A program made the translations under genes and the position numbers. A stretch of DNA of 64,000 bases from an uncultured Bacteroidia bacterium. GTDB lineage: Bacteria; Bacteroidota; Bacteroidia; Bacteroidales; Prolixibacteraceae. Below are positions 1-64,000 of the stretch, piece after piece. The notes under the pieces were generated by a model. That model ran no database searches. It saw nothing but the letters and a program-made list of their open reading frames with translations, and had not been told where the DNA came from. Where the stretch lies: positions 1 through 64,000 of the forward strand of contig CAIVCR010000012.1 in the NCBI GenBank assembly GCA_903904515.1, written 5' to 3'. The first letter of the stretch is position 1. Each line of letters begins with the position of its first letter.

Positions 1-2
1 CC

Positions 3-782
3 GGTTGCCATTTAACCAATTTCAATGCAACAACAAATCCAAGCCATACCACGGCCAAATTCTCAACCGATTGCAAATTATGTCATACTTCAACCGCATG
101 GGTACCTTCTTCGTTTAATCACAACACGGCTACAACCTTCCCATTAACAGGAGCTCACGTAAGTGTAGCCTGTATAAACTGTCATTCAACTGGGTATGTT
201 GGGATATCAACAGCTTGTGTGAGTTGCCATTTAACTAATTATAATGCTTCGACAAATCCTGCTCACGCTCCAGCTAAGTTTCCGACCAACTGTGAGTCCT
301 GTCACACTGCAACAGTCTGGACAACAACGACCTTTAATCATAGCACCAATACCACTTTCCCATTGACAGGTGCTCATGTTGGTGTTGCATGTATAAGTTG
401 TCATACACTTGGATATGTAGGCATTTCAACTACGTGTGTAAGTTGTCATCAGAATAATTATACTGCAACAGTTAATCCGGTTCATAGCACTGCAAAATTC
501 TCTACCGATTGTAAAACTTGTCATTCCAATACTGCGTGGGTGCCTTCTTCTTACAATCACAATACCGCCACTTCATTTCCTCTGGCCGGTGCTCATATCG
601 GGGTAAGCTGCAATAGTTGTCATTCAAAAGGTTATGCTGGGATATCAACAGACTGTTCAAGTTGTCATTTAACTGAATACACTGCAACAAAAAATCCGGT
701 TCATTCTACTGCAAAATTTCCGACAAACTGTGATTATTGTCATTCTACAGTCAACTGGACCTCTTCTACCTATAATCATGAC
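3..782 (+). repeat. 219-bp in-frame tandem repeats coding haem modules
   Basis: Cys codons of equivalent haem motifs start at 216, 435 and 654, an exact 219-bp period. The partial motif at the window edge fits the same register one unit earlier. Each unit codes 73 residues with three CXXCH motifs. The units differ at many synonymous sites, so this is an old protein repeat and not a recent DNA amplification. The pattern breaks at about 782. Confidence 0.85.
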
Positions 783-995
783 TTAATGTATTTCAAAATA
801 TACAGCGGAAGACATGCACAGCAATGGACGCTCTGTACTGAATGCCATACCACACCGACAAACTTCGGAACATTTAGCTGCCTGGGTTGCCATGCACATA
901 CTAAGACAACAATGGATAGTGCTCACAAAGACCAAGTTAAAAACGGATATACTTACACCACTGCGGCTTGCATGTTGTGTCACTCAAAGGTATAG
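3..995 (+). CDS. Multihaem c-type cytochrome, 5'-truncated by window edge
   Basis: Probably a periplasmic or secreted electron carrier; its redox partner is unknown. The frame is open from base 3, so the N terminus and any signal peptide lie outside the window. The 330 visible residues hold 13 complete CXXCH haem sites plus the end (GCH) of another at the very start. Most lie in a 73-residue repeat: CxxCHLTxY, NPxHxxAKFxTxC, a second CxxCH, W, FNH, FPLxGAHxGV, a third CxxCH, then GYxGIST. After about base 782 the repeat pattern stops, but CTECH, CLGCH and CMLCH remain. Haems would be attached by a cytochrome c maturation system that is not in this window. It resembles the doubled-CXXCH / cytochrome c3-like proteins of Bacteroidota. 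The GTG at 219 is internal (part of a haem motif) and is not the start. The gene is convergent with the GH3 fusion, 38 bp away. Confidence 0.85.
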   Translation, partial: GCHLTNFNATTNPSHTTAKFSTDCKLCHTSTAWVPSSFNHNTATTFPLTGAHVSVACINCHSTGYVGISTACVSCHLTNYNASTNPAHAPAKFPTNCESCHTATVWTTTTFNHSTNTTFPLTGAHVGVACISCHTLGYVGISTTCVSCHQNNYTATVNPVHSTAKFSTDCKTCHSNTAWVPSSYNHNTATSFPLAGAHIGVSCNSCHSKGYAGISTDCSSCHLTEYTATKNPVHSTAKFPTNCDYCHSTVNWTSSTYNHDLMYFKIYSGRHAQQWTLCTECHTTPTNFGTFSCLGCHAHTKTTMDSAHKDQVKNGYTYTTAACMLCHSKV

Positions 996-1033
996 TTACA
1001 GGAACTCTTCATTAATTTCTCATATTCAAATGA

Positions 1034-4000
1034 TTAATGCTTCGATACTGTGCCTAATTGTTCATAAACTAATTGCAGGATATTAGTTCTAACATTCATA
1101 TCGAAAAGCTTAAAATTATCCCGGGTTGGATTTACACGATTTGATAAGAAGACATAGATCAAACCATTTGTCGGGTCGGCCCAAAAGAAAGTCCCGGTAA
1201 AGCCTGAATGGCCGAAACTTTGTGGTGAAACAGCTGGACATGGATATGATTTCTCGCGGTCAAATTTTTGATTGTCGATTAACGGTTTATCAAAACCTAA
1301 GGCTCTCCTGTTTTTATACTGGGGGTACTGGACCCGGGTAAACTCCTCTAATGTTGATCTTTTCAAATATTCTTTCCCTCCGTAAGTTCCATACTGGACA
1401 TACATCTGAACAATTTTTGCCAGGTCATTTGCTGAAGCAAACAATCCGGCATTTCCGGAGATTCCACCAAGAACTGCGGCGGACTCATCATGAACTGAGT
1501 TATGAATTAATCGCTTACGGTAATAATTATCATATTCGGTAGGAACAACCTGATCATCTGAAAATTTCAGTGAAGGATTATAAGTGACTGTTGTGGCTCC
1601 CAAAGGCCGATAAAAATTCTGATCCAGGAAATCGGTGTATTTCATTTTGGATAACCGTTCGATAACCCCGGGGGCCATGACGAATGAAAGATCACTGTAC
1701 ACATATTTCCCCCGATTTTCGAGGGGAGACTTCCTTATTGCTTTGTAGACGTGTTTTTTAAATTTTGAATCGAGATACATGCCAGGAGCGACTTCCAGAT
1801 TATACTTTTCATTTTGATCCACATTAAACCACTTATGGGAAATCTTTTCCCCGTCGATCGTCTCCTTCCAAAAAAGTACATCGGGGATTAAACCGGCCTG
1901 ATGGGTTAATAATTCCCTGGCAGTGAGATCACTTTTATTGGATGGATGCCAAAAATGTTTCCGCCAGTCGGGCCAGTAGGTTGAATAGGGTTCGTCGAGG
2001 ACATATTTGCCCTCCTCATAAAGTTTCATGATAGCAGGAAGTGCTCCGGAAACTTTGGTAACAGAGGCCAGATCATACAGGTCATCCAACCTCGAAGGTA
2101 CCCGCTCCTCGTAGGTATGAAAACCGTAAGCCTTTTGAAAGATGATCTTACCATCCTTGGCGATTAATACGTTACATCCGGGAAACGCCTTTTTAGTCAG
2201 GGCATTATTCACAATTGAATCAATCGATTTATTGAAAACAACCGAATTTAGTCCCACCTCTTCGGGAAGGGTATATTTTAACCGGATCGGAGGATTAGTG
2301 GACAATCCGGATCCTGCAGGAAAACGACTTCCGATTGATACAGACAGTTTCCCACCGGCACTTATACCGCCAAACAACAGCTGGGCAGATAGTTCCTGAG
2401 CCATTGTTGAATTCTGCCAGGCCACAACGACTCCGGAGGGGTGTCCGAAATCCTTAATCTCATTGATTGCATACGAATTGGCAAAGAAAACGATTATCGA
2501 ACTTTTAATACCGGAAATCCTGGAAAGCAAAGTCCCGAGATTTCCAGATACCCCATACGGGTGAAATGAATTGCCGGAGACAGGGGTGTTAACCGTAAAT
2601 GTACGGCGGTTCAGGCATTCATAAAGTGAATGAACACCAGTAATAACTAAATTATAATCCCCAATTTTTTTAACCAGTTCATCTGCTTCTCTCTCTGAGA
2701 AATCATCAGGAAGATTATAGTAATCAACCTTGGTGTAATTACCGAGCATCTTCTGAAAAGGTGTTGCCTCTGCTGATCCGATTGAGAGAGCAGCAATTCG
2801 CAAGGTGTCTAACCGCAGAAACGGAATAAGCTGGTTCTTGTTCTCCAGTAAAGTCAGGGACGATTCGGTAACCTGACGTTGTGCAAATTCGGCAGTTTTA
2901 GAATTCAGATTTCTCAATATCCCTTCAACTTTTAATGGTTGACGATGACTTAATCCTGTCAGAAATTTAGCTGCCAGGACTCGCTTGCATTTTACATTTA
3001 TCTCTTCCAGGGTGAGCTCTTTGTTCTGAATTGCCTCCTTGATTGCTTTGAGCGTAATCTCAGCATCAACGGGAAATTCTATAACATCATTTCCAGCAAT
3101 CAATGCCTGAACATCGCATTTCCCTGGCTCACAGAATCCGGTGACTCCACCCATGTTCATCGCATCAGTAATAATCAACCCTTTAAAATTCCATTCCTTT
3201 CTGATGACCCCTTCCACTGCATTTTTGGATAAACTTGAAGGATATTCATTTTTGGGATCAAAGGCAGGAACGCGCAGATGAGCAGTCATAATTCCGCCAA
3301 TGCCTTCTAATGCCAATCGTTTAAACGGATAAAGCTCCAAACTGTCAAGTCGTTGCCGTGATACTGACAATAGTGGCAAGGTGAGATGTGAATCATATTT
3401 TGTATCGCCATGACCAGGGTAGTGTTTGGCCACAGCCAGTATCCCATTCTCCTGCAAACCTTTCATATAGGCGATACTTTTCAAGGTCACCTGGTAACGC
3501 GATTCACCAAAAGAGCGGAGCCCGATTATTGGATTGGAGGGTTCGGAGTTAATGTCGGCCACAGGTCCTAAACTCACCTGAACACCCAGAAGCTTCAGCT
3601 GATCTGCCATTTTAGCAGCACAATTCCGGATCAGCTGATCGTCTGAAGCTGCTCCCATAGTCTGATTATAGGGAAAAGACGCCACATCCTCGAGCCGCAT
3701 TCCAGGGCCAAACTCAGCATCCATAGCTACGATAAGCGGAGTTCCGGAGAGCGACTGGTAATAATTGATCAATTCAACCTGCTTTACCGCTTTCCCGCCA
3801 AAAAAGATCAAACCACCAAAATGATTTTTACGAATTAAATCGGCCACGTGAATTTGCTTTTCCAAATCTTCATTGGCATTCACATTAATCCAGATCAGCT
3901 GAGCGATCCGTTCGTCGGGTGAAAGAGAATTGAATATTGAATCTACCCATGGGTGATTCATATATTTAGTTAAATTTAACTGAGAATGGGCCTTTGAAGG

Positions 4001-4051
4001 AAGGATTAAGGCAAGGATTAGTCCCAGGTAAAATACTTTATATTTAAACAT
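1034..4051 (-). CDS. GH3 (NagZ-type) beta-N-acetylglucosaminidase fused to beta-lactamase-fold serine hydrolase
   Basis: 1005 aa. A signal peptide (residues 1-23, ending AHSQ) sends it to the periplasm. Residues about 30-370 are a GH3 domain. KHYPGHGDT (209-217) followed by DSH (220-222) matches the His/Asp acid-base loop of NagZ-type hexosaminidases, and ITDAMNM carries the likely nucleophile D296. Residues about 600-1000 are a class C beta-lactamase / penicillin-binding-like domain with SVTK (S663-K666), YSD (785-787) and a late HSG. Expected work: removing GlcNAc from (anhydro)MurNAc in murein fragments, with the second domain acting on a peptide, amide or ester bond. The fusion is known in Bacteroidota. 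It is the last gene of the minus-strand salvage set, 113 bp after the NagX-like gene, so it may have its own promoter. The substrate of the lactamase-like half is not shown by sequence. Confidence 0.88.
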   Translation of the reverse strand: MFKYKVFYLGLILALILPSKAHSQLNLTKYMNHPWVDSIFNSLSPDERIAQLIWINVNANEDLEKQIHVADLIRKNHFGGLIFFGGKAVKQVELINYYQSLSGTPLIVAMDAEFGPGMRLEDVASFPYNQTMGAASDDQLIRNCAAKMADQLKLLGVQVSLGPVADINSEPSNPIIGLRSFGESRYQVTLKSIAYMKGLQENGILAVAKHYPGHGDTKYDSHLTLPLLSVSRQRLDSLELYPFKRLALEGIGGIMTAHLRVPAFDPKNEYPSSLSKNAVEGVIRKEWNFKGLIITDAMNMGGVTGFCEPGKCDVQALIAGNDVIEFPVDAEITLKAIKEAIQNKELTLEEINVKCKRVLAAKFLTGLSHRQPLKVEGILRNLNSKTAEFAQRQVTESSLTLLENKNQLIPFLRLDTLRIAALSIGSAEATPFQKMLGNYTKVDYYNLPDDFSEREADELVKKIGDYNLVITGVHSLYECLNRRTFTVNTPVSGNSFHPYGVSGNLGTLLSRISGIKSSIIVFFANSYAINEIKDFGHPSGVVVAWQNSTMAQELSAQLLFGGISAGGKLSVSIGSRFPAGSGLSTNPPIRLKYTLPEEVGLNSVVFNKSIDSIVNNALTKKAFPGCNVLIAKDGKIIFQKAYGFHTYEERVPSRLDDLYDLASVTKVSGALPAIMKLYEEGKYVLDEPYSTYWPDWRKHFWHPSNKSDLTARELLTHQAGLIPDVLFWKETIDGEKISHKWFNVDQNEKYNLEVAPGMYLDSKFKKHVYKAIRKSPLENRGKYVYSDLSFVMAPGVIERLSKMKYTDFLDQNFYRPLGATTVTYNPSLKFSDDQVVPTEYDNYYRKRLIHNSVHDESAAVLGGISGNAGLFASANDLAKIVQMYVQYGTYGGKEYLKRSTLEEFTRVQYPQYKNRRALGFDKPLIDNQKFDREKSYPCPAVSPQSFGHSGFTGTFFWADPTNGLIYVFLSNRVNPTRDNFKLFDMNVRTNILQLVYEQLGTVSKH

Positions 4052-4164
4052 TGTTGAAAAATTAAATGTGAATGATTTATCAGACTAGTCCGGTAACAAT
4101 TATCACAGGATAGCTGACTATTCCAGGGTTGAAATTTTCATTAATTTCTTAACATTTTATAACC

Positions 4165-5277
4165 CTAAACTTTTATGAAGATTTTCTTTTTATAAAGGAC
4201 CCAACCAACAAGCCAGAAAAAAACGATATGTCCAAGGGCAAAAAGTAACGAAGCTATTTTCTGATCGGTACAAAGTGGTGAAAAAATGTGTTGAAAGATC
4301 CAGGTATACCCATTCGCAACAGAACCATCTGGCTGTGGAATATGAACAAGCCGGAGAATTGATTTCACGTAGAGCCCCGAAAAGGCAAAGATCGCCAAAG
4401 GATTCATCCCAAATACGACAAAAAATGAAGTCCACCTGGACCACCCTTTTATGTCGATCATCCAAATCAGCAAAGCCAGGGAAAGCAAAGCCCAACCAGC
4501 GGCATAAATCACATAGGAACTGGTCCATAGTGGCTTATTAATAGGGAATTGAAGTCCCCAGAGATAACCCACAAGAACACCTGCGATTCCAAAAATTACT
4601 AATTTCTGCGGCACTTTTACCGCCTCCGTTTGTTTGATTAATCCGCCGGTCAGATATCCGATAATAACGGTTACAATTGCAGGCACAGTACTCAAAAGCC
4701 CTTCCGGTTCAAAAGGAATTCCAAAACCTTTGTACATATGACTCTCACCAAGTATTGCCTTGTCTAATGGAATTACAGCATTTCCTGACAGAGAATAGGG
4801 ATCTCCCACGCCAAACCATGACAATATCCCCCAGTATAGCAACAGTATGGAAACACCCGCCAATGGTAGCCATTTCCTTGGGACAGCCAACGCGATCAAA
4901 GCAGCAAAACCGTAAGCAATTGCAATCCGCTGAAGAACCCCCATAATCCGGAGTTTGGAGAAATCGGTTAAAGCCTGCGGGAATGCATTAAGGAATAAAC
5001 CAATTGCGAAAATAAGCAGTGTCCGTTTACCTATCTTTAGCAACGATTCCTTATTCAGTGAATTATTGTATTTTGAAAAGGAGAAAAACATCGATACTCC
5101 GACAACGAACAGAAAAAAGGGATATACCAGGTCTGTTGGGGTACATCCATGCCATTTCGAGTGTTCAAGGGGTGAAAAGATATATTCCCAACTACCGGGA
5201 TTATTCACCGTAATCATAAAGGCAATCGTGATGCCGCGCAGAACATCAAGTGCCAGGTACCGTTGAGATGAATTCAT
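4165..5277 (-). CDS. nagX: NagX/DUF5009 multi-pass membrane protein (HGSNAT-like acyltransferase or amino-sugar transporter)
   Basis: 370 aa, strongly hydrophobic with about ten membrane segments. The N terminus LALDVLRGITIAFMITVN and the nearby HGCTPTDLVYPFFLF stretch are typical of the DUF5009 / COG4299 family, which is related to heparan-alpha-glucosaminide N-acetyltransferase. Members occur in GlcNAc and MurNAc utilisation loci and are usually named NagX; whether they transport or acylate the amino sugar is not settled. Its place among murein-degrading genes, 11 bp downstream of the DigH-like gene, favours handling of GlcNAc or MurNAc at the inner membrane. PTS-independent MurNAc uptake is known in Tannerella (MurT-MurK-MurQ), which is the closest precedent for this gene set. 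The symbol is assigned by family resemblance. Confidence 0.75.
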   Translation of the reverse strand: MNSSQRYLALDVLRGITIAFMITVNNPGSWEYIFSPLEHSKWHGCTPTDLVYPFFLFVVGVSMFFSFSKYNNSLNKESLLKIGKRTLLIFAIGLFLNAFPQALTDFSKLRIMGVLQRIAIAYGFAALIALAVPRKWLPLAGVSILLLYWGILSWFGVGDPYSLSGNAVIPLDKAILGESHMYKGFGIPFEPEGLLSTVPAIVTVIIGYLTGGLIKQTEAVKVPQKLVIFGIAGVLVGYLWGLQFPINKPLWTSSYVIYAAGWALLSLALLIWMIDIKGWSRWTSFFVVFGMNPLAIFAFSGLYVKSILRLVHIPQPDGSVANGYTWIFQHIFSPLCTDQKIASLLFALGHIVFFWLVGWVLYKKKIFIKV

Positions 5278-5288
5278 GCTTTTCAGTA

Positions 5289-6794
5289 TTAGTTATGTTG
5301 GTAAAATTTCACAGGTTTACTTTCCATATTTGTTTGACTTATTGCTGTAACGACATAACGATAGCGGTCGGGATCAGTTAATTCACTGAGCATATAGGTT
5401 ACGGAATTATCAGAAGTAGTCAGAATAATGCGTGCAGGCTTTTTGATGTTTATTCGTTGCCACCTGTTGAACTGGTAAATAACGAATGATTTTGTGTTTT
5501 CCCCTTTCTCCCATGAAAACTCAAGCTTTCCATCAGAAACCTTTATTTGCGCATTCGCCGGAACCTGAGGAATTACAGGGCTAATCCGTTCGTTTACAGG
5601 CGCGAGGGCCGGATAGCGATATAAACGGTCCTGTAACTTCTGTTGAAGATTAAGTGGATTTTTTCGGAGGAACTTCGCACTGTAAAATATACTGCCAGAG
5701 ATTGTGGAGCGTTTCCGGTTAAGTTTTACCTGGTTTACAATCTCATCCGCACTCTGCCACGATTTCTCCTTCGCTTCAGGATCCAGTTTGTACAATCCAT
5801 GACCTATAAAAAGCTGGGTTCCATAGGTATTATGACTCCACCAATCGGCAATAATCTTATAGTCAGCAATCTCTTTCCCAATTTCCCAGTAAACCTGTGG
5901 TGTAACATAATCGATCCAGTGATTCTGTTCCCATTTCACGATATCGGCAAAAAGATCATCGTAATTGGTTTGTCCTGCTTTGGTTTTCGAGCCTGCAGGA
6001 TCTTTGTCTGCATTTCGCCACACACCAAAAGGAGAAATTCCAAACTCAACCCACGGCTTTATAGCTTTAATACTGTCATGCAGCTGTTGAATAATGAGAT
6101 CTACATTATGACGACGCCAATCATCCTTTTCGCCTGCCTTAAATCCCCGGGGATAATCCCTGAAGGACTGCTCATCGGGAAACTCAACACCTGAGATCCT
6201 GTAGGGATAAAAATAATCATCCATATGAATGGCATCGATATCGTACCGACGGACGATATCACTTACTATTTTGGTGACATAATTGCGGGTTTGGGGGAGT
6301 CCCGGATCAAATATTTTGGTCTTTCCATAGGTAATAAACCATTCCGGATGGGTATTTGAGATATGACCGGTCGATGTCCGGTTCACGTTGACATCAGATA
6401 CGGCACGGTATGGATTGATCCATACGTGGAGATCGACACCTCTTTTGTGACATTCGGTTGCAGCAAACTCAAGGGGATCGTAAAATGGTTCCGGCCTCTT
6501 TCCCTGTTTTCCTGTTAGCCATTGTGACCATGGTTCAAAATCGGAAGCATAAAAAGCATCGGAAGCAGGCCTGATTTGAAAGACAACAGTGTTCATATTA
6601 TAGACCTTGCACAAATCAAGTAACTCGATAAATTCCTGCTGTTGTTGTTCAGTTGTCAGATTTGAAGAGGAAGGCCAGTCAATATTGGCGATGGTCGCAA
6701 TCCATACAGCTCTCATCTCTCTTTTGGGATATTTCGCAGCCATCAAATTCACTGACAATATCCATAAAATGCTCAATACGAATGCTCTTTTCAT
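5289..6794 (-). CDS. GHL10-family glycan hydrolase (YngK/DigH-like)
   Basis: 501 aa with a signal peptide (1-20, ending LMAAK). Residues about 24-340 form the GH10-like TIM barrel of the UPF0748/YngK/DigH family: REMRAVWIATIANIDWPS at the start, HVWINPYRAV, AIHMDDYFYPY with likely catalytic or ligand Asp residues, FGISPFGVWRN, and YVTPQVYWEIG. Residues about 410-495 look like a fibronectin-type or Ig-like tail. E. coli DigH cleaves peptidoglycan glycans stripped of peptides, and this fits a cluster that also holds an amidase and a SpoIID protein. It sits 51 bp downstream of the AmpG-like gene and 11 bp upstream of nagX, so it is probably cotranscribed with both. Denuded-glycan specificity is inferred from family and context. 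Confidence 0.82.
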   Translation of the reverse strand: MKRAFVLSILWILSVNLMAAKYPKREMRAVWIATIANIDWPSSSNLTTEQQQQEFIELLDLCKVYNMNTVVFQIRPASDAFYASDFEPWSQWLTGKQGKRPEPFYDPLEFAATECHKRGVDLHVWINPYRAVSDVNVNRTSTGHISNTHPEWFITYGKTKIFDPGLPQTRNYVTKIVSDIVRRYDIDAIHMDDYFYPYRISGVEFPDEQSFRDYPRGFKAGEKDDWRRHNVDLIIQQLHDSIKAIKPWVEFGISPFGVWRNADKDPAGSKTKAGQTNYDDLFADIVKWEQNHWIDYVTPQVYWEIGKEIADYKIIADWWSHNTYGTQLFIGHGLYKLDPEAKEKSWQSADEIVNQVKLNRKRSTISGSIFYSAKFLRKNPLNLQQKLQDRLYRYPALAPVNERISPVIPQVPANAQIKVSDGKLEFSWEKGENTKSFVIYQFNRWQRINIKKPARIILTTSDNSVTYMLSELTDPDRYRYVVTAISQTNMESKPVKFYQHN

Positions 6795-6845
6795 ATACTA
6801 AAATTCATTTATTTTAACTTTGCAACAATAAATTATTCCTATAAC

Positions 6846-8729
6846 TTACCCTTCGGTAACGCCCTTTTTTATACCATATTCTTTATCAATTTTAAGAAAA
6901 GGGATGATTGCCAATGTTGGAATAGCACAAATCATCACCCAAATAAAGAAGTGGTTATACCCAAGAAGTTCCTGCAACCACCCTGCTGCCATCCCGGGAA
7001 GCATCATCCCCAAAGCCATAAATCCCGTACAAATGGCATAATGAGCTGTTTTATGCTGGCCATCAGCAAAGTAAATCATAAAGAGCATATAGGCAGTAAA
7101 TCCGAATCCATAACCGAAGAGTTCAATAGCTACCGCGATATTGATGAGCAGAAAACTCTCAGGGGTGAACCATGACAAATATAAGTAGGATAAATGGGGA
7201 AATGTGATACACAATGCCATAGGCCAGATCCAATATTTCAAACCTTTCCGTGAAGCAGCTATACCTCCGACTATTCCGCCAATGGTAAGTGAAATAACTC
7301 CAACCGTTCCATATACCAATCCAACCTGTCCGGTTGTAAGACCGAGTCCACCCAATTCTCTGGGATCGAGAAGAAACGGAGGTGACATTTTTACCAGCAT
7401 CGCTTCACCCAAACGGTATAGCAACAAAAACGTTATTGCTAAACCTGCATTTTTCTTTTGGAAGAATGACGAAAAAGTTTTTCCAAATTCGCTGAAAATA
7501 TCCGCTGTTGAATGTGTTTCAGTTGAATGGTCGGAAACCGGTCGTGGTAAGGCAAAACGGTGATAGGTGAAGATCACTGTAAAAAAGGCCGCCAGAATAA
7601 AGAAGGTTATACTCCAGGCTAACCTCAAATTTCCTGAAATACCTTTAAATTCAGAGCTTACCTGGTCCCTGAGTTTGTAATCCAGCTGTACAACGACTAA
7701 AGCAGGCTTATCCCAATTTTCATGGGTAAAAACAAACCGTTCCCCGGAAATAATGGAAATACTCTTATCACCTTCCACAAAACGTGAGTTTAGCACGACA
7801 TTATCGCCCGGACCTGGTTGTTTGGTCAGACAAACTGCAACTAAACCCGCATTCCCAACTTTTCCGTTACCTCCAATCGTTTCGCCTCCTTTCTGTCCAA
7901 AATTACTTTTTATAAAATGGCCCAAAGGATGAGATACATGTTTCGTCCACCACGATTCCGATTTTTCTACACCACCAGGGGAATAACTTTCCTCATTGAC
8001 GATAAAACCGTTTATGCGGTTTTGCTCAAGTGCGAAAGTTTTAATTTTCTTTAAAGAGTCAACACTTATGTTATTGACATTGATAACCAGATTGGAGGGA
8101 AATGCCATAAAGGTCATTTCAGAAGTTATGGGAACATTAAAATTTCGAGGATTCAACACGACTTCCGTCCGGCTGGTAATAGATGACTGAGCCGTAAATT
8201 GCAGAGGCTGCAATCCTGTAAAACTCTCCAGCGACCCGGCAATAATAATCAACAATCCTTGTCCGGTAATCATTGCAAGGCGGTAGAATGTGCTTCGGAT
8301 GCCTACAAAGAAGGATTGTTGACCGCTATCAAGGGCAAGCATGTAAAAACCGTCGGCTGCAATATCATGAGTTGCAGAGCTGAATGCGATTAACCAAAGC
8401 ACAGCCAGGGTAGTCTGAAAGAAAAACGGCATTGGAATCAAAAATGCAACACCAGCAAGTCCGGCACCAATGAGCAATTGCATAGTAACAATCCACCACC
8501 GCTTGGTTTTCAGCATATCAACAAACGGACTCCAGAACGGCTTGATCACCCATGGCAAATATAACCAGCTCGTATATAAGGTAATATCTGCATTGGAGAT
8601 TCCAAGTCGTTTGTACATAATTACCACCACCGTCATCGCCACCACATAAGGAAGACCCTGTGCAAAATATAAGGTTGGTATCCATGCCCATGGATTTCGA
8701 ATCTTGCCTGGCCGGCTATTATCACTCAT
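6846..8729 (-). CDS. AmpG-like MFS muropeptide permease with about 200-residue periplasmic insert
   Basis: 627 aa inner-membrane permease of the AmpG/PAT branch of the MFS. AmpG imports GlcNAc-anhydroMurNAc and its peptides by proton symport. The first five membrane segments (about 17-165) and the ATHDIAADG motif in TM4-5 are AmpG-like; TM6 starts near 370 and six more follow. Between TM5 and TM6 lies a soluble stretch of about 200 residues (about 167-369), predicted outside the membrane. It contains little hydrophobic sequence, is rich in Gly and Ser, and has no family I recognise. Ordinary AmpG proteins lack it and are 430-500 aa. Neighbours are GH9-NodB upstream (38 bp) and the DigH-like gene downstream (51 bp). 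The import role is inferred from family and context; the insert could be a binding or docking domain. Confidence 0.8.
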   Translation of the reverse strand: MSDNSRPGKIRNPWAWIPTLYFAQGLPYVVAMTVVVIMYKRLGISNADITLYTSWLYLPWVIKPFWSPFVDMLKTKRWWIVTMQLLIGAGLAGVAFLIPMPFFFQTTLAVLWLIAFSSATHDIAADGFYMLALDSGQQSFFVGIRSTFYRLAMITGQGLLIIIAGSLESFTGLQPLQFTAQSSITSRTEVVLNPRNFNVPITSEMTFMAFPSNLVINVNNISVDSLKKIKTFALEQNRINGFIVNEESYSPGGVEKSESWWTKHVSHPLGHFIKSNFGQKGGETIGGNGKVGNAGLVAVCLTKQPGPGDNVVLNSRFVEGDKSISIISGERFVFTHENWDKPALVVVQLDYKLRDQVSSEFKGISGNLRLAWSITFFILAAFFTVIFTYHRFALPRPVSDHSTETHSTADIFSEFGKTFSSFFQKKNAGLAITFLLLYRLGEAMLVKMSPPFLLDPRELGGLGLTTGQVGLVYGTVGVISLTIGGIVGGIAASRKGLKYWIWPMALCITFPHLSYLYLSWFTPESFLLINIAVAIELFGYGFGFTAYMLFMIYFADGQHKTAHYAICTGFMALGMMLPGMAAGWLQELLGYNHFFIWVMICAIPTLAIIPFLKIDKEYGIKKGVTEG

Positions 8730-8767
8730 TTTTAGTCTGTTAGTTTGCTACTACCCAAATCTGCTGC

Positions 8768-11284
8768 CTAATATTTCAAATCCAATCCGGTATTCGTCTT
8801 TAAAGGTAATCTACTGAAGGAATAACCTTTTTTTGCTAGCGTTTTAATGATCTGATCCAGCGAATTGTATAATTTATCACGTCGGTCCGGATGGGTACCT
8901 AAGTGAATCAAGACAATTGCCCCGTTGAGATGTTCTGAATTATCCTGTTCAAACTGAAGTAAGTGCTCTGTCAAAACTTTGGAAGATCGGTACTTCGGCA
9001 TCTCCGGCGTTGTATAATCTGCATTAGTACCAACACCCGGCGTGAAATTAATTAATTGCATCTTACGATCAGCACTCCACTGACTGATTTTAGTATTATA
9101 CCACTCATAAGGTGCAAGAAAGTAATTCACCTGACCGGAAGTTATGCCAAATTTCAAAAGTTCACTAAGATTAGCCGTAATATCGTTGTTAAATTGATCA
9201 TGTGTAATCAGTAAGGAATCTTGCTTTTCCCACGCTGCATAAAGCAAATGACGGTCAGAATGAGGTCCGACATAATGTCCGCCGGATATCATTCGACCGG
9301 TTATATTTTCAAATCTTGGATCTCTTAAAAAATTACCAGTCAGGAAAAAAGAGCCTTTTACTTTATTCTTTGAAAGAGTTGTCAGAATCTGATCAGCACC
9401 TTCGCCAAATTCATCCGCTGAGAAAATCAGATAGATGGTTTTCTCCGTTTTTCCCAGTCTGATCAACGCCCCGTTATCATCGATAGTATTTGTTTCCATT
9501 TTAGTCTGCTGAAGCCCTTCCTTCTCCTGGGAGGAAAGATAAAAACTCAGACTCGCAGTGCCATCCATTGTAGGCTCATTGGAGGTATAATCACCCATAT
9601 CGTCATGATAAACAGCTATGCCATGCTGAAATGGAGAGAATTCATCATTTTTATACAATTTAACTTCAATATGATTTTCGAAGATCAGTCGATAAACCGG
9701 GCCATCAACGAGTCCTCCATAGGTTGGCTCACCCTTGAGCCAGGTAATGGACGAGTGTGGCCAGTGGGGGAATACCCCAGAGGAAGGCAACCCAACGATC
9801 ATACTTGTCCCCCAGGGATTACAACCAAATAACCAGTCTCGAAGTGCCGCCTCCATCTCAATGTAGGTAGAATCAGAGGTTGCTTCAAAATAGAGCCTGG
9901 CCTGGGTTATCGCTGCAACATTCAAATTATTCGAACACCAGATGTATGGGATCCCGTTAAGAAATGGATCTGCTTTTCCCCGTTCAAAGATCACTTTTAA
10001 ACCACTGTTCATAAATCCTGCAAAGGTTTTGGACGCCGGGTTTCCGCTATTTGTAAGGTTGAAGTGACCCATATTCACAAATGGGTAATACTGATAATGA
10101 CGGGCACTCCCCTTCTCCATCCATGGGGTTATCGGTTCAAGCTGACCCCAATAATTGGACTGTTGCTGGTAATAAACCTCACCGGTCAGCCGGTAAAGTT
10201 CAGAAGCGGCGAGCTCAAGGTCATCAACATAGTTGTCTTCCTCATAAAAATAGGGGGAAACGGTGCAGGCCGTTTGTGTGACTCCAAGATCGGATAATCC
10301 AAATGAATAGGCCTGTCTGGCTTTGTGAGCCAGAAGTTTGCTAAATCCAGGATCCAGTTTCTGATACACTCCTGCACCCAATGCGAAAGCAGCACTAAAC
10401 TTTCCTGCTGCCGAGGAAACACCGGTGGTTCGGTTTTTATATTTTGATAAACCCTGAACTTTACCCGTCACAAAATAAACGGGACGATAGGCTCCATTGC
10501 CATAGGATGCCGTATCTTTATTTGGCAAGCGGAATCCTTTGTGATCACGATCGTCAGCAATCTGATTATACATTTCTGTGCTATCGGGATTCATTTTAAT
10601 CAACCAATCCAAACCCCACCGGACTTCATTCAAAATATCCGGAACCCCATCGGCACCCGGAAGCCCTGAAGCGTTATATTGGTCTGCAAAAATTTCGGGA
10701 TTTTTCAGATAAGCAAAAAGCATCTGGTAAACAGCTATTGCTGAAGTTGTTACATATTGAAGATAATCAGTTGCATCGTGCCATCCCCCTTTCACGTCAA
10801 TAATCTTACCTGTCTTGGTCGGGTGATCAACAATAAACCCGTCGTGCGTATGACATGAGTCCTTGAGATAAGGATTGTAACCACATCGCTGTTGCCGCAT
10901 ATAATTTAAGGTATAATCGGCTGAACCCTTATAAACATCCGTTCCAATCCGGAATTCGGGTGATCGGGTTTTACCTGCTTTAACAAAGTATCGGCCGGGA
11001 ATGGAAACAGAAGTGAAATTTAGCCGTGCGGCATATTTCATCGCCCATTTAGCACCATCGTAAATCACAGGGATATTTGAGAAAATAACCTTCCCGGATT
11101 CGGCGTCAATCAACTGGAAATCTTTTAAATCCTGCTGTTCATCTGAAATAAAAACGGCTACTTTAACCGATTGTGGTAAATACCCGAGCTGATTAATTCT
11201 TATCCAGGATGAGCCCCTTGATGAGAACACTGCGAAAACAAGAAAAAATATAAAAATAATTCGATTCATAATCCTGATTATCAT
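8768..11284 (-). CDS. GH9 glycosidase fused to C-terminal NodB-type polysaccharide deacetylase-like domain
   Basis: 838 aa. The start is uncertain: ATG at 11284, or ATG at 11269, which gives a cleaner signal peptide beginning MNRIIFIFF. Residues about 25-115 form the Ig-like CelD-N domain (WIRINQLGYLP). About 120-580 is a GH9 (alpha/alpha)6 barrel, with GGWHDATDYLQY in place of the DAGD motif and DDLELAASELY carrying the probable acid Glu. About 610-830 is a NodB-like domain: the HSxxH zinc site is present (GPHSDRHL), but the TFDDG motif reads SADE, keeping the metal Asp and losing the usual base Asp. GH9 enzymes normally cut beta-1,4-glucans, so its place in a murein cluster is odd. A beta-1,4-linked amino-sugar chain is a possible target. 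It is the first gene after the palindrome at 11307-11349. Confidence 0.82.
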   Translation of the reverse strand: MIIRIMNRIIFIFFLVFAVFSSRGSSWIRINQLGYLPQSVKVAVFISDEQQDLKDFQLIDAESGKVIFSNIPVIYDGAKWAMKYAARLNFTSVSIPGRYFVKAGKTRSPEFRIGTDVYKGSADYTLNYMRQQRCGYNPYLKDSCHTHDGFIVDHPTKTGKIIDVKGGWHDATDYLQYVTTSAIAVYQMLFAYLKNPEIFADQYNASGLPGADGVPDILNEVRWGLDWLIKMNPDSTEMYNQIADDRDHKGFRLPNKDTASYGNGAYRPVYFVTGKVQGLSKYKNRTTGVSSAAGKFSAAFALGAGVYQKLDPGFSKLLAHKARQAYSFGLSDLGVTQTACTVSPYFYEEDNYVDDLELAASELYRLTGEVYYQQQSNYWGQLEPITPWMEKGSARHYQYYPFVNMGHFNLTNSGNPASKTFAGFMNSGLKVIFERGKADPFLNGIPYIWCSNNLNVAAITQARLYFEATSDSTYIEMEAALRDWLFGCNPWGTSMIVGLPSSGVFPHWPHSSITWLKGEPTYGGLVDGPVYRLIFENHIEVKLYKNDEFSPFQHGIAVYHDDMGDYTSNEPTMDGTASLSFYLSSQEKEGLQQTKMETNTIDDNGALIRLGKTEKTIYLIFSADEFGEGADQILTTLSKNKVKGSFFLTGNFLRDPRFENITGRMISGGHYVGPHSDRHLLYAAWEKQDSLLITHDQFNNDITANLSELLKFGITSGQVNYFLAPYEWYNTKISQWSADRKMQLINFTPGVGTNADYTTPEMPKYRSSKVLTEHLLQFEQDNSEHLNGAIVLIHLGTHPDRRDKLYNSLDQIIKTLAKKGYSFSRLPLKTNTGLDLKY

Positions 11285-11306
11285 TTATTTATATTGATTC
11301 TAATAA

Positions 11307-11349
11307 AAATATTGTATAGACGGGTTTGAAACCCGTCTATACAATATTT
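11307..11349 (-). terminator. 43-nt perfect palindrome, probable intrinsic terminator within the salvage set
   Basis: The two 21-nt arms (11307-11327 and 11329-11349) are exact reverse complements around one central base; the core reads GACGGGTTTGAAACCCGTC. On the minus strand it starts 5 bp after the SpoIID stop codon and is followed by ATTTTTATTA. That fits a terminator or attenuator separating the four-gene amidase operon from GH9-NodB and later genes. The length and perfection are unusual for a terminator, so it could instead be a dispersed extragenic palindrome. Confidence 0.7.
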
Positions 11350-11354
11350 ACATA

Positions 11355-12689
11355 CTAATACATCTTCTCTATCTTAGCTCCTGGGAAATAATGAAATAAA
11401 ATCTCAGCGTATGAATCTCCTTTTTCGCCCATTACAGCAGCTCCTATCTGACACAATCCAACGCCATGGCCCCATCCGGCGCCATGAAGAATAAATTTAA
11501 CATTGCCAGCCTCTTCATGCTTTTCTATTATAAACGCAGAACTATACAAATGTGTTTTAGATAATGTCTTTCTGATCTCCAACTCTTTTCCAATCGTCAT
11601 TGTCCGGAGAGTTCCGACAATTTTTAATTGGATAAGTCGTCCTGAAGGACCCCGTTTAAGGGGTATAAGCTCAACAATTTCGCCAAAATCTATCCCTGAT
11701 CTTAATTTAACCAACTCACCCAGCTCCTCCTGTGAATAAACCACTTTCCATCGGAAGAAATCGTTCGTCTCCTGGTCATAATCATTAAGTACTTGTTTAA
11801 GTACTTTTTTATCCGTTGTATTGCAGTTAGCACCGGGATTTCCCAAAATCCATCTTCCGGCATTCTGTTCTATTGTAAGATCGGGTATGAATTTCTGTGG
11901 ATGTTCACTTTTATCGGCAATACATTGAAGATAAGGATGATTGACAGGCTCCCAGACATTTTCGAATAGTTCGGTTACTCCTCCGCAACATTTCGAAAAA
12001 CGGGCATCACAAATTGTCCCATTAAAAACCAGAACTTCACCGCTGGATTGAAAAACGGCATCTTCAATTAAGGGTGAAGCAGCACGTGTAACTCCCTGAT
12101 ATCTTTGGCAATGGTCGTCGGCACAAACATCAAACAGGAGATGGTCCTCGCGGTCATACCATCTGACTAATTCATCATCTGTATAAAAGGTGGTCTGATA
12201 ATTTTTATTCCCTGTTTGCAGGAATTTATTTTTCTGAACCTGAGCCAGCAGCCAACTGCGGGAAATGACTGCATGTGCTTTTAAAAACTCAGGTGAAGAT
12301 GTTGCGCTCATTTCGCTGGAAATAACGCTCAGCAAATAATCTTCAATACTTAAAATATTAACGGCATGTATCTTGTCTCCATCTGAAACAAAACTAAGCT
12401 CCCCTTTAAACTCCTGATTTTCTTTTCTTTGCCAGTGAAAATCAAGACCAATAGTAACATTTGGAAGGATAAATGTCGCAGTTTGGGGATCAACAGGAAT
12501 AAGTTTAAGACTATCCCCGCATATCCAGCTCTGGGTACCCGCTTCGAAGCGAATAGCTGATTCTGTTTTTATAGCCTTACATAACCCGGTTACAATAACT
12601 GACTGTTCCCCAAAAAAATAATCACCTGTAAGTGTGAAGAGAATCTCTCTCTCCGCCATAATTCCAACTTTAATTAAGGGAATATCCAT
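11355..12689 (-). CDS. SpoIID/LytB-domain protein without signal peptide
   Basis: 444 aa. SpoIID proteins are lytic transglycosylases acting on peptide-free peptidoglycan strands. Typical motifs are visible: SIEDYLLSVISSEMSATSSP (about residues 117-136), the AHAVISRSW helix, a Cys-rich middle (ICDARFSKCCGG) and the C-terminal GAGWGHGVGLCQIGA followed by HYFPGAKIEK. The protein starts directly with the SpoIID fold. There is no signal peptide or membrane anchor, and an in-frame TGA lies three codons before the ATG, so a missed leader is excluded. A cytosolic SpoIID would act on imported glycans, which is unusual. It ends just before the palindrome and follows the DUF4922 gene by 36 bp. Fold assignment is strong; the cytosolic role is inference. 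Confidence 0.85.
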   Translation of the reverse strand: MDIPLIKVGIMAEREILFTLTGDYFFGEQSVIVTGLCKAIKTESAIRFEAGTQSWICGDSLKLIPVDPQTATFILPNVTIGLDFHWQRKENQEFKGELSFVSDGDKIHAVNILSIEDYLLSVISSEMSATSSPEFLKAHAVISRSWLLAQVQKNKFLQTGNKNYQTTFYTDDELVRWYDREDHLLFDVCADDHCQRYQGVTRAASPLIEDAVFQSSGEVLVFNGTICDARFSKCCGGVTELFENVWEPVNHPYLQCIADKSEHPQKFIPDLTIEQNAGRWILGNPGANCNTTDKKVLKQVLNDYDQETNDFFRWKVVYSQEELGELVKLRSGIDFGEIVELIPLKRGPSGRLIQLKIVGTLRTMTIGKELEIRKTLSKTHLYSSAFIIEKHEEAGNVKFILHGAGWGHGVGLCQIGAAVMGEKGDSYAEILFHYFPGAKIEKMY

Positions 12690-12725
12690 TAATATTCAAC
12701 TGTTAAGGAAATATAGCGGTCAAAT

Positions 12726-13658
12726 TTAAAGCTTATTAATAAGTGTCAGCACAGATTGCGTATCAAAACAAACCTGCTCGAATATGTCGATTACATCTTC
12801 TTCGGTAATTTTGAGAAAATCCTCCTCACGAGGAGTGACAAGCAATCCTCCCATATCCACAGAAGCCGGACTTAGTACGATCTGATTTTCTCCTGATTCA
12901 TAAAATTGACGGGGACGGTGCTCGGTTCTGGGGAAAATATGGATCGTCCATGTTTTTCGATCAAAAGCAGCAATTATATTCATCATTGGTTCGGGCTCGT
13001 CGTGACGTGCAATCAATAACTGATGGTAAATCTTATTAAAAACTTCGATCAGATCAGATTTGCTATTCCCCGTAAGGGTAAGTATTCCCCTTTGATATTC
13101 AGGCCAATGAGACACTTTCACTCCATCGATTGTGCGTACTTCACGGCAACATATTTCGCTGGACAAATCATTTTCCACGGGTATAAATCCCTTAATTCCC
13201 GCCTGGAAATGGAGGTGATCAGGAGCAGAAGCTCCACATTTTGGGCCGTTATAATAAATGACAAATTTGCTCAAATGAGATGCAAGGTCAAGCATCGTTT
13301 CAAAGTTCTCAAGGATTCGCTGGTCCTTATGATTTACATTGGCAATTGTTAAATGCTCCGGGAAAATGGGAAAAGGATTCACCAATATTACAAAATCAAT
13401 ACCATAAGGGATCCATCGCTGAAGTTCAGGAAGGTTTTGTTTGCATAAAAAACAAGAACGCTCTTCAATCGACTTCTGGTCTACCTTAGCTACTGAGGAG
13501 ACAATTCGCTCGGGGTTATACTGAACATCAATATTGAAATCACCAAAATCAAAGGTTTTGACTTTTACATTCTTTAAACCTTCATAATTCCGTCCTACCA
13601 GATCCCAATCTCTGATCTGCTCCTGAACTAATGCTCTTGCTTTTTCTGAAAAATCCAT
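12726..13658 (-). CDS. DUF4922 HIT/GalT-like nucleotidyltransferase or phosphorylase
   Basis: 310 aa, cytosolic. The fold is that of the HIT/GalT superfamily: VNPFPIFPEHLTIA, then YYNGPKCGASAPDHLHFQAG, where H148-x-H150-x-Q152 is the HxHxQ catalytic motif with the middle His as likely nucleotidyl acceptor. The wording YNGPxxGASxP is close to Ap4A phosphorylases and GDP-hexose phosphorylases. A CxxC pair (C69, C72) may bind zinc. The family is uncharacterised as far as I know. It sits between the GT2 gene (47 bp upstream) and the SpoIID gene (36 bp downstream) in a murein salvage operon. Possible jobs are making or breaking a nucleotide-activated amino sugar, similar in purpose to MurU, or phosphorolysis of an NDP-sugar. 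The reaction cannot be fixed from sequence. Confidence 0.8.
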   Translation of the reverse strand: MDFSEKARALVQEQIRDWDLVGRNYEGLKNVKVKTFDFGDFNIDVQYNPERIVSSVAKVDQKSIEERSCFLCKQNLPELQRWIPYGIDFVILVNPFPIFPEHLTIANVNHKDQRILENFETMLDLASHLSKFVIYYNGPKCGASAPDHLHFQAGIKGFIPVENDLSSEICCREVRTIDGVKVSHWPEYQRGILTLTGNSKSDLIEVFNKIYHQLLIARHDEPEPMMNIIAAFDRKTWTIHIFPRTEHRPRQFYESGENQIVLSPASVDMGGLLVTPREEDFLKITEEDVIDIFEQVCFDTQSVLTLINKL

Positions 13659-13705
13659 TTTGCGTTTATCTACAATTACAATATATAATAATCTTTAACT
13701 AACTT

Positions 13706-15175
13706 TTAATTCCCAGCACTAACCATTTGCTGACGCGCCCATAATTCAAGGGATCTTATTTTATCCTTGTAAAAATTATGACTGTTCATCACCGATATAT
13801 CGAGTGATGAATCTGAATTTTCGTCCCAGCGACGACAAAGATACAACGGATTATAAATCCTACCAATCTGAAAATGGCGACAAATAGCTAAACCAATCGC
13901 ATAATCTTCACCATAACTCACATTTGGCACCTGGATTTCTCGTATAACGGGAGTGTAAAATGCGCGAGGAGCCCCTAATCCATTAATTCTCAATGCATTA
14001 TTTCTTCCATTTTCCGGTGTCCATTCCTTATGATCAATTATTCCAGGAGGTATTAATTCGAGTTTAAAATTAACCATCTGATAAGATCCGACAACCATGG
14101 CACAATTTTGTTTGTAAAATTCATCTACAATATTCTGTATTACCCCGTTATCGATATATAAATCGTCGCTGTCAAGCTGAATAGCAAATTTTCCGCATTG
14201 AGCGTGGTTGATTGCTTCGTTCCAGCAGCCACCGATCCCAAGGTCTTTTCGTTTGGGGATCAAATGAATAATACGTTTATCAGATTTAACAAATGCTTTG
14301 ATCAGTTCTGTTGTTCCATCTGTCGAATAGTTATCAACAACAATAAGATTAAAGTCAAATTCAGTCTTTTGGCTCAATACAGAGGTAATTGCATCACTGA
14401 TTGTCTTAACCCGGTTGCGGACCGGGATAACAACCGATGCTTCCAAATCGAAATCATCGTCGGAAAACATGATCTCTCTGAATAACGGAGGAAGCCAGGC
14501 ACCAATAACCTTAAGATGTGAAGTGCAGGCTCGCTCCATCTCCCGCTGTTTAAAAATATTCCGAGGATCGACATAATCAAAAAGCTTCTCCCCTGAGGCC
14601 CGGGTATCCAGTTCAAGTTCGGTGTAGAGCAGCTCCGGCAGATGCAGAAGCTTGTAATTTTGCGAAACCTTTAACCTAAGGTCATAGAGTGCAGCCATTT
14701 CAAATTGCTCGTTCATTCTTCCAACCGCAGAAACCAAGGCATCGGTACGAAAAAGCATAAGAGAACCAAAATCAAAATCATCCCGTAAACTTCCATCCTG
14801 ATATTCAATAACAGGATGAGGTTTGACCACACCATTTTTTTGCTCAAAATAATCGGAATAGACGATCCCGGCACCACTACTTTGAGATACCTGCATCATT
14901 CTAAACAAGGAATTCTGGGCAAGATCTAGCGGTAAGGTCTTGGTATAAAACAACGTGAATTGAGTTTTAATTTTTGGCGAAACATCCTGCAGAAAAACAG
15001 TTGACAAAATATTGCTGCCAGCCATTTTGAGGATATCAAAACCATCGACCATAAACTGCACCTCACCGACAAGAATAATCTGTGCAATCACACCAGTTGA
15101 TCTTAATGTTTTAAGAGTTTTCCCAAGCTCCGTTTGATGATCAACAGGCAAAATACAGGTGATTAAATCAAGCAT
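13706..15175 (-). CDS. Two-part GT-A glycosyltransferase (GT2), N-terminal half degenerate
   Basis: 489 aa, no signal peptide or membrane segments. The second half (about 247-480) is a clear GT2 domain: ASVVIPVRNRVKTISDAITS, VVDNYSTDGTTELI, the DxD-like LDSDD that binds metal and nucleotide, and YGEDYAIGL near the end, which could hold the catalytic Asp. The first half (about 1-200) has the same secondary-structure order and resembles GT-A but lacks a clear DxD, so it is probably inactive or regulatory. The enzyme should move a sugar from an NDP donor to an unknown acceptor in the cytosol. It lies 19 bp after the amidase gene and 47 bp before DUF4922, which might supply or consume its donor. 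Specificity is unknown. Confidence 0.8.
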   Translation of the reverse strand: MLDLITCILPVDHQTELGKTLKTLRSTGVIAQIILVGEVQFMVDGFDILKMAGSNILSTVFLQDVSPKIKTQFTLFYTKTLPLDLAQNSLFRMMQVSQSSGAGIVYSDYFEQKNGVVKPHPVIEYQDGSLRDDFDFGSLMLFRTDALVSAVGRMNEQFEMAALYDLRLKVSQNYKLLHLPELLYTELELDTRASGEKLFDYVDPRNIFKQREMERACTSHLKVIGAWLPPLFREIMFSDDDFDLEASVVIPVRNRVKTISDAITSVLSQKTEFDFNLIVVDNYSTDGTTELIKAFVKSDKRIIHLIPKRKDLGIGGCWNEAINHAQCGKFAIQLDSDDLYIDNGVIQNIVDEFYKQNCAMVVGSYQMVNFKLELIPPGIIDHKEWTPENGRNNALRINGLGAPRAFYTPVIREIQVPNVSYGEDYAIGLAICRHFQIGRIYNPLYLCRRWDENSDSSLDISVMNSHNFYKDKIRSLELWARQQMVSAGN

Positions 15176-15194
15176 GACAGATAGTTATATCAGA

Positions 15195-18100
15195 TTATTT
15201 GGATTCAAAAAAATTGATAATTTGTTGCATGAGTGTAACTTGTTGCAAGCTGTCAGATATTGTTTCAAAAGGTAATCCCATTGCCACAACACGGTATTTC
15301 CCTTTAAAAAGAATCCCCGCACTCACATTATTCTCGCTGTACCTGAAAGCACACAAGGCACTCTGACCTGCCGGTTCGATACCATCCGGAGCTTCCACCG
15401 CATAGATTGCAGGATTATAGGTAACATTGAAATTCCACTTACCGGTCAGCCATTTTCGTGCATAATCGGTTGCATAAAAATCACCCCCTTTTGAGGCATG
15501 TCCGGTACGCCAGGTAAAATGGAGCGTATTCCGAACAAATTCAGCAACTAAGGAGTCTTTATTCTCTCCAAAATCTGAGCCTATGTATGCTCCTGACAGA
15601 AAAAGATTGCCTCCTTTTTTCGTAATTTCAGTAACCTTAGCCATCAATTGGGGAGTATAAATTTTAAAATCGGTTGATTTATGATCTGATAAAGCTGGAG
15701 TAGACCGCTCCTCTCCAAAGATGATATCTGTAGCAAAAAAAGGCGAGCTATCAAATCCTGCCTTACAAAACACCTCATCGCTTGCTGAAACGAAAGAATA
15801 GCCAGCTGCCATAATCGCTTTGCCGTGGATATACGGAAAGTCGAAACTATTGCCTGGAATTACCTTCCCTTCCATATTGCCATAACTCGCTCCCCATCCC
15901 GGACTATCGTCATCAAGCCATTTTGAATTGCGGTCAAAATCGTACTGATCTCCAACAAAACTGATATCCTGATGATCAGCAACGCCACGATCTTTCCACC
16001 ATGCCACACCCGACATTCCCGCATTATCAAATATAGAAGGAGCACAAATCCGGTTGAAACCATTAACAACAAGAATATTACCTTTGCTTTTACTTTTAAA
16101 TCCTACAGAGAGGGTTTCACCCGGGAAACTCTCGCCTCCCGAATTAATTGCTGTAACTTTATAACTATAGATCGTATCAAACTGATCAAGTTTTAAAACA
16201 AGAACTGTATCTTCAACAAGGACACCATTATCAAAACCTTCGTCATTAATCCGCTTGTAAACCTTAAATTTATCAGCTTTTGCGGTAACTTCAGTTGGAT
16301 CAGTGACTGCGTGCCAACTTAACCTTACAGAATTTGAGTCAGTTTTTACAATTGCAAAGTGGTCAACAGGAAGAGGTTGAACGATAAATGGCCTGTTTTC
16401 CTGATAAGATTGAAACTTAAGAATTCCTTTATAAATAGCTCGGCTCGCTGCAAACCGGAAGCGCGGATCCAACCCGAATCTCATATCGGCTATATTCTGA
16501 TGCGAGAGTAACTCCAACAGCATTGCAGGGACATTAGGTCTCCAGGCCTCAGAATACGCTTTGTCCCATAATCCACGCCTTGTCCATTGGGGATTAAAAA
16601 GATACCGGATATCATCCACAACCTGTGTTTGAATGATGTCGCTCAAATCCCTGCTTCCCAAACGTGATTTACCATCAGGGAATAAGCCCTTATCTGGTTT
16701 GGTATTGTAGGTACTGTATATGCCGAGAGTTCCGATTATCGAATCGTTGGGGGTTATTCCGGCGTCGGTATGAAAAGCAAGAGCCAGATCTACAGGGATT
16801 TTTAAACCGCGATTTTTCCTTTCCCTTTCCGGACCATTGGGACTACCCATCAGATAGTTTACCCATTCGCCACGAGACTGATAATCATCGTTATAATCAT
16901 TTTTATTATTATTCAGATTGTAGGTAAGGGTGTCCGGAAAACCTGCACTTTGAAGATAATATCTTGATCCTTCGAGGTAACGTGGCTTCCCACTTAACTT
17001 ATAATTAAATGTGGTTTGGAGAGAAGCATCATTAGCAGGCCGTCGCGCAACATTCCCCTTCCCTCCCCCAAATTTAACGGCATCAACAGAAATAGCACCC
17101 TTCTGAGTACCTTCATAACTCACCGTTACCATACCGGCCTGAGAATTTTTCCCCTTTGCAAAGTCAAAGGTCCCAAGATAGATCCAGGTTCCCCCTCCAA
17201 TCTTTTGATTAACTAAAAATTGAGCTTTTCCACCTGTATGATAAACCGAATAAATCACATTGGACAAGGAAGTACTGTCGCTTTGATAGGAAATGGAGAC
17301 CGAATATTGTCCGGCTACATTAAAGGAGGGTATATACTGAATATCCTGATGTTTAGTGTAATCATTAAATTTCAGTGAACTCCCAAGAAGAAACGGATTT
17401 TCGCCGGAAAACAAAGTATCCTTTAAAAGATATCCCGGCTGCGACCTAGCTGAAACAAGTTCGGAGGGGATATGCAGTTCAGATCCGGCGGTTGAACGAT
17501 CATTATCAACGATTACCTCTTCATTTTGCCAATCCCTTTCACGGGGAATAAAAACTGTCGCTCCGCTATTCTCAAGCATCGGGGTCAGATAGGGCAGTAT
17601 AAAACTCATGGGTGACATATCTTCAACGGTTCCAAAAAGGCGGGCACGCTGCCATTTCCAACGATCCTGCTTTAATTCATAATACCAACCGTGACTATCC
17701 CATATAGCTATATTATTATTGAACAGCCCTGAAACCGGTTTATCCTTTCCAACCCGGGTAACAACCGGAATCCTGTCAGAGTGAGAATCAGACAATCGGT
17801 TTTTATCAACGGGAAAATCGATTCGCATTTTATTAGGAACCAATTCATTAACTAAATGATGATCGGAATACAAAGCCAGTTTGTATTTTCTAAACCTGCG
17901 GCCAAGAGATTTACTTACTGTTTTTTCAAGGTTACGAACGTCAATTTCCCTGATCGGAATATAGGATAGGGGTGCCGAAAAATAGATTTGAATCAGTTTT
18001 TTTTCCGTTAGCAGGGTGAGAGAATCAAATCCGATCTTGCCCAGATGCTCCCAGCCTGGCAATACACTCTTTAAATCCTTTAGTCGGTTTTCAGCTTTTA

Positions 18101-18203
18101 AACTCAATCCGGATCGTTTTAAAGGTTTTGAAGAACCCAAAAACGGCGTAAAAAAAAGAACAACCAGAAGAAAAACGACAGATGACCTAACAGATCTACT
18201 CAT
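15195..18203 (-). CDS. Secreted amidase_3-like zinc amidase with golvesin-type insertion and FN3 domain
   Basis: 1002 aa from ATG at 18203; a TTG directly upstream is less likely. A signal peptide (about 1-25) is followed by an N-terminal alpha/beta region. The pattern matches N-acetylmuramoyl-L-alanine amidases: likely zinc ligands H171 (WDSHGWYY), E194 (TVEDM) and H478 (LAFHTDAG), with catalytic E564 (MLLELLSHQN). The site is split by an insertion at about 270-400 that looks like a golvesin/xanthan-lyase C-terminal beta-sandwich, a presumed carbohydrate binder. An FN3 domain (about 613-700) and a C-terminal alpha/beta domain follow. It would strip stem peptides from murein in the periplasm or outside the cell, giving bare glycans for the DigH-like enzyme. 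It is the first gene of its operon, divergent from murK. Confidence 0.78.
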   Translation of the reverse strand: MSRSVRSSVVFLLVVLFFTPFLGSSKPLKRSGLSLKAENRLKDLKSVLPGWEHLGKIGFDSLTLLTEKKLIQIYFSAPLSYIPIREIDVRNLEKTVSKSLGRRFRKYKLALYSDHHLVNELVPNKMRIDFPVDKNRLSDSHSDRIPVVTRVGKDKPVSGLFNNNIAIWDSHGWYYELKQDRWKWQRARLFGTVEDMSPMSFILPYLTPMLENSGATVFIPRERDWQNEEVIVDNDRSTAGSELHIPSELVSARSQPGYLLKDTLFSGENPFLLGSSLKFNDYTKHQDIQYIPSFNVAGQYSVSISYQSDSTSLSNVIYSVYHTGGKAQFLVNQKIGGGTWIYLGTFDFAKGKNSQAGMVTVSYEGTQKGAISVDAVKFGGGKGNVARRPANDASLQTTFNYKLSGKPRYLEGSRYYLQSAGFPDTLTYNLNNNKNDYNDDYQSRGEWVNYLMGSPNGPERERKNRGLKIPVDLALAFHTDAGITPNDSIIGTLGIYSTYNTKPDKGLFPDGKSRLGSRDLSDIIQTQVVDDIRYLFNPQWTRRGLWDKAYSEAWRPNVPAMLLELLSHQNIADMRFGLDPRFRFAASRAIYKGILKFQSYQENRPFIVQPLPVDHFAIVKTDSNSVRLSWHAVTDPTEVTAKADKFKVYKRINDEGFDNGVLVEDTVLVLKLDQFDTIYSYKVTAINSGGESFPGETLSVGFKSKSKGNILVVNGFNRICAPSIFDNAGMSGVAWWKDRGVADHQDISFVGDQYDFDRNSKWLDDDSPGWGASYGNMEGKVIPGNSFDFPYIHGKAIMAAGYSFVSASDEVFCKAGFDSSPFFATDIIFGEERSTPALSDHKSTDFKIYTPQLMAKVTEITKKGGNLFLSGAYIGSDFGENKDSLVAEFVRNTLHFTWRTGHASKGGDFYATDYARKWLTGKWNFNVTYNPAIYAVEAPDGIEPAGQSALCAFRYSENNVSAGILFKGKYRVVAMGLPFETISDSLQQVTLMQQIINFFESK

Positions 18204-18226
18204 CAATAAGTTATTATAAGGGCGGC

Positions 18227-18234
18227 CAAAATTA
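18227..18234 (-). promoter_or_regulatory. -7 box TAATTTTG for the amidase operon
   Basis: Read on the minus strand, the sequence matches the Bacteroidetes TAnnTTTG consensus 24 bp before the ATG at 18203. No clear -33 TTTG is seen. It lies back to back with the plus-strand box at 18256, so both halves of the salvage region appear to be controlled from one 218-bp gap. Confidence 0.5.
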
Positions 18235-18255
18235 GAATTAATTTTATAATAATTG

Positions 18256-18263
18256 TACCTTTG
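18256..18263 (+). promoter_or_regulatory. -7 box TACCTTTG for murK-murQ
   Basis: Matches TAnnTTTG. Initiation a few bases downstream would leave an AT-rich leader of about 150 nt before murK. The leader contains several TTTC/GAAA elements but no hairpin I can support. Confidence 0.5.
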
Positions 18264-18421
18264 CCGAAGATGTTTACCAAAAAATACCAGGCGGGTCAGT
18301 ACAGCATATTTACTAACAATATATTCTTGATTTACCTTGTTTCTAAAATGCTTCTAATTACATTTCAAATAGAGTAAAATTAGAAATATTTCACTTCAAC
18401 TCAAAATAATTTCAATAAATA

Positions 18422-19267
18422 ATGATCTTAATTGCAGATAGTGGCAGTACCAAAGTGGAATGGAATATCCTCTCAAAACAAGGAATAATCGAATCGGCGG
18501 TCACATCAGGAATTAATCCATTTTATCAGGATGCAGCGAACATTGAGCATATTTTACGTGAGGAATTTTCTTCACTCCAAAGGGAGTTTGACGCCATCTA
18601 TTTTTATGGCGCGGGTTGCATTAATGAAGAGAAACAGGATATCGTAACATCGGCTCTGCTACGGGTTTTTAGCACCAGGGAAATTTATGTCGGCAGTGAT
18701 TTAATAGCTGCCGCAAGATCGTTATGTCAGGATAAGCCAGGTATTGCCTGCATTTTAGGTACGGGTTCAAATTCATGTTATTATGATGGGGAAGTAATTA
18801 CAGGTCATGTATCGCCTCTTGGATTCATACTGGGGGATGAAGGGAGCGGCGCTGTTCTGGGGAAAAAGCTGATCAGCGATATTTTAAAAAAACAACTTCC
18901 GGCTCCAATAATTCATGAATTCTTTGAAAATTATCACACTACATCAACAGAGATTCTGGAAAACGTCTATAAACGTCCCTTTCCAAGCCGGTATTTAGCC
19001 GGATTTGCCGGATTTCTCTCCAAAAACATCCTGAATCGAGAAATTGAACAAATTGTACTTACCAGCTTTCGGGATTTTGTCACACGTAACTTACTTCAAT
19101 ATCCTGAATCAAAATATTCTCCAATCCATTTTACCGGAAGCATAGCCTATTATTTCGAGACTCAGCTCAGAAAGGTTCTCGAAGAGCAGAACCTGAAAAT
19201 TGGACAAATAAAACAGGCTCCTATGCAGGGACTTGTCTTGTACCATCAAAGAAATATTACCCAATAA
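18422..19267 (+). CDS. murK: MurK-like N-acetylmuramate/N-acetylglucosamine kinase (BadF/BadG family)
   Basis: 281 aa cytosolic sugar kinase of the ASKHA fold. DSGSTKVEW (about 6-14) is the phosphate-1 loop, YGAGC lies near 60, CILGTGSNS (about 115-123) is the phosphate-2 loop and LGDEGSGAVLG is also present. The length and motifs fit the BadF/BadG/GlcNAc-kinase family, including Tannerella MurK, which phosphorylates MurNAc and GlcNAc at O6. murQ starts 14 bp downstream, so the product MurNAc-6-P would feed directly into MurQ. The pair is divergent from the amidase operon. The exact sugar preference (MurNAc versus GlcNAc) is inferred from the murQ linkage. Confidence 0.85.
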   Translation: MILIADSGSTKVEWNILSKQGIIESAVTSGINPFYQDAANIEHILREEFSSLQREFDAIYFYGAGCINEEKQDIVTSALLRVFSTREIYVGSDLIAAARSLCQDKPGIACILGTGSNSCYYDGEVITGHVSPLGFILGDEGSGAVLGKKLISDILKKQLPAPIIHEFFENYHTTSTEILENVYKRPFPSRYLAGFAGFLSKNILNREIEQIVLTSFRDFVTRNLLQYPESKYSPIHFTGSIAYYFETQLRKVLEEQNLKIGQIKQAPMQGLVLYHQRNITQ

Positions 19268-19281
19268 ATAATTAGTTTCCA

Positions 19282-20109
19282 ATGAAGTCAAAATCGGGCA
19301 CAAATATCCCCATTACTGAATCATCTTCAAACTTCGACAATCTCGATACCATGTCGGTTGAAGAGTTGCTTACCCATATTAACGAGGAGGATGCAAAGGT
19401 CCATCTGGCAGTCAGAAATGCTCTCCCCCAAATAAAGAACCTTGTTGAACAAATTGAAGTCAGAATGAAAAAAGGGGGACGGGTTTTCTATCTTGGAGCC
19501 GGCACAAGCGGACGGCTAGGAGTATTAGACGCTTCGGAGATTCCACCCACTTTTGGAGTACCTGAGAGTATGGTAATCGGGTTGATCGCAGGAGGAGATA
19601 CCGCATTGCGCAAATCGGTGGAAGCCGCCGAGGATGATCAGGATAAGGCATGGGCTTCGCTTCAAGGTTTTAACATCAATCAAAACGACACAGTTATTGG
19701 AATAGCGGCCTCCGGAACTACACCCTATGTGATCGGAGGGATCAGGCATGCCAGGGACAACGGAATCCTTACCGGGTGTATAACCTGTAATCCGGATAGT
19801 GAAATTGCAGAAGTCACTGAATATCCCATTGAAGCCATTACAGGACCGGAATTTGTGACCGGGAGCACACGATTAAAGGCCGGTACTGCACAAAAGATGA
19901 TTCTCAATATGATCACTACGACCATCATGATTAAATTGGGACGTGTAAAAGGGAACAAAATGGTCAATATGCAACTCACCAATAAAAAACTGATTGAGCG
20001 GGGTACCAGGATGATTGTGGATGAACTCCATATCCCCAGTGACGATGCACGCCGATTATTATTGATTCATGGATCAGTACAAAAAGTGATCGGGAATTAT
20101 CAAAAATAA
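19282..20109 (+). CDS. murQ: N-acetylmuramic acid 6-phosphate etherase
   Basis: 275 aa, full length for MurQ. It cleaves the D-lactyl ether of MurNAc-6-P to GlcNAc-6-P and D-lactate in the cytosol. The SIS-fold signatures are intact: YLGAGTSGRLGVLDASEIPP, with E86 matching the catalytic Glu of E. coli MurQ (DASExPPTFG), then IAASGTTPYV, FVTGSTRLKAGTAQKMILNM, and the C-terminal VNMQLTNKKLIERG stretch. It is translated just after murK (14-bp gap) with no obvious terminator before ovoA, 131 bp downstream, which has its own promoter box. This is the defining gene of the MurNAc pathway and dates the neighbouring murein enzymes to catabolism or recycling instead of synthesis. Confidence 0.97.
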   Translation: MKSKSGTNIPITESSSNFDNLDTMSVEELLTHINEEDAKVHLAVRNALPQIKNLVEQIEVRMKKGGRVFYLGAGTSGRLGVLDASEIPPTFGVPESMVIGLIAGGDTALRKSVEAAEDDQDKAWASLQGFNINQNDTVIGIAASGTTPYVIGGIRHARDNGILTGCITCNPDSEIAEVTEYPIEAITGPEFVTGSTRLKAGTAQKMILNMITTTIMIKLGRVKGNKMVNMQLTNKKLIERGTRMIVDELHIPSDDARRLLLIHGSVQKVIGNYQK

Positions 20110-20213
20110 ATACCTATTAAAGCTATTCCAGAATAAAAATCGAATTACGCTGAAATTAAGCTTACTAATTTAAAACTAAAGGTATTTTAAAATGTTAAAT
20201 AAATATCAATTCG

Positions 20214-20221
20214 TATCTTTG
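20214..20221 (+). promoter_or_regulatory. -7 box TATCTTTG for ovoA
   Basis: TAnnTTTG match 19 bp before the ovoA ATG, suggesting a very short leader and transcription separate from murKQ. Confidence 0.5.
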
Positions 20222-20240
20222 TTAATCTAATTAAGTCCAC

Positions 20241-22376
20241 ATGAGTTTAAATCCACTTTTTTGCACAAAAACACCCGTTTTAAATGCAGGTAAGCCGGAA
20301 GATAAAAGGAGAGAAATACTTGACTATTTTCACAAAACATTTGATATTGACGAACAACTTTTTGAAGCATTTTCAGATCACTCTGCGATGTATCTCAAAG
20401 CAGATCCGCTACGCCATCCACTGATTTTTTATTATGGACACACGGCAACATTTTATATTAACAAACTGATTGTTAGCAAAATACTCAACACAAGAATAGA
20501 TCCTAAATTTGAATCTACATTTGCTATTGGTGTTGATGAGATGTCATGGGATGACCTAAATTCCAGTCATTACGACTGGCCGAGTGTACAGGAGGTGTTA
20601 GAATACCGCAACAAAGTACGGGCAACCATCGATCACCTGATCAGGACAATCCCACTAATTATGCCCATCGGTTGGGATAACCCTTTCTGGATTATCCTGA
20701 TGGCAATCGAACATGAACGAATTCATCTGGAGACTTCATCGGTCCTGATTCGTCAGGTTTCGCTAAAATATCTTAAGCCCATATCCACCTGGAATATTTG
20801 TTCCGAATCGGATGAGTCGCCTGAAAATTCGCTGATTCCAGTAAATGCTCAATTGGTAAAGCTTGGTAAATCGTTTCAGGACCCGATTTACGGATGGGAC
20901 AATGAATATGGGTTGCATCAGGAAAGTGTAAGCTCTTTCAAAGCCTCCAAATACTTATGTTCCAACGGTGAGTTTTTACAATTTGTTGAATCAGGGGGCT
21001 ATCAGAATCAAAAATTCTGGACCGATGAAGGTTGGAAATGGAAAGTTTACAAGGAGGCAGAACATCCGCTTTTTTGGATCAATGAAAATAACGGCTGGAA
21101 ATTACGGTTGGTTTTTAATGAAATACCGATGCCATGGAACTGGCCGGTGGAAGTCAACTACCTTGAAGCTAAGGCCTTTTGCAACTGGAAAACTGAACAA
21201 ACAGGTTTACCAATCAGGTTGCAATCGGAGGACGAATGGTCCGTATTGTATCAGCAGGCCAATATTCCTGACCAACCTTTTTGGGAAGTTGCTCCGGGAA
21301 ATATCAACATGGAACATTTTCAGAGCCCCTGTCCTGTCGACAAATTTAAATTTGGTGAGTTTTATGACCTGGTTGGTAATATCTGGCAATGGACAGAAAC
21401 CCCGATCACTGGGTTTGAGGGATTTAAAATTCATCATGTTTACGACGATTTTTCTGCTCCCACTTTCGATACGAAGCATAACCTCATTAAAGGGGGCTCT
21501 TGGATATCCACCGGCAATGAAGCAACTGCCAATGCGCGGTATGCTTTTCGTCGCCATTTTTATCAGCACTCAGGTTTTCGCTATGTGGAATCTGCGAACG
21601 AGATAGCAATCCCTCAACTGAATTATGAAACAGATCCAGAGGTAGTCCGCCATTGTGAAGCACAGTATAGTACAGATCTTTTGGGAGTTAAAAACTACTA
21701 TGGAGAAATTGCAAAAATAGCAAAACAATACGCAGGAACACATAAAAAGAGTGTTTTGGATTTGGGGTGCAGAACAGGTAGAACTTCTTTTGAATTGGCC
21801 AAAGATTTTGAACAGGTAACCGGACTTGATTTCACTGCCCGAAATATCAGGGTTGCTGTCCAATTGCAGGAGAACGGAAATTTCAACTATCTCTTTCCTG
21901 AAGAAGGGGAACTTAAATCATACAATGAGCTAAATATTAATGATTTGGGATTTGCTAATATCGTAAACAAAGTCACCTTCCTTCAATCTGATGCCTCAAA
22001 CATGAAGACAATCTTTGTTGGATATGATTTGGTCCTGCTTAATGATATTCTTGATCAGATGTATAACCCCCGTCACTTCCTTAAAGGGGTACATAAGCGG
22101 ATTAATCCAGGCGGTATACTTATTGTTGCAACCGGATTCGACTGGAGCGAAGCATGCACGAAACGTGAAAACTGGGTTGGTGGACATCGCGAAGGTGGCG
22201 AACAGATCTGGGGAGACGATGACCTGGCCTCACTCCTTAGTCCGACATTCCGCCAAATCGATGGACCTATCCAATTACCCTCAGTCACCCGAATTAACAG
22301 AAGAAAGTACTCTTACAATACAATTGAAGTGACTATCTGGGAGAAGAGGGAAAATAATGAAGGAATGAAGGAATGA
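20241..22376 (+). CDS. ovoA: OvoA: 5-histidylcysteine sulfoxide synthase with C-terminal methyltransferase
   Basis: 711 aa, the usual length of OvoA. It makes the ovothiol core by joining cysteine to C5 of histidine with O2, using a mononuclear non-haem iron. The N-terminal DinB-like part has H66 (YYGHTATFY) and HERIHLE (H158, H162), forming the three-His site. A formylglycine-enzyme/sulfatase-modifying-type domain follows at about 200-450 (GNIWQWTE, KGGSWIS, FRRHFYQHSGFR). Residues about 490-710 are a SAM methyltransferase (VLDLGCRTGRTSFELA), the presumed 4-mercaptohistidine N-methyltransferase. No separate C-S lyase (OvoB) is adjacent. Ovothiol is a redox buffer against peroxide. Its last codons run into a short 8-bp repeat, so the extreme C terminus may be variable. 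Confidence 0.95.
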   Translation: MSLNPLFCTKTPVLNAGKPEDKRREILDYFHKTFDIDEQLFEAFSDHSAMYLKADPLRHPLIFYYGHTATFYINKLIVSKILNTRIDPKFESTFAIGVDEMSWDDLNSSHYDWPSVQEVLEYRNKVRATIDHLIRTIPLIMPIGWDNPFWIILMAIEHERIHLETSSVLIRQVSLKYLKPISTWNICSESDESPENSLIPVNAQLVKLGKSFQDPIYGWDNEYGLHQESVSSFKASKYLCSNGEFLQFVESGGYQNQKFWTDEGWKWKVYKEAEHPLFWINENNGWKLRLVFNEIPMPWNWPVEVNYLEAKAFCNWKTEQTGLPIRLQSEDEWSVLYQQANIPDQPFWEVAPGNINMEHFQSPCPVDKFKFGEFYDLVGNIWQWTETPITGFEGFKIHHVYDDFSAPTFDTKHNLIKGGSWISTGNEATANARYAFRRHFYQHSGFRYVESANEIAIPQLNYETDPEVVRHCEAQYSTDLLGVKNYYGEIAKIAKQYAGTHKKSVLDLGCRTGRTSFELAKDFEQVTGLDFTARNIRVAVQLQENGNFNYLFPEEGELKSYNELNINDLGFANIVNKVTFLQSDASNMKTIFVGYDLVLLNDILDQMYNPRHFLKGVHKRINPGGILIVATGFDWSEACTKRENWVGGHREGGEQIWGDDDLASLLSPTFRQIDGPIQLPSVTRINRRKYSYNTIEVTIWEKRENNEGMKE

Positions 22377-22410
22377 AAGAATGAAGAATGATAAGTTATG
22401 AGTTATGAGT
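22356..22410 (+). repeat. Low-complexity GAATGAAG / GTTATGA repeats at the ovoA 3' end
   Basis: About four imperfect copies of GAATGAAG span the ovoA stop codon, followed by two copies of GTTATGA. They could vary by slippage and change the last few residues of OvoA. No stable hairpin is formed. Confidence 0.6.
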
Positions 22411-22513
22411 GAGGGTAAATATTAATGGAGGAATCTTTAAATTCACCCAATACAGCAGTTTTAATCCATCCTGTAAATACGCAATACATTTCAGTTTCGG
22501 ATCACCCTTGTTA

Positions 22514-23158
22514 TCACTTTAATAATCTGAAGGCGTGACGCCATTTGTTTTCACGAAAACCCGGAATACACCAAAGCATGCAGAGTGGCTCAATTGCCCG
22601 GGCAGCTTCTGCCGATCCCATATCTTCGGTTTCAAATCCAAACAATGAAATTATTTTTGCCACTTCCTCCCTGGCAGATTGATCGTTTCCGCAAATAAAC
22701 ATCGATGGTCTTTCGGCTCCAAAATCCGGGCTTATCATCAGACTGCTTCCAATACAGCTAAAAGCCTTGACAAATCTCCCCTCAGGGAACTCATTCTGGA
22801 GTCGTTCCATTAACGAATTATTTAAGTCCGTAAAGAAATGGAGCACCCCATTTTCAGGTGGAGCGTCAGAAATGGGGTTCGTTGTATCAATGATGATCTT
22901 ACCCGAAAGATTAACCCTTCCGGACAAATTAAGGGCCTCGGAAGCCGCAGTTCCCTTTGTTGCGAGAACAATAATATCGCCAAAACTTGCCACCTCTTCA
23001 AATGATCCGATAGATCCTCGGACACCTGCAGAAGATTGCCAATCGGCCAGTTTAGATAAATCCCTGCTCCCAATCATCACTTCGAAGCCAAATTTTAAAA
23101 ATCCTGTAGCTAGTGTCTGTCCCACAGATCCTGAGCCAATAATTCCTATTTTCTTCAT
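22514..23158 (-). CDS. NADPH-dependent F420-reductase-like Rossmann protein
   Basis: 214 aa, cytosolic. The N terminus KKIGIIGSGSVGQTLATGF is a GxGxxG dinucleotide site, followed by MIGSRD, where the Arg suggests NADP preference. IIDTTNPISD and VKAFSCIGSS match the COG2085 / F420-dependent NADP oxidoreductase family. In bacteria without F420 these proteins act as NADP-dependent ferric or quinone reductases, or have no known role. It is convergent with ovoA and 87 bp from the next minus-strand gene, so it is probably transcribed alone. The substrate is unknown. Confidence 0.8.
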   Translation of the reverse strand: MKKIGIIGSGSVGQTLATGFLKFGFEVMIGSRDLSKLADWQSSAGVRGSIGSFEEVASFGDIIVLATKGTAASEALNLSGRVNLSGKIIIDTTNPISDAPPENGVLHFFTDLNNSLMERLQNEFPEGRFVKAFSCIGSSLMISPDFGAERPSMFICGNDQSAREEVAKIISLFGFETEDMGSAEAARAIEPLCMLWCIPGFRENKWRHAFRLLK

Positions 23159-23245
23159 AACGAGGTAATTTAAGATTGTTTTATAAACAAAAAAGGAGAA
23201 GGAAAAGTTTAATACATAAGCGCTCTAAATAACTCCAAAAATGAG

Positions 23246-24103
23246 TTATCTCGCCTGAATTCCGATGACGTTAGGGATCTTCCAAAAATGATCATTGCGA
23301 TCATTGGCATACGTTTTAGAAACATAACTACCATATTTAGAAATTACTGTATCTTTTGATTGGATATAAAGACTTGCTTCCGGACCCCCTTCAAGGTAAA
23401 CAGTAGTTCTGATTTGGGGTATCAATCGGATCAAGAATCCGATCATTTGCTGATGGGTATATGGAGAACGGGTGAAGGCAAAGTAAATATTTCCTGACAG
23501 GTCGGTAGCGCCGATTACCATGCTGCATGATTGACCAGGACGTTTATCCCATGACAGAGGAGTCCCGTTTCCGTCAATCATCCGCATTCCCTGGCACAGC
23601 GAATTATAATGTAACCGTATCGATTCCCAGTTTCTGCAGGTCATATCCGTAATGATCATCGCTGTATCCGATATTTGTTTCGGGTTCATGGCCATCATCA
23701 CATTATATTTACCGTTTAACCGACCATTATTTAGATGGGAATAGTTTTTAAGGTACCCTTTACTCGTTCGGTGGTTTGCCATATTAAACATTCCTGCATT
23801 TACGACAACATACATCCCGAAATCCCTGGCCCAACAATCTGCTGTTCTGTTCTGACGTTGATTTTCAGAAGCACAAAGCAGCCTAAAGCGACAATATTGC
23901 GGCTCAGCTTTCAGTAAAAAAAGCTTTGAATCATTCAGAATCGATTTTTCAGGAGCATCGGTTTCCAGAAAGGATAACCCTTTTTGTAAAGCTTGCCACT
24001 GGAGAGGTTGCTGCTTTTCCTGAGCAGAGATGCCCGAAGAATTTCCAAAAACAAAAACAATAATGAGAAGGCTATAAAAAAGCGATTCAATCACCTTACC
24101 CAT
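23246..24103 (-). CDS. Exported phosphodiester glycosidase (NAGPA-like)
   Basis: 285 aa from ATG at 24103. That start overlaps the stop codon of the upstream gene by 8 bp and gives a good signal peptide (GKVIESLFYSLLIIVFVFG). In-frame ATGs further upstream lie inside the upstream gene and give a poor leader. The body matches the phosphodiester glycosidase family: VVVNAGMFN, GQSCSMVIGATDLSG, and YLEGGPEASLY in place of the usual LDGGGS motif. The family includes the lysosomal enzyme that uncovers GlcNAc-phosphodiesters and bacterial proteins acting on phosphodiester-linked sugars. The overlap with a lysozyme-fold gene suggests translational coupling and a shared cell-envelope substrate, perhaps a phosphodiester-linked glycan on murein; this is inference. 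Confidence 0.8.
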   Translation of the reverse strand: MGKVIESLFYSLLIIVFVFGNSSGISAQEKQQPLQWQALQKGLSFLETDAPEKSILNDSKLFLLKAEPQYCRFRLLCASENQRQNRTADCWARDFGMYVVVNAGMFNMANHRTSKGYLKNYSHLNNGRLNGKYNVMMAMNPKQISDTAMIITDMTCRNWESIRLHYNSLCQGMRMIDGNGTPLSWDKRPGQSCSMVIGATDLSGNIYFAFTRSPYTHQQMIGFLIRLIPQIRTTVYLEGGPEASLYIQSKDTVISKYGSYVSKTYANDRNDHFWKIPNVIGIQAR

Positions 24104-25226
24104 TTTTCCAGTCAAATTTAACCCGTTTAAATGGGAATAGATCGTATAGCTCGCCAGAATAATAGTATTCAAAAGCGATGGCGCCAAATGAATAGGGTTT
24201 TTGACGTATCATTACCGTCGAGCCTCCAACAACGGGATTCGCCTTTGGAACAGAAACTTCAAATCCAACATTATACAGGGTGGCCAAAATTTCGGGACGA
24301 TCGGCAATAGGAAATCCTGCCCTCTCCCATTGAACCTTTATCTGCTTGATATTTAAAGCTGCGTAAAGATATGAGTAAAAATGATTTTTAAAATCTGTAA
24401 GCCTCTTAAATCGCTCTACATCATAAGTATTCGTTTGAAAATCAAGCAGATTTTCATATCTCTTACCTAGGTAAAATACCGAGTTTTTGTCTTTGAGATT
24501 TCGCTCGATGGTTTGGGCGGTCGCTACTTTAATACCAGTTACACCCAATGAGAAAATTGACTCAACGGACAGCACTTTTAATGGTCCGATCCACCGCTTG
24601 TAGGCCTCACGGTCGGAATTGAAAAGCCTGATCTGCTCACCGACAAGTACAGCAACAATGAGTCTTGGTTCTACATTTGTTAGATTAGCTACTGAGTCGA
24701 TAAGCGGTTTATCCTTGGCAACAGCAATTTTAAAGTCAGCCCATTCAGCGATATTCATCCACCCAAAAACACTTCCTGTGTTTCTTTGGGTTCCATCCAT
24801 TAAATTTCTGTTTTCAAATTCCTGTAATTCAGAAATATAGCTCTTATTCTCCTGCATGTGCAGGTTCACCGCACTAAACATACGCTCCGCCTCGGCCAGG
24901 TTATGACTTTTCAGGTAGGCATTCAGAATATAAATGGAATTGTCCGGATAATATTTATTTAAAACGAGCACATGGTGGAAGAATATAGCCTCCCTCGTAT
25001 TCACTTTAGTGCTGTCAATAAAATCTGATTTACCATATTTATCCTTTATCTCCTGAAAATAACGGTCATTATAATCGACCGCACCAGGATCGTCGGTAAC
25101 ATGTAATTTTATTGCAAAAAAAGCGGAAGTGAGAAAAAATCCAATCAAGGCAAAAATAATTATGAAGCCAACTCCAAAATACTTTAACCATTTTTGATGA
25201 AAAACCCGACCTATATCTAATTTCAT
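24096..25226 (-). CDS. Membrane-anchored lysozyme-fold protein (lytic-transglycosylase/DUF1402-like)
   Basis: 376 aa with one N-terminal membrane segment (about 17-40) and a large outside domain. The middle has the layout of a lytic transglycosylase: E197 in LVGEQIRLF could be the catalytic Glu, followed by SLGVTGIKVATAQ (226-238), which parallels the SxGxxQI motif, and ATLYNVGF (315-322), which parallels AxxYNxG. The N-terminal half (about 50-180) looks helical with no recognised motif. I place it near DUF1402 with moderate confidence. It would cut or bind peptidoglycan glycans outside the membrane. The phosphodiester glycosidase gene overlaps its stop. It could instead be a non-catalytic binding protein. 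Confidence 0.6.
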   Translation of the reverse strand: MKLDIGRVFHQKWLKYFGVGFIIIFALIGFFLTSAFFAIKLHVTDDPGAVDYNDRYFQEIKDKYGKSDFIDSTKVNTREAIFFHHVLVLNKYYPDNSIYILNAYLKSHNLAEAERMFSAVNLHMQENKSYISELQEFENRNLMDGTQRNTGSVFGWMNIAEWADFKIAVAKDKPLIDSVANLTNVEPRLIVAVLVGEQIRLFNSDREAYKRWIGPLKVLSVESIFSLGVTGIKVATAQTIERNLKDKNSVFYLGKRYENLLDFQTNTYDVERFKRLTDFKNHFYSYLYAALNIKQIKVQWERAGFPIADRPEILATLYNVGFEVSVPKANPVVGGSTVMIRQKPYSFGAIAFEYYYSGELYDLFPFKRVKFDWKNG

Positions 25227-25257
25227 TGAATACTAAAATCTAACTTTAAAAGTTCTG

Positions 25258-25265
25258 CAAAATTA
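25258..25265 (-). promoter_or_regulatory. -7 box TAATTTTG upstream of the lysozyme-fold gene
   Basis: Minus-strand TAnnTTTG match 32 bp before the ATG at 25226. No clear -33 element. Confidence 0.35.
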
Positions 25266-25363
25266 GTTCAAAGTGTTCATTTTTATCCACTTTGACTCTA
25301 ATTTATTTTTGCAGGTTGAATTAAATAATATTAAGGAAACATTTTGCATCAAATAGCTGAGTT

Positions 25364-25825
25364 TTAATCCCACACAAACCTCCATTGACCATTTTTCTGA
25401 TGTTTCCAGACTGTATGAAAAATTCCGGCACTGGCATTGGAATGGCCAAGGCTATCAACAGAGGTATAGGTGTATTTCCCATAAGTATACCCCAAATCAC
25501 CTGAAGCGGATACTTCTGCAAAATCAGCAGCCCATTCCAGTATAACCCCTTTAGCCGGAACAGATCTGTAATGCTCTCCAATTGCAGTCTTCCCTTTTAA
25601 GAGTAATTTACCTCTTAAAATCACTGCTGAGTCAGCAGCAAAATAGATAAAAGCCTTTTGAATTCCTTCGGCTTTTGCCATTAAACAAAATTCCTTTTCA
25701 ACAGCGAATAGCTCAGATTTATATCTTTCTGATAAATGTGGTGCCGGAGCAATGTGGCACGAGAACACTGCCATGCCAAAGAGGCAGGTGAAAAGGAAGT
25801 TCTTTATTTGTCTTAATTCATCCAT
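25364..25825 (-). CDS. DUF4440/SnoaL-like (NTF2-fold) putative lipoprotein
   Basis: 153 aa. The N terminus has a hydrophobic stretch ending MAVFSC, an imperfect lipobox, so it is likely anchored by lipidated Cys at about residue 23. The rest fits a DUF4440/NTF2-like cone: FCLMAKAEGIQKAFIYFAAD, VILEWAADFAEVSASGDLGYTYG and a Trp-rich end (VWKHQKNGQWRFVWD). Such folds bind small ligands or act as isomerases; no active site can be named. Its ATG overlaps the end of the S28 peptidase by 13 bp, which indicates translational coupling and a shared transcript. Function unknown. Confidence 0.7.
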   Translation of the reverse strand: MDELRQIKNFLFTCLFGMAVFSCHIAPAPHLSERYKSELFAVEKEFCLMAKAEGIQKAFIYFAADSAVILRGKLLLKGKTAIGEHYRSVPAKGVILEWAADFAEVSASGDLGYTYGKYTYTSVDSLGHSNASAGIFHTVWKHQKNGQWRFVWD

Positions 25826-27105
25826 TTCTCCAATGTATCCATAGCCTTTCGTTTTTGGGACGGGGGCAGGGTTCCTATTCTGGTGCGGTGACTTCCGTAC
25901 GGTTGAACGATTTTTAAAATCTTATGGTTTCCGCGAGTTGATGCGGCAGATGCTGTCCAGGGGTCACTTCCGCCATAAATCAATAAAATCTTTTCTGCAT
26001 CCTTTTTTAAATAATTCTTCACGAGTAAACTCATAGCAGGGTCATATGTAAATTCACCCCCCGTGGGCATAAACAACCTGGGTATATAGCTCTTTGTATC
26101 AGCCAATTCCATTACCCCTTTGAAGGGTTTTGGATTGTAACCATAATAACCCAACTGCTTCAAAGCCTGGACAAAAAACGGGAAGGTCCCCTTTCCGCTC
26201 TCGATATCAAAATAGTCAGGCGGGCATACTTTAACCATATATTTAAAAAACTCCTGATCGGAAGCAGTAGATTGGGGAATTTCTTCAACTGAACGTCCCC
26301 ATTGCCAAAAAGAGAAAGCAAATTCGAGTACACAATAGTCATAAATCTGGCTGGTATCAGCCCGAAAAACGTATTTTTTCTCCGTGCAGAGTTGTTTGAA
26401 AAGAGGAAGGAGAGTTTTCTTTCTTTTCAATAATTCAAGCTGACAATGAGCTACTTTTTTTCGTTCAGATACCTTTCCTGCTTTGTGCCGGATAAAGTTA
26501 TCATGTCGCGTCTCTTCGGTTGAAAAATTCAGCGGTGCCACGTAAGGCACCGAAATTTCAACATCTTTCGGATATAGCGCCCTGTGATACAAAACGGTCT
26601 CTCCCCCTTTACTGATCCCTGTACTGATCCATTTCTTCCCAAAGAGTGGTTTAAAAAGTTCTACAATATGGTGGTGATCAGCAGCCGCATTTTCGACAGT
26701 AAGGAATTTCCAGTCGATCGAGTCAGGCACAGACTTTCCAAAAAAACGGTGCTCAACAAATAATTGATTGGCATCTAACAAGGGGCAGAGCTCATTCAAA
26801 TATTTGGTTGTGGCACCATAATCTCCCCCATATCCCTCTGTAATGAAGACAACCGGGTGCTCAAATCCAATACTGGATAAGATAACCCGTTGTGAGAAAG
26901 TTCCAAGTTCAGGATGGAGGTGGTCGATTGGCTGCTTAACCATGATAATCATTGCCTCATTGAAAAACGGATTGGGGTCCATTTTCTCCACAGAAACGAT
27001 CCCTGGCAAACTTTTTATTCGATCTGTAAGATCTTGTGAGAATGCAATTTGCCAGGCTACTAACAGCAAAACAGTCAGCAGCGATGCTCTTAGAATTTTA
27101 GTCAT
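25813..27105 (-). CDS. S28-family (PS-10) serine peptidase, secreted
   Basis: 430 aa from ATG at 27105, chosen because it begins the signal peptide (TKILRASLLTVLLLVAW, cleaved near FSQ); an upstream ATG would add 20 unlikely residues. An alpha/beta-hydrolase fold: FITEGYGGDYG, VEHRFFGKSVP, then the nucleophile elbow GISKGGE with the catalytic Ser. The Asp and His are likely in LLIYGGSDPWT and QPYGSHRTRI. The Bacteroides PS-10 group of S28 is related to prolyl tripeptidyl and carboxypeptidases, so it probably trims Pro-containing peptides in the periplasm. It is followed by the overlapping DUF4440 lipoprotein gene. Confidence 0.85.
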   Translation of the reverse strand: MTKILRASLLTVLLLVAWQIAFSQDLTDRIKSLPGIVSVEKMDPNPFFNEAMIIMVKQPIDHLHPELGTFSQRVILSSIGFEHPVVFITEGYGGDYGATTKYLNELCPLLDANQLFVEHRFFGKSVPDSIDWKFLTVENAAADHHHIVELFKPLFGKKWISTGISKGGETVLYHRALYPKDVEISVPYVAPLNFSTEETRHDNFIRHKAGKVSERKKVAHCQLELLKRKKTLLPLFKQLCTEKKYVFRADTSQIYDYCVLEFAFSFWQWGRSVEEIPQSTASDQEFFKYMVKVCPPDYFDIESGKGTFPFFVQALKQLGYYGYNPKPFKGVMELADTKSYIPRLFMPTGGEFTYDPAMSLLVKNYLKKDAEKILLIYGGSDPWTASAASTRGNHKILKIVQPYGSHRTRIGTLPPSQKRKAMDTLEKWMN

Positions 27106-27262
27106 GTCAGTTCTAAATGGTTTTTCGAATCGGAGGTAATTAATTGCCGTGCAATATAACAACATAATTCTTTCAAAATTGTATGATTTATCACCATTTT
27201 AAAATGACATATCCATAAGAGCCAAGAATTGAACCACCCTAATAAACTTTGAATTATCCATT

Positions 27263-28138
27263 TTACAAGGTATGGATATAGGATGCACTAGGGGCAAACT
27301 TATCCATATCCATCTCAACAAAGAAATTCTTCACACCCCCAATTTTTGCTGTATCAAAAAAATCGTTCCAGTCTACAACACCTTTCCCGACAGCAGCCTG
27401 TTTGTGTTCAGAAGTCGACCAATCAGCAAGGTGTGCGGAAATAAATCGTCCGGGAAACTTTGTAAAATAGTCTGACGCTTTATATCCGATACTGATCACA
27501 GCAACCTGAAATTGCATTTTCACCAATACTGGATCAAATCTCTGCAGGATAGCATCATAAATCAACTCCCCGTCAATTTTTTCAAATTCCATATGATGAT
27601 TATGAAATCCCATCTGAATACCTGCCTTCCTGGTTTTTAAACCAATTTCATTCAACTCATCAACCGATTTTAGCCAGTCACCCATTGTGGCACCTTTGGG
27701 TAACCAAAAACTTGAGCAGATCATTTGGGTTAAACCGAGTTTTTGGGAAAATTCAATCCGTTCATCGAGCTTGTTTTTCAATTCATCAAACGTAAAGTGG
27801 GAACTGACACATGAAAGTCCAGCATCAGTAATGATCGAGCGCATCTCTTCAGGTTTCATTTTCACAAGTGGCTCAAATCCGGAAGAGATATAGCCTGGAG
27901 GTGAGCACATCTCAACACCTTGATATCCGATGTCAGCCATCATTTTTAATGTTCCAGAAAAATCCTTCACCAACATTTCACGAATTGTATAAACCTGAAA
28001 TCCGACAGGAATATTCTGTTTCGAGGTTCCCACTCCCGCATTAGCGGTAAATGGAAATTGTGTCATGAGGGCAGCAGACCCGATTCCAAGGGCACTTTTT
28101 GAAATAAATTGTCGTCTGTCAATGCTGTTCATAGCCAT
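27263..28138 (-). CDS. Exported xylose-isomerase-like TIM-barrel epimerase/isomerase
   Basis: 291 aa. A Tat-type leader (IDRRQFISKSALGIGSAALM) is followed by the sugar phosphate isomerase/epimerase fold: GFQVYTIREMLVKDF, IGYQGVEMCSPPGY, SSHFTFDELKN, MGFHNHHMEF and the C-terminal KNFFVEMD. The metal site would use Glu and His residues in those strands. Start is ATG at 28138 or at 28132; the leader works with either. It begins 3 bp after the Gfo/Idh gene, so the two are cotranscribed and probably act on the same sugar derivative. The stereo-reaction and substrate are unknown. Confidence 0.85.
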   Translation of the reverse strand: MAMNSIDRRQFISKSALGIGSAALMTQFPFTANAGVGTSKQNIPVGFQVYTIREMLVKDFSGTLKMMADIGYQGVEMCSPPGYISSGFEPLVKMKPEEMRSIITDAGLSCVSSHFTFDELKNKLDERIEFSQKLGLTQMICSSFWLPKGATMGDWLKSVDELNEIGLKTRKAGIQMGFHNHHMEFEKIDGELIYDAILQRFDPVLVKMQFQVAVISIGYKASDYFTKFPGRFISAHLADWSTSEHKQAAVGKGVVDWNDFFDTAKIGGVKNFFVEMDMDKFAPSASYIHTL

Positions 28139-28141
28139 TAT

Positions 28142-29728
28142 TTATAGTGTTTGAGGATTCCATCCGTTGCGATAGGTACGCGACAAATATTTATTGGCAT
28201 CCGGAATATTTGTGATTTCCATTTTGGATCCATCATATTTTAGCAACCGTCCGACTCTGAGGGAAAGAGCATATAGATTAACGGCCTCGGTCAGTGCTGT
28301 TGAATCGGCAAAACTTCCCTGAATCTGTTTCCCGTTTCTACAGCCATCAAGAAATAGCTGAAATCCGGTTTTATTGGCATTTTTTGTGACTTCTGGTGCT
28401 GCCTCGATCCCTTTCATTCGCTTTTCGGGAATTAACCGTGGATTGTCGACATGAAATCCAGCCAGTATTTTCCCTTTATCCCCGACAAACATCATCCCTT
28501 CGGGATCCAGCTCCTTCCCTTCTTCAAATAGCTCATCGGGAACCTGAGGACGCATACCGCCATCATACCAGCACAAATCAACCGGGGGACGAGAGCCTTT
28601 TGCAGGATATTTAAACCGTACAGAGCAAGCCATCGGAAAGGAGAAATCGTTTTTAATCTGGAATGCAGTTGAATCCCGCAGACCACAAACGTGGCTCAGA
28701 TTAGGTTCTATAATCGTGGGTGAATCGAGATCCAGGGCCATGAAGACACTCCAAAGGCTGTAGTGACCCATATCTGCCATCGATCCTCCGCCAAAATCGT
28801 ACCATCCTCTGAAAACCATATTGGTATAATTCGGATGGTAAGGACGGCTGGCTTCAGGTCCCAGCCACAAATCCCAGTCAAAATCTTTTGGAACTGAGGG
28901 GGTATCGGTTGGCAGTGTTGGGTATTGAGGCCAGACAGGTCGGTTCGACCAGTTGTGAACCTCTTTAAGCGTTCCGATTTTCCCTTCATGGATCCATTTC
29001 ATGACCACTTCCATGGAGCCATTATAATCCCAGGGGATCAGGTGAGTAGTTACCTTTGGATTATTTCGTGCGAGTTCAATCACCCCTTTCCCCTCCAGCA
29101 ATCTGTTTGACAATGGCTTATGTATCGAAATATGTTTTCCTCTTTTTATGGCTGCAGAGGCAATAACTCCATGAAGATGATCCGGTGTCATAACCTTTAC
29201 TGCATCAAGCCCCTTCTCTTTTTCAAAAAGCTCCCGAAAATCGGCATAGGCATTGCATCCATTGAGCTTTTGTTCCGGTCGTAGCTTTCGGTAATATTCA
29301 TCAATGATCACTTTCCCGTTGTCACGCCCACCCGGGACAGTATTATCCCCACCCGATTTCCAGCCCGGATTGTTCAGCTTTTTCCTGATTTCATCACGGA
29401 GCCCATCTTTGCTCCAATCAAGATATCCGGTGGCAGACTTCTGCGGATCACAGACTGCAATAATTTGCAATTCAGGAATATCCAAAAGGGGCAGCAATTC
29501 CCGGAGTCCTTGCGTACCAACACCAATGTAGGCAAGGGTAGTTTTATCATTTGGAGCTACAAAACCATTCCCTCCCAATACATGCCGGGGGACAATGGTT
29601 ATTGCAGCCGCAGCTGAAGTGATTGCTCCGACAAAACTTCTTCGGTTTAAGGAATTTGTTCCATCCGGAGATTCCCCCTTTCCTTTAAGAGACTCGTCAG
29701 TTCCATTTTGCGTGAATGGTTTTTCCAT
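28142..29728 (-). CDS. Exported Gfo/Idh/MocA-family oxidoreductase
   Basis: 528 aa with a twin-arginine signal (NRRSFVGAITSAAAA at about 29-43), so it folds with its NAD(P) before export. The Rossmann part has YIGVGTQGLRELLPLL and VCDPQ, then VKVMTPDHLHGVIA and HISIHKPLSNR, the EKP-like motif written HKP. The C-terminal domain carries GGGSMADMGHYSL, the usual metal or sugar loop. Tat-exported members of this family oxidise sugars or act as glycosidases by transient C3 oxidation. It is the upstream partner of the TIM-barrel gene. The long N-terminal tail before RR is Ser/Gly-rich and looks disordered. Confidence 0.87.
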   Translation of the reverse strand: MEKPFTQNGTDESLKGKGESPDGTNSLNRRSFVGAITSAAAAITIVPRHVLGGNGFVAPNDKTTLAYIGVGTQGLRELLPLLDIPELQIIAVCDPQKSATGYLDWSKDGLRDEIRKKLNNPGWKSGGDNTVPGGRDNGKVIIDEYYRKLRPEQKLNGCNAYADFRELFEKEKGLDAVKVMTPDHLHGVIASAAIKRGKHISIHKPLSNRLLEGKGVIELARNNPKVTTHLIPWDYNGSMEVVMKWIHEGKIGTLKEVHNWSNRPVWPQYPTLPTDTPSVPKDFDWDLWLGPEASRPYHPNYTNMVFRGWYDFGGGSMADMGHYSLWSVFMALDLDSPTIIEPNLSHVCGLRDSTAFQIKNDFSFPMACSVRFKYPAKGSRPPVDLCWYDGGMRPQVPDELFEEGKELDPEGMMFVGDKGKILAGFHVDNPRLIPEKRMKGIEAAPEVTKNANKTGFQLFLDGCRNGKQIQGSFADSTALTEAVNLYALSLRVGRLLKYDGSKMEITNIPDANKYLSRTYRNGWNPQTL

Positions 29729-29918
29729 GGCAACTATTTTAACTAATTAAAAATATGCAGCATAAAAAATATAGTCCGAACGATTTTTGGCAGGTTCGGA
29801 ATAATTGGGAGGTTAATTTTGAATACAGAATATTCAAAATTAAACATAAGAGAAGAAGAATCAAAGAATCCAGGGAAATATTTATTGCAATAAATTCAAT
29901 TAACCAAATTCAAACTGT

Positions 29919-31163
29919 TTATTGTTGTTGAGCCTGATGAATAAGGTAAAGAGGTGCTGTAATCAACACCAATAATGAGACAGATGTGAGTGCTATTCCA
30001 AGACCAAAATGGTCAGCAAGGATACCAAGCATAGCTGAAAAAAGGGCAGAAAACAGCGTTTCGAATTGTGAAGCGGTTGAAAGGACGGTCGCCATTATGT
30101 CGGTATCGAGCTGATTGGCAGTTTCGCTGATCGCAATTGGTTTGCGCAGATTTTCAATAAGATAGATCACAATATAAAACAATACCGCTAACGCAGGATA
30201 ACCTGCATAATAAGTAATTCCACTTATCGTTCCTGCCAAAAGACCTACTCCCAGGGACAACGAGAGTGCCTGCTGAAGATTTCTTGTACGCTTCGAGAAC
30301 GCAGATGCCTTGCGGGAGGCGTAGCTGGTGGCCTGATAGACAAAGAAATAGACAACCCCGACGACCAGTGCACCGCGCTGTTCATCCGACCAGGAGGTCA
30401 TAACCGGAAGGGTGAGTGCCAATGCGGCAAGAATGGGCTGAAGAAAATCTTTTACCCCTTTGTAATAACCCGAATAGATAGAATTATTGATCGTCGTCTT
30501 GAGAAGTCCCGGCTTTTTAAAAGAATAAAAGAACTCTTTGATATTGCGGGAATAATTGGCGCTGATTTCAGCGGGATGAAATCCTGTTTTCGAGCCATCC
30601 AGCGCTTTTGGATAGGACGCAATCAAAATAAGATCAATAAAATAGGGTATTGTTGAAAGGAGAAAAATCATGCGGTAGTTATGGGTGGCAATCACAAAAC
30701 ATGCCGCAAGCAATGCTGAGAGTGCTGATCCTCTTTGCGACCAGGCCCTTGTGATTCCATAATAAGCAACCTTTTCAGATTGCCATCCATGAATCTTAAG
30801 GTAGTCAAATATCATGGCCTTATGAGTCCCTGTTCGCAAGGCTTCGGCAAGCGCAAACAAAAACATCGCCAATGTAAATCCGGTGATGCCAAAGCTGAAA
30901 AAGAAAAAAATAAATGCTAAAATATAAAAAGCAAAAGAGGCCATCAATGTTCTGCGACGCCCGAGCGAGTCAGCAAGAATGCCCCCAGGGATCTCGAGAA
31001 TATTTTGGGTGATCATTTGAAATCCGATGAGCAGCCCGATTTGGGTATAGTTCAGACCAGCATCCAGCAAAAACAGGATTAAAAATGGTTCGAAAAAGAT
31101 GAGATTTTTCAAAAAGCCATACGCACAAAACTTCCTGAACTGGCTATCCCGGGCAAAGGTCAT
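29919..31163 (-). CDS. MFS permease
   Basis: 414 aa with about twelve membrane segments and the MFS motif A GGILADSLGRRRT between TM2 and TM3. A long central loop carries FHPAEISANYSRNIKEFFYS, then TM7 onward. The substrate cannot be read from sequence. Its gene begins 17 bp after the GH97 stop, so a sugar released by GH97 is a reasonable guess, which is inference from position. The 190-bp gap before the Gfo/Idh start shows no clear motif. Confidence 0.8.
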   Translation of the reverse strand: MTFARDSQFRKFCAYGFLKNLIFFEPFLILFLLDAGLNYTQIGLLIGFQMITQNILEIPGGILADSLGRRRTLMASFAFYILAFIFFFFSFGITGFTLAMFLFALAEALRTGTHKAMIFDYLKIHGWQSEKVAYYGITRAWSQRGSALSALLAACFVIATHNYRMIFLLSTIPYFIDLILIASYPKALDGSKTGFHPAEISANYSRNIKEFFYSFKKPGLLKTTINNSIYSGYYKGVKDFLQPILAALALTLPVMTSWSDEQRGALVVGVVYFFVYQATSYASRKASAFSKRTRNLQQALSLSLGVGLLAGTISGITYYAGYPALAVLFYIVIYLIENLRKPIAISETANQLDTDIMATVLSTASQFETLFSALFSAMLGILADHFGLGIALTSVSLLVLITAPLYLIHQAQQQ

Positions 31164-31180
31164 TTTTCAAACAAATTAGA

Positions 31181-33142
31181 TTATTGAACGGTAACTCTTG
31201 CGACCCAGCCTCCATTATCAACCATTTTCACCTTTAAAAGATCACCCTGTTGGACTGTCTGAGTTGAAATCTTAAGATTCTTAGGGGAGCTGTTGGCATC
31301 TTCGGCGTCAGCCCAACTGGAGAGAGACGAAACTCCCGGAGCGATGAAATCCAGTTTAATCGTAACCTCCTTCATCTTGCTGTTATTCATAATCCCGATA
31401 AACCACTCATTTCCTGAACGCTTTGCAATAGCGACATAATCTCCGGGATAACCGGAAATAAAATGGATATCATCCCAGGTTGTTGGAACGATCCGGAGAA
31501 AATCGGAGCCCTGCTGATTCAGAATATGATCAGGGTGATCGCACACAACAGTAAGCGGGCTTTCGTAGATCACAAACTTAGAAAGTTCAGCTGCACGGGT
31601 ATTCCATACCATCGTAGGAGTCTGATTCTTGTATTGTGCCTTTGTTACATTCAGAAAACCACCCGGAGTATAATCCATCTGTCCGGCAAGCATTCGTGTA
31701 AAGGCAAGTTTAACATTGTGCTCGGGTGACATCTTATCTGAGAACTTGTAATATTCGTTCCCCATCACCCCTTCACGTGTGATCATGTTTGGATAGGTAC
31801 GGATGATCCCATCAGGTTTGTAAGCCCCATGAAAATCCACCATCAAATGGTTTTCGGCTGCACATTTAATGATGTCGTGATACCAGTTAACCATATCCTG
31901 GTCATCACGATCCATAAAATCGATCTTGATTCCGGCAATACCCCACTTTTCATAGAGGGGGAAAGCCTTTTTGTAGGCTGAATTTCGGTTCACATCACTG
32001 TTATAAAGCCAAAGGATAATTTTTACGTTTTTTGATTTTGCGTAACGAATAATTTCAGGCATATCAATCTGTGGGGCAGATTTGGTGATATCAGCTTCAG
32101 GGACCGCATATTTCCCATACCATTGCCAGTCGACTAACATATAGGGCCATCCCATTTGAGAAGCAAAATCGATATATTGCTTGATTACAGGTATTTCCAT
32201 TGCAACTTCCCCACTCCACCAATGATCCCAGGCGCTAATCCCAGGTTTGATCCAGGAAGGATCGGCTAAGGCACACGGGGCATTCAGATTCTGTACGATC
32301 TCCGATTCAATAAGTTTTCCCGGGGAATCGCCAATCATAATCACCCGCCACGGGGTGCAGACCTCATCATCAAAGCGCGCTTTTACACCCGTAACCAATT
32401 CGCCGGGGAGCGGTGCCAGCTTTGTTGTCAATGCATTCCCCACCCCAGTAGTTCCGATATAAAAGGCAGGATAATTATCGATATTGGCTTCGGTAATGGC
32501 TACCCAGCACTGATTCCCGTAATCCATCAGAAAAGGCAAGCCGGCAATTGTTTTATCAGAAATATAGCTTATGGTTCGCTCAAAGAATTCGGACTCCTGG
32601 GAAGAGGAATACTTCCCATACTCGACAACCCAGGCCTTAGGATTCCCTGGGATATTAAAAGTGGTGAGCTCTTTGGTAATCTGGCGATGACCATTCTTCT
32701 CACTGCGAAATAGTTTTGTCCGAAAGGCAACCCCATCATTATAAGCACGAAAGGTGAGTTCCATCTGACGCATCAAACCCGATTTTTCTTTAACCATCAA
32801 CTGCAGTTCATTACAGTTATCCACTACTTCAGCATGTTTCGATTTCACCACAGGCTTCCAGGTTTCATTGATTAGTTGTTCATGACTTTCAATTACAGCA
32901 AATCCGAAACGCATTGCGGGTTCATTCTTAAATTCGAAACCAAGGGTGGATTCCATAATTATAACTTTCCCATTGAAATTAACCGAATACCCTAAGCTGG
33001 CAGAATTGTTAATTTTCACCTCAATTTCATGATCCGGTGAATTCAGGTGATAATTCTGGGAATAGGATAAAAAGGAAACAAAAAGAAAAAGGAGGGTTAG
33101 TTTGAAACCAGTGAAATATGTGGGTTTAGAATTAGTTATCAT
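31181..33142 (-). CDS. GH97 alpha-galactosidase/alpha-glucosidase
   Basis: 653 aa from ATG at 33142, which gives a normal signal peptide (FKLTLLFLFVSFLSYSQ); a longer reading adds 30 residues unlike a leader. The N-terminal beta-sandwich (LNSPDHEIEVKI) and (beta/alpha)8 barrel are typical of GH97. GIKIDFMDRDDQDMVNWY carries an Asp where retaining GH97 enzymes have their nucleophile, and TREGVMGNEYY the likely acid/base Glu. This favours a retaining alpha-galactosidase-type enzyme over inverting SusB. GH97 enzymes need calcium and are exported in Bacteroidota. A 10-bp-phased TTTC repeat lies 17-50 bp before the start. The MFS gene follows by 17 bp. Confidence 0.92.
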   Translation of the reverse strand: MITNSKPTYFTGFKLTLLFLFVSFLSYSQNYHLNSPDHEIEVKINNSASLGYSVNFNGKVIIMESTLGFEFKNEPAMRFGFAVIESHEQLINETWKPVVKSKHAEVVDNCNELQLMVKEKSGLMRQMELTFRAYNDGVAFRTKLFRSEKNGHRQITKELTTFNIPGNPKAWVVEYGKYSSSQESEFFERTISYISDKTIAGLPFLMDYGNQCWVAITEANIDNYPAFYIGTTGVGNALTTKLAPLPGELVTGVKARFDDEVCTPWRVIMIGDSPGKLIESEIVQNLNAPCALADPSWIKPGISAWDHWWSGEVAMEIPVIKQYIDFASQMGWPYMLVDWQWYGKYAVPEADITKSAPQIDMPEIIRYAKSKNVKIILWLYNSDVNRNSAYKKAFPLYEKWGIAGIKIDFMDRDDQDMVNWYHDIIKCAAENHLMVDFHGAYKPDGIIRTYPNMITREGVMGNEYYKFSDKMSPEHNVKLAFTRMLAGQMDYTPGGFLNVTKAQYKNQTPTMVWNTRAAELSKFVIYESPLTVVCDHPDHILNQQGSDFLRIVPTTWDDIHFISGYPGDYVAIAKRSGNEWFIGIMNNSKMKEVTIKLDFIAPGVSSLSSWADAEDANSSPKNLKISTQTVQQGDLLKVKMVDNGGWVARVTVQ

Positions 33143-33147
33143 ATTTT

Positions 33148-33192
33148 GAGATAATTTTGAAATAACTGGAAATAAATAGAAATAGGTTGAAA
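33148..33192 (-). repeat. 10-bp-phased TTTC repeat upstream of GH97
   Basis: On the plus strand GAAA occurs at 33159, 33169, 33179 and 33189, an exact 10-bp period, with a weaker GAGA at 33148. On the coding strand this reads TTTC every 10 nt, ending just before the GH97 start. The same element precedes the CE15 gene at 60548-60590. Confidence 0.7.
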
Positions 33193-33293
33193 TTGAATAC
33201 GTTGATATAATGCGGAATAAGCAGAGGTTCAAGCCTTAAAGAGAATTCTTAATTTTTTCATTTTTCATTCTTAATTACTTTGATATTTTGCAG

Positions 33294-34805
33294 TTAAAGG
33301 TACAAATCTCTCTTCCCTCCCAATATTTCGCTGTACTCACTCCGGAATTTCTGAAGCAGATGGGGTTTATTTTTGAAGTAATTCATCGATTCAATTTCTC
33401 CGATCTCTTTCATGATTAACGATTCACCAATCTGTCGCGTTACGTCAGAGGCGTAGTCGCTCAGATATTCGCGAAAAGTGAGAACAGCATTGAGTTTGCA
33501 AAACTTACCTTCATCACAGTGACTTAGCATCCCCATTATGGTTTCGCCGGTCCGTCCGCACCGGTAACCAGCCGTGCAAAAAGAGGCGATAAACCCCATT
33601 TTAGCCACCTCCTGGATAACCTCATCCAGGTCGCGCGGATCACCGATGGTAAACTGCTTTTTATCGATATCACTCTCCGTTTTCTGATCGCTGTACGCCC
33701 CAATTCCAATACGGGTTGATGCATCGGTTTGGGTACATCCAAGCTGAAGAACCTCTTTTTTAATCTCTGGTTTCTCTCGTGCCGTAACAATCATACCGGC
33801 GGTGGGGACAGAAAGCCTTAAGACAGCAACCAACTTTTTAAAATCTGCATCTGAAACATGCCAGGGCGAATTTGAGGACAAGGTGGAACCCGAAGCTGGA
33901 GTCATACGTGGAAACGACAGGGTGTGTGGACCAACTCCAAATTGCCTTTCAAGATCGAGCGTATGGTATAGCAAACCCATCACTTCAAACCGCCAGTCAT
34001 ATAAACCAAAAAGAGCTCCAATTGCAACATCGTCAAGACCAGCATCCATGGCACGATGAAGAGCATATAACCGCCATTGGTAATCCCCCTTTAACGTATT
34101 CAAAGGGTGCACTTCATGATAGGTCTGATGATGGTAGGTCTCCTGAAAAACCTGATAGGTGCCGATACCTGACTCTTTAAGTATTTTTAATTTGGCAATT
34201 TCCATTGGTGCGGCATTAATATTGACTCGCCGAATAGAAGTGGGACGCCCTGACTGGGCAGCGATCTCTTCAACGCTATAAACAGCCTTTACTGCCGAAG
34301 CCATGTAATCGACATCCGAATGCTGATGCTCTCCAAAAACCAGAATAAGCCGCTTATGACCCTCCCTTAAAACTGAAGAAGTTTCGCGTTTTATCTCATC
34401 CATCGAAAGAATACGCCTTGTCTCCAGCGCATTAGCCTCACGAAATCCGCAGTAGGCACAATTATTTACACAAAGATTCGAACAGTAGAGCGGCGCAAAA
34501 AATACAATACGGTTGTCATAAACCTTTTTCTTCACTTCAAGAGCCGTTTCAAAGATCTCCTCCCACATCTCCACAGAAGTCACATTGAGTAATAAAGCCG
34601 TTTCGTCAGGTGTTAGTGTTTTAATATCCAGAGATTTCTGAAGAATATCCCTGATTTGTTGGGGAGAAGGATCCACATTTTTTGCAAGCCTGTAAGAAAT
34701 ATCAGCTTCATTGATAAAATCCTTTCCATCAATAAGGTACTTATCAATCTCTTTACGGACAATGACATTTTTAACCCAATTACCGGTAGCAATTTCCTTA
34801 TTCAT
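33294..34805 (-). CDS. hydG: HydG-like radical SAM enzyme ([FeFe]-hydrogenase maturase / tyrosine lyase)
   Basis: 503 aa from ATG at 34805. HydG splits tyrosine to p-cresol and dehydroglycine, giving the CO and CN ligands of the H-cluster. The radical SAM cluster motif is C112-x3-C116-x2-C119 inside APLYCSNLCVNNCAYCGF, exactly HydG-like. The C-terminal auxiliary cluster region reads CTAGYRCGRTG, with later Cys at 430 and 436. In the HydG I know, the motif is CX2CX22C; here the second Cys is moved (C410, C416, C436), while the first-to-last spacing is kept. No hydrogenase, HydE or HydF gene lies in the window. ThiH is the closest alternative, but the length and the C-terminal region point to HydG. 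Confidence 0.85.
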   Translation of the reverse strand: MNKEIATGNWVKNVIVRKEIDKYLIDGKDFINEADISYRLAKNVDPSPQQIRDILQKSLDIKTLTPDETALLLNVTSVEMWEEIFETALEVKKKVYDNRIVFFAPLYCSNLCVNNCAYCGFREANALETRRILSMDEIKRETSSVLREGHKRLILVFGEHQHSDVDYMASAVKAVYSVEEIAAQSGRPTSIRRVNINAAPMEIAKLKILKESGIGTYQVFQETYHHQTYHEVHPLNTLKGDYQWRLYALHRAMDAGLDDVAIGALFGLYDWRFEVMGLLYHTLDLERQFGVGPHTLSFPRMTPASGSTLSSNSPWHVSDADFKKLVAVLRLSVPTAGMIVTAREKPEIKKEVLQLGCTQTDASTRIGIGAYSDQKTESDIDKKQFTIGDPRDLDEVIQEVAKMGFIASFCTAGYRCGRTGETIMGMLSHCDEGKFCKLNAVLTFREYLSDYASDVTRQIGESLIMKEIGEIESMNYFKNKPHLLQKFRSEYSEILGGKRDLYL

Positions 34806-34825
34806 CGATCCCAATTCGTTTACTA

Positions 34826-34833
34826 CAAATATA
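34826..34833 (-). promoter_or_regulatory. -7 box TATATTTG for hydG
   Basis: Minus-strand TAnnTTTG match 21 bp before the ATG at 34805. The remaining divergent gap up to 35007 is AT-rich and shows nothing else I can support. Confidence 0.5.
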
Positions 34834-35007
34834 GTTAAATCGAAAGCTTATTATTCCTGATTAACCTCATTTAAGGGATGAATGAAAAATAATAAATATT
34901 AAATGTCCTTTTTGTACTTTCAACCCTGATTTAAATCCTGTAATCCTTCATTTCCTGTCAGGGATAATAAGGTTATAAATATTTGTTTACCAATTAATTT
35001 AAGTTCA

Positions 35008-35658
35008 GTGAATACAAAAAAACTGATTGATGATGCGGAGCTATTTGTTAAAAACATTCTTGGAAGCGATGGATCCGGACATGACTGGTGGCATATCCAT
35101 CGCGTCAGAACAACTGCCCTCTTAATAGCAAAGGCTGAAGGCGCTGATCTTTTTATCGTTGAACTGGCAGCACTGCTTCATGATATCGATGACTGGAAAC
35201 TTGTAGGGAAGAATATCACAGAATCGAATGCGAAACGATGGCTATCTCAGAATGGCGTTGATCCCGGGATCACTGAAAAAATTTGTGCAATCATTGACGG
35301 GGTAAGTTATAAAGGGGCGAATGTGAATACTGCGACTAATGATCCGGAATGTAAGGTGGTACAAGATGCCGACAGGCTTGATGCGATAGGTGCAATTGGA
35401 ATCGCGCGGACTTTCGCTTATGGGGGTAATCGTGGACGCGGAATTTATGATCCGGCCATTGCTCCGGTGATGCACGACAATTTTGCCGAATATCAAAACA
35501 GTAATGCCCCAACAATAAACCACTTCTACGAAAAGCTACTTCTCCTAAAGGATCAGATGCAAACACCAACTGGTCGGGTCATGGCTAAACAGCGACACGA
35601 TTTTATGCTCCGGTTTCTGGATCAGTTTTTCGCCGAATGGGATGGGCGCAATTCCTGA
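35008..35658 (+). CDS. HD-domain phosphohydrolase
   Basis: 216 aa, cytosolic, GTG start (no in-frame ATG nearby). HIHRV, then ELAALLHDIDDWK gives the metal-binding HD pair, followed by VVQDADRLDAIGAIGIAR, the second conserved Asp. This matches the small YedJ-like HD hydrolases with unknown phosphate-ester or nucleotide substrates. It is followed 155 bp later by the sugar-binding lipoprotein gene, which has its own promoter box, so no operon is implied. Confidence 0.87.
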   Translation: MNTKKLIDDAELFVKNILGSDGSGHDWWHIHRVRTTALLIAKAEGADLFIVELAALLHDIDDWKLVGKNITESNAKRWLSQNGVDPGITEKICAIIDGVSYKGANVNTATNDPECKVVQDADRLDAIGAIGIARTFAYGGNRGRGIYDPAIAPVMHDNFAEYQNSNAPTINHFYEKLLLLKDQMQTPTGRVMAKQRHDFMLRFLDQFFAEWDGRNS

Positions 35659-35700
35659 AAGAATTATCCTTAAAAATTTCAGTTTAGTTAAATTATTATG

Positions 35701-35708
35701 TAACTTTG
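35701..35708 (+). promoter_or_regulatory. -7 box TAACTTTG for the sugar-binding lipoprotein
   Basis: TAnnTTTG match 105 bp before the ATG at 35814, leaving a leader of roughly 95-100 nt with no obvious structure. Confidence 0.45.
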
Positions 35709-35813
35709 AGAGATTACTTAACATCTTATCTCCTATTCCCGATCTGCTTCCGGCTGTTATAGCTTAATTGATTTTATTAGTGCTGTAATTCATAATCTAA
35801 AATCTGATTTCTG

Positions 35814-36785
35814 ATGAAAACAACGATTTTTTCGTTATTCCTTCTGGCAGGACTAATTCTTGCCGGATGTGCTCCCAAGCACCCCAAAATCGGCCTGCTC
35901 CTCCATAGTTATGATGCTCCACGCTGGCAAAACGACCAACGGTATTTTATGGAAGCGGTAAAGCAATTGGATGGAATTCCATTGGTTGAAGTTGCCAATA
36001 ATGATGCAAAAAAACAATTAGCTCAGGCCAAAGACCTGATCCGAAAAGGGGCCATGGTTCTTGTTGTAATCCCTGTTGATCAGGCTACAGCATCCCAAAT
36101 TGTTACGCTTGCTCACAAAAAAGAGATCCGTGTAATAGCCTATGACCGGCTTATCACTAATTGCAGGCTTGACTATTATGTATCGACAGACAATGTCAGA
36201 GTGGGAGAAATCCAGGCCCAATACCTTACAAAAATCAAACCCAAAGGCAATTATGCCTTAATTGGTGGTCCCCCAAACGACAACAACAGCAGAATGCTCT
36301 ATATCGGGCAGATGAATATTTTACAACCTTTCGTGGAACGGGAGGAGATTAATGTAGTATTCCGTCAGTTTGCAAATTTCTGGACTCCTGAAGAGGGATA
36401 CAGATTGGCCAAGGCTTGTCTGGACAGCACCAAAAACAAGTTGGATGCCATCATTTGCGCAAATGATGCAATGGCTATGGGAGCCATTAAAGCCCTGAAA
36501 GAAAAAGGCTTACTGAAACAAGTTTCCGTAGCAGGCCAGGATGCCGATATGGCGAATATTCAGGAAATCATGAAAGGGAATCAATCCGTAACCGTATTTA
36601 AACGGATTAAAACGATGGCTTCAACAGCTGCTGAAATTGCGATACACATCGCCAAAGGGGAACCAGTGGACCCGTATCTTTCCACAATAAGCAATGGAGA
36701 GCGACTGGTCCCATCCTATCTTGTTGATGCTGTTGCAGTCAATGAAGGGAATGTAGAGATGACCGTAATTGCGGAAGGAAACTAA
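35814..36785 (+). CDS. Periplasmic sugar-binding lipoprotein (XylF/RbsB-like), orphan
   Basis: 323 aa. A lipoprotein signal (LLAGLILAGC, lipidated Cys at 19) is followed by a type I periplasmic binding fold: KIGLLLHSYDAPRWQNDQRY, VLVVIPVDQATASQIV, VIAYDRLITN, YYVSTDNVRVGEIQAQYL, DAIICANDAMAMGAI and VAGQDADMANIQ. The wording is closest to the xylose-binding XylF group. No HTH is present, so it is not a LacI regulator. No ABC ATPase or permease gene lies nearby, so it may serve a distant transporter or pass sugar to a sensor kinase. Convergent with DUF3109. Confidence 0.87.
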   Translation: MKTTIFSLFLLAGLILAGCAPKHPKIGLLLHSYDAPRWQNDQRYFMEAVKQLDGIPLVEVANNDAKKQLAQAKDLIRKGAMVLVVIPVDQATASQIVTLAHKKEIRVIAYDRLITNCRLDYYVSTDNVRVGEIQAQYLTKIKPKGNYALIGGPPNDNNSRMLYIGQMNILQPFVEREEINVVFRQFANFWTPEEGYRLAKACLDSTKNKLDAIICANDAMAMGAIKALKEKGLLKQVSVAGQDADMANIQEIMKGNQSVTVFKRIKTMASTAAEIAIHIAKGEPVDPYLSTISNGERLVPSYLVDAVAVNEGNVEMTVIAEGN

Positions 36786-36796
36786 ATCTCCTTCCG
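36772..36796. terminator. Small hairpin between convergent genes
   Basis: CGGAAGG at 36772-36778 pairs with CCTTCCG at 36790-36796 across an 11-nt loop that contains the stop codon of the sugar-binding gene. There is only a weak T-run, so termination, possibly two-way, is tentative. Confidence 0.4.
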
Positions 36797-36801
36797 ATTA
36801 A

Positions 36802-37377
36802 TCATAACTCCTGCGGCAGATTTTTTGCAGCATAAGTGAGTTCTTCATACCATTGGGAGCCATACGTCCTGACGAGTGGCTCCTCGAGGTACTTCCACAA
36901 GGGCATACCCTGACTTTTACCACAAATTCGTCCTGGCTTGCAAATATCAAGCTGCTGGTAATTTACGGCATCAAACCGTTTATAGGAGGTGATCCGGATT
37001 GGAAAGAGATGGCATGAAACAGGTTTCCGGAAGGCACTTTTTTTCTCAAAGTAAGCACGTTCTATGGCGCACTTCGTAATACCTCTTTCATCCACAAAGG
37101 TGAAGGCACATTCACTGTTATTCACAAGTGGGGTGACCAGATCTCCATCAGAATCAGTAACCGAGAATCCTTGTTTTTTGATTTCAGCTTTATTATGATC
37201 CGAAAGATACTCCTCAAAAACAGGGTATAACGACTCAATAAGCTGTGCCTCCTCAGGAGTAACAGGTGCGCCGCTGTCTCCAGCGACGCAACAGGCACCC
37301 TTACATTTTACAATATCACAACAAAATTCTTTCTGGATTACATCCAAACTAACAATAGCTTTTCCTATTTGCAGCAT
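36802..37377 (-). CDS. DUF3109 family protein (Cys-rich, YkgJ-like)
   Basis: 191 aa, cytosolic. Conserved Cys pattern of DUF3109: FCCDIVKCKGACC near the N terminus, NNSECAF, KCAIERAY, VSCHLFPIRI and QLDICKPGRICG. These eight-plus Cys residues would bind zinc or an iron-sulfur cluster, as in the related YkgJ family. The molecular role is unknown. It begins one base after the gpmI stop codon, so the two are cotranscribed and possibly coupled, although no functional link to glycolysis is known. Confidence 0.87.
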   Translation of the reverse strand: MLQIGKAIVSLDVIQKEFCCDIVKCKGACCVAGDSGAPVTPEEAQLIESLYPVFEEYLSDHNKAEIKKQGFSVTDSDGDLVTPLVNNSECAFTFVDERGITKCAIERAYFEKKSAFRKPVSCHLFPIRITSYKRFDAVNYQQLDICKPGRICGKSQGMPLWKYLEEPLVRTYGSQWYEELTYAAKNLPQEL

Positions 37378-37378
37378 C

Positions 37379-38911
37379 TTACTTCTCTATCAGCACTTTT
37401 CCGGTCATATCCGATGGAATTGCAATCCCCATGATGTTAAGCAATGTTGGAGCTACATCGGCTAGGATTCCATTGGTTACTTTGGCATTAGCCTGATCAG
37501 TAACCCAAATAAATGGCACCGGATTAAGGGAGTGAGCCGTATTTTCACTGCCATCGGCATTCACAGCAAAATCGGCATTCCCATGATCTGCAATGATAAC
37601 CACATCATAATTATTCGCGCGGGCTGCAGTAACAACCTCATTTACACATTGATCTATCGACTTAACGGCAGTCTGAATTGCGGTGTATACCCCCGTATGA
37701 CCAACCATGTCTCCATTGGCAAAATTCAGACAGATAAAATCGGCACTTTTTGCGTTGATCTCAGCAATGATGGCTTCTTTAACCAGTGGCGCAGACATTT
37801 CAGGCTGAAGATCGTATGTCGCCACTTTGGGTGATGGGATCAATATCCGCTTTTCGCCGGGAAATTCTGTTTCGCGACCACCCGAGAAAAAGAATGTGAC
37901 ATGCGCATATTTCTCAGTTTCGGCAATTCGTATCTGATTAAGACCGGCCTTGGAGACCGTTTCACCCATCGTATTCTGCACATTATCCTTATTGAAGATA
38001 ACATTGATCCCCTTGAACGATGATTTATAATTGGTCATCGTGTACCATTGCAATGGAATAGTGTTCATCCCTTGCTCATGATGGTTCTCCTGGGTAAAGA
38101 CAATTGTAAGTTCGCGTAAACGGTCTGTCCGGTAATTGAAACAAATAACAACATCTCCCTCCTTTATGGTTGCAAGCGGCTGATCATTATCATCGGTAAA
38201 GACGATGGGGTTAATAAACTCATCTGTAATCCCCTGGTCGTAAGACTCCTGAATTGATGCGAGCACATTTTTGCTCTTCTTCCCTTCGCCTTTGGTCAGC
38301 AAGTCATAAGCCAGTTTAATCCGGTTCCAGTTCGTATCGCGATCCATACCATAATAACGACCAATCAAGGAAGCAAATTTGGCATTTGTCCCTTTCAGAC
38401 CTTCCAGATCCTCTTTGACAAAATCGTAAGCCGAACGGGGATCTGTATCACGTCCATCAGTAAGACCATGGATAAAAATCTTGTCCAATCCATTCTCCGT
38501 AGCAATTTGGGCAAGGGCAATCATATGCAAACTTAGTGCATGAACCCCTCCAGGACCAATTAGACCGATCAGGTGTACCTGTTTGTTATTTTCCTTGGCA
38601 TATTTATACGCTCTGAGAATTTGTGGATTGCTCCATAATGTCTTTTCCCTGATCGCTTTATTAATTTTCACAAGATCCTGGTAAAGGACCCTTCCTGCAC
38701 CAATATTTAAATGTCCTACTTCTGAGTTCCCCATTTGACCATCCGGCAAACCCACATTCTCACCACTGGTAAGCAATTGACTATGTGGATATTTCTCGTA
38801 CAACGAATCAATGAAAGGAGTTGGTGTAGAGTAGATTACATCAGAAGCTGTCTTGTCGCCGATTCCCCACCCATCGAGGATCATCAGCATTGTTCTTTTA
38901 ATATCTGCCAT
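37379..38911 (-). CDS. gpmI: 2,3-bisphosphoglycerate-independent phosphoglycerate mutase
   Basis: 510 aa from ATG at 38911 (ADIKRTMLMILDGWGIGD), the standard GpmI start; a longer reading adds 48 residues of non-homologous sequence. It interconverts 3- and 2-phosphoglycerate in glycolysis using two Mn ions. Alkaline-phosphatase-fold metal sites: ILDGWG with the first Asp, GNSEVGHLNIGAG with the catalytic Ser, IHGLTDGRDTDPRSA, FANGDMVGHTG and IIADHGNADFA. All are intact. DUF3109 follows by one base. A clear promoter box is present upstream. Confidence 0.96.
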   Translation of the reverse strand: MADIKRTMLMILDGWGIGDKTASDVIYSTPTPFIDSLYEKYPHSQLLTSGENVGLPDGQMGNSEVGHLNIGAGRVLYQDLVKINKAIREKTLWSNPQILRAYKYAKENNKQVHLIGLIGPGGVHALSLHMIALAQIATENGLDKIFIHGLTDGRDTDPRSAYDFVKEDLEGLKGTNAKFASLIGRYYGMDRDTNWNRIKLAYDLLTKGEGKKSKNVLASIQESYDQGITDEFINPIVFTDDNDQPLATIKEGDVVICFNYRTDRLRELTIVFTQENHHEQGMNTIPLQWYTMTNYKSSFKGINVIFNKDNVQNTMGETVSKAGLNQIRIAETEKYAHVTFFFSGGRETEFPGEKRILIPSPKVATYDLQPEMSAPLVKEAIIAEINAKSADFICLNFANGDMVGHTGVYTAIQTAVKSIDQCVNEVVTAARANNYDVVIIADHGNADFAVNADGSENTAHSLNPVPFIWVTDQANAKVTNGILADVAPTLLNIMGIAIPSDMTGKVLIEK

Positions 38912-38949
38912 ATTTATCTTGTTTTGAACTAACGGTTTAATAATGCAGG

Positions 38950-38957
38950 CAAAAATA
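38950..38957 (-). promoter_or_regulatory. -7 box TATTTTTG for gpmI
   Basis: Minus-strand TAnnTTTG match 39 bp before the ATG at 38911. Supports the shorter gpmI start. Confidence 0.5.
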
Positions 38958-39073
38958 GCCTTTTTAAGTACAATGAAAAAATGTTTAATATAGTTGAAAT
39001 CAGATTTAACGTTTTGATAGTAACAGTTGCAAAATCTGATTATACAATTGCACAAACAAGATTTTTGTTCAAT

Positions 39074-39111
39074 AAAAAAGGTGAAACCTTCGCAAAGATT
39101 TCACCTTTTTT
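39074..39111 (-). terminator. Terminator after the DUF1573 gene
   Basis: Arms AAAAAAGGTGAAA (39074-39086) and TTTCACCTTTTTT (39099-39111) are perfect complements with a 12-nt loop. The minus-strand T-run follows the hairpin 17 bp after the DUF1573 stop codon. It would also work in the plus direction. Confidence 0.85.
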
Positions 39112-39127
39112 ATACTGAAGCACCTCC

Positions 39128-39622
39128 TTATTTCTTTGGAGCAGGTGCTGCAACCGGCACTGGTGCAGGAGCAGGAGGATTTGGATTCGGCAATACAGTT
39201 CCTTTAATCTGTAAAACAACAGGATTGGGATCAGCATTGGTTGTCACTGTTACCGTTTTGGTGAAAATTCCGGCAGTTGCGGCATTATAGGTAGCAGAAA
39301 CCATAGCGCTTTTGCCGGGAAGAATCGGTTCCTGGGAATATTTCAGGTTGGTACAACCACATGAAGCCCTGGCTGAACTAATTATTAACGGCTCTTTACC
39401 AGCATTTGTCAATGAGAACTCAGCTGTTTTAGGAACACCAAATGCAATACTTCCAAAGTCATTGACCATTTTATCCCATTTCGCAACAGGAGCATTGGGA
39501 TTGACCGGAACAGCAGCTGTGGCCGGAGCAGTGGCTGTAGCCGGTGCCGCCGGATTTGTTTGAGCATTAATTTGTATGGCTGCAAACAACGGGAGAACTA
39601 ACAAAAGAATTAATTTTTTCAT
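39128..39622 (-). CDS. Secreted DUF1573 protein
   Basis: 164 aa from ATG at 39622, where the signal peptide starts (KKLILLLVLPLFAAIQINAQ). An Ala/Pro/Thr-rich linker (about 22-45) precedes a DUF1573 Ig-like domain: DFGSIAFGVPKTAEFSLTN, PLIISSARASCGCT with the hallmark SCGCT Cys pair, and YNAATAGIFTKTVTV. The tail is again Pro/Ala-rich. Such proteins are frequent in Bacteroidota envelopes and have no assigned function. It is a single-gene unit with a strong terminator. Confidence 0.88.
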   Translation of the reverse strand: MKKLILLLVLPLFAAIQINAQTNPAAPATATAPATAAVPVNPNAPVAKWDKMVNDFGSIAFGVPKTAEFSLTNAGKEPLIISSARASCGCTNLKYSQEPILPGKSAMVSATYNAATAGIFTKTVTVTTNADPNPVVLQIKGTVLPNPNPPAPAPVPVAAPAPKK

Positions 39623-39907
39623 CTTAACTTGATATTGATTATTATACATTGCAAATATGTGATATTTTTTACGTATTCGTACCTTAAAATCATTAAAACA
39701 AACCAAAACAAGTGTGAAAAATTCTAAAACAGCAAATAAACTAAAATCAAACTTCGTAATCACTTGATATACTACACTATAAAAATAAATACCATTTAAT
39801 TTGAGAATTGAATAATTTTTGGGTTTTTCATCCTCTTTTAATACCTTTAAGCCTTTATAAAATAGTGCGTTGGGGAGTTTGTTATTTATTAAAGAAGAAT
39901 TTAGATC

Positions 39908-41689
39908 ATGACTTATTTAAGCAAAATTGGATTTATTCTGTTGGTTTTTACTACACTTTCGTTTGTAAATGAAAAGAAAAAATCGCCAAAAGAGACTATC
40001 GACAAACTAAAAAAACATGTTAGTTTTCTGGCATCTGATGAGTTAAAAGGGAGATTAACCGGGAGCGACGGGGATAGTCTGGCTGCAGAATACATCCGCA
40101 AACAACTCAAAAAAAGCGGATTAACTCCACTTTATGATAAAGGATTCCAGCGGTTTAGGGTAACTGATAAAATCATTAATGGCCCCAATAATAGCCTGAC
40201 TATAAAAGGAATGCCACTTAAAGCAGACACCGATTTTGCCCCCTTTGCATTTTCTGAAAACAAGGTGTTTAATGGTGAGGTTGTATTTATGGGATACGGT
40301 TTTGAGATCAATGAAGATACCCTGAAATGGAATGATTATTCGGGTATTGATGTGAAAGGAAAAATTGCATTGATCCTAAGGGGTGATCCTGAAATTGAAA
40401 AAACGACCAGCCCGTTCATCAAATATAGTAAAGACCGAGATAAAGTTTTGGAAGCAAAAGATCAGGGTGCGGCAGCTGTACTATTAGTTTCCGGCAAATC
40501 TTTTGATCCGGAAGACAAATTTGAACCTCTCACTAAAGGGGATCAATCGGTTGGTATACCCGCATTCCACATTACCACGAAGATCGCTAACTTAATCCTT
40601 GAATCGCAAAAACTGACGATAGAAGATCTCGAAAAGAGGCTTAATGAGTTCCGTAAACCCTTAAGTGCTTTGACAAACGAACAAGTTTCCGGGCAGTCAG
40701 ACGTCATACAAACCACCGCTCCAACACGAAATGTCGTTATGCAAATTCAGGGAGCGGATAATTCACTTAAAAATGAGTATGTTATCATTGGTGCACATTT
40801 CGACCATTTGGGAATGGGTGGTGTCAGTTCAGGTAGCCGGGTTCCCGACACTGTTGCCGTGCATCACGGAGCAGATGACAACGCCTCAGGTGTCGCCATG
40901 ATGCTTGAGCTGGCACAAAAGCTGGCTGCATCGTCCAAAAAGCTTAAAAGAAGTATAGCAGTGCTCGCTTTTTCCGGAGAAGAAGAGGGTCTTCTGGGAT
41001 CCAAATGGTTTGTCGATAACTCAAAATTTGACTCCAATAACATAGATGCCATGGTTAATCTCGATATGGTAGGCCGGTTAAACGAAAACTCGATGGTTCA
41101 GATCGGCGGAGTTGGAACTTCTGAAGAGTTCAAAAAATTGATTTATGCCTCATGTGATACTTCACTGCTAAAACTTACCCTGGCCGATGAAGGGTACGGT
41201 CCATCCGATCACGCCTCTTTCTACAGCAAAAATATCCCCGTATTATTTATCTCTTCAGGAGCACATCTTGATTACCACACCCCGGCCGACACCTGGGATA
41301 AAATCAATTATGACGGAATGGTGAAAATTTCCGACCTGTCGTTCCATATCATTTCGGACCTGGCCAACGAACCTAAACTTGTTTTTAAGGAAGCCGGTCC
41401 AAAAACAGGTTCTTCAGGACGCACCCGTCGAAAGGGGATTGCCCTTGGGATAATGCCAGACTTTGCCGGAAATGTTAAAAACGGGCTGCGTGCCGACTTC
41501 GTAACCGCTGGAAAACCAGCTGCACTTGGTGGAATGCAAAAGGGAGATATTATTACCTATATCAACGGTAAACCGGTAAACAATATTCAGGATTATATGT
41601 TCCGTTTAAACCAGCTCAAACGTGGTGAAAGAATCAGTGTTGAAGTACTTCGCGGAAACCAGAAAGTTGTTCTGGTCATTCAGCTTTAA
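39908..41689 (+). CDS. M28-family zinc aminopeptidase with PA and PDZ domains
   Basis: 593 aa with an N-terminal signal sequence (about 1-20). A PA domain lies at about 100-250. The M28 catalytic core at about 275-490 shows all metal ligands: IIGAHFDHLG (His), GADDNASGVAMM (bridging Asp), FSGEEEGLLGS (catalytic Glu and ligand Glu), NLDMVGRLN (Asp) and PSDHASFY (His). A PDZ domain at about 505-593 (MPDFAGNVKNGLRADFV, GMQKGDIITYING) may select or position substrates. It would be a periplasmic or surface dinuclear-zinc aminopeptidase. The RidA gene follows by 84 bp. Confidence 0.92.
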   Translation: MTYLSKIGFILLVFTTLSFVNEKKKSPKETIDKLKKHVSFLASDELKGRLTGSDGDSLAAEYIRKQLKKSGLTPLYDKGFQRFRVTDKIINGPNNSLTIKGMPLKADTDFAPFAFSENKVFNGEVVFMGYGFEINEDTLKWNDYSGIDVKGKIALILRGDPEIEKTTSPFIKYSKDRDKVLEAKDQGAAAVLLVSGKSFDPEDKFEPLTKGDQSVGIPAFHITTKIANLILESQKLTIEDLEKRLNEFRKPLSALTNEQVSGQSDVIQTTAPTRNVVMQIQGADNSLKNEYVIIGAHFDHLGMGGVSSGSRVPDTVAVHHGADDNASGVAMMLELAQKLAASSKKLKRSIAVLAFSGEEEGLLGSKWFVDNSKFDSNNIDAMVNLDMVGRLNENSMVQIGGVGTSEEFKKLIYASCDTSLLKLTLADEGYGPSDHASFYSKNIPVLFISSGAHLDYHTPADTWDKINYDGMVKISDLSFHIISDLANEPKLVFKEAGPKTGSSGRTRRKGIALGIMPDFAGNVKNGLRADFVTAGKPAALGGMQKGDIITYINGKPVNNIQDYMFRLNQLKRGERISVEVLRGNQKVVLVIQL

Positions 41690-41773
41690 AAAAATATCAA
41701 CACAATTTTCCAAAACACCAATAAGGTATATTGCTTAATATTAATACATTACGAAATAATAATTGCAAATTAA

Positions 41774-42241
41774 ATGGAACACGAAACCCGGTTTTTAGCG
41801 CTTAATCTTGAATTGCCACCTGCTCCAGAACCCAAAGGTGTATATACTCCCCTGCTCCAGGTAGGGAATCTTATTTACTTATCAGGACATTTACCCGTAA
41901 ATAGTGACGGATCGCTTCATCGTGGAAAAATCGGAAAGGACATCGACCTGGAAGCTGGTAAACTGGCAGCCAGACAGGTTGGCCTTACGATTTTAGCGAC
42001 ATTGATCTCAAATCTGGGCTCCCTGAATAAAATTAAACGGGTAGTAAAAGTTTTTGGAATGGTAAACGCGACCACCGATTTTGAGAAACAACCCTATGTC
42101 ATCAATGGATGCAGCGAGTTGTTGGTTGAAGTATTTGGTCGTGAAAACGGCATCGGTGTCCGAAGTGCCTTAGGGGTTGGAAGTCTCCCTGAAAATGTGC
42201 CGGTGGAGATTGAGGCAATCTTTGAACTTACAGAGGAATAA
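41774..42241 (+). CDS. RidA/YjgF-family imine deaminase
   Basis: 155 aa, cytosolic trimer-forming family. RidA hydrolyses reactive enamines and imines from PLP enzymes. Visible: PLLQVGNLIYLSGHLPV, the central VKVFGMVNATTDF, and the conserved C-terminal Arg in GVRSALGVGSLPENVPVEIE that binds the substrate carboxylate. It is slightly longer than E. coli RidA and fits the YjgF subgroup near 150 aa. It lies 84 bp after the M28 gene. Confidence 0.9.
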   Translation: MEHETRFLALNLELPPAPEPKGVYTPLLQVGNLIYLSGHLPVNSDGSLHRGKIGKDIDLEAGKLAARQVGLTILATLISNLGSLNKIKRVVKVFGMVNATTDFEKQPYVINGCSELLVEVFGRENGIGVRSALGVGSLPENVPVEIEAIFELTEE

Positions 42242-42290
42242 TCAGAAACTGGAAATAGAATGCCAATTAACGCCTCATTTAATTGATCAT

Positions 42291-42626
42291 TCACTCCCTA
42301 ACAAAATGGGGCAGATCCAATGGAACTTCCATTGAAATTTCTATCACTCCACTGAAAACTCCTTTTTCGTAGAGGGGTGATTGGTGGATGATTTTTTTTA
42401 CCCCCTTTTTCTCGATGGTGTAGATGTTAGTCGAAGGTTCTTTTAGCATCTCAATAAGTTTTGATCGTGAAGGTTCAGGATGACATTCAATCAAACTTGT
42501 CCCTATCAATTTGGCACCTCCATATTTTGAGAATAAATTTCTGGAGGTCTGGTTCATATAGGTGATTATTCCATCACAATTGCAAACCGTTACGGAACCT
42601 TCGAATTCATCAGACCAGTTACTCAT
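42291..42626 (-). CDS. Small single-domain PAS protein coupled to the helical-repeat protein
   Basis: 111 aa from ATG at 42626, which overlaps the upstream stop codon as ATGA; an earlier ATG at 42653 would add nine residues. It is a lone PAS domain: SVTVCNCDGIITYMNQTSRNLF, LIGTSLIECHPEPSRSKLIEML and SPLYEKGVFSGVIEISMEV. There is no kinase, HTH or GGDEF domain. Related short PAS proteins may bind haem, flavin or a small ligand; the C-D-G and H-P residues are suggestive but not decisive. The ATGA overlap implies it is made together with the protein encoded just upstream and may be its partner. Confidence 0.75.
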   Translation of the reverse strand: MSNWSDEFEGSVTVCNCDGIITYMNQTSRNLFSKYGGAKLIGTSLIECHPEPSRSKLIEMLKEPSTNIYTIEKKGVKKIIHQSPLYEKGVFSGVIEISMEVPLDLPHFVRE

Positions 42627-44413
42627 ACTTCCGAATTCTTTCTTTTCAAACACCTAACCCAGTCAATCTCAAAGTAGTGTGGAAGCGCATCTGAACTTAG
42701 GGGTTTGTGAATACTGCCAACAAAATTTAAAAATAATTCAACTGAATTTGTGGTGAACTGCTCACGATGAACCACATGATTATTGATCTTCCAAACCAGC
42801 GAGTTATTAAGCACTTCGAGTCTGTAAATATGAAAATCGCTAAAATTAAGTCCTTTAATCTGAACCAGTTTTTTGGCTGTTCCATTTCCCGGTTGTTCAA
42901 TAATCCCGATTCCAACACGGTTATGGCCGCTTCTGAAAACATCAATCTGGGGAAAAGGCTCGTAACCGGTTAGTGAAAAGGCACTTGTAATTGCTGCTTC
43001 AGCCCGAAATTTAACCTTCGCCTCAATGACACCCTCCTTAAATTTAAAACTATTTCCCGTATTTAATATTGCTGAGCTATATTCAAAATTCTTAGGGATG
43101 AGACCAATGGCAGGATCCCAGACTTTCCCTTCCAATTTTTCGGCCTTCGTCACAATAGAGAGTACCTGATTTTTGATTTCAATATTCTTCACCCCTGAAT
43201 AAGCCTGTAATTCTGCAGCTTGTGAAAAACTAAATCCGGCTATTTTGGCACCCCAGTAATTTTCCGGCTCCCATAGTTTGGTCGATAGATGGGGCTCTGA
43301 GAAATTCTCATCAAGAACAATATCCCATTGGTCGAAAAAGGAGAGCTCAGAACTCTTTTTAAGTTTATGATAAGTTGTGATCAGGGTACTTTTTTCCAAT
43401 TCACCAAGCTCTTTTTCCAGCCTGAATTCAGCCGTTAATTCAAACCGTTTTTTATTCTTCAGAAATTCAACCCGCTGGATAAATTCAGGATTCCCGATCT
43501 TTATTCTCAATTCAAGTAGCCTGGCTAAAGCGGCTGAAGCAGCGATTTCTTTATAATTCGCATAAATTGAGGAGTTGATACATTTACGGTAAAATCGGAT
43601 TTCGTCATTTTTTGACAAATTGGTATATTCCTCAAATACTTTATAATCAGAGGTTGTTTTGTACCGCTCCTTATTCATCAGATAGGCCTCATACTCGAGA
43701 AAATGTGCAGAACCTGTTTCAATTTTAAGTTGCTCAACTTTATTGGAAAGATCATGCTTCTCAACAATCAGCATATTCTTATAAGCTGCAGACTTTAAAA
43801 AATTACGGTATGTTTTAACCTTTAAATCCTCACCCTTAAAGTCTACCAGATCTCCGTTTACTGCAGGATCAAACTTCAGAAATAGATGATAATCATCAGA
43901 TTTCAGGGTTTTATAATAGCGTTTTAACCTCGAATTTCGTTGTAATGACTGATATTCGTGTCTTTTGAAATACTCGGCAGATCCTTTATATCGCAACCTC
44001 TCTGTCTCCGTTTTACGTTCTATGAAATCAACCGATTGGACGATATGTTCCAGTTCCATAAAACGGGCAAGTTCAGGGCTTTTAGCAAAAAGATTTACCG
44101 TTTCAAAATCAGACGACTGTATAAACCTGAAGTAATCTTTAATTGGTTTTAATTTTTCCAGTGTTGCAAGTTCACTCAGCAAATGATTTTCGTCACTGCT
44201 TTTGAGGTTCAGGTTTTTAATTTCCCGCTTTTTTACCTGGAAATCATCCGATTGCACTATAAGTTTAAGTTCATTGTATCTGGCCAATTCAGCAGAAGCT
44301 TCAATGAAATGCAACTCATCCCTCATTTTAAAAAGTTCAGTCCATGCTGAATCAATCTTTTGAGTTTTAGGAATTAACCCCAATAAATACCGTAATCGAA
44401 ATGAAAGAGACAT
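42623..44413 (-). CDS. Signal-less protein with tandem helical repeats and catalytically dead GH16-fold domain
   Basis: 596 aa, no signal peptide. Residues about 20-365 consist of degenerate repeats of 25-60 residues with the theme SxELxRxxELxxxxxSxxF, then a YxxFxEYxxL-like helix; they are charged, aromatic and strongly helical. Residues about 370-590 resemble the concanavalin-like GH16 sandwich (WDPAIGLIPKNFEYSSAIL, GVIEAKVKFRA, YFEIDWVRCL). Where active GH16 enzymes have ExDxxE, this protein has QIDVFRSG, so both catalytic Glu are missing. That suggests binding without hydrolysis. I do not recognise a named family for the whole protein. It is followed by the ATGA-coupled PAS gene. What it binds is unknown. 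Confidence 0.65.
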   Translation of the reverse strand: MSLSFRLRYLLGLIPKTQKIDSAWTELFKMRDELHFIEASAELARYNELKLIVQSDDFQVKKREIKNLNLKSSDENHLLSELATLEKLKPIKDYFRFIQSSDFETVNLFAKSPELARFMELEHIVQSVDFIERKTETERLRYKGSAEYFKRHEYQSLQRNSRLKRYYKTLKSDDYHLFLKFDPAVNGDLVDFKGEDLKVKTYRNFLKSAAYKNMLIVEKHDLSNKVEQLKIETGSAHFLEYEAYLMNKERYKTTSDYKVFEEYTNLSKNDEIRFYRKCINSSIYANYKEIAASAALARLLELRIKIGNPEFIQRVEFLKNKKRFELTAEFRLEKELGELEKSTLITTYHKLKKSSELSFFDQWDIVLDENFSEPHLSTKLWEPENYWGAKIAGFSFSQAAELQAYSGVKNIEIKNQVLSIVTKAEKLEGKVWDPAIGLIPKNFEYSSAILNTGNSFKFKEGVIEAKVKFRAEAAITSAFSLTGYEPFPQIDVFRSGHNRVGIGIIEQPGNGTAKKLVQIKGLNFSDFHIYRLEVLNNSLVWKINNHVVHREQFTTNSVELFLNFVGSIHKPLSSDALPHYFEIDWVRCLKRKNSEV

Positions 44414-44561
44414 ATAATTTGTTTTTAATCTGCACTATACAAAAATAATGATAATGGACGAATATGACGGTAAAACTAAGTAAATAATGAACTGTTTTTT
44501 AGTCATCCATAGAATTTACAGCTATTTTTCGGTTTAAACCATCATTGCCACTGAAAAAGTC

Positions 44562-44569
44562 TATTTTTG
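44562..44569 (+). promoter_or_regulatory. -7 box TATTTTTG for the rRNA methyltransferase gene
   Basis: TAnnTTTG match 26 bp before the ATG at 44595. Confidence 0.5.
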
Positions 44570-44594
44570 AAATTCTATGACTTAAAACGTTAAA

Positions 44595-45992
44595 ATGATT
44601 TTACCCGAGATATTTATCAGGAGGATGGCCAAAATCCTGGATCAGGAATTTAATGCGTTTGAACACTCTTTTGATAATGAAATAGCTACAACAATCAGAA
44701 TAAATTCTTCAAAATACAAGGATATTCCGGCATTATCGCCAGTTGCCTACTGTGCTACCGGGTATTATATCCCCAAACGACCATTATTCACTATTGATCC
44801 GTTTATCCATGCCGGGGTTTATTATGTCCAGGAGCCAAGTTCCATGTTTTTGGAACAGGCTGTCCGGCAAATAAATCTGCCACCCGGAAGCAAGGTTCTC
44901 GATTTATGCGCCTCACCTGGCGGAAAATCGACGCATCTTGCATCGCTGTTATCTGAACAATGTCTTTTGGTGAGCAATGATGTAATCAGGACACGAAGTC
45001 AGATATTATCCGAGAATCTTAAAAAATGGGGGAATCCAAATGTCATTGTAACAAATAGCGATCCTCACGATTTCCAAAGAGTACCCCGGTTTTTTGATTT
45101 AATCGTGGTGGATGCCCCCTGTTCCGGAGAAGGTCTTTTCAGACGCGATTCCAATGCGGTACTGGAGTGGTCACCCGACAATGCACAGCTTTGCGCACAA
45201 CGACAACAGCGTATTCTTGCCGATGTATGGCCATCGCTCAAAGAAGGGGGTACTTTGATTTACAGCACTTGCACCTTTAATCCGGCTGAGAACGAGGAAA
45301 ATATTCAATGGCTCAGCGAGTTTGCCGAAATAGAACCGATCAATTTAAAGCTTGATGATTCGTGGGGAGTTACATTAACCGATGCCGCAGGTTTTCCCTG
45401 CTACCGGTTCTATCCTCATAAGGTAACCGGGGAAGGATTTTTTATGGCTGTCGTTCGAAAGGGAGGTTCAGCAGGTCAGGTTCATCAGCGAAAAAACAAG
45501 GATAATCCACTTCTGGCTACTAAAGGGGAAAAAGAATCGGCCAAACCCTTACTGATCGCTGAAAGTCTTGATATTCTGAGATTTGAAGATTCCTTACTTG
45601 CGTTCCCTGCACAGCTAGTCGCTGAATTATTGCAGATAAAAAATAATCTCAGGATTGTTCATGCGGGGGTAAAAATCGGGGAAATCAAGCAAAAGGATCT
45701 GCTGCCTGCCCACGAATTGGCCTTATCGACAATTCTGAACAGATTCCAATTCCCTGAAATTGAACTGACGATTGAAGAGGCGCTTACCTATTTAAAAAGG
45801 GACGATATCAATCCAACTTCGACTAACAAAGGTTGGAACCTGGTAACGTATCGAAAGATCCCCCTTGGATGGGTTAAAAATCTGGGGAACCGGTTTAACA
45901 GTGCCTTTCCTAAAGAGTGGAGAATCAGGATGTCGATAACAGATTTCAAGGATGAAAGACTCAGGGAAGAAATGATTAACTTTCCGCTTTAA
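44595..45992 (+). CDS. RsmF-like rRNA m5C methyltransferase
   Basis: 465 aa, cytosolic. SAM-dependent RNA cytosine-C5 methyltransferase of the NOL1/NOP2/Sun family. YVQEPSSMF precedes the SAM motif VLDLCASPGGKSTHLA; VDAPCSGEGLFRRD holds the release Cys and STCTFNPAENEENI the nucleophile Cys. A C-terminal extension (about 290-465) matches the RsmF/YebU layout with a PUA-like tail. In E. coli RsmF modifies 16S rRNA C1407. Which base this enzyme modifies is not shown by sequence. Confidence 0.92.
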   Translation: MILPEIFIRRMAKILDQEFNAFEHSFDNEIATTIRINSSKYKDIPALSPVAYCATGYYIPKRPLFTIDPFIHAGVYYVQEPSSMFLEQAVRQINLPPGSKVLDLCASPGGKSTHLASLLSEQCLLVSNDVIRTRSQILSENLKKWGNPNVIVTNSDPHDFQRVPRFFDLIVVDAPCSGEGLFRRDSNAVLEWSPDNAQLCAQRQQRILADVWPSLKEGGTLIYSTCTFNPAENEENIQWLSEFAEIEPINLKLDDSWGVTLTDAAGFPCYRFYPHKVTGEGFFMAVVRKGGSAGQVHQRKNKDNPLLATKGEKESAKPLLIAESLDILRFEDSLLAFPAQLVAELLQIKNNLRIVHAGVKIGEIKQKDLLPAHELALSTILNRFQFPEIELTIEEALTYLKRDDINPTSTNKGWNLVTYRKIPLGWVKNLGNRFNSAFPKEWRIRMSITDFKDERLREEMINFPL

Positions 45993-46074
45993 CTGTGAGT
46001 GTTTGAATTTATAAATTCTTTACTGTAGGAAAGACTATCGACTAGTCAGGCTCCTATAAAAGAATCAGTCTCCG

Positions 46075-46998
46075 CTAAAAATGGCCATTGGCAATCGTTT
46101 GTTTCCGAACTAAAATTCGATGTTGCCCAATCCCAATAATTACAACTCCGAACATCGCAATAACGCCTCCGGCAACCTGGTGAGTCAAAGGAAGTGTTCC
46201 AAAAAAAAGAAAGGCAATCGGAATAATAATAATTCCCTTCGTTGACTGAATAATCGTTCCGCGTGAAGCCTCAATATATCGGTATGCTTTATAGACGAAC
46301 AAAATCGCCAGGACAGGATCAAGAATACCTGCAATAACCGTATTTGTAAATGCCCGTGGAGTAATCACAAAAGGAGTTCTGGTAACAATAACCCAACCTG
46401 AAAAAAAGAGAAGAAGCCAAAAAGTCCGGTTAAAAGTCAGGATTTCAGGCGATAGATCATTGACCTTTGCACGCACAATTACGGTTGCTGTAGCAGCTCC
46501 CAGACAATTCAAAACCACAAGTCCTGTACCCGGAATAAGGAAATCTTTAAAATTGAGATTTCCTGAATAGCTTGTAAGCGCTGCCCCGACAAAGACTACA
46601 AATATTCCAACGCTTTCCAAAAATGAAAATCGTTCCTTCAAAAAAGCAATGCCAAGAATTGTGGTGAAAAGTGGGAAAAGATTCCCGAGAAATCCGGTTA
46701 CGGCTGGTTCAGGAATCGCATTTACCGCAGCATAAAAAGTCGAGACGGTAATAATCTCCAACAATCCGAGGGTGGGGAAAATCCACCACATGGCTCGGGG
46801 CGTAGATTTCAGTTTTGTAAAACCTCCTTTTACCGCCATAATAATCACATTGATAAGAAATCCGGCAGCACACATAATAAACAGGAAAAGCGGCAGTGAG
46901 ATCTCATTCAAGGCAGCCTTACTAAAAACATAAACATTGCTAAAGGCAAGAGTAGCTAGAGCAATGTAAATATATCCATTCGTAATCTTATTATTCAC
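46075..46998 (-). CDS. EamA-family (DMT) transporter
   Basis: 307 aa with ten predicted membrane segments and two EamA halves (about 10-140 and 155-290); GTG start. PEPAVTGFLGNLFPLFTTILG and the matching second half IEASRGTIIQSTKGIIIIPI carry the typical glycine/proline breaks. The family exports or imports metabolites such as amino acids and nucleotide precursors; the substrate cannot be read. Downstream it is convergent with the rRNA methyltransferase gene (82 bp apart). Confidence 0.83.
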   Translation of the reverse strand: MNNKITNGYIYIALATLAFSNVYVFSKAALNEISLPLFLFIMCAAGFLINVIIMAVKGGFTKLKSTPRAMWWIFPTLGLLEIITVSTFYAAVNAIPEPAVTGFLGNLFPLFTTILGIAFLKERFSFLESVGIFVVFVGAALTSYSGNLNFKDFLIPGTGLVVLNCLGAATATVIVRAKVNDLSPEILTFNRTFWLLLFFSGWVIVTRTPFVITPRAFTNTVIAGILDPVLAILFVYKAYRYIEASRGTIIQSTKGIIIIPIAFLFFGTLPLTHQVAGGVIAMFGVVIIGIGQHRILVRKQTIANGHF

Positions 46999-47079
46999 AA
47001 TATCAGTCGGTATTAAATGGTCGTTAACAGATTAAGTAATAAAATCAATAAAATGTCGTAATTAATATTTTCTTCTCTG

Positions 47080-47215
47080 GACCTCCCCCAACCCAGACCT
47101 CCCCCAACCCAAACCTCCTTCTCCCCTCCAGAGGAGGAGAGAAGGAGGGCAGTAAGGCACTGGATGCGGGCCAAAAGCCTCCTCTTTGGGGAGATTTAGA
47201 GGGGTCAAAAAGGAG
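47080..47215. repeat. Pyrimidine/purine-rich intergenic repeat element with strong hairpin
   Basis: Within the gene gap 46999-47500. Two exact copies of a 16-bp unit (GACCTCCCCCAACCCA, 47080-47095 and 47096-47111) lead into a hairpin. Its arms are CCTCCTTCTCCCCTCC (47114-47129) and 47133-47148, with one mismatch and a 3-nt loop. A further CCTCTTTGGGGAGATTTAGAGGGG segment lies at about 47189-47212. The strand bias is sharply different from the AT-rich surroundings, which suggests a dispersed extragenic element. Confidence 0.65.
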
Positions 47216-47336
47216 AAAACCGCAATTTTAAGTAGTACATTATATCTTACCTATTACTTATTATCAATTTGGCATCTGTTCATAGGGGCGAAATTACAAT
47301 TCATTTTTGGTGAATGATGACTCCCCATTTAATTTT

Positions 47337-47366
47337 AAAAAAAAGGCCGCCCTCTCAGACAGCCTT
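47337..47366 (-). terminator. Terminator downstream of the second Gfo/Idh gene
   Basis: On the minus strand AAGGCTGTC pairs, with two G-T wobbles, with GGCGGCCTT around a short loop (47343-47366). It is followed by eight T (47337-47344). It lies about 135 bp beyond the Gfo/Idh stop and about 28 bp beyond the short remnant at 47394, to which it may originally have belonged. Confidence 0.8.
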
Positions 47367-47393
47367 CTTAAAAATTTCATGTTGCAAGACAAC

Positions 47394-47450
47394 CTACTTC
47401 TTTTCAGGTTTTGCCGCCGCTTTTTTATTGCAATTTTTTAAACAAAGCAA
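47394..47450 (-). pseudogene. Possible 3' remnant of a small basic protein gene
   Basis: The minus strand reads a short open stretch ending KNCNKKAAAKPEKK-stop (TAG at 47394-47396), directly before a good terminator. The Lys/Ala/Pro tail resembles the ends of small basic proteins. An in-frame TGA at 47451 blocks it upstream and no start context is visible. It could be a decayed gene end or chance. Confidence 0.2.
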
Positions 47451-47500
47451 TCAACCTGTAGGATGAAATTTAGTCGGAAGTCGATTATAACATTCAAAAA

Positions 47501-48868
47501 TTAAACAACATCCGGAACAATATATGGCTTCCGGTATTCACGGGTAAGCATCTTGTCTGCCTCTTTATCCTTTACAAATTTCTCCTTCAGACCGTCAAAG
47601 GTAAGCTCGCGCCCTAACCGGTAAGAGATATTAGCCAGTGCAGGGAGTGCTGACGACATATATCCATCTTCAATATCACAATGAAGATCTTCATTCTTCC
47701 CCGAACGAATGGCGTCAATCAGGTTAGCGTAGTGGCTACCGCCACCCGGAGGGGCGAGAAAGGTTGGATCTGCCGGTTTTTCGTTTACACCCGACCCTGC
47801 AAATGGTTTCTCTTCGCGTTTGCGGTAAGCTTTCCAGTTTCCTCCGTCGATTTCGAGATACCCGTCGGTGCCATAAAACATGTTTCCAATCCGGATTCCC
47901 ATACCGGACTCCGTATTGGTATAGCGCCCGCGGGTTTCAAACTCAAGGATTTTACCATCACTGTATTTGAGCAAGGAAGTTTGAGTGTTTGGAGTTTCCT
48001 GTTCACACTCTTTAGGATTAATACCAAAAATATTTCCAGCAGAATAGACCGAAACGGGATGTTCATTTTTATTCATCCCCCAACGCGCAATGTCAAACTG
48101 ATGTGGTCCCTGATTTCCGGTATCGCCCGCTCCCGTCTGCCAGAACCAATGCCAGTTATAGTGACCTTTCTTTTCGTTGTAAGGTCTCCATTGACAAGGC
48201 CCAAGCCAGTAATCGTAATGGAGCGATGCCGGAGGTTCGCTATTTTCGGTTCGGCCAAAGGAATCACGCGGCTTAAAACACAAACCCTTAGCCATAAAGA
48301 CATCACCGATTCCACCCTCATGCAGAAATTTCATCGCTTCCATAACACCGGGAATTGAACGGTTTTGAAAGCCGGTCTGAACCCTTACATTATACTTTCG
48401 TGAGGCATCTATCATTCGCCTTCCTTCAAACAAATTGTGACATGCCGGTTTTTCGACATATACATGTTTACCGGCCTGGCATGCCCAGATCGTTGCAAGC
48501 GCATGCCAGAAATTGGGAATAGCCAGCGAAACGGCGTCAATCTCCTTATCCTCAAAGACCCGTCTCATATCCCAAACCGTTGTTGGTACATCACCAGTCA
48601 GGGATTTAACAGTCTTTAAACGGTCAGCAAAATACTGCTCGTCAGCATCACAGAGGGTTTTCAGACGGACATTTTTACTCTCTTTAAGTTCGCACCAACT
48701 TTTAATGTGGGTACCTCCCTGTCCGCGAATACCGATAACAGCGACATTCACACGTTCGTTTGAACCCATAATCGAATTATAGGAGTTCCTGCCAAAGCTG
48801 CTTGCTCCAATTGAGATGCCGGCACTTCCCAAAACACTTTTCTGAATAAATTCTCTTCGGTTTGTCAT
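47501..48868 (-). CDS. Exported Gfo/Idh/MocA-family oxidoreductase (second copy)
   Basis: 455 aa with a twin-arginine leader (TNRREFIQKSVLGSAGISIG). Rossmann site VAVIGIRGQGGTHIKSW, then LAIPNFWHALATIWA and HVYVEKPACHNLFEGR, where EKP with its Lys is intact, unlike the HKP of the copy at 28142. The C-terminal GDTGNQGPHQFDIARWGM loop supplies the usual Asp/His. It probably oxidises a sugar or cyclitol derivative with bound NAD(P) outside the cytosol. The two exported copies are only distantly alike. It is divergent from the Tat-exported protein at 49170, with which it may share a substrate. Confidence 0.87.
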   Translation of the reverse strand: MTNRREFIQKSVLGSAGISIGASSFGRNSYNSIMGSNERVNVAVIGIRGQGGTHIKSWCELKESKNVRLKTLCDADEQYFADRLKTVKSLTGDVPTTVWDMRRVFEDKEIDAVSLAIPNFWHALATIWACQAGKHVYVEKPACHNLFEGRRMIDASRKYNVRVQTGFQNRSIPGVMEAMKFLHEGGIGDVFMAKGLCFKPRDSFGRTENSEPPASLHYDYWLGPCQWRPYNEKKGHYNWHWFWQTGAGDTGNQGPHQFDIARWGMNKNEHPVSVYSAGNIFGINPKECEQETPNTQTSLLKYSDGKILEFETRGRYTNTESGMGIRIGNMFYGTDGYLEIDGGNWKAYRKREEKPFAGSGVNEKPADPTFLAPPGGGSHYANLIDAIRSGKNEDLHCDIEDGYMSSALPALANISYRLGRELTFDGLKEKFVKDKEADKMLTREYRKPYIVPDVV

Positions 48869-49026
48869 TGAATTATTTTTAAAGGATTTTCATACACTTT
48901 TATAATTTGTTTTATTGATTGTCGAATTTTAAAATTTGACATTAAAAGTATAATTAACAATGGTGATATCCGAGAATTTCAGAAAATTATTTTTTTGAAA
49001 TTCCACATTAAATTATCGATCCTTGA

Positions 49027-49034
49027 TACCTTTG
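49027..49034 (+). promoter_or_regulatory. -7 box TACCTTTG in the divergent gap 48869-49169
   Basis: TAnnTTTG match 136 bp before the ATG at 49170, leaving a leader of about 125 nt. The rest of this 301-bp divergent gap is AT-rich; no repeat, hairpin or further promoter could be supported, and no clear box was found for the minus-strand Gfo/Idh gene. Confidence 0.45.
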
Positions 49035-49169
49035 TAATCTGGCGATCTAAAACTGATTTAAAGCATTCGGAATTTTGCTTCAAATAATAGCAACGGCTTC
49101 ATTTCTATGTATTAATGTCACGATCCAAAATCTTTAATATGTTGCAAAGCTTCATAAACCAATACTAAG

Positions 49170-51170
49170 ATGGCAAGTAGAGATAATAAATCAAGACGGA
49201 GCTTTATAAAAAAGGCAGGATTAGTAAACGCAGGGTTAGTTTTAGGACTACAGCTACGCAGTTCCAACAAAAATCCGACAAGTGATTTAAGGCTCACCAA
49301 TGTTGCTGGAATTAAAATAGAATTGCTGAATTCCGCCAATGGATTGGGTCTTGGTACAATCTCCTTAAACGGGCAAAAACTGGAATCCTTACCAATGGAA
49401 GGTATTATGTTTCTCCGAAACATTGCCAACGGTGAAATCAGATGGCTAAAAGGAGATGAATTGAAACAAATAAACCCTCGGAATGTGATTCTGAGTGGCA
49501 GCATGGTTGTTGATGGAGTTACATTTGCAGGCAAATTGGAAATTGCAGTTGACGAAACGCTTGCAGCCATCAGATTAACACCCTCATGGTCTGTCTCACA
49601 CGATTTGCAAGGGTGGGAAATTGGTCTAACCTATCAAAACTGGGGCAGTAGAGATTGGCGGGTACAGAGTTACCCTTTTGCCGGAAATAGCGAAAAGGTT
49701 ACCATTACTCCAATGCGCTACTGCGGAATACCCGGTGTTCTTGTTTATGACCAGGAGTTATCATTGACAGTGCTATTTGCACTAGATAGTCAATCCGATT
49801 ATCTGAATCCAACGACCTGGAAAGGAAAAACAAATTTTGTATTTGAAAATGGCAAAACTCCGCCGCAGTTTCTGATTGGCGGAGGAAATTTGTCCGCCAA
49901 AACAGACTACCAGTTACCATTACAACTGTTTCTGAGTGACGCAGGGAGTTTTACTCCAACAATTTCCGAAATTATGCGAACCTGGATGAGGGTAAATGAG
50001 TATAAAGTTGACACTTCGCTCCATGTTCGTTCGCCGCAAGAGGCATTTGACCTTGCGGTCACAGGTCGGCGCAACATGAGGAGCTGGCGCCCGGGATGCG
50101 GCTATGAGCACCATAAGGACACACCATTTATTTATATCGCGAATAATCCATACATCGCTTACTTTGAGTATTTGCTTTTTGGCATTACGAAGGAGAAAAT
50201 CTGGAGAGACAGGGCTTTTGAACAGATTGATTTCTTACTCAAAGGACAACAGGAAAGTGGAGTATTTCATACCTGCTGGTACTTTAAAAAGCTCAAAAAT
50301 GCAGATAGCTTTTGTAGCTGGGATTGGGATCATGACGGGTATAAAGTGGATATGAACCTTTGGGCTTCCCGATATATTCTTCAAACGTGGCAGCTTCTAA
50401 AGGAGAAAGAGGGTATTGACAGACAAGATTGGTACAACGCAGCTATCAGGTCACTTTCGTGGATAGTGGCGCAACAGAATCCGGATGGCGGACTCCCCCA
50501 GGTGGTAGAGATAAATACAGGAAAGAAATCACAGTCAGTCGTTATGGCCCGATCTTTAGTCGGTTTTCCAATTATTGCAAAAATAACCGGTGATGAACGA
50601 TATCTAAAACTGAGTCTTGATCTGGAAAAATTTCTCAGAAAGAATGTTGAGAATAAATTCTGGTATACAGGCATGCATCCGGATCTTCCTCCCGGGGATT
50701 TTGAACAGGATAGCATTTATGGAGTAGTGGAATATTGGTTGGATAAATATGACCGGACAGGAGAGAAGGAATGTCTTGATCACGCAGAAGCGAATGCCTT
50801 TTATGCGCTTTTATATTGGTGTCCAACGCAGCTGAATTGGGTCAAAAATCCCACCCAATGTGCACATAGTGAACAACAAAATTTCAATCAATATTCGGTT
50901 TATAATTATGGAAATCGTAAAATACAGTGTCTTGACAGGTTGTACAAAAAAACAAAGAATCCTCTGTTTGAATCCCTTAAAAATCGTGTGATACAACTAA
51001 ATTTCTTCACCCAGGTAACCGAAGGGGCCTATCGCGGAGCGGTAACGGAAGCAATTGCTGACCCCTGGCTTGAGCGCGAAGATGGCTTTGAATATCAGGG
51101 TAATCCCTACACAAGCGAATTGGTCGCAGATCTGATGATCCAATTAATTGAGTTGGGATTAGTCAAATAA
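49170..51170 (+). CDS. Tat-exported protein with (alpha/alpha)-barrel-like domain, unrecognised family
   Basis: 666 aa. The leader SRRSFIKKAGLVNAGLVLG is Tat-like. Residues about 35-270 look like a beta-sandwich (repeated short strands, GTISLNGQKLESLP, FAGKLEIAVDETLAAIRLTP). Residues about 290-660 are helical with features of a six-hairpin glycosidase or lyase: RRNMRSWRPGCGYEHHKDT, TCWYFKKLKNADSFCSWDWD, LSWIVAQQNPDGGLPQ, SIYGVVEYWLDKYDRTG and CAHSEQQNFNQYSVYNYG. Asp and His pairs in these loops are candidates for catalysis. I do not recognise a CAZy family. Divergent from an exported Gfo/Idh oxidoreductase, so a role in glycan or glycoside breakdown is likely but not shown. Confidence 0.6.
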   Translation: MASRDNKSRRSFIKKAGLVNAGLVLGLQLRSSNKNPTSDLRLTNVAGIKIELLNSANGLGLGTISLNGQKLESLPMEGIMFLRNIANGEIRWLKGDELKQINPRNVILSGSMVVDGVTFAGKLEIAVDETLAAIRLTPSWSVSHDLQGWEIGLTYQNWGSRDWRVQSYPFAGNSEKVTITPMRYCGIPGVLVYDQELSLTVLFALDSQSDYLNPTTWKGKTNFVFENGKTPPQFLIGGGNLSAKTDYQLPLQLFLSDAGSFTPTISEIMRTWMRVNEYKVDTSLHVRSPQEAFDLAVTGRRNMRSWRPGCGYEHHKDTPFIYIANNPYIAYFEYLLFGITKEKIWRDRAFEQIDFLLKGQQESGVFHTCWYFKKLKNADSFCSWDWDHDGYKVDMNLWASRYILQTWQLLKEKEGIDRQDWYNAAIRSLSWIVAQQNPDGGLPQVVEINTGKKSQSVVMARSLVGFPIIAKITGDERYLKLSLDLEKFLRKNVENKFWYTGMHPDLPPGDFEQDSIYGVVEYWLDKYDRTGEKECLDHAEANAFYALLYWCPTQLNWVKNPTQCAHSEQQNFNQYSVYNYGNRKIQCLDRLYKKTKNPLFESLKNRVIQLNFFTQVTEGAYRGAVTEAIADPWLEREDGFEYQGNPYTSELVADLMIQLIELGLVK

Positions 51171-51212
51171 AAAAACACACGATTTACACTTATCAGGTGT
51201 AAAATCGTGTGT
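51168..51212 (-). terminator. Terminator shared by tRNA-Ser and the upstream convergent gene
   Basis: Arms 51175-51189 (ACACACGATTTACAC) and 51197-51212 pair with one bulged base around a 7-nt loop. The A-run at 51168-51175 gives a T-run on the minus strand, so the main use is ending the tRNA-Ser transcript. In the plus direction there is no T-run. Confidence 0.75.
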
Positions 51213-51247
51213 AGATTTCGTAATCAATTGATATTAAATCTTTATTG

Positions 51248-51335
51248 CGGAGAGAGTGGGATTCGAACCCACGGTACCCTTTTGGAGTACACACACTTTC
51301 CAGGCGTGCTCCTTCGACCACTCGGACATCTCTCC
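51248..51335 (-). tRNA. tRNA-Ser (anticodon GGA)
   Basis: 88-nt class II tRNA. The acceptor stem GGAGAGA pairs with TCTCTCC, with discriminator G at 51248. The T-arm reads GTGGGTTCGAATCCCAC. The anticodon loop CTGGAAA gives GGA (plus-strand 51299-51301), decoding UCC/UCU. The long variable arm (GTGTGTACTCC...) is typical of tRNA-Ser. CCA is not encoded and must be added after transcription. Confidence 0.97.
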
Positions 51336-51378
51336 TGGTCAAATACAACTGAAACAAATTCCCATTTCAATTGTGGCA

Positions 51379-51386
51379 CAAAAGTA
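51379..51386 (-). promoter_or_regulatory. -7 box TACTTTTG for tRNA-Ser
   Basis: Minus-strand TAnnTTTG match 43 bp before the mature 5' end. It falls in the 307-bp gene gap 51336-51642, whose only other feature is the sigma-54-like site at 51583. Confidence 0.5.
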
Positions 51387-51582
51387 GGAGAATTTTTCAG
51401 TTTGTGACCACTTAAACAATAAAAACCTCTTCCAAAAACAAAATCATCGCTGACCTACTGGAAAATAAACGAATCCAGTCGTTAAAAAGTGTTCGTAAAC
51501 GTACATGACATATTCAGAACCGGACAATAATTATACCTAAAAAAAATACCTATAAATCTATCATTAAGGCAATTAAAAGAAA

Positions 51583-51597
51583 TGGCACATTACTTGT
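51583..51597 (+). promoter_or_regulatory. Candidate sigma-54 promoter TGGCAC-N5-TTGT
   Basis: The -24 element TGGCAC (51583-51588) is perfect; after exactly five bases comes TTGT (51594-51597), one mismatch from the -12 TTGC. Predicted initiation near 51609 leaves a leader of about 34 nt before the ATG at 51643. No enhancer-binding activator gene is in the window. Confidence 0.5.
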
Positions 51598-51642
51598 CAT
51601 ATTACCATTATTGATTCTCAAACACACTAAATTCATTCAGTC

Positions 51643-52137
51643 ATGAAAAAAATTTCCGCGTTTATTTATCTGCTGGCAATCACTTTATGTGCGTTCCAGG
51701 CAAATGCTTCTGACCTACAGAATAATTCCATTAATCTGAAAGGTAACTCCAATACCAGCCTGGGTAATTATGAAATAAAAGAACTTCCCGTGATTAACCA
51801 AAATGGTGAAACCATGCGTGCATTTGAACTAACTTATGAAAAAGCTCAAAAAAAGGTCACGATTTATTTGGATGAACGGGCAAATTGCAAAGATTATATT
51901 GTCCGCTCGAAAAACCTTGAGGTGGCCTACAGGTGCAAAAAAAACTCATTTGGAGTGCAAATGGTCCCCTACAAACATCTGACATTGAAACCAGAGTTAA
52001 ATGCCAGGTTTCTGGCCTTACCCGAATTTGGTAAACAGCAGGTAATTGCAGAGGGAGGTCTGCCTCTGGAGTCTACACTTGATTTGATCGCAAGCTATTA
52101 TCCTAACCTGCTAATCAGTCCTGATCTGCTTAATTAA
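51643..52137 (+). CDS. Small secreted protein of unknown function
   Basis: 164 aa with a signal peptide (KKISAFIYLLAITLCAFQANA). I do not recognise the family. The mature part has a lone beta-rich stretch (RAFELTYEKAQKKVTIYLDE), a Cys pair (ANCKDYIVRS, AYRCKKNS) that may form a disulfide, and an Asn/Ser-rich N terminus. It is a single-gene unit with a possible sigma-54 promoter and a good terminator, so it may be switched on under particular conditions. No enzyme motif is visible. Confidence 0.7.
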   Translation: MKKISAFIYLLAITLCAFQANASDLQNNSINLKGNSNTSLGNYEIKELPVINQNGETMRAFELTYEKAQKKVTIYLDERANCKDYIVRSKNLEVAYRCKKNSFGVQMVPYKHLTLKPELNARFLALPEFGKQQVIAEGGLPLESTLDLIASYYPNLLISPDLLN

Positions 52138-52188
52138 TATTATTCATTTCAATTTCAATCCCATTTTCAACTTAAAAAGTATAATTGT

Positions 52189-52226
52189 AAAGAGACCTGT
52201 CAAACTCCAATCTGACGGGTTTCTTT
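52189..52226 (+). terminator. Terminator of the small secreted protein gene
   Basis: 14-nt arms (52189-52202 and 52213-52226) pair with G-T wobbles around a 10-nt loop; core ACCTGTCA / TGACGGGT. A short T-rich stretch follows. Confidence 0.75.
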
Positions 52227-52285
52227 GTTGAACATATAAGCAATGAGAACAATAAAATGTCCCATGTTCGCTGAGCGATCTGTCC

Positions 52286-52446
52286 CCGCTATGCGGCTGG
52301 GATTTTTGTATTTCCGCCATTTTACCAAACTAGCGGTATGATGCACCTATACTCTAAAAAGCCGTGTAACGGCGTAAGTTTGGTAAAAAGGATCATTAGA
52401 GTAAGAGTTAGTAAGCCGCTTCGCGGCGACAGAGTTGATTACTAAC
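52286..52446. other. Hairpin-dense intergenic element with interleaved inverted repeats
   Basis: Lies in the 473-bp gene gap 52138-52610. Three GC-rich mini-hairpins share a 3-nt loop: CCGC-TAT-GCGG (52286-52296), GCCGT-GTA-ACGGC (52361-52373) and GCCGC-TTC-GCGGC (52415-52427). Two longer perfect inverted repeats interleave: TTTTACCAAACT (52320-52331) with 52377-52388, and TACTCTAA (52350-52357) with 52396-52403. A third pair (GTTAGTAA 52407-52414 with 52439-52446) encloses the last mini-hairpin. There is no coding potential and no T-run after the hairpins. It could be a structured RNA, a long leader of the M16 gene, or a REP/MITE-like element. The rest of the gap (52447-52610) is plain AT-rich DNA. 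Confidence 0.6.
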
Positions 52447-52610
52447 CAACGTTCATTTATAAATACAACAATAAATTATTCTCGTAACTTATCTCCGGAT
52501 CCCGATTAAATTAACATGTCATTATTTTAGGTTGATCTGATTTAATTAAAGTCAAATAACTAATTTTAACGCCATAATTTTCTGGTCTTTAAAATCAAAT
52601 AATTTTTACG

Positions 52611-55541
52611 ATGAGAACAGCTATTCGATTCCTTTTCACGTTGCTGCTTGCGGGCATATTATTCTCCTGCGCAAAGGAGAACTTTACCAAAGAGGTAAAA
52701 ACCGATAAAAACGGTTTTACCTATGAACAGGTAAAGAATGATCCTTTAAATACAAGGATCTACACCTTGAAAAATGGACTGACAGTCTATCTTTCTGTGA
52801 ATAAGGACGAACCACGAGCCATGGGGCTTATTGGAGTTAGGGCTGGTTCGATCAACGATCCTTCTGAAACCACAGGATTGGCGCATTACCTGGAGCATAT
52901 GATGTTCAAAGGGACAGATAATTTTGGAACAACGAACTGGCCAGCCGAGAAGGTATTGCTCGATAGCATCTCAAATCTTTTCGAACAATACAAAGGCGAA
53001 ACTTCACCAGTTCGAAAAAAGGAGATCTATAAAGTCATTGACCGTATTTCTCTGGCGGCTTCAAAATTTGCAATTCCCAATGAGTTTGATAAGATGTGCG
53101 CTTCAATCGGAGCAAAAGGAACTAATGCCTTTACAAATTATGACGTAACTGCATACATGAACGATATTCCCGTTAACGAACTCACAAAATGGGTAGAAAT
53201 GGAATCGGAACGATTTCGCAATCCGGTACTCCGGCTTTTTCATACCGAGCTTGAAACAGTTTACGAAGAGTTCAATATGTACCAGGATATGGATAACATG
53301 CGACTCAACAATGCCGTTATGAAAGGACTTTTCCCTACCCATCCGCTTGGTCGCGATATCATCGGATATCCTGAGCACCTCAAAAACCCTTCGATGGTGA
53401 ATATTATGAAGTTTTACAGAACCTGGTATGTACCTAACAATATGGTATTTGTGCTAAGTGGAGACCTTAATTGTGAAGAGACTATTCAACTGATCGATCG
53501 TAATTTCGGAAAATTTGAATCAAAAGAGGTTCCGAAAATTGATTTCCCCAAAGAGGCTGCTATTTCTGCGCCAGTTATAAAAGAGGTAGTTGGTCCGGAG
53601 GGCGAGCAGGTTCAACTGGCATTCCGGTTTAAGGGTTACAGCTCCGAAGATCGTCCTTTTGTAACGATGATCGATTATATCCTCTCAAATTCTGTTGCAG
53701 GATTGATTGATCTTGATTTAAATCAGCAACAAAAAGTACTTAAAGCGGGTAGCTCAAGCAATTTTGAAATGGATTATGGCTATCACCTCTTTTTTGGCAA
53801 ACCACGTCAGGGTCAGAAACCAGAGGAGGTAAAAGAGTTGCTGCTTTCTGAAATTGAAAAGGTAAAAAAAGGGGAATTCGACGATTGGATGTTACAAGCT
53901 TCTGTCAACAACCTCAAATTAGAATGGACAAAACGGAATGAGAGCAATCAAAGGGCATTCACTTTTCTGGAATCATTTGTCAAAAAATCAGATTGGTTAA
54001 CCGAATTAAAATTCAATGACCAGCTCGCCAAAATTACAAAAGCCCAATTGGTCGAATTTGCGAAAGCTAACTACAAAGATAATTACGTTACTGTTTTTAA
54101 AAGAAACGGTGTTGCCAAAGATCTTGTAAAGGTCGAAAAGCCAGCAATCACCCCATTAGCAATTAACCGTGCAGACCAGTCAGCTTTTCTTAAAACATTT
54201 ATTTCCAAAAGTTCTGCACCTCTGGAACCCGTTTTTGTAAATTATGCTACAGCCATTAAAGAGGATAAGTTAAATGACAATGTCAATTTTGATTATATTC
54301 AGAACGCTACCAACAATCTCTTCTCTCTGAATTATACAACAGAAATTGGGAGTAATCACAATCTCAAACTTGCACTTGCTGTAAAATATCTCCCTTACCT
54401 TGGAACAGAAAAGTTCACTGCCGAACAAATTAAAAAAGAGTTATACAAACTGGGAATTTCGTTAAGTGTAAATACAGGACTGGATCGGTCTGACATTGTC
54501 ATCAGTGGATTGGATCAGAATAAGGAAGCGGGAATCCAGATGCTCGAACAACTGCTGGCCGGAGCAAAACCAGATAAGGAAGCTTATAAAAAGCTGGTTG
54601 AAGGGATTTTAAAAGAGCGGCAGGATCAGAAAAAAAATCAGAATGCTATTTCCAGTGCATTACGCGACTATGGCAAGTATGGCAAAGATTCGCCTTTTAC
54701 AAATATCCTTTCCGAAGAGGTATTAAAAGCAATCAACCCGTTGGAATTAACAGAAATCATACACCAATTCTGTGATTATCCACACCGGGTATTTTATTAC
54801 GGCCCAACCGATTTTGTAACCGCGTCAGCCATGATCAAAGTGAATCATAAGTTGCCAAAGGTTACCTTATCCATACCAGATGAAAAAAGATTTGCAGAAC
54901 AGGTCACCGATCAAAACAAGGTATTTTTTGTTGATTACGATAAATCTCAGGTGAACGTGGTAATGATGTCACGGGATAATCCGTTTGATTCAAAAACGCT
55001 GGTTAAATCCCGTGTCTTCAATGAATATTATGGAAATTCAATGAGTTCAGTGGTTTTTCAGGAGATTCGTGAAGCGCGGGCACTCGCATATTCGGCATGG
55101 GCTAATTACATGCGTCCAGCCAAAAAAGAGAATTCCTTCTATATTTATGGTGCCGTTTATACCCAGGCTAATAAAATGATGGATGCAATCGGGGCAATGA
55201 ATGGACTTCTTACGAAAATGGTTGTTGATGAGAAATCGTTCGGAATAGCAAAAGAGAGTGTGGTAAAAAGCATTCAAACCGAGCGAATCATTAAGACGAA
55301 CCTCTATTCAACCTGGCTTCAGAACAAAAAACTGGGTATTGACTATGACATCCGAAAAGACTATTACGATGAAGCCCGCAAAGTAACCATCTCCGATGTC
55401 CAACAATTCTTTGATGAGCATGTAAAAGACAAGAAATACAGCTACATTATTGTTGGGAACAAGAAAGATGCTGATCTGAATAAGCTCAAAGGCATCGGTC
55501 CGACTAATGAATTAACTCTCAGCGATATATTTAATTACTAA
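52611..55541 (+). CDS. M16-family (insulinase/pitrilysin-like) zinc peptidase lipoprotein
   Basis: 976 aa. Lipoprotein signal LLLAGILFSC with Cys at 20. The first M16 half carries the inverted zinc motif HYLEHMMF (H92, E95, H96) and downstream ELETVYEEFN with the third ligand Glu. The second half (about 510-960) lacks HXXEH and has the pairing-half pattern EIREARALAYSAWANY. The two halves form a closed chamber that degrades medium-length peptides. It is anchored in the envelope, facing the periplasm or surface. The upstream hairpin-dense region may be part of its leader. No operon partner is evident; uppP has its own promoter box. Confidence 0.92.
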   Translation: MRTAIRFLFTLLLAGILFSCAKENFTKEVKTDKNGFTYEQVKNDPLNTRIYTLKNGLTVYLSVNKDEPRAMGLIGVRAGSINDPSETTGLAHYLEHMMFKGTDNFGTTNWPAEKVLLDSISNLFEQYKGETSPVRKKEIYKVIDRISLAASKFAIPNEFDKMCASIGAKGTNAFTNYDVTAYMNDIPVNELTKWVEMESERFRNPVLRLFHTELETVYEEFNMYQDMDNMRLNNAVMKGLFPTHPLGRDIIGYPEHLKNPSMVNIMKFYRTWYVPNNMVFVLSGDLNCEETIQLIDRNFGKFESKEVPKIDFPKEAAISAPVIKEVVGPEGEQVQLAFRFKGYSSEDRPFVTMIDYILSNSVAGLIDLDLNQQQKVLKAGSSSNFEMDYGYHLFFGKPRQGQKPEEVKELLLSEIEKVKKGEFDDWMLQASVNNLKLEWTKRNESNQRAFTFLESFVKKSDWLTELKFNDQLAKITKAQLVEFAKANYKDNYVTVFKRNGVAKDLVKVEKPAITPLAINRADQSAFLKTFISKSSAPLEPVFVNYATAIKEDKLNDNVNFDYIQNATNNLFSLNYTTEIGSNHNLKLALAVKYLPYLGTEKFTAEQIKKELYKLGISLSVNTGLDRSDIVISGLDQNKEAGIQMLEQLLAGAKPDKEAYKKLVEGILKERQDQKKNQNAISSALRDYGKYGKDSPFTNILSEEVLKAINPLELTEIIHQFCDYPHRVFYYGPTDFVTASAMIKVNHKLPKVTLSIPDEKRFAEQVTDQNKVFFVDYDKSQVNVVMMSRDNPFDSKTLVKSRVFNEYYGNSMSSVVFQEIREARALAYSAWANYMRPAKKENSFYIYGAVYTQANKMMDAIGAMNGLLTKMVVDEKSFGIAKESVVKSIQTERIIKTNLYSTWLQNKKLGIDYDIRKDYYDEARKVTISDVQQFFDEHVKDKKYSYIIVGNKKDADLNKLKGIGPTNELTLSDIFNY

Positions 55542-55636
55542 ACAGTTTTGCAGCTTTTATTTAAGCCGGATCGGTTATTCGCGCACCGTAAAAGGGACAC
55601 TTTTCGAAAAAACTGAGTAGAAAAGAAAAAAGGTAT

Positions 55637-55644
55637 TAAGTTTG
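55637..55644 (+). promoter_or_regulatory. -7 box TAAGTTTG for uppP
   Basis: TAnnTTTG match 47 bp before the uppP ATG. Confidence 0.5.
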
Positions 55645-55690
55645 CAGCATTCATAGATTATTAAATATTTGGCTTAAAGAATAATATCAT

Positions 55691-56485
55691 ATGACTCATA
55701 TACAGACTATTCTAATTGCAATAGTAGAAGGACTAACTGAATTTCTGCCCGTATCATCAACCGGTCACATGATCATTGCGCAAAAGATATTGATGATACC
55801 AAGCACCGACTTTGTCAAAGAATTCACCGTCAACATTCAATTTGGTGCAATTTTATCGGTGGTTGTCCTCTATTGGGGTCGTTTTTTTCAGACCTGGGAT
55901 TTTTACTGGAAACTGTTGATTGCTGTAACACCTGCTTTGGTCATTGGCTTTCTGTTGCATGAGAAAATTGATGCATTACTCGAAAATGTGAATGTAGTTG
56001 CAACGATGCTCGTAATCGGTGGGGTCTTGATGTTGTTTGTCGACAAATGGTTCAATCATGCTCAGGAGGATCAGACTATGGACTGGAAACGGTCACTGAA
56101 GATTGGATTCTATCAATGTATTGCAATGATTCCCGGTGTTTCCCGTTCGATGGCAACGATCGTAGGGGGTATGTCAACAAAACTGACCCGAAAAAATGCT
56201 GCGGAATTTTCATTTTTTCTCGCTGTGCCGACCATGGCAGCTGCCTCTGGTTATAAATTACTTAAACTGGTCAAAGATCCCCAAACCGCCTCTATGTTAT
56301 CCGACAATCTGGCAACTTTGCTAATTGGAAATTTAGTGGCTTTTGTGGTTGCCTTGGTGGCCATTAAATTTTTTATTAATTTTCTGACCAAACATGGATT
56401 TAAGGCCTTTGGCTATTATCGCATAGTTGTGGGATTGATAATTATCATAATGAGCCTTTTAGGTTATGATTTGAGTATACTTTAG
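55691..56485 (+). CDS. uppP: Undecaprenyl-diphosphate phosphatase
   Basis: 264 aa inner-membrane protein with about eight membrane segments. It dephosphorylates undecaprenyl-PP to recycle the lipid carrier of cell-wall and O-antigen synthesis; overexpression gives bacitracin resistance in other species. Motifs are intact: EGLTEFLPVSSTGHMI near the N terminus, with the catalytic Glu and Ser residues, and IPGVSRSMATIVGG with the catalytic Arg. Length is normal. It heads a run with a small unknown gene (26 bp later) and cvfB. Confidence 0.95.
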   Translation: MTHIQTILIAIVEGLTEFLPVSSTGHMIIAQKILMIPSTDFVKEFTVNIQFGAILSVVVLYWGRFFQTWDFYWKLLIAVTPALVIGFLLHEKIDALLENVNVVATMLVIGGVLMLFVDKWFNHAQEDQTMDWKRSLKIGFYQCIAMIPGVSRSMATIVGGMSTKLTRKNAAEFSFFLAVPTMAAASGYKLLKLVKDPQTASMLSDNLATLLIGNLVAFVVALVAIKFFINFLTKHGFKAFGYYRIVVGLIIIIMSLLGYDLSIL

Positions 56486-56511
56486 TTTTAAAATAATATA
56501 GTTGGAATATC

Positions 56512-56844
56512 ATGGCAATAATTGTTAAGACCGAAAACCCTGAAGGGTTATTAAATGAAATTAAGCGGGTAATCGACGAGCGGACAACCGAATTATGGAG
56601 TTATGACTCATCGGGAGATTTTTCTCATACACCCGACAGTTGGATTAACCGGGCCTGGCTCAGGCCTGAAGTAGGTGAGGGTGAATTGAGATTCGGAATT
56701 CTGGGAACTAAGGATGTTGGAATGACTGCTTCATTATACAGCGCCTATCACGCCTACTTTATCGAGTTATTGCTCACCCATTTGGATAAATATTTTGTTA
56801 CCGCAGCTGCTACAGCCAAAAAAACTGCTCCTGATTATTTCTAA
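56512..56844 (+). CDS. Small cytosolic protein of unknown function between uppP and cvfB
   Basis: 110 aa, no signal or membrane segment. I do not recognise a family. It has a charged N-terminal helix (NPEGLLNEIKRVIDERTTELW), an aromatic middle (SHTPDSWINRAWLRPEV), a short strand pair (GELRFGILGTKDVGMT) and a hydrophobic helix (ASLYSAYHAYFIELLLTHL). It looks like a compact alpha/beta domain. Its TAA stop directly abuts the cvfB ATG (TAAATG) and it follows uppP by 26 bp, so it is translated as part of an operon. Coupling to CvfB suggests a shared task, which is inference. Confidence 0.7.
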   Translation: MAIIVKTENPEGLLNEIKRVIDERTTELWSYDSSGDFSHTPDSWINRAWLRPEVGEGELRFGILGTKDVGMTASLYSAYHAYFIELLLTHLDKYFVTAAATAKKTAPDYF

Positions 56845-57687
56845 ATGGCCGAAATTGGAAAGTATAATAGCCTTAGGGTTATCAAGGAAGTAGATTTTGG
56901 AGTGTATCTCGACGGAGAGAAAGAGGGTGAGATCTTAATGCCCATCCGGTATGTCCCCAAGGATTGTAAGGTAGGAGATTATGTTGATATATTTCTTTAC
57001 CTCGATTCAGAGGACCGGCCAGTTGCAACCACTGAAAAACCATTTGCCCAGGTTGGAGAATTTGCCATGCTTAGGGTCCAATCGGTAAATAAAATCGGAA
57101 CATTTCTCGACTGGGGAATCATGAAGGATTTATTGGTCCCCTTTCGGGAACAAAAAGTGACGATGACAGAGGGGCGCTCATACCTGGTCTATATTTACGT
57201 GGATGAAGACACTCAACGGATTGTAGCTTCAGCCAAACTAAATAAGTTTCTGGATAAATCCTTACCTGATTACGCGGTTGGGCAGGAGGTTGAGCTGATC
57301 ATTGAAAGCGAGACAGACCTGGGGTATAAGGCGATCGTCAACCACAAACACTGGGGTATCCTGTACGAAAATGAAGTTTTTGAACAACTTGCCAAAGGAC
57401 TAAAAATCAAGGGATTTATTAAAAAAATAAGAACCGACAACAAGATTGATCTCTCACTTCATCCGTTAGGGTACGAAAAGGTGGATCCGCTAACCCAAAT
57501 GATCCTGGATGAGCTTAAAAAAGAGGGTGGGTTTATTCCGGTTTCCGACAAAAGTGATGCTGAAGAGGTATACCGTGTTTTTGGAATCAGCAAGAAATCG
57601 TTTAAACAGGCGCTTGGTGCTTTATACAAACGCCGCTTGATCACTATCAGCCCGGAAGGTATTCGGTTAAATTATCCTTCCACTTAA
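56845..57687 (+). CDS. CvfB-like S1-domain RNA-binding protein
   Basis: 280 aa, cytosolic. It matches the CvfB/YitL family: tandem S1-type OB folds (about 5-60, 65-135 and 140-215; GTFLDWGIMKDLLVPFREQ, YKAIVNHKHWGILYENEVF, GFIKKIRTDNKIDLSLHP) and a C-terminal winged-helix segment (GISKKSFKQALGALYKRRLI). CvfB binds RNA and affects virulence gene expression in staphylococci; its targets here are unknown. It is translationally linked to the small gene upstream. Confidence 0.9.
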   Translation: MAEIGKYNSLRVIKEVDFGVYLDGEKEGEILMPIRYVPKDCKVGDYVDIFLYLDSEDRPVATTEKPFAQVGEFAMLRVQSVNKIGTFLDWGIMKDLLVPFREQKVTMTEGRSYLVYIYVDEDTQRIVASAKLNKFLDKSLPDYAVGQEVELIIESETDLGYKAIVNHKHWGILYENEVFEQLAKGLKIKGFIKKIRTDNKIDLSLHPLGYEKVDPLTQMILDELKKEGGFIPVSDKSDAEEVYRVFGISKKSFKQALGALYKRRLITISPEGIRLNYPST

Positions 57688-57737
57688 ACCATTTCCAATG
57701 AGTATCATCTAAGCATTGTATTTAAAATTTTACGAAG

Positions 57738-58124
57738 ATGAAAAAATTACTATTAATTGCATTAGTCGCTTTCATGGCCTTGGGCACTGCTTTTGGTCAA
57801 CGTGAGCAACGTGATCCGGCAGCCAGACTTCAAAAAGAGATTGACAATCTTACCACAGAGTTGAGTTTGTCAAAAGAACAGGTTGCTCAGGTCACTCCGA
57901 TTATTAGCGAAAACCAGAAAAAACAAGGTGAACTTTTCGCCAAAATGCGTGAAGGTGGTGGAAACATCGATCGCGAGCAAATGCGTGATGAGAGGATGAA
58001 GATGAGGGCCGAAACAGACCAGAAATTAAAAGCGGTACTCACCCCCGATCAATTTATGAAACTTAAAGCCTACCGTAAAAAACAGATGGAAGAGCGACGT
58101 GCTCAGGGTGGACCGCAATTATAA
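57738..58124 (+). CDS. Small secreted Spy/CpxP-like helical protein
   Basis: 128 aa with a signal peptide (KKLLLIALVAFMALGTAFGQ). The mature part is a charged coiled helix: LSLSKEQVAQVTPIISENQKKQ, then a Met/Arg-rich region (REQMRDERMKMRAE) and LTPDQFMKLKAYRKKQMEERR. The LTPDQ motif and all-helical make-up resemble LTXXQ (Spy/CpxP) periplasmic chaperones and the small Bacteroidota proteins of that style. It follows cvfB by 50 bp and ends at a strong terminator, so it may share the uppP-cvfB transcript. A metal or envelope-stress role is possible but unproven. Confidence 0.75.
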   Translation: MKKLLLIALVAFMALGTAFGQREQRDPAARLQKEIDNLTTELSLSKEQVAQVTPIISENQKKQGELFAKMREGGGNIDREQMRDERMKMRAETDQKLKAVLTPDQFMKLKAYRKKQMEERRAQGGPQL

Positions 58125-58157
58125 AACGGTCTTATTTAGTTTCAAATTTCAGCAAGG

Positions 58158-58197
58158 AGCATCAAAGGGTTAAAATTTCTTTGATGCTTCTTTTTTT
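58158..58197 (+). terminator. Intrinsic terminator after the Spy-like gene
   Basis: AGCATCAAAG (58158-58167) pairs perfectly with CTTTGATGCT (58179-58188) around an 11-nt loop, followed by seven T at 58191-58197. It separates the uppP-cvfB group from ptb-buk. Confidence 0.9.
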
Positions 58198-58283
58198 GCG
58201 TATATTTAAAAGAAAATCTGTGAGTTCACCCCGTCAGATCCAATGACGCAGAATTGGTTGATTCATAACTGCTTTTTATCATA

Positions 58284-58312
58284 GTTGAATCCTGAACGTA
58301 GCACTATTTTTG
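58284..58312 (+). promoter_or_regulatory. Promoter of ptb-buk (GTTG ... TATTTTTG)
   Basis: The -7 box TATTTTTG at 58305-58312 is preceded 17 bp upstream by GTTG (58284-58287), close to the -33 TTTG of Bacteroidetes promoters. It lies 30 bp before the chosen ptb ATG and overlaps the longer TTG-start reading, which argues for the shorter start. Confidence 0.6.
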
Positions 58313-58341
58313 CAAAATCGAACGAAACACAAACCGGAATT

Positions 58342-59262
58342 ATGTCTGCCAAAAAACTTACCGATATTTTCGAGTTACTAAAGGGGAAACCTGTTAAAAA
58401 GCTTATTGTAGTATGTGCTAATGATGAACATACAATTTTGGCAGTAGGCCAGGCGATGGAACATAACCTTGTTGAAGGAATACTGATTGGAGATGAGACA
58501 GAAATTATCCGAATCTGCAAATCATCAGAGATCGAAAGTGGCCTTTTTACAATTATTCATCAACCTCTTGAGGAGGTTGCAGCACAACTGGCTGTAGCAA
58601 TGATTAATCGTGGCGAAGGGGATATTTTAATGAAAGGTTTGATTTCAACCGATAAATTCATGCGGGCCATTCTCAATAAGGAGAAGGGTCTTACTGAGCA
58701 AGGAAAGATCGTGAGTCATGTAACGATAATTGAAAATGAAAACTACCCAAAACTACTGATTGTCTCGGATGTGGCCGTGATACCCCTGCCCGATTTAAAT
58801 CAAAAAATCCAGATGATCAGGTACCTGGTCGAAGTGGCCAATCAGTTAAAAATAACTGTTCCTAAAATTGCTATTATTGCACCAAGTGAACTGGTGATTC
58901 CATCTATTGTGTCAACAACAGAAGCTTCACTGCTAGCCAAAATGGGCGACCGCGACCAAATAAAAGGATGTATTATTGACGGACCATTAGCCCTTGATGT
59001 CGCCATTGACCGTGAGGCTGCCTCCATTAAAGGGTTAAAATCGGCTGTGGCAGGAGACGCTGATTGTTTGCTGTTTCCAAATATTGAGTCGGGCAATGTA
59101 TTTTATAAGACAAATACCAAGCTGGCACGTTCGGAGTCGGCTGCAATCCTGGTTGGAACCCGCGCTCCGGTTGTTCTGGCATCACGTGGTGACAGCACCC
59201 GTGTTAAACTCTTCTCGATTGCGCTTGGTGCTTTAATGGCTCAGAAAGTTGAGCAACCATAA
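58342..59262 (+). CDS. ptb: Phosphate butyryltransferase
   Basis: 306 aa from ATG at 58342; the longer TTG reading overlaps the promoter. It exchanges CoA for phosphate on butyryl-CoA (or isobutyryl/isovaleryl-CoA). The phosphate acyltransferase fold shows NDEHTILAVGQAM, GDILMKGLISTDKFMRAI, KGLTEQGKIVSHV, the Rossmann-like KIAIIAPSELVIPSIVSTTE, IIDGPLALDVAID and VAGDADCLLFPNIESGN with SRGDSTRVKLFSIALG at the end. The Ptb-type LDVAID wording and buk downstream (115 bp) support butyryl over acetyl specificity. No genes for butyryl-CoA synthesis are in the window. Confidence 0.92.
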   Translation: MSAKKLTDIFELLKGKPVKKLIVVCANDEHTILAVGQAMEHNLVEGILIGDETEIIRICKSSEIESGLFTIIHQPLEEVAAQLAVAMINRGEGDILMKGLISTDKFMRAILNKEKGLTEQGKIVSHVTIIENENYPKLLIVSDVAVIPLPDLNQKIQMIRYLVEVANQLKITVPKIAIIAPSELVIPSIVSTTEASLLAKMGDRDQIKGCIIDGPLALDVAIDREAASIKGLKSAVAGDADCLLFPNIESGNVFYKTNTKLARSESAAILVGTRAPVVLASRGDSTRVKLFSIALGALMAQKVEQP

Positions 59263-59377
59263 AATAAAATCAACAGTTAAACTGAACTAATTTATAATAA
59301 AATCACAAACACCAATTTTTTAATGGATTAATAAACCTACTTAATCTAACCATTTAATTAAATTAAAAATATTTCCC

Positions 59378-60469
59378 ATGAAATTCTCCAGAATACTTGT
59401 GATTAATCCCGGATCGACATCAACAAAATTCGCGGTTTACGATAATACGGTATGTTCCTTATTGAAGACCCTTCACCATTCGATGGCTGAGTTATCCCCT
59501 TTTAAAACAATCAGCGACCAGTTTGAATTCAGAAAAAATCTGATATTAAGTGAATTAAAACACGATCGTATAGATCTTGATTCCATTAACATTATTATTG
59601 GAAGGGGTGGATTAACCTATCCGCTAAAATCGGGGGTCTACTACATTAATGAACTCATGGTTGAGCATTGCCGCAAAGGGGTGATGGGAGAACATGCTTC
59701 AAATCTTGGGTCGTTGATTGCCTACGATATTGCGCAGATGCATCCCGGCACGATTGCCCTCGTTGCGGATCCGGTGGTCACCGATGAGATGGACGATATA
59801 GCCCGGGTATCAGGACATCCGTTGTTTCAGCGAATGTCGATCTTTCATGCTTTAAATCAAAAAGCTGTGGCCAGACAACATGCCGCCAAAATTGGGAAAC
59901 ATTACGAAGAACTCAATCTGATTGTGGTCCATCTGGGTGGAGGAATTACTATCGGAGCTCATCACAGAGGCCGGGTGATCGACGTTAATAACGGGCTGGA
60001 CGGTGAAGGACCATTTTCCCCTGAGCGAAGCGGCACCTTACCTGTCGGAGCTTTGGTTGAATTATGCTTCAGCGGGAAACACACCAAAGCTGAAATCCAT
60101 ACCATGGTTTCCGGCCAGGGTGGACTTGTCGCCTACCTGGGAACCAACGATGCCCGTGAAGTTGAAATTGCAGTAAACCATGGAGATGAAAAAGCAGCTT
60201 TTTATCTCGAAGCTTTGGCCTATCAGGTCTCAAAATCAATCGGCGAGATGGCTACCGTTTTAAAAGGATTCGTTGATGGAATCCTAATTACCGGTGGGAT
60301 AGCCTATGACAGAAGACTAATGGCACAAATACGTGAACGGGTCGAATTTATCGCACCAGTTTCCATATATCCGGGTCAGGACGAATTAAAATCACTGGCT
60401 ATGAACGCATTAATGGTTGCCCGAGGTGAAGTGGAAGCCTTTGTTTATGACAAAACTTCTTTGATCTAA
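59378..60469 (+). CDS. buk: Butyrate kinase
   Basis: 363 aa, cytosolic, ASKHA fold. It converts butyryl-phosphate and ADP to butyrate and ATP. INPGSTSTKFAVY is the N-terminal phosphate loop, IGRGGLTYPLKSGVYYI and HASNLGSLIAYDIA follow, then VVHLGGGITIGAHHRGRVID and NNGLDGEGPFSPERSGTLP, typical of Buk instead of acetate kinase, and DGILITGGIAYDRRL near the end. With ptb it forms a substrate-level phosphorylation step from a C4 or branched-chain acyl-CoA. The AT-rich 115-bp gap after ptb has no terminator, so one transcript is likely. Confidence 0.95.
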   Translation: MKFSRILVINPGSTSTKFAVYDNTVCSLLKTLHHSMAELSPFKTISDQFEFRKNLILSELKHDRIDLDSINIIIGRGGLTYPLKSGVYYINELMVEHCRKGVMGEHASNLGSLIAYDIAQMHPGTIALVADPVVTDEMDDIARVSGHPLFQRMSIFHALNQKAVARQHAAKIGKHYEELNLIVVHLGGGITIGAHHRGRVIDVNNGLDGEGPFSPERSGTLPVGALVELCFSGKHTKAEIHTMVSGQGGLVAYLGTNDAREVEIAVNHGDEKAAFYLEALAYQVSKSIGEMATVLKGFVDGILITGGIAYDRRLMAQIRERVEFIAPVSIYPGQDELKSLAMNALMVARGEVEAFVYDKTSLI

Positions 60470-60547
60470 AGAGAAACGCGTTACTTAAAACCAGGTCCAA
60501 TTTTAGTGGCCCCGGGAAATGTATTAAGTGACTTGTCTGTTGACCCA

Positions 60548-60590
60548 TTTCTACTTATTTCTACTTATTTCAACTTATTTCTAATATTAA
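60548..60590 (+). repeat. 10-bp-phased TTTC repeat upstream of the CE15 gene
   Basis: CTACTTATTT occurs exactly at 60551-60560 and 60561-60570, then CAACTTATTT (60571-60580), with partial copies on both sides. TTTC falls at 60548, 60558, 60568 and 60578. It ends 7 bp before the ATG at 60597. Same element, same sense orientation and similar distance as upstream of GH97. Confidence 0.75.
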
Positions 60591-60596
60591 TCATCG

Positions 60597-61865
60597 ATGA
60601 AGCCAACTATTTGCATCCTGCTGTTTCTACTGATTTACAACTACTCCCCTGCACAGCAATTTATTGCAAATTACGATGAAGCCAAAATACCGGCCTATAC
60701 CTTACCGGACCCGTTGATGTTAAATGATGGGTCCAAGGTTACCTCTTTAAAAGACTGGGAAAAAAGAAGAATGGAAATTTACCGGCTGTTCGGGAAAGAG
60801 GTCTTTGGAGCAATCCCGGAATGGAAGGGAAGTGTAAAATCAACTGTCGTATCTTCAAAACCGAATGCGCTCCAGGGATTGGCAAAACGGAAAGAGGTTG
60901 TTTTAGAATTTGTGCACGGAAATCAAAAATGTGCGCTGACAATTTTGATCTACCTTCCTCCGAATTCGAAAAATGCCCCTGTTTTTTTAGGATATAATTT
61001 TGATGGAAATCAGACCACAACAACAGAACCAGATGTGTTAATTCCTGATTCATGGGTAAATAACAACAAGGAACTTGGGATTTCAGATCATCATGCCAAT
61101 GCAAACGGACGAGGAAGCGCTGCTTCGAGATGGCCGGTCAAAGAGATTATTTCGCGTGGATTTGGCGTTGCTACAGTTTATTACGGCGATGTGGATCCCG
61201 ATTTTGACGACGGATTTAAAAACGGAATACACCCTCTTCTTGACACGAAGCGGGATAGTACTTCATGGGGATCTATCGCTGCCTGGTCATGGGGATTATC
61301 GCGCATAATGGATTATTTTGAAAAGGATAATGAGCTGAATAGCCGCAAGGTAATTGTCATTGGACATTCCAGGTTGGGAAAGACATCGCTTTGGGCAGGA
61401 GCCAGTGATAAACGGTTTGCCATGGTGGTTGCCAATAATTCGGGATGCGGAGGGGCGGCACTCTCAAAACGGATCTATGGTGAGACTGTGGGAAGCATGA
61501 ATAAGGCTTTCCCCCATTGGTTTTGCGATAATTTTAAAAAGTACAGTACTAAGGAGGAGTTATTACCTGTTGATCAGCACGAGCTGCTCTCATTAATTGC
61601 ACCCCGGCCGGTATATGTGGCAAGTGCTTTTGAAGATAAATGGGCCGATCCAAAGGGCGAATTTTTAGCCTGTGTTTTCGCCTCCCCGGTATATGAATTA
61701 TTGGGGGCTAAGAAATTTGGTGCCACTGAGATGCCGCCACTAAACCGCCCGGTCATCGGAACTATTTCCTACCATATCAGGCCCGGGAAGCACGATATAA
61801 CCTTGTACGACTGGAATTGTTATATGGATTTTGCATCGGACTATTTCAAGTTAAAAAACAGATAA
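60597..61865 (+). CDS. CE15-like glucuronoyl esterase (secreted)
   Basis: 422 aa with a signal peptide (about 1-20, ending SPAQQ). An alpha/beta hydrolase of the CE15 type: ASRWPVKEIISRGFGVATVY, SWGSIAAWSWGLSRIMDY, nucleophile elbow GHSRLGKTSLWAG with S258, NNSGCGGAALSKR, LLPVDQHELLSLIAPRPVYV and the catalytic His in RPGKHDITLYDW. CE15 enzymes cut the ester between glucuronoxylan 4-O-methyl-glucuronate and lignin alcohols. No xylanase is in the window. Xylan-lignin esters are the family substrate; actual specificity here is not shown. Convergent with the Thr editing-domain gene, 21 bp apart. Confidence 0.88.
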   Translation: MKPTICILLFLLIYNYSPAQQFIANYDEAKIPAYTLPDPLMLNDGSKVTSLKDWEKRRMEIYRLFGKEVFGAIPEWKGSVKSTVVSSKPNALQGLAKRKEVVLEFVHGNQKCALTILIYLPPNSKNAPVFLGYNFDGNQTTTTEPDVLIPDSWVNNNKELGISDHHANANGRGSAASRWPVKEIISRGFGVATVYYGDVDPDFDDGFKNGIHPLLDTKRDSTSWGSIAAWSWGLSRIMDYFEKDNELNSRKVIVIGHSRLGKTSLWAGASDKRFAMVVANNSGCGGAALSKRIYGETVGSMNKAFPHWFCDNFKKYSTKEELLPVDQHELLSLIAPRPVYVASAFEDKWADPKGEFLACVFASPVYELLGAKKFGATEMPPLNRPVIGTISYHIRPGKHDITLYDWNCYMDFASDYFKLKNR

Positions 61866-61886
61866 CTAACCATTATTCAAACAATA

Positions 61887-62300
61887 TCAAAGTGTTGCCC
61901 AAATCCTGGCCAGCGAAAATCCGGGTGCTTCAATATTCAGGTCGAGGAAATACCCAAATGGGGTTTGATGGGCTGCATAACCTCCATTCTTAAGCCGTGT
62001 CTCAGCAAGATCAAAAAGCAATTTAGTGTAGTCAGCCGATCCTTTTGATTCGGACAGATGGGCAAAAGAGTGCAAAACGATGGTATTCGTAGTGTTCTTG
62101 CGGGCTGTCCATTTGAGATGATTGACGAGTTTTTTTTCTCTTCCTCCAACCTCTTTTGTTTCATCTTCCTCTTCAACCTGAATAAAAGCGACAATACAGT
62201 CGGTAAAAGTTTCACCCGATGTAACATCCTCAATATCAGATAAAGTCTTCGATGCAGGATGATAAGAGAATAATTTGCAGTAAATTACAAGTACTTTCAT
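61887..62300 (-). CDS. Stand-alone archaeal-type threonyl-tRNA synthetase editing domain
   Basis: 137 aa, cytosolic. The whole protein is one domain. The C-terminal half is very close to the editing domain of archaeal ThrRS: VLHSFAHLSE, then a helix, GGYAAHQTPFGYFLDLNIEA and PGFSLARIW. The N terminus KVLVIYCKLFSYHPA begins the DTD-like beta-sheet, and an acidic loop (VEEEDETKEVGG) sits mid-protein. That fold hydrolyses Ser-tRNA(Thr) in archaea and is related to D-aminoacyl-tRNA deacylase. Here no synthetase core is attached, so it would act in trans as a tRNA-proofreading enzyme. The assignment is by motif; the tRNA substrate is not known. Confidence 0.8.
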   Translation of the reverse strand: MKVLVIYCKLFSYHPASKTLSDIEDVTSGETFTDCIVAFIQVEEEDETKEVGGREKKLVNHLKWTARKNTTNTIVLHSFAHLSESKGSADYTKLLFDLAETRLKNGGYAAHQTPFGYFLDLNIEAPGFSLARIWATL

Positions 62301-62448
62301 CTGTCTAAAATTTGTTTTTTAAAGGCCAGATGGAACTCGCCATGTTAGTCATACGCTTGTGTGAGCGAATTTTGCTCATGGCTCGTTTCATTCGAATAAA
62401 TTTAATATATCTTATTACAATCGTTCGGTAAATTTTAATATTATTCAA

Positions 62449-62527
62449 TTTCAATAATATGCAATAGATTGAAATACATAGAAATAAAGAAATATTTCAA
62501 TTTACTTCCATATATTTCAACTTATTC
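62449..62527. repeat. Two-directional TTTC/GAAA near-10-bp repeats between divergent genes
   Basis: Within the 426-bp gap 62301-62726. GAAA at 62471, 62481 and 62489 reads toward the editing-domain gene; TTTC/CTTC at 62495, 62505 and 62515 reads toward the protease gene. The spacing is about 10 bp, as in the arrays before GH97 and CE15, but less regular and further from the starts. The remainder of the gap is AT-rich with a -7 box at 62648. Confidence 0.5.
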
Positions 62528-62647
62528 ATCATGAATTAGATACGAAAACATACCGAAGTATTGTAATACAAATGGAACCCTCAAAAATTTATTCATGTAC
62601 TTTTGCCCGCATCAGTTGATAAAGGTTCATGTGAGAATAATTTGTTA

Positions 62648-62655
62648 TATATTTG
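62648..62655 (+). promoter_or_regulatory. -7 box TATATTTG for the trypsin-like protease gene
   Basis: TAnnTTTG match 79 bp before the ATG at 62727. Confidence 0.45.
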
Positions 62656-62726
62656 ACCGTTAAGGTAATTAAATAAGGCAAATTATTGATTGGAAAAAGT
62701 ATTTTTACACAAAATTTGAAGAATTG

Positions 62727-64000
62727 ATGGTTTTGCGATATTTATTAGTTTTAACCTTATTGTCAGGATTGGTATTACGGAGTTCAGGCCAGTTGTCTTT
62801 CGGCGGAGCACCGGCATCATTTGAAGGATTAAAGTTGACCTCCTACCCTATTCCTTTCATAGAGATGGAGCCTGTTGACAATCACAAATTGCTTTTAGCA
62901 GAAAAGAAAGGCAACAGGCATCTGAAATCACTTCATTTTGCAAAAAGCTTTGACGTCGATCTCTCCCCTTCCGCTTTTGGTCAATGGATCTCAAATGGGG
63001 ATATGAAAATCTGGAGACTGGGGATACGTTCAACAGGGGCATATTCACTTAATCTTATTTTCGATAAGATGATTATTCCCGATGGCGCCTCGCTGTTCAT
63101 TTACAATTTAGACCACACAAAGGTGTTAGGAGCCTTTACTTCAGGCAGTGAACAATCGTCCGGACATTTTGCAACCTTTCCGATCGCAGGTGATCAGGTG
63201 GTGGTAGAATATAACGAACCTAAATCAGCCACCTACCCCGGAGAACTCCATATCTCGTCTGTGAATCACGATTTTAAAAATGCTTTTGGATCAAGGCCTC
63301 TTGGTGAATCCGGACTTTGTAATATGGATGTCTATTGTCCCGATGCAACTAAATACCTCACCGAAAAACAATCGGTCGTCTGCCTGCTAATTAATGGGAA
63401 TACGCTCTGTACTGGAACTTTAATAAATAACACGAAACAAGATAATACACCCTATCTTTTAACAGCCGGTCACTGTATAGAAACTGAATCTGATGCCCAA
63501 CAAACCATATTTTGTTTTAATTACGAGAGTCCCTCATGCGGCAATGGACAAAGCAGCATTAATGGGTATGTTGACCAGACTCTTTCAGGTGCCTTTTTAA
63601 AAGCGCGGTCCGATTCACTCGACTTTTCCCTTTTACTGCTTGAAACACCACCACCCGACAAATTCCGACCGTATTATGCCGGATGGGACCACTCGCTAAC
63701 ATCTCCATCTTCATCAGTGGCGATTTCTCACCCTTTAGGTGATGTAAAAAAAATCACGAAGGACAACAATTCTCCAACAATTGGAAGTTTTGACGTCGAT
63801 TTCAAATCCAATAGTTTTTGGATTATCGGGAAATGGGAGATCGGGACCACCGAGGGGGGCTCATCAGGTTGCTCCTTGTTCAACCAGGACAATCTGATAG
63901 TCGGTACGTTAACCGGAGGAACTTCTACGTGCATTGATCCAACAAACGATATTTTTGCGATGTTTAGTAAACAGTGGGATACCAATACCTCTAAAAACTA
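62727..64000 (+). CDS. Secreted trypsin-like serine protease (lysyl endopeptidase-like), 3'-truncated by window end
   Basis: 424 complete codons are visible and the frame is still open at base 64000. A signal peptide (VLRYLLVLTLLSGLVL, cleaved near SSGQ) precedes a propeptide-like beta domain (about 25-200). The chymotrypsin-fold core starts near 215 (VVCLLINGNTLCTGTLINN) and has a full triad: H249 (LLTAGHC), D299 (DSLDFSLLLL) and S380 (EGGSSGCSLF). Paired Cys residues suggest disulfides. The layout resembles bacterial lysyl endopeptidases. The missing C terminus may carry further domains, such as the secretion-sorting tails common in Bacteroidota. It is exported and probably degrades proteins outside the cell. 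Confidence 0.88.
   Translation, partial: MVLRYLLVLTLLSGLVLRSSGQLSFGGAPASFEGLKLTSYPIPFIEMEPVDNHKLLLAEKKGNRHLKSLHFAKSFDVDLSPSAFGQWISNGDMKIWRLGIRSTGAYSLNLIFDKMIIPDGASLFIYNLDHTKVLGAFTSGSEQSSGHFATFPIAGDQVVVEYNEPKSATYPGELHISSVNHDFKNAFGSRPLGESGLCNMDVYCPDATKYLTEKQSVVCLLINGNTLCTGTLINNTKQDNTPYLLTAGHCIETESDAQQTIFCFNYESPSCGNGQSSINGYVDQTLSGAFLKARSDSLDFSLLLLETPPPDKFRPYYAGWDHSLTSPSSSVAISHPLGDVKKITKDNNSPTIGSFDVDFKSNSFWIIGKWEIGTTEGGSSGCSLFNQDNLIVGTLTGGTSTCIDPTNDIFAMFSKQWDTNTSKN

Follow-up and report, generated by a model that had tools for sequence, protein, structure and literature searches.

The window examined here, a 64,000-nucleotide stretch of DNA from an uncultured Bacteroidia bacterium, contains a murein and MurNAc salvage cluster that is real and conserved and is not new in kind. 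The cluster quite probably represents the counterpart, in this uncultured lineage, of the Bacteroidota murein-salvage operon described in Tannerella forsythia. The known operon is thereby extended to the lineage, with DigH at the place where other genomes have NamZ. The new part of the cluster is a trio of genes encoding a tandem GT2 glycosyltransferase, a DUF4922 protein and a SpoIID protein, which looks obligate across much of the phylum; these are the least understood genes of the operon, those named "gtf, gtf, lytB" in T. forsythia. Lytic transglycosylases of the SpoIID family are known to act outside the cytoplasm, so that the predicted cytosolic location of this SpoIID protein, if true, would imply either a glycan of unknown kind inside the cell or an intracellular step in murein recycling that has gone unrecognised.

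Gene content and order of the cluster

A first-pass annotation had placed eleven genes in this region, and all 11 of 11 were found where it placed them, inside 19 kb. Nine genes lie on the minus strand with gaps of 11-113 bp, and the murK-murQ pair is divergent:

1034-4051, minus strand: GH3 and beta-lactamase-fold hydrolase fusion (Pfam GH3, E 1.8e-67; Beta-lactamase, E 2.8e-43)
4165-5277, minus strand: NagX/MurT-family membrane protein (NCBIfam NagX NF046061, 154.2 bits, cut-off 480)
5289-6794, minus strand: GHL10/DigH protein (GHL10, E 5.1e-74)
6846-8729, minus strand: AmpG-like MFS permease (TIGR00901, 178.7 bits, cut-off 350)
8768-11284, minus strand: GH9 and NodB domains (Pfam GH9, E 3.7e-69; Polysacc_deac_1, E 1.4e-9)
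11355-12689, minus strand: SpoIID (TIGR02669, 163.3 bits, cut-off 83.3)
12726-13658, minus strand: DUF4922 (PF16269, 208 bits)
13706-15175, minus strand: tandem GT2 of GT-A type (PF00535, E 1.1e-23)
15195-18206, minus strand: golvesin-domain protein with an Amidase_3-like stretch (Golvesin_C, E 1.2e-18)
18422-19267, plus strand: MurK-like kinase (257.6 bits to 8oqw, a kinase structure from T. forsythia)
19282-20109, plus strand: MurQ, MurNAc-6-phosphate etherase (TIGR00274, 314.4 bits, cut-off 302)

The published T. forsythia operon Tanf_08345-08385 consists of xanthan lyase, gtf, gtf, lytB, ampG, ybbC, murT, murK and murQ (PMC5388701, PMC7670621). Judged by published gene names and order, both operons share the succession of a xanthan-lyase-type gene, two gtf genes, lytB (SpoIID by name), ampG, murT, murK and murQ, and the set typical of T. 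forsythia (a murT-family gene, murK, murQ, ampG and lytB/SpoIID) is found here in one locus. No PTS gene is present among the eleven, and none is named for T. forsythia in the accessible portions of these reports; the salvage cluster without a PTS that the first-pass annotation had proposed is thus supported. Its description of a new "super-cluster" is unsupported, since the same order stands in the published operon. Treating NagX and MurT as separate things is likewise unsupported: according to the available part of PMC9007349 the NagX family is distantly related to TfMurT, and the NagX-like gene occupies the murT position of the T. forsythia-type order.

As far as the accessible descriptions go, ybbC (NamZ) follows ampG in T. 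forsythia, whereas DigH stands at that place here; the window also has GH9-NodB between SpoIID and AmpG, an added NagZ fusion and the divergent murK-murQ. The host genome has AnmK, whereas T. forsythia is reported, in the portion of the literature at hand, to have no predicted AnmK despite the presence of lytB. AnmK, LdcA and Mpl had been described as absent, which holds for AnmK and LdcA within the window; genome-wide, no match to Mpl passed its cut-off, whereas AnmK and an LdcA-family peptidase are encoded on other contigs. The suggestion that the order of steps may differ for want of these two enzymes therefore fails.

For a same-genus comparison, loci were fetched from 14 MAGs. The order from the amidase-like gene to NagX, together with divergent MurK-MurQ, is repeated in six of them, which is more than chance, and three of the six (L130, L133 and L137) have all eleven genes. 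Contig ends truncate three other loci (L134, L135 and L136), and four are in reduced form (L142-L145). L131 retains the amidase-like gene to AmpG, but the next 4 kb past AmpG show neither DigH nor NagX. A wider sample comprised the best-scoring 80 of 584 DUF4922 matches and is for that reason biased towards the window's locus. Of these 80 loci, 39 have long flanks to either side, and genes farther out than 10 kb escape the count; in the 39, many genes proved co-conserved around murQ, with AmpG in 30, MurK in 29 and MurQ in 26, and NagX is present in 18 and NodB in nine. GH9 (8/39) and DigH (5/39) do not belong to the general set; DigH and GH9-NodB are lineage-specific additions to the operon. 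The backbone order recurs across Bacteroidota, e.g. in Bacteroides fragilis (L074), which shares the order amidase-like gene, GT2, DUF4922, SpoIID, AmpG, NagX, MurK, MurQ. The B. fragilis locus differs from that of the window in having two NamZ genes and genes for a Na+ symporter, an FAD-linked oxidase and a phosphoesterase, and in containing no DigH or GH9-NodB.

Proposed exported hydrolases, uptake and MurNAc conversion

In the outer half of the proposed pathway, assigned from protein families, an exported amidase-like protein would strip the peptides, and the task of cutting the denuded glycan would fall to the NagZ-type fusion and to a DigH/Cwp19 glycosidase, also exported. A simple test of N-terminal hydrophobicity (cut 1.9, no trained predictor, counts including some contigs fetched twice) was passed by the amidase-like (23/23), DigH (16/16), GH9 (20/20) and GH3 (6/6) proteins. 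The golvesin/xanthan-lyase-domain exported protein, proposed to be a peptidoglycan amidase, matches the xanthan lyase domain 6f2p; its Amidase_3 match (PF01520) is partial (461-596, E 0.0018) and falls under the cut-off (18.7 bits against 27), as does a weak fn3 match (E 0.0021), and the label "zinc amidase" of the first-pass annotation is thus weaker than stated. The GH3 half of the fusion carries the NagZ-type motif KHYPGHGDT and has the YbbD/NagZ structures 3bmx and 4gyj among its top PDB matches (194-196 bits). The product of 1034-4051 is proposed to be an exported NagZ-AmiE-like fusion of a beta-N-acetylglucosaminidase and a serine beta-lactamase-fold hydrolase, the latter half presumably having the AmiE role. 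The product of 5289-6794 passes the GHL10 (PF02638) cut-off with 249.6 bits against 27.9, matches the Cwp19 structure 5oq2 with 340 bits and is a predicted DigH/Cwp19-type exported glycosidase for peptidoglycan glycan. Clostridioides difficile Cwp19 and Escherichia coli DigH belong to the same GHL10 glycosidase family; the available part of PMC12288456 places E. coli DigH at the division septum, whereas the DigH of the window lies in a salvage operon.

The GH9 domain belongs to a cellulase family and has endoglucanases as its top PDB matches, as would be expected if GH9-NodB and the other glycosidases marked a locus for utilisation of plant or microbial polysaccharides and not murein salvage. 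Such a locus is highly improbable, given that MurQ, MurK, NagZ, DigH and an AmpG-like permease occur together and that profile searches gave no SusC/SusD-type match in any of the eleven cluster genes. The NodB domain matches the PdaA structure 1ny1 (E 8.7e-9); its best deacetylase model, PdaA, scored 52 bits, under the cut-off of 298.

Under the murein-salvage reading, AmpG and the NagX/MurT protein would import the fragments and MurNAc. The permease matches TIGR00901 in two stretches split by an insertion of ~200 amino acids between its halves, with a score under the curated cut-off, and the alignment is broken at the insert in relatives too; an AmpG-like function is assigned by analogy, from gene position and the T. 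forsythia AmpG. The NagX-like protein had no Pfam match at E 0.01 and did not reach the NagX equivalog cut-off, and is proposed to handle MurNAc (or GlcN/MurN) at the inner membrane. It may instead be a membrane acetyltransferase that re-acetylates periplasmic GlcN/MurN arising from the NodB domain, and not a MurNAc transporter, a role that we regard as plausible though not the favoured one: the motif around the proposed acetyl-carrying His is kept in 28/28 NagX-family ORFs above 200 bits, a PdaA-like deacetylase domain is encoded in the same operon, and the accessible part of PMC9007349 presents fitness data and an argument against a transporter role. Many NagX loci, however, have no NodB nearby (see the counts for the 39 loci above), and the distant relative TfMurT is reported, in the sections available, as a MurNAc transporter. 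The scores of Amidase_3, AmpG and NagX under their curated cut-offs were counted against the correspondence with the T. forsythia operon.

Imported MurNAc would be converted to MurNAc-6P by MurK and then to GlcNAc-6P by MurQ, and AnmK, encoded elsewhere in the genome, could feed anhydro-MurNAc into the same point. MurQ scores above the curated TIGR00274 cut-off. For the MurK-like kinase the family models are weak and the PDB matches strong; it retains the S-P-L stretch of 8oqw, not the R-A-G of 8oqk, and is predicted to be of the MurNAc-specific type. The numbering of 8oqw fits the MurK residues given in PMC10465942.

The GT2-DUF4922-SpoIID trio

The three genes were all found in the same 18 of 118 sampled genomes of the phylum and none of them in the other 100, a co-occurrence that holds even where the genes are unlinked; the 18 genomes span five families, with 12 in one family. 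In 17 DUF4922-bearing relatives, GT2, SpoIID and AmpG come and go together: 13 have all three and the other four have none.

The DUF4922 protein carries HLHFQ, an H-x-H-x-Q motif in which H150 is the proposed nucleophile. The top fold match of its AlphaFold2 model (pLDDT 92) is yeast Apa2 (Foldseek E 4.6e-11, TM-score ~0.55); it shares the fold and the motif with Apa2 and GalT at 16-19% identity, whereas the Ap4A phosphorylase model PF19327 scored 18.6 bits, under the cut-off of 23.1. By fold, it is probably a HIT enzyme of the GalT/Ap4A-phosphorylase type. The GT2 model (pLDDT 91) is best matched by chondroitin polymerase K4CP over both domains (E 6.8e-20), but at a TM-score of only 0.43, the two domains being arranged differently. 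GT2 conservation is high (62% mean column identity in 58 of the 72 GT2 ORFs found), and the C-domain motifs D335-S-D337-D338 and E423-D424 are invariant (58/58). SpoIID keeps the catalytic Glu E126 and the Zn ligands H183, C189, H193 and C194, invariant in 48/48 aligned proteins.

SpoIID, DUF4922 and the tandem GT2 would form one module, predicted to be cytosolic, in which GT2 and DUF4922 may either synthesise or degrade a glycan derived from nucleotide sugars, drawing on the same pool as SpoIID. We give an even chance to an undescribed Bacteroidota pathway in which a zinc-type SpoIID, as a cytoplasmic enzyme of lytic-transglycosylase type, would act together with the two-domain GT2 and with DUF4922, as a nucleotidyl enzyme of phosphorylase type, on a muramic-acid-containing or related intracellular glycan; the pathway would be wired to murein salvage in Bacteroidia, with MurQ dispensable. 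A role in murein catabolism alone is unlikely, since four of the 18 trio genomes have no MurQ over the cut-off and no AmpG, MurK or MurQ stands beside the trio genes in the Ignavibacteria-type (f15) loci read.

The four genomes with no MurQ over the cut-off, and the separation of GT2-DUF4922 from the majority of murein genes at the f15 loci, fit a cytosolic glycan or glycoconjugate pathway that has only the operon in common with salvage, and possibly the pool of sugars as well: GT2 would build the glycan from nucleotide sugars, which DUF4922 would make or recover phosphorolytically, with SpoIID trimming or remodelling the product. Such a separate pathway, a serious candidate if somewhat short of even, is also favoured by the two-domain polymerase as best fold match of the highly conserved GT2 and by the glycosyltransferase gene that comes after SpoIID in 7/13 loci (BLAST cluster; one member GT4-type). 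It is opposed by the trio's repeated placement ahead of AmpG in Bacteroidales, by the joint absence of AmpG, GT2 and SpoIID from four members of the genus, by AmpG within the fetched locus in 5/5 trio genomes other than f15 and the window's own, by a DigH-like gene (289 bits) adjoining GT2 in the f15 genome G074, and by the retention in SpoIID of residues known to be important for murein cleavage. Those four genus members retain DUF4922 without GT2 or SpoIID, and in four Tannerellaceae- or Paludibacter-type loci (L050, L053, L086 and L096) DUF4922 is followed by AmpG with no SpoIID between them in the locus; both observations were counted against the overall T. forsythia-type reading.

Location of the SpoIID protein

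In the division of labour that we favour for the T. forsythia-type reading, a cytosolic SpoIID would split AmpG-imported MurNAc-GlcNAc-type oligosaccharides to anhydro-MurNAc ends, a step that, taken alone, we propose tentatively and consider rather doubtful. Lytic transglycosylases are known to cut MurNAc-GlcNAc bonds; they are not known to cut the bond in GlcNAc-anhMurNAc, the classical substrate of AmpG. This preference, and lytB without a predicted AnmK in the available description of T. forsythia, were counted against the overall reading.

From its N-terminus, the trio SpoIID looks cytosolic. In the hydrophobicity test at cut 1.9, passing proteins were 1/67 for SpoIID, 3/88 for GT2, 1/118 for DUF4922, 0/53 for MurK and 0/42 for MurQ, and the open frame of the window's SpoIID, 446 codons against a protein of 444 aa, leaves room for no more than two codons ahead of the start. 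C. difficile SpoIID, which has the same catalytic Glu and H-x5-C-x(3-4)-H-C zinc motif, works outside the cytoplasm during engulfment, with amidase-treated murein as its substrate, according to the accessible part of PMC6221140, whereas this test and the phylum control revealed no recognisable signal peptide or membrane anchor in the window's protein. Export by an unrecognised route, with action on periplasmic denuded glycan, would agree with such extracytoplasmic relatives and with the retained catalytic residues; it is improbable in view of the 66/67 proteins under the cut, the in-frame DUF4922-SpoIID fusions at two loci (L072 and L140) and the phylum control, which separates trio-type from other SpoIID/LytB proteins by N-terminus and by the motif HxxxxxCxxxHC. 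Other SpoIID/LytB proteins passed cut 1.9 in 13/15 cases and cut 1.8 in 14/15, and carry the motif in 0/15; trio-type proteins passed in 1/13 and 2/13, the starts of both passing proteins looking over-extended, and carry the motif in 13/13.

Gene layout and relation to a known operon type

The first-pass annotation had described a murein/MurNAc salvage cluster of eleven genes, and its gene list and coordinates agree with ORF calls and family profile matches. Nine of the genes form a minus-strand run with intergenic gaps of 11-113 bp, as measured from ORF coordinates, and murK and murQ form a divergent two-gene run. The features of this region are as follows:

219-995, plus strand, near the contig end: multi-CxxCH protein with matches to cytochrome c7/c3 models
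18206 down to 1034, minus strand, nine genes in transcription order: golvesin/amidase-like protein, GT2, DUF4922 protein, SpoIID, GH9-NodB, AmpG-like permease, DigH, NagX-like protein, and a fusion of NagZ-type GH3 with a beta-lactamase-fold hydrolase
18422-20109, divergent from the nine-gene run: murK and murQ
20241-22376, plus strand, directly after murQ: fused DinB-like, FGE-sulfatase-like and methyltransferase domains, a layout that resembles that of the ovothiol synthase OvoA

The host genome comprises 3.57 Mb in 130 contigs and is 83% complete; since the window is the start of its contig, C12, the cluster ends just 1 kb from the contig end. The beta-lactamase-fold half of the NagZ fusion has a proposed AmiE-like role. 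The candidate assignment of GH9 as an exo-glucosaminidase was found to be unsupported, the top PDB matches being endoglucanases.

The cluster is an operon of a known kind. According to the accessible text of two papers on Tannerella forsythia, the genes Tanf_08345-08385 are a single transcriptional unit (PMC7670621), and the operon consists of xanthan lyase, two glycosyltransferases, lytB, ampG and ybbC, followed by murT, murK and murQ (PMC5388701). The amidase-like protein of the window carries a xanthan lyase domain by PDB match, which probably explains the name “xanthan lyase” in T. forsythia, and the second “gtf” of that operon would, by its position, correspond to DUF4922. The Bacteroides fragilis locus (L074) has the same backbone order as the window, with additions that include NamZ and a FAD-linked oxidase. 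The latter (L074:14827-17697) contains iron-sulphur domains, is flanked by NamZ and NagX in Bacteroides clusters, is present in 13 of 39 long loci, and may have the D-lactate formed by MurQ as its substrate.

Of 584 DUF4922 loci in named genomes, the 80 best-scoring were examined, a choice that favors close relatives. GT2 directly precedes DUF4922 in 61 of the 73 testable loci, and SpoIID directly follows it, or is fused to it, in 48 of 78. The 39 loci with long flanks on both sides contain GT2 (36), AmpG (30), MurK (29), SpoIID (27), MurQ (26), the amidase-like gene (24), NamZ (21), NagX (18), GH9 (8) and DigH (5). These counts characterize the set as common, with GH9-NodB and DigH as variants of some lineages, including that of the window. 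The phylum sample carries less bias; there, 12 of 18 loci have GT2 directly before DUF4922, and just 3 of 18 have SpoIID directly after it. The named-genome, same-genus and other locus sets share some contigs.

A DUF4922 match was found in 15 genomes of the same genus besides that of the window, and 14 loci were fetched. Six of them (L127, L128, L130, L132, L133, L137) repeat the gene order from the amidase-like protein to NagX together with divergent MurK-MurQ, and three of these six (L130, L133, L137) have the NagZ fusion as well. Three loci (L134, L135, L136) end at contig ends, and L131 keeps the genes from the amidase-like protein through AmpG, with neither DigH nor NagX in the 4 kb past AmpG. 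The remaining four loci (L142-L145) are reduced. Three of them (L142, L143, L144) come from small genomes of 2.8-2.9 Mb with DUF4922-DigH, where divergent MurK-MurQ is visible in L143 and L144 and the NagZ fusion in L142 and L143; the fourth, L145, retains MurK-MurQ and the amidase-like gene.

In a search of 17 whole genomes bearing DUF4922, full-length GT2, SpoIID and AmpG occur together in the same 13 and are all missing from the other four (G120, G121, G123, G133; 92-97% complete). These four probably belong to one clade, so the absence may correspond to one or two losses. Since L142-L144 keep DUF4922 and DigH without GT2, SpoIID and AmpG, DUF4922 can have a role in the absence of its usual partners.

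Co-occurrence of GT2, DUF4922 and SpoIID across the phylum

In a phylum sample of 118 genomes (G000-G117), DUF4922 (leaving out the match in G027, a 166-aa HIT-like frame of 26.6 bits), trio-type GT2 (E below 1e-60) and trio-type SpoIID (>500 bits) have identical distributions: 18 genomes carry all three, and the remaining 100 carry none of them. Below the SpoIID cut are second copies in three trio genomes (147-176 bits) and matches in 19 trio-less genomes (at most 63 bits per stretch); the whole-protein scores of the fetched sub-cut SpoIIDs are 189-228 bits for the second copies and 67-115 bits for the trio-less genomes. Co-occurrence extends to genomes without linkage; in G070, for example, SpoIID is on contig C2 and GT2 and DUF4922 are on C17. 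The 18 genomes fall into five families (f1, f13, f15, f18, f29), 12 of them in the Ignavibacteria-type family f15, so that the evidence is strong but does not amount to 18 independent events; one sampled f13 genome (G004) has none of the three genes.

MurQ scores over the cut-off in 78 of the 118 genomes and in 14 of the 18 trio genomes, the other four (G009, G019, G031, G116) having weak matches, none over the cut-off; the trio is thus no appendage of MurQ. Given 78 genomes with MurQ against 18 with the trio, and four of these 18 with no MurQ over the cut-off, the idea that DUF4922 marks MurQ-type recycling was rejected.

Gene neighborhoods vary. SpoIID stands apart from GT2-DUF4922 in f15, and within four further loci (L050, L053, L086, L096) no SpoIID adjoins DUF4922. 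A glycosyltransferase gene follows SpoIID in 7 of the 13 loci read (12 from f15, one from f18), in one case of the GT4 type by Pfam. All five trio genomes outside f15, the window's own excluded, have AmpG in the fetched locus, and a DigH-like gene adjoins GT2 in one f15 genome (L164).

The f15 loci (L036, L102-L118) often have a recurring group of sensor-kinase, STAS-like and response-regulator genes beside GT2-DUF4922 (12-14 of 22 f15-type loci, with at least one contig counted twice); one member is a PAS-histidine kinase by match, and the STAS and response-regulator members were recognized by eye. A functional link to GT2-DUF4922 was set aside, as the genes are convergent to the pair at L036, where their order was read, and the loci are related. 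Two copies look broken: a second GT2-DUF4922 copy (L120, G047:C140), with one TAG in the GT2 frame and DUF4922 in two pieces, and a GT2 with one internal TAG (G082:C116).

Predicted location and folds of the trio proteins

N-termini were compared by a 12-residue Kyte-Doolittle hydrophobicity window rather than a trained predictor, and with some contigs counted twice, values over 1.9 were obtained for SpoIID in 1 of 67, GT2 in 3 of 88 and DUF4922 in 1 of 118 proteins; for all amidase-like (23/23), DigH (16/16) and GH9 (20/20) proteins; and for none of the cytosolic controls MurK (0/53) and MurQ (0/42). The open frame of the window SpoIID leaves at most 2 more residues upstream. As a control, 15 other SpoIID/LytB proteins of the phylum were used, 12 from the 19 trio-less genomes with a match and three second copies. 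Of these, 13 exceed 1.9 and 14 exceed 1.8, and the fifteenth has a seemingly over-extended start. Trio-type SpoIIDs exceed 1.9 in 1 of 13 and 1.8 in 2 of 13 cases (L155, L159), both through what look like over-extended starts. The HxxxxxCxxxHC motif is present in 13 of 13 trio-type proteins versus 0 of 15 controls. Single-frame DUF4922-SpoIID fusions were found in Carboxylicivirga linearis (L072:10001-12277, 758 aa) and in genome G143 (L140:7903-10266, 787 aa). Judged from sequence, trio-type SpoIID looks cytosolic.

Residues E126, H183, C189, H193 and C194 are invariant in all 48 aligned SpoIIDs (of 53 ORFs), and in alignment with solved SpoIIDs, E126 coincides with their catalytic Glu. In C. 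difficile SpoIID, residues E101, H134, C140, H145 and C146 matter to a varying degree, according to the accessible text (PMC6221140), and the zinc-ligand motif of the window protein resembles the last four. With these residues kept and no signal-like N-terminus, SpoIID is expected to be catalytically active, in an unusual location. The accessible text of open-licence papers yielded no description of the trio or of a cytosolic SpoIID or cytoplasmic lytic transglycosylase.

The predicted DUF4922 model (pLDDT 92) is closest in fold to the yeast Ap4A phosphorylase Apa2 (E 4.6e-11, TM-score ~0.55), followed by one DUF4931 structure and GalT-type enzymes, and its H-x-H-x-Q motif is invariant in all 63 aligned proteins (of 80 ORFs). 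In the accessible open-licence literature, the name DUF4922 was found only in plant GGP studies. GGP is a nucleotide-sugar phosphorylase family, and Apa2 and GGP act by a phosphorylase mechanism. In the predicted GT2 model (pLDDT 91), two GT-A domains seem to be arranged in tandem, with the chondroitin polymerase K4CP as the closest fold (E 6.8e-20, TM-score 0.43). In the alignment of 58 of 72 ORFs, the second-domain motifs D335-S-D337-D338 and E423-D424 are kept in 58/58 and Asp108 of the first domain in 51/58, so activity may reside in one domain or in both.

Proposed recycling route

According to the first-pass annotation, AnmK, LdcA and Mpl were absent and the order of steps might therefore differ from E. 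coli. A genome search revealed AnmK on contig C49 (208 bits) and an LdcA-family S66 peptidase on C60, along with one NamZ on C108; only for Mpl were the matches sub-threshold (best 112.7 against a cut-off of 388.7, in a genome 83% complete). With AnmK and an LdcA-family peptidase in the same genome, the argument for a different order falls.

From the directly observed gene content, conservation, co-occurrence, signal-less trio N-termini and catalytic residues, a route can be proposed in which the amidase-like protein, DigH and the NagZ fusion would denude and cut the glycan in the periplasm, AmpG and NagX/MurT would serve uptake, and MurK-MurQ would carry out conversion to GlcNAc-6P. Cytosolic SpoIID would produce anhydro ends to be processed by AnmK and then MurQ. 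This last step fits the genome of the window but not T. forsythia, because the accessible text on that species reports lytB and no predicted AnmK (PMC7670621, PMC5388701). About as likely is the alternative in which the trio serves to synthesize or modify a separate glycan in the cytosol.

There are two forms of the AmpG proteins assigned to uptake in the proposed route. B. fragilis (L074) has a plain form of ~430-450 aa, and the window (6846-8729) and Dysgonomonas (L045) have one of ~560-640 aa, the halves of which are separated by an insertion. Such a fixed extra domain may give a muropeptide permease a sensory or partner-binding function.
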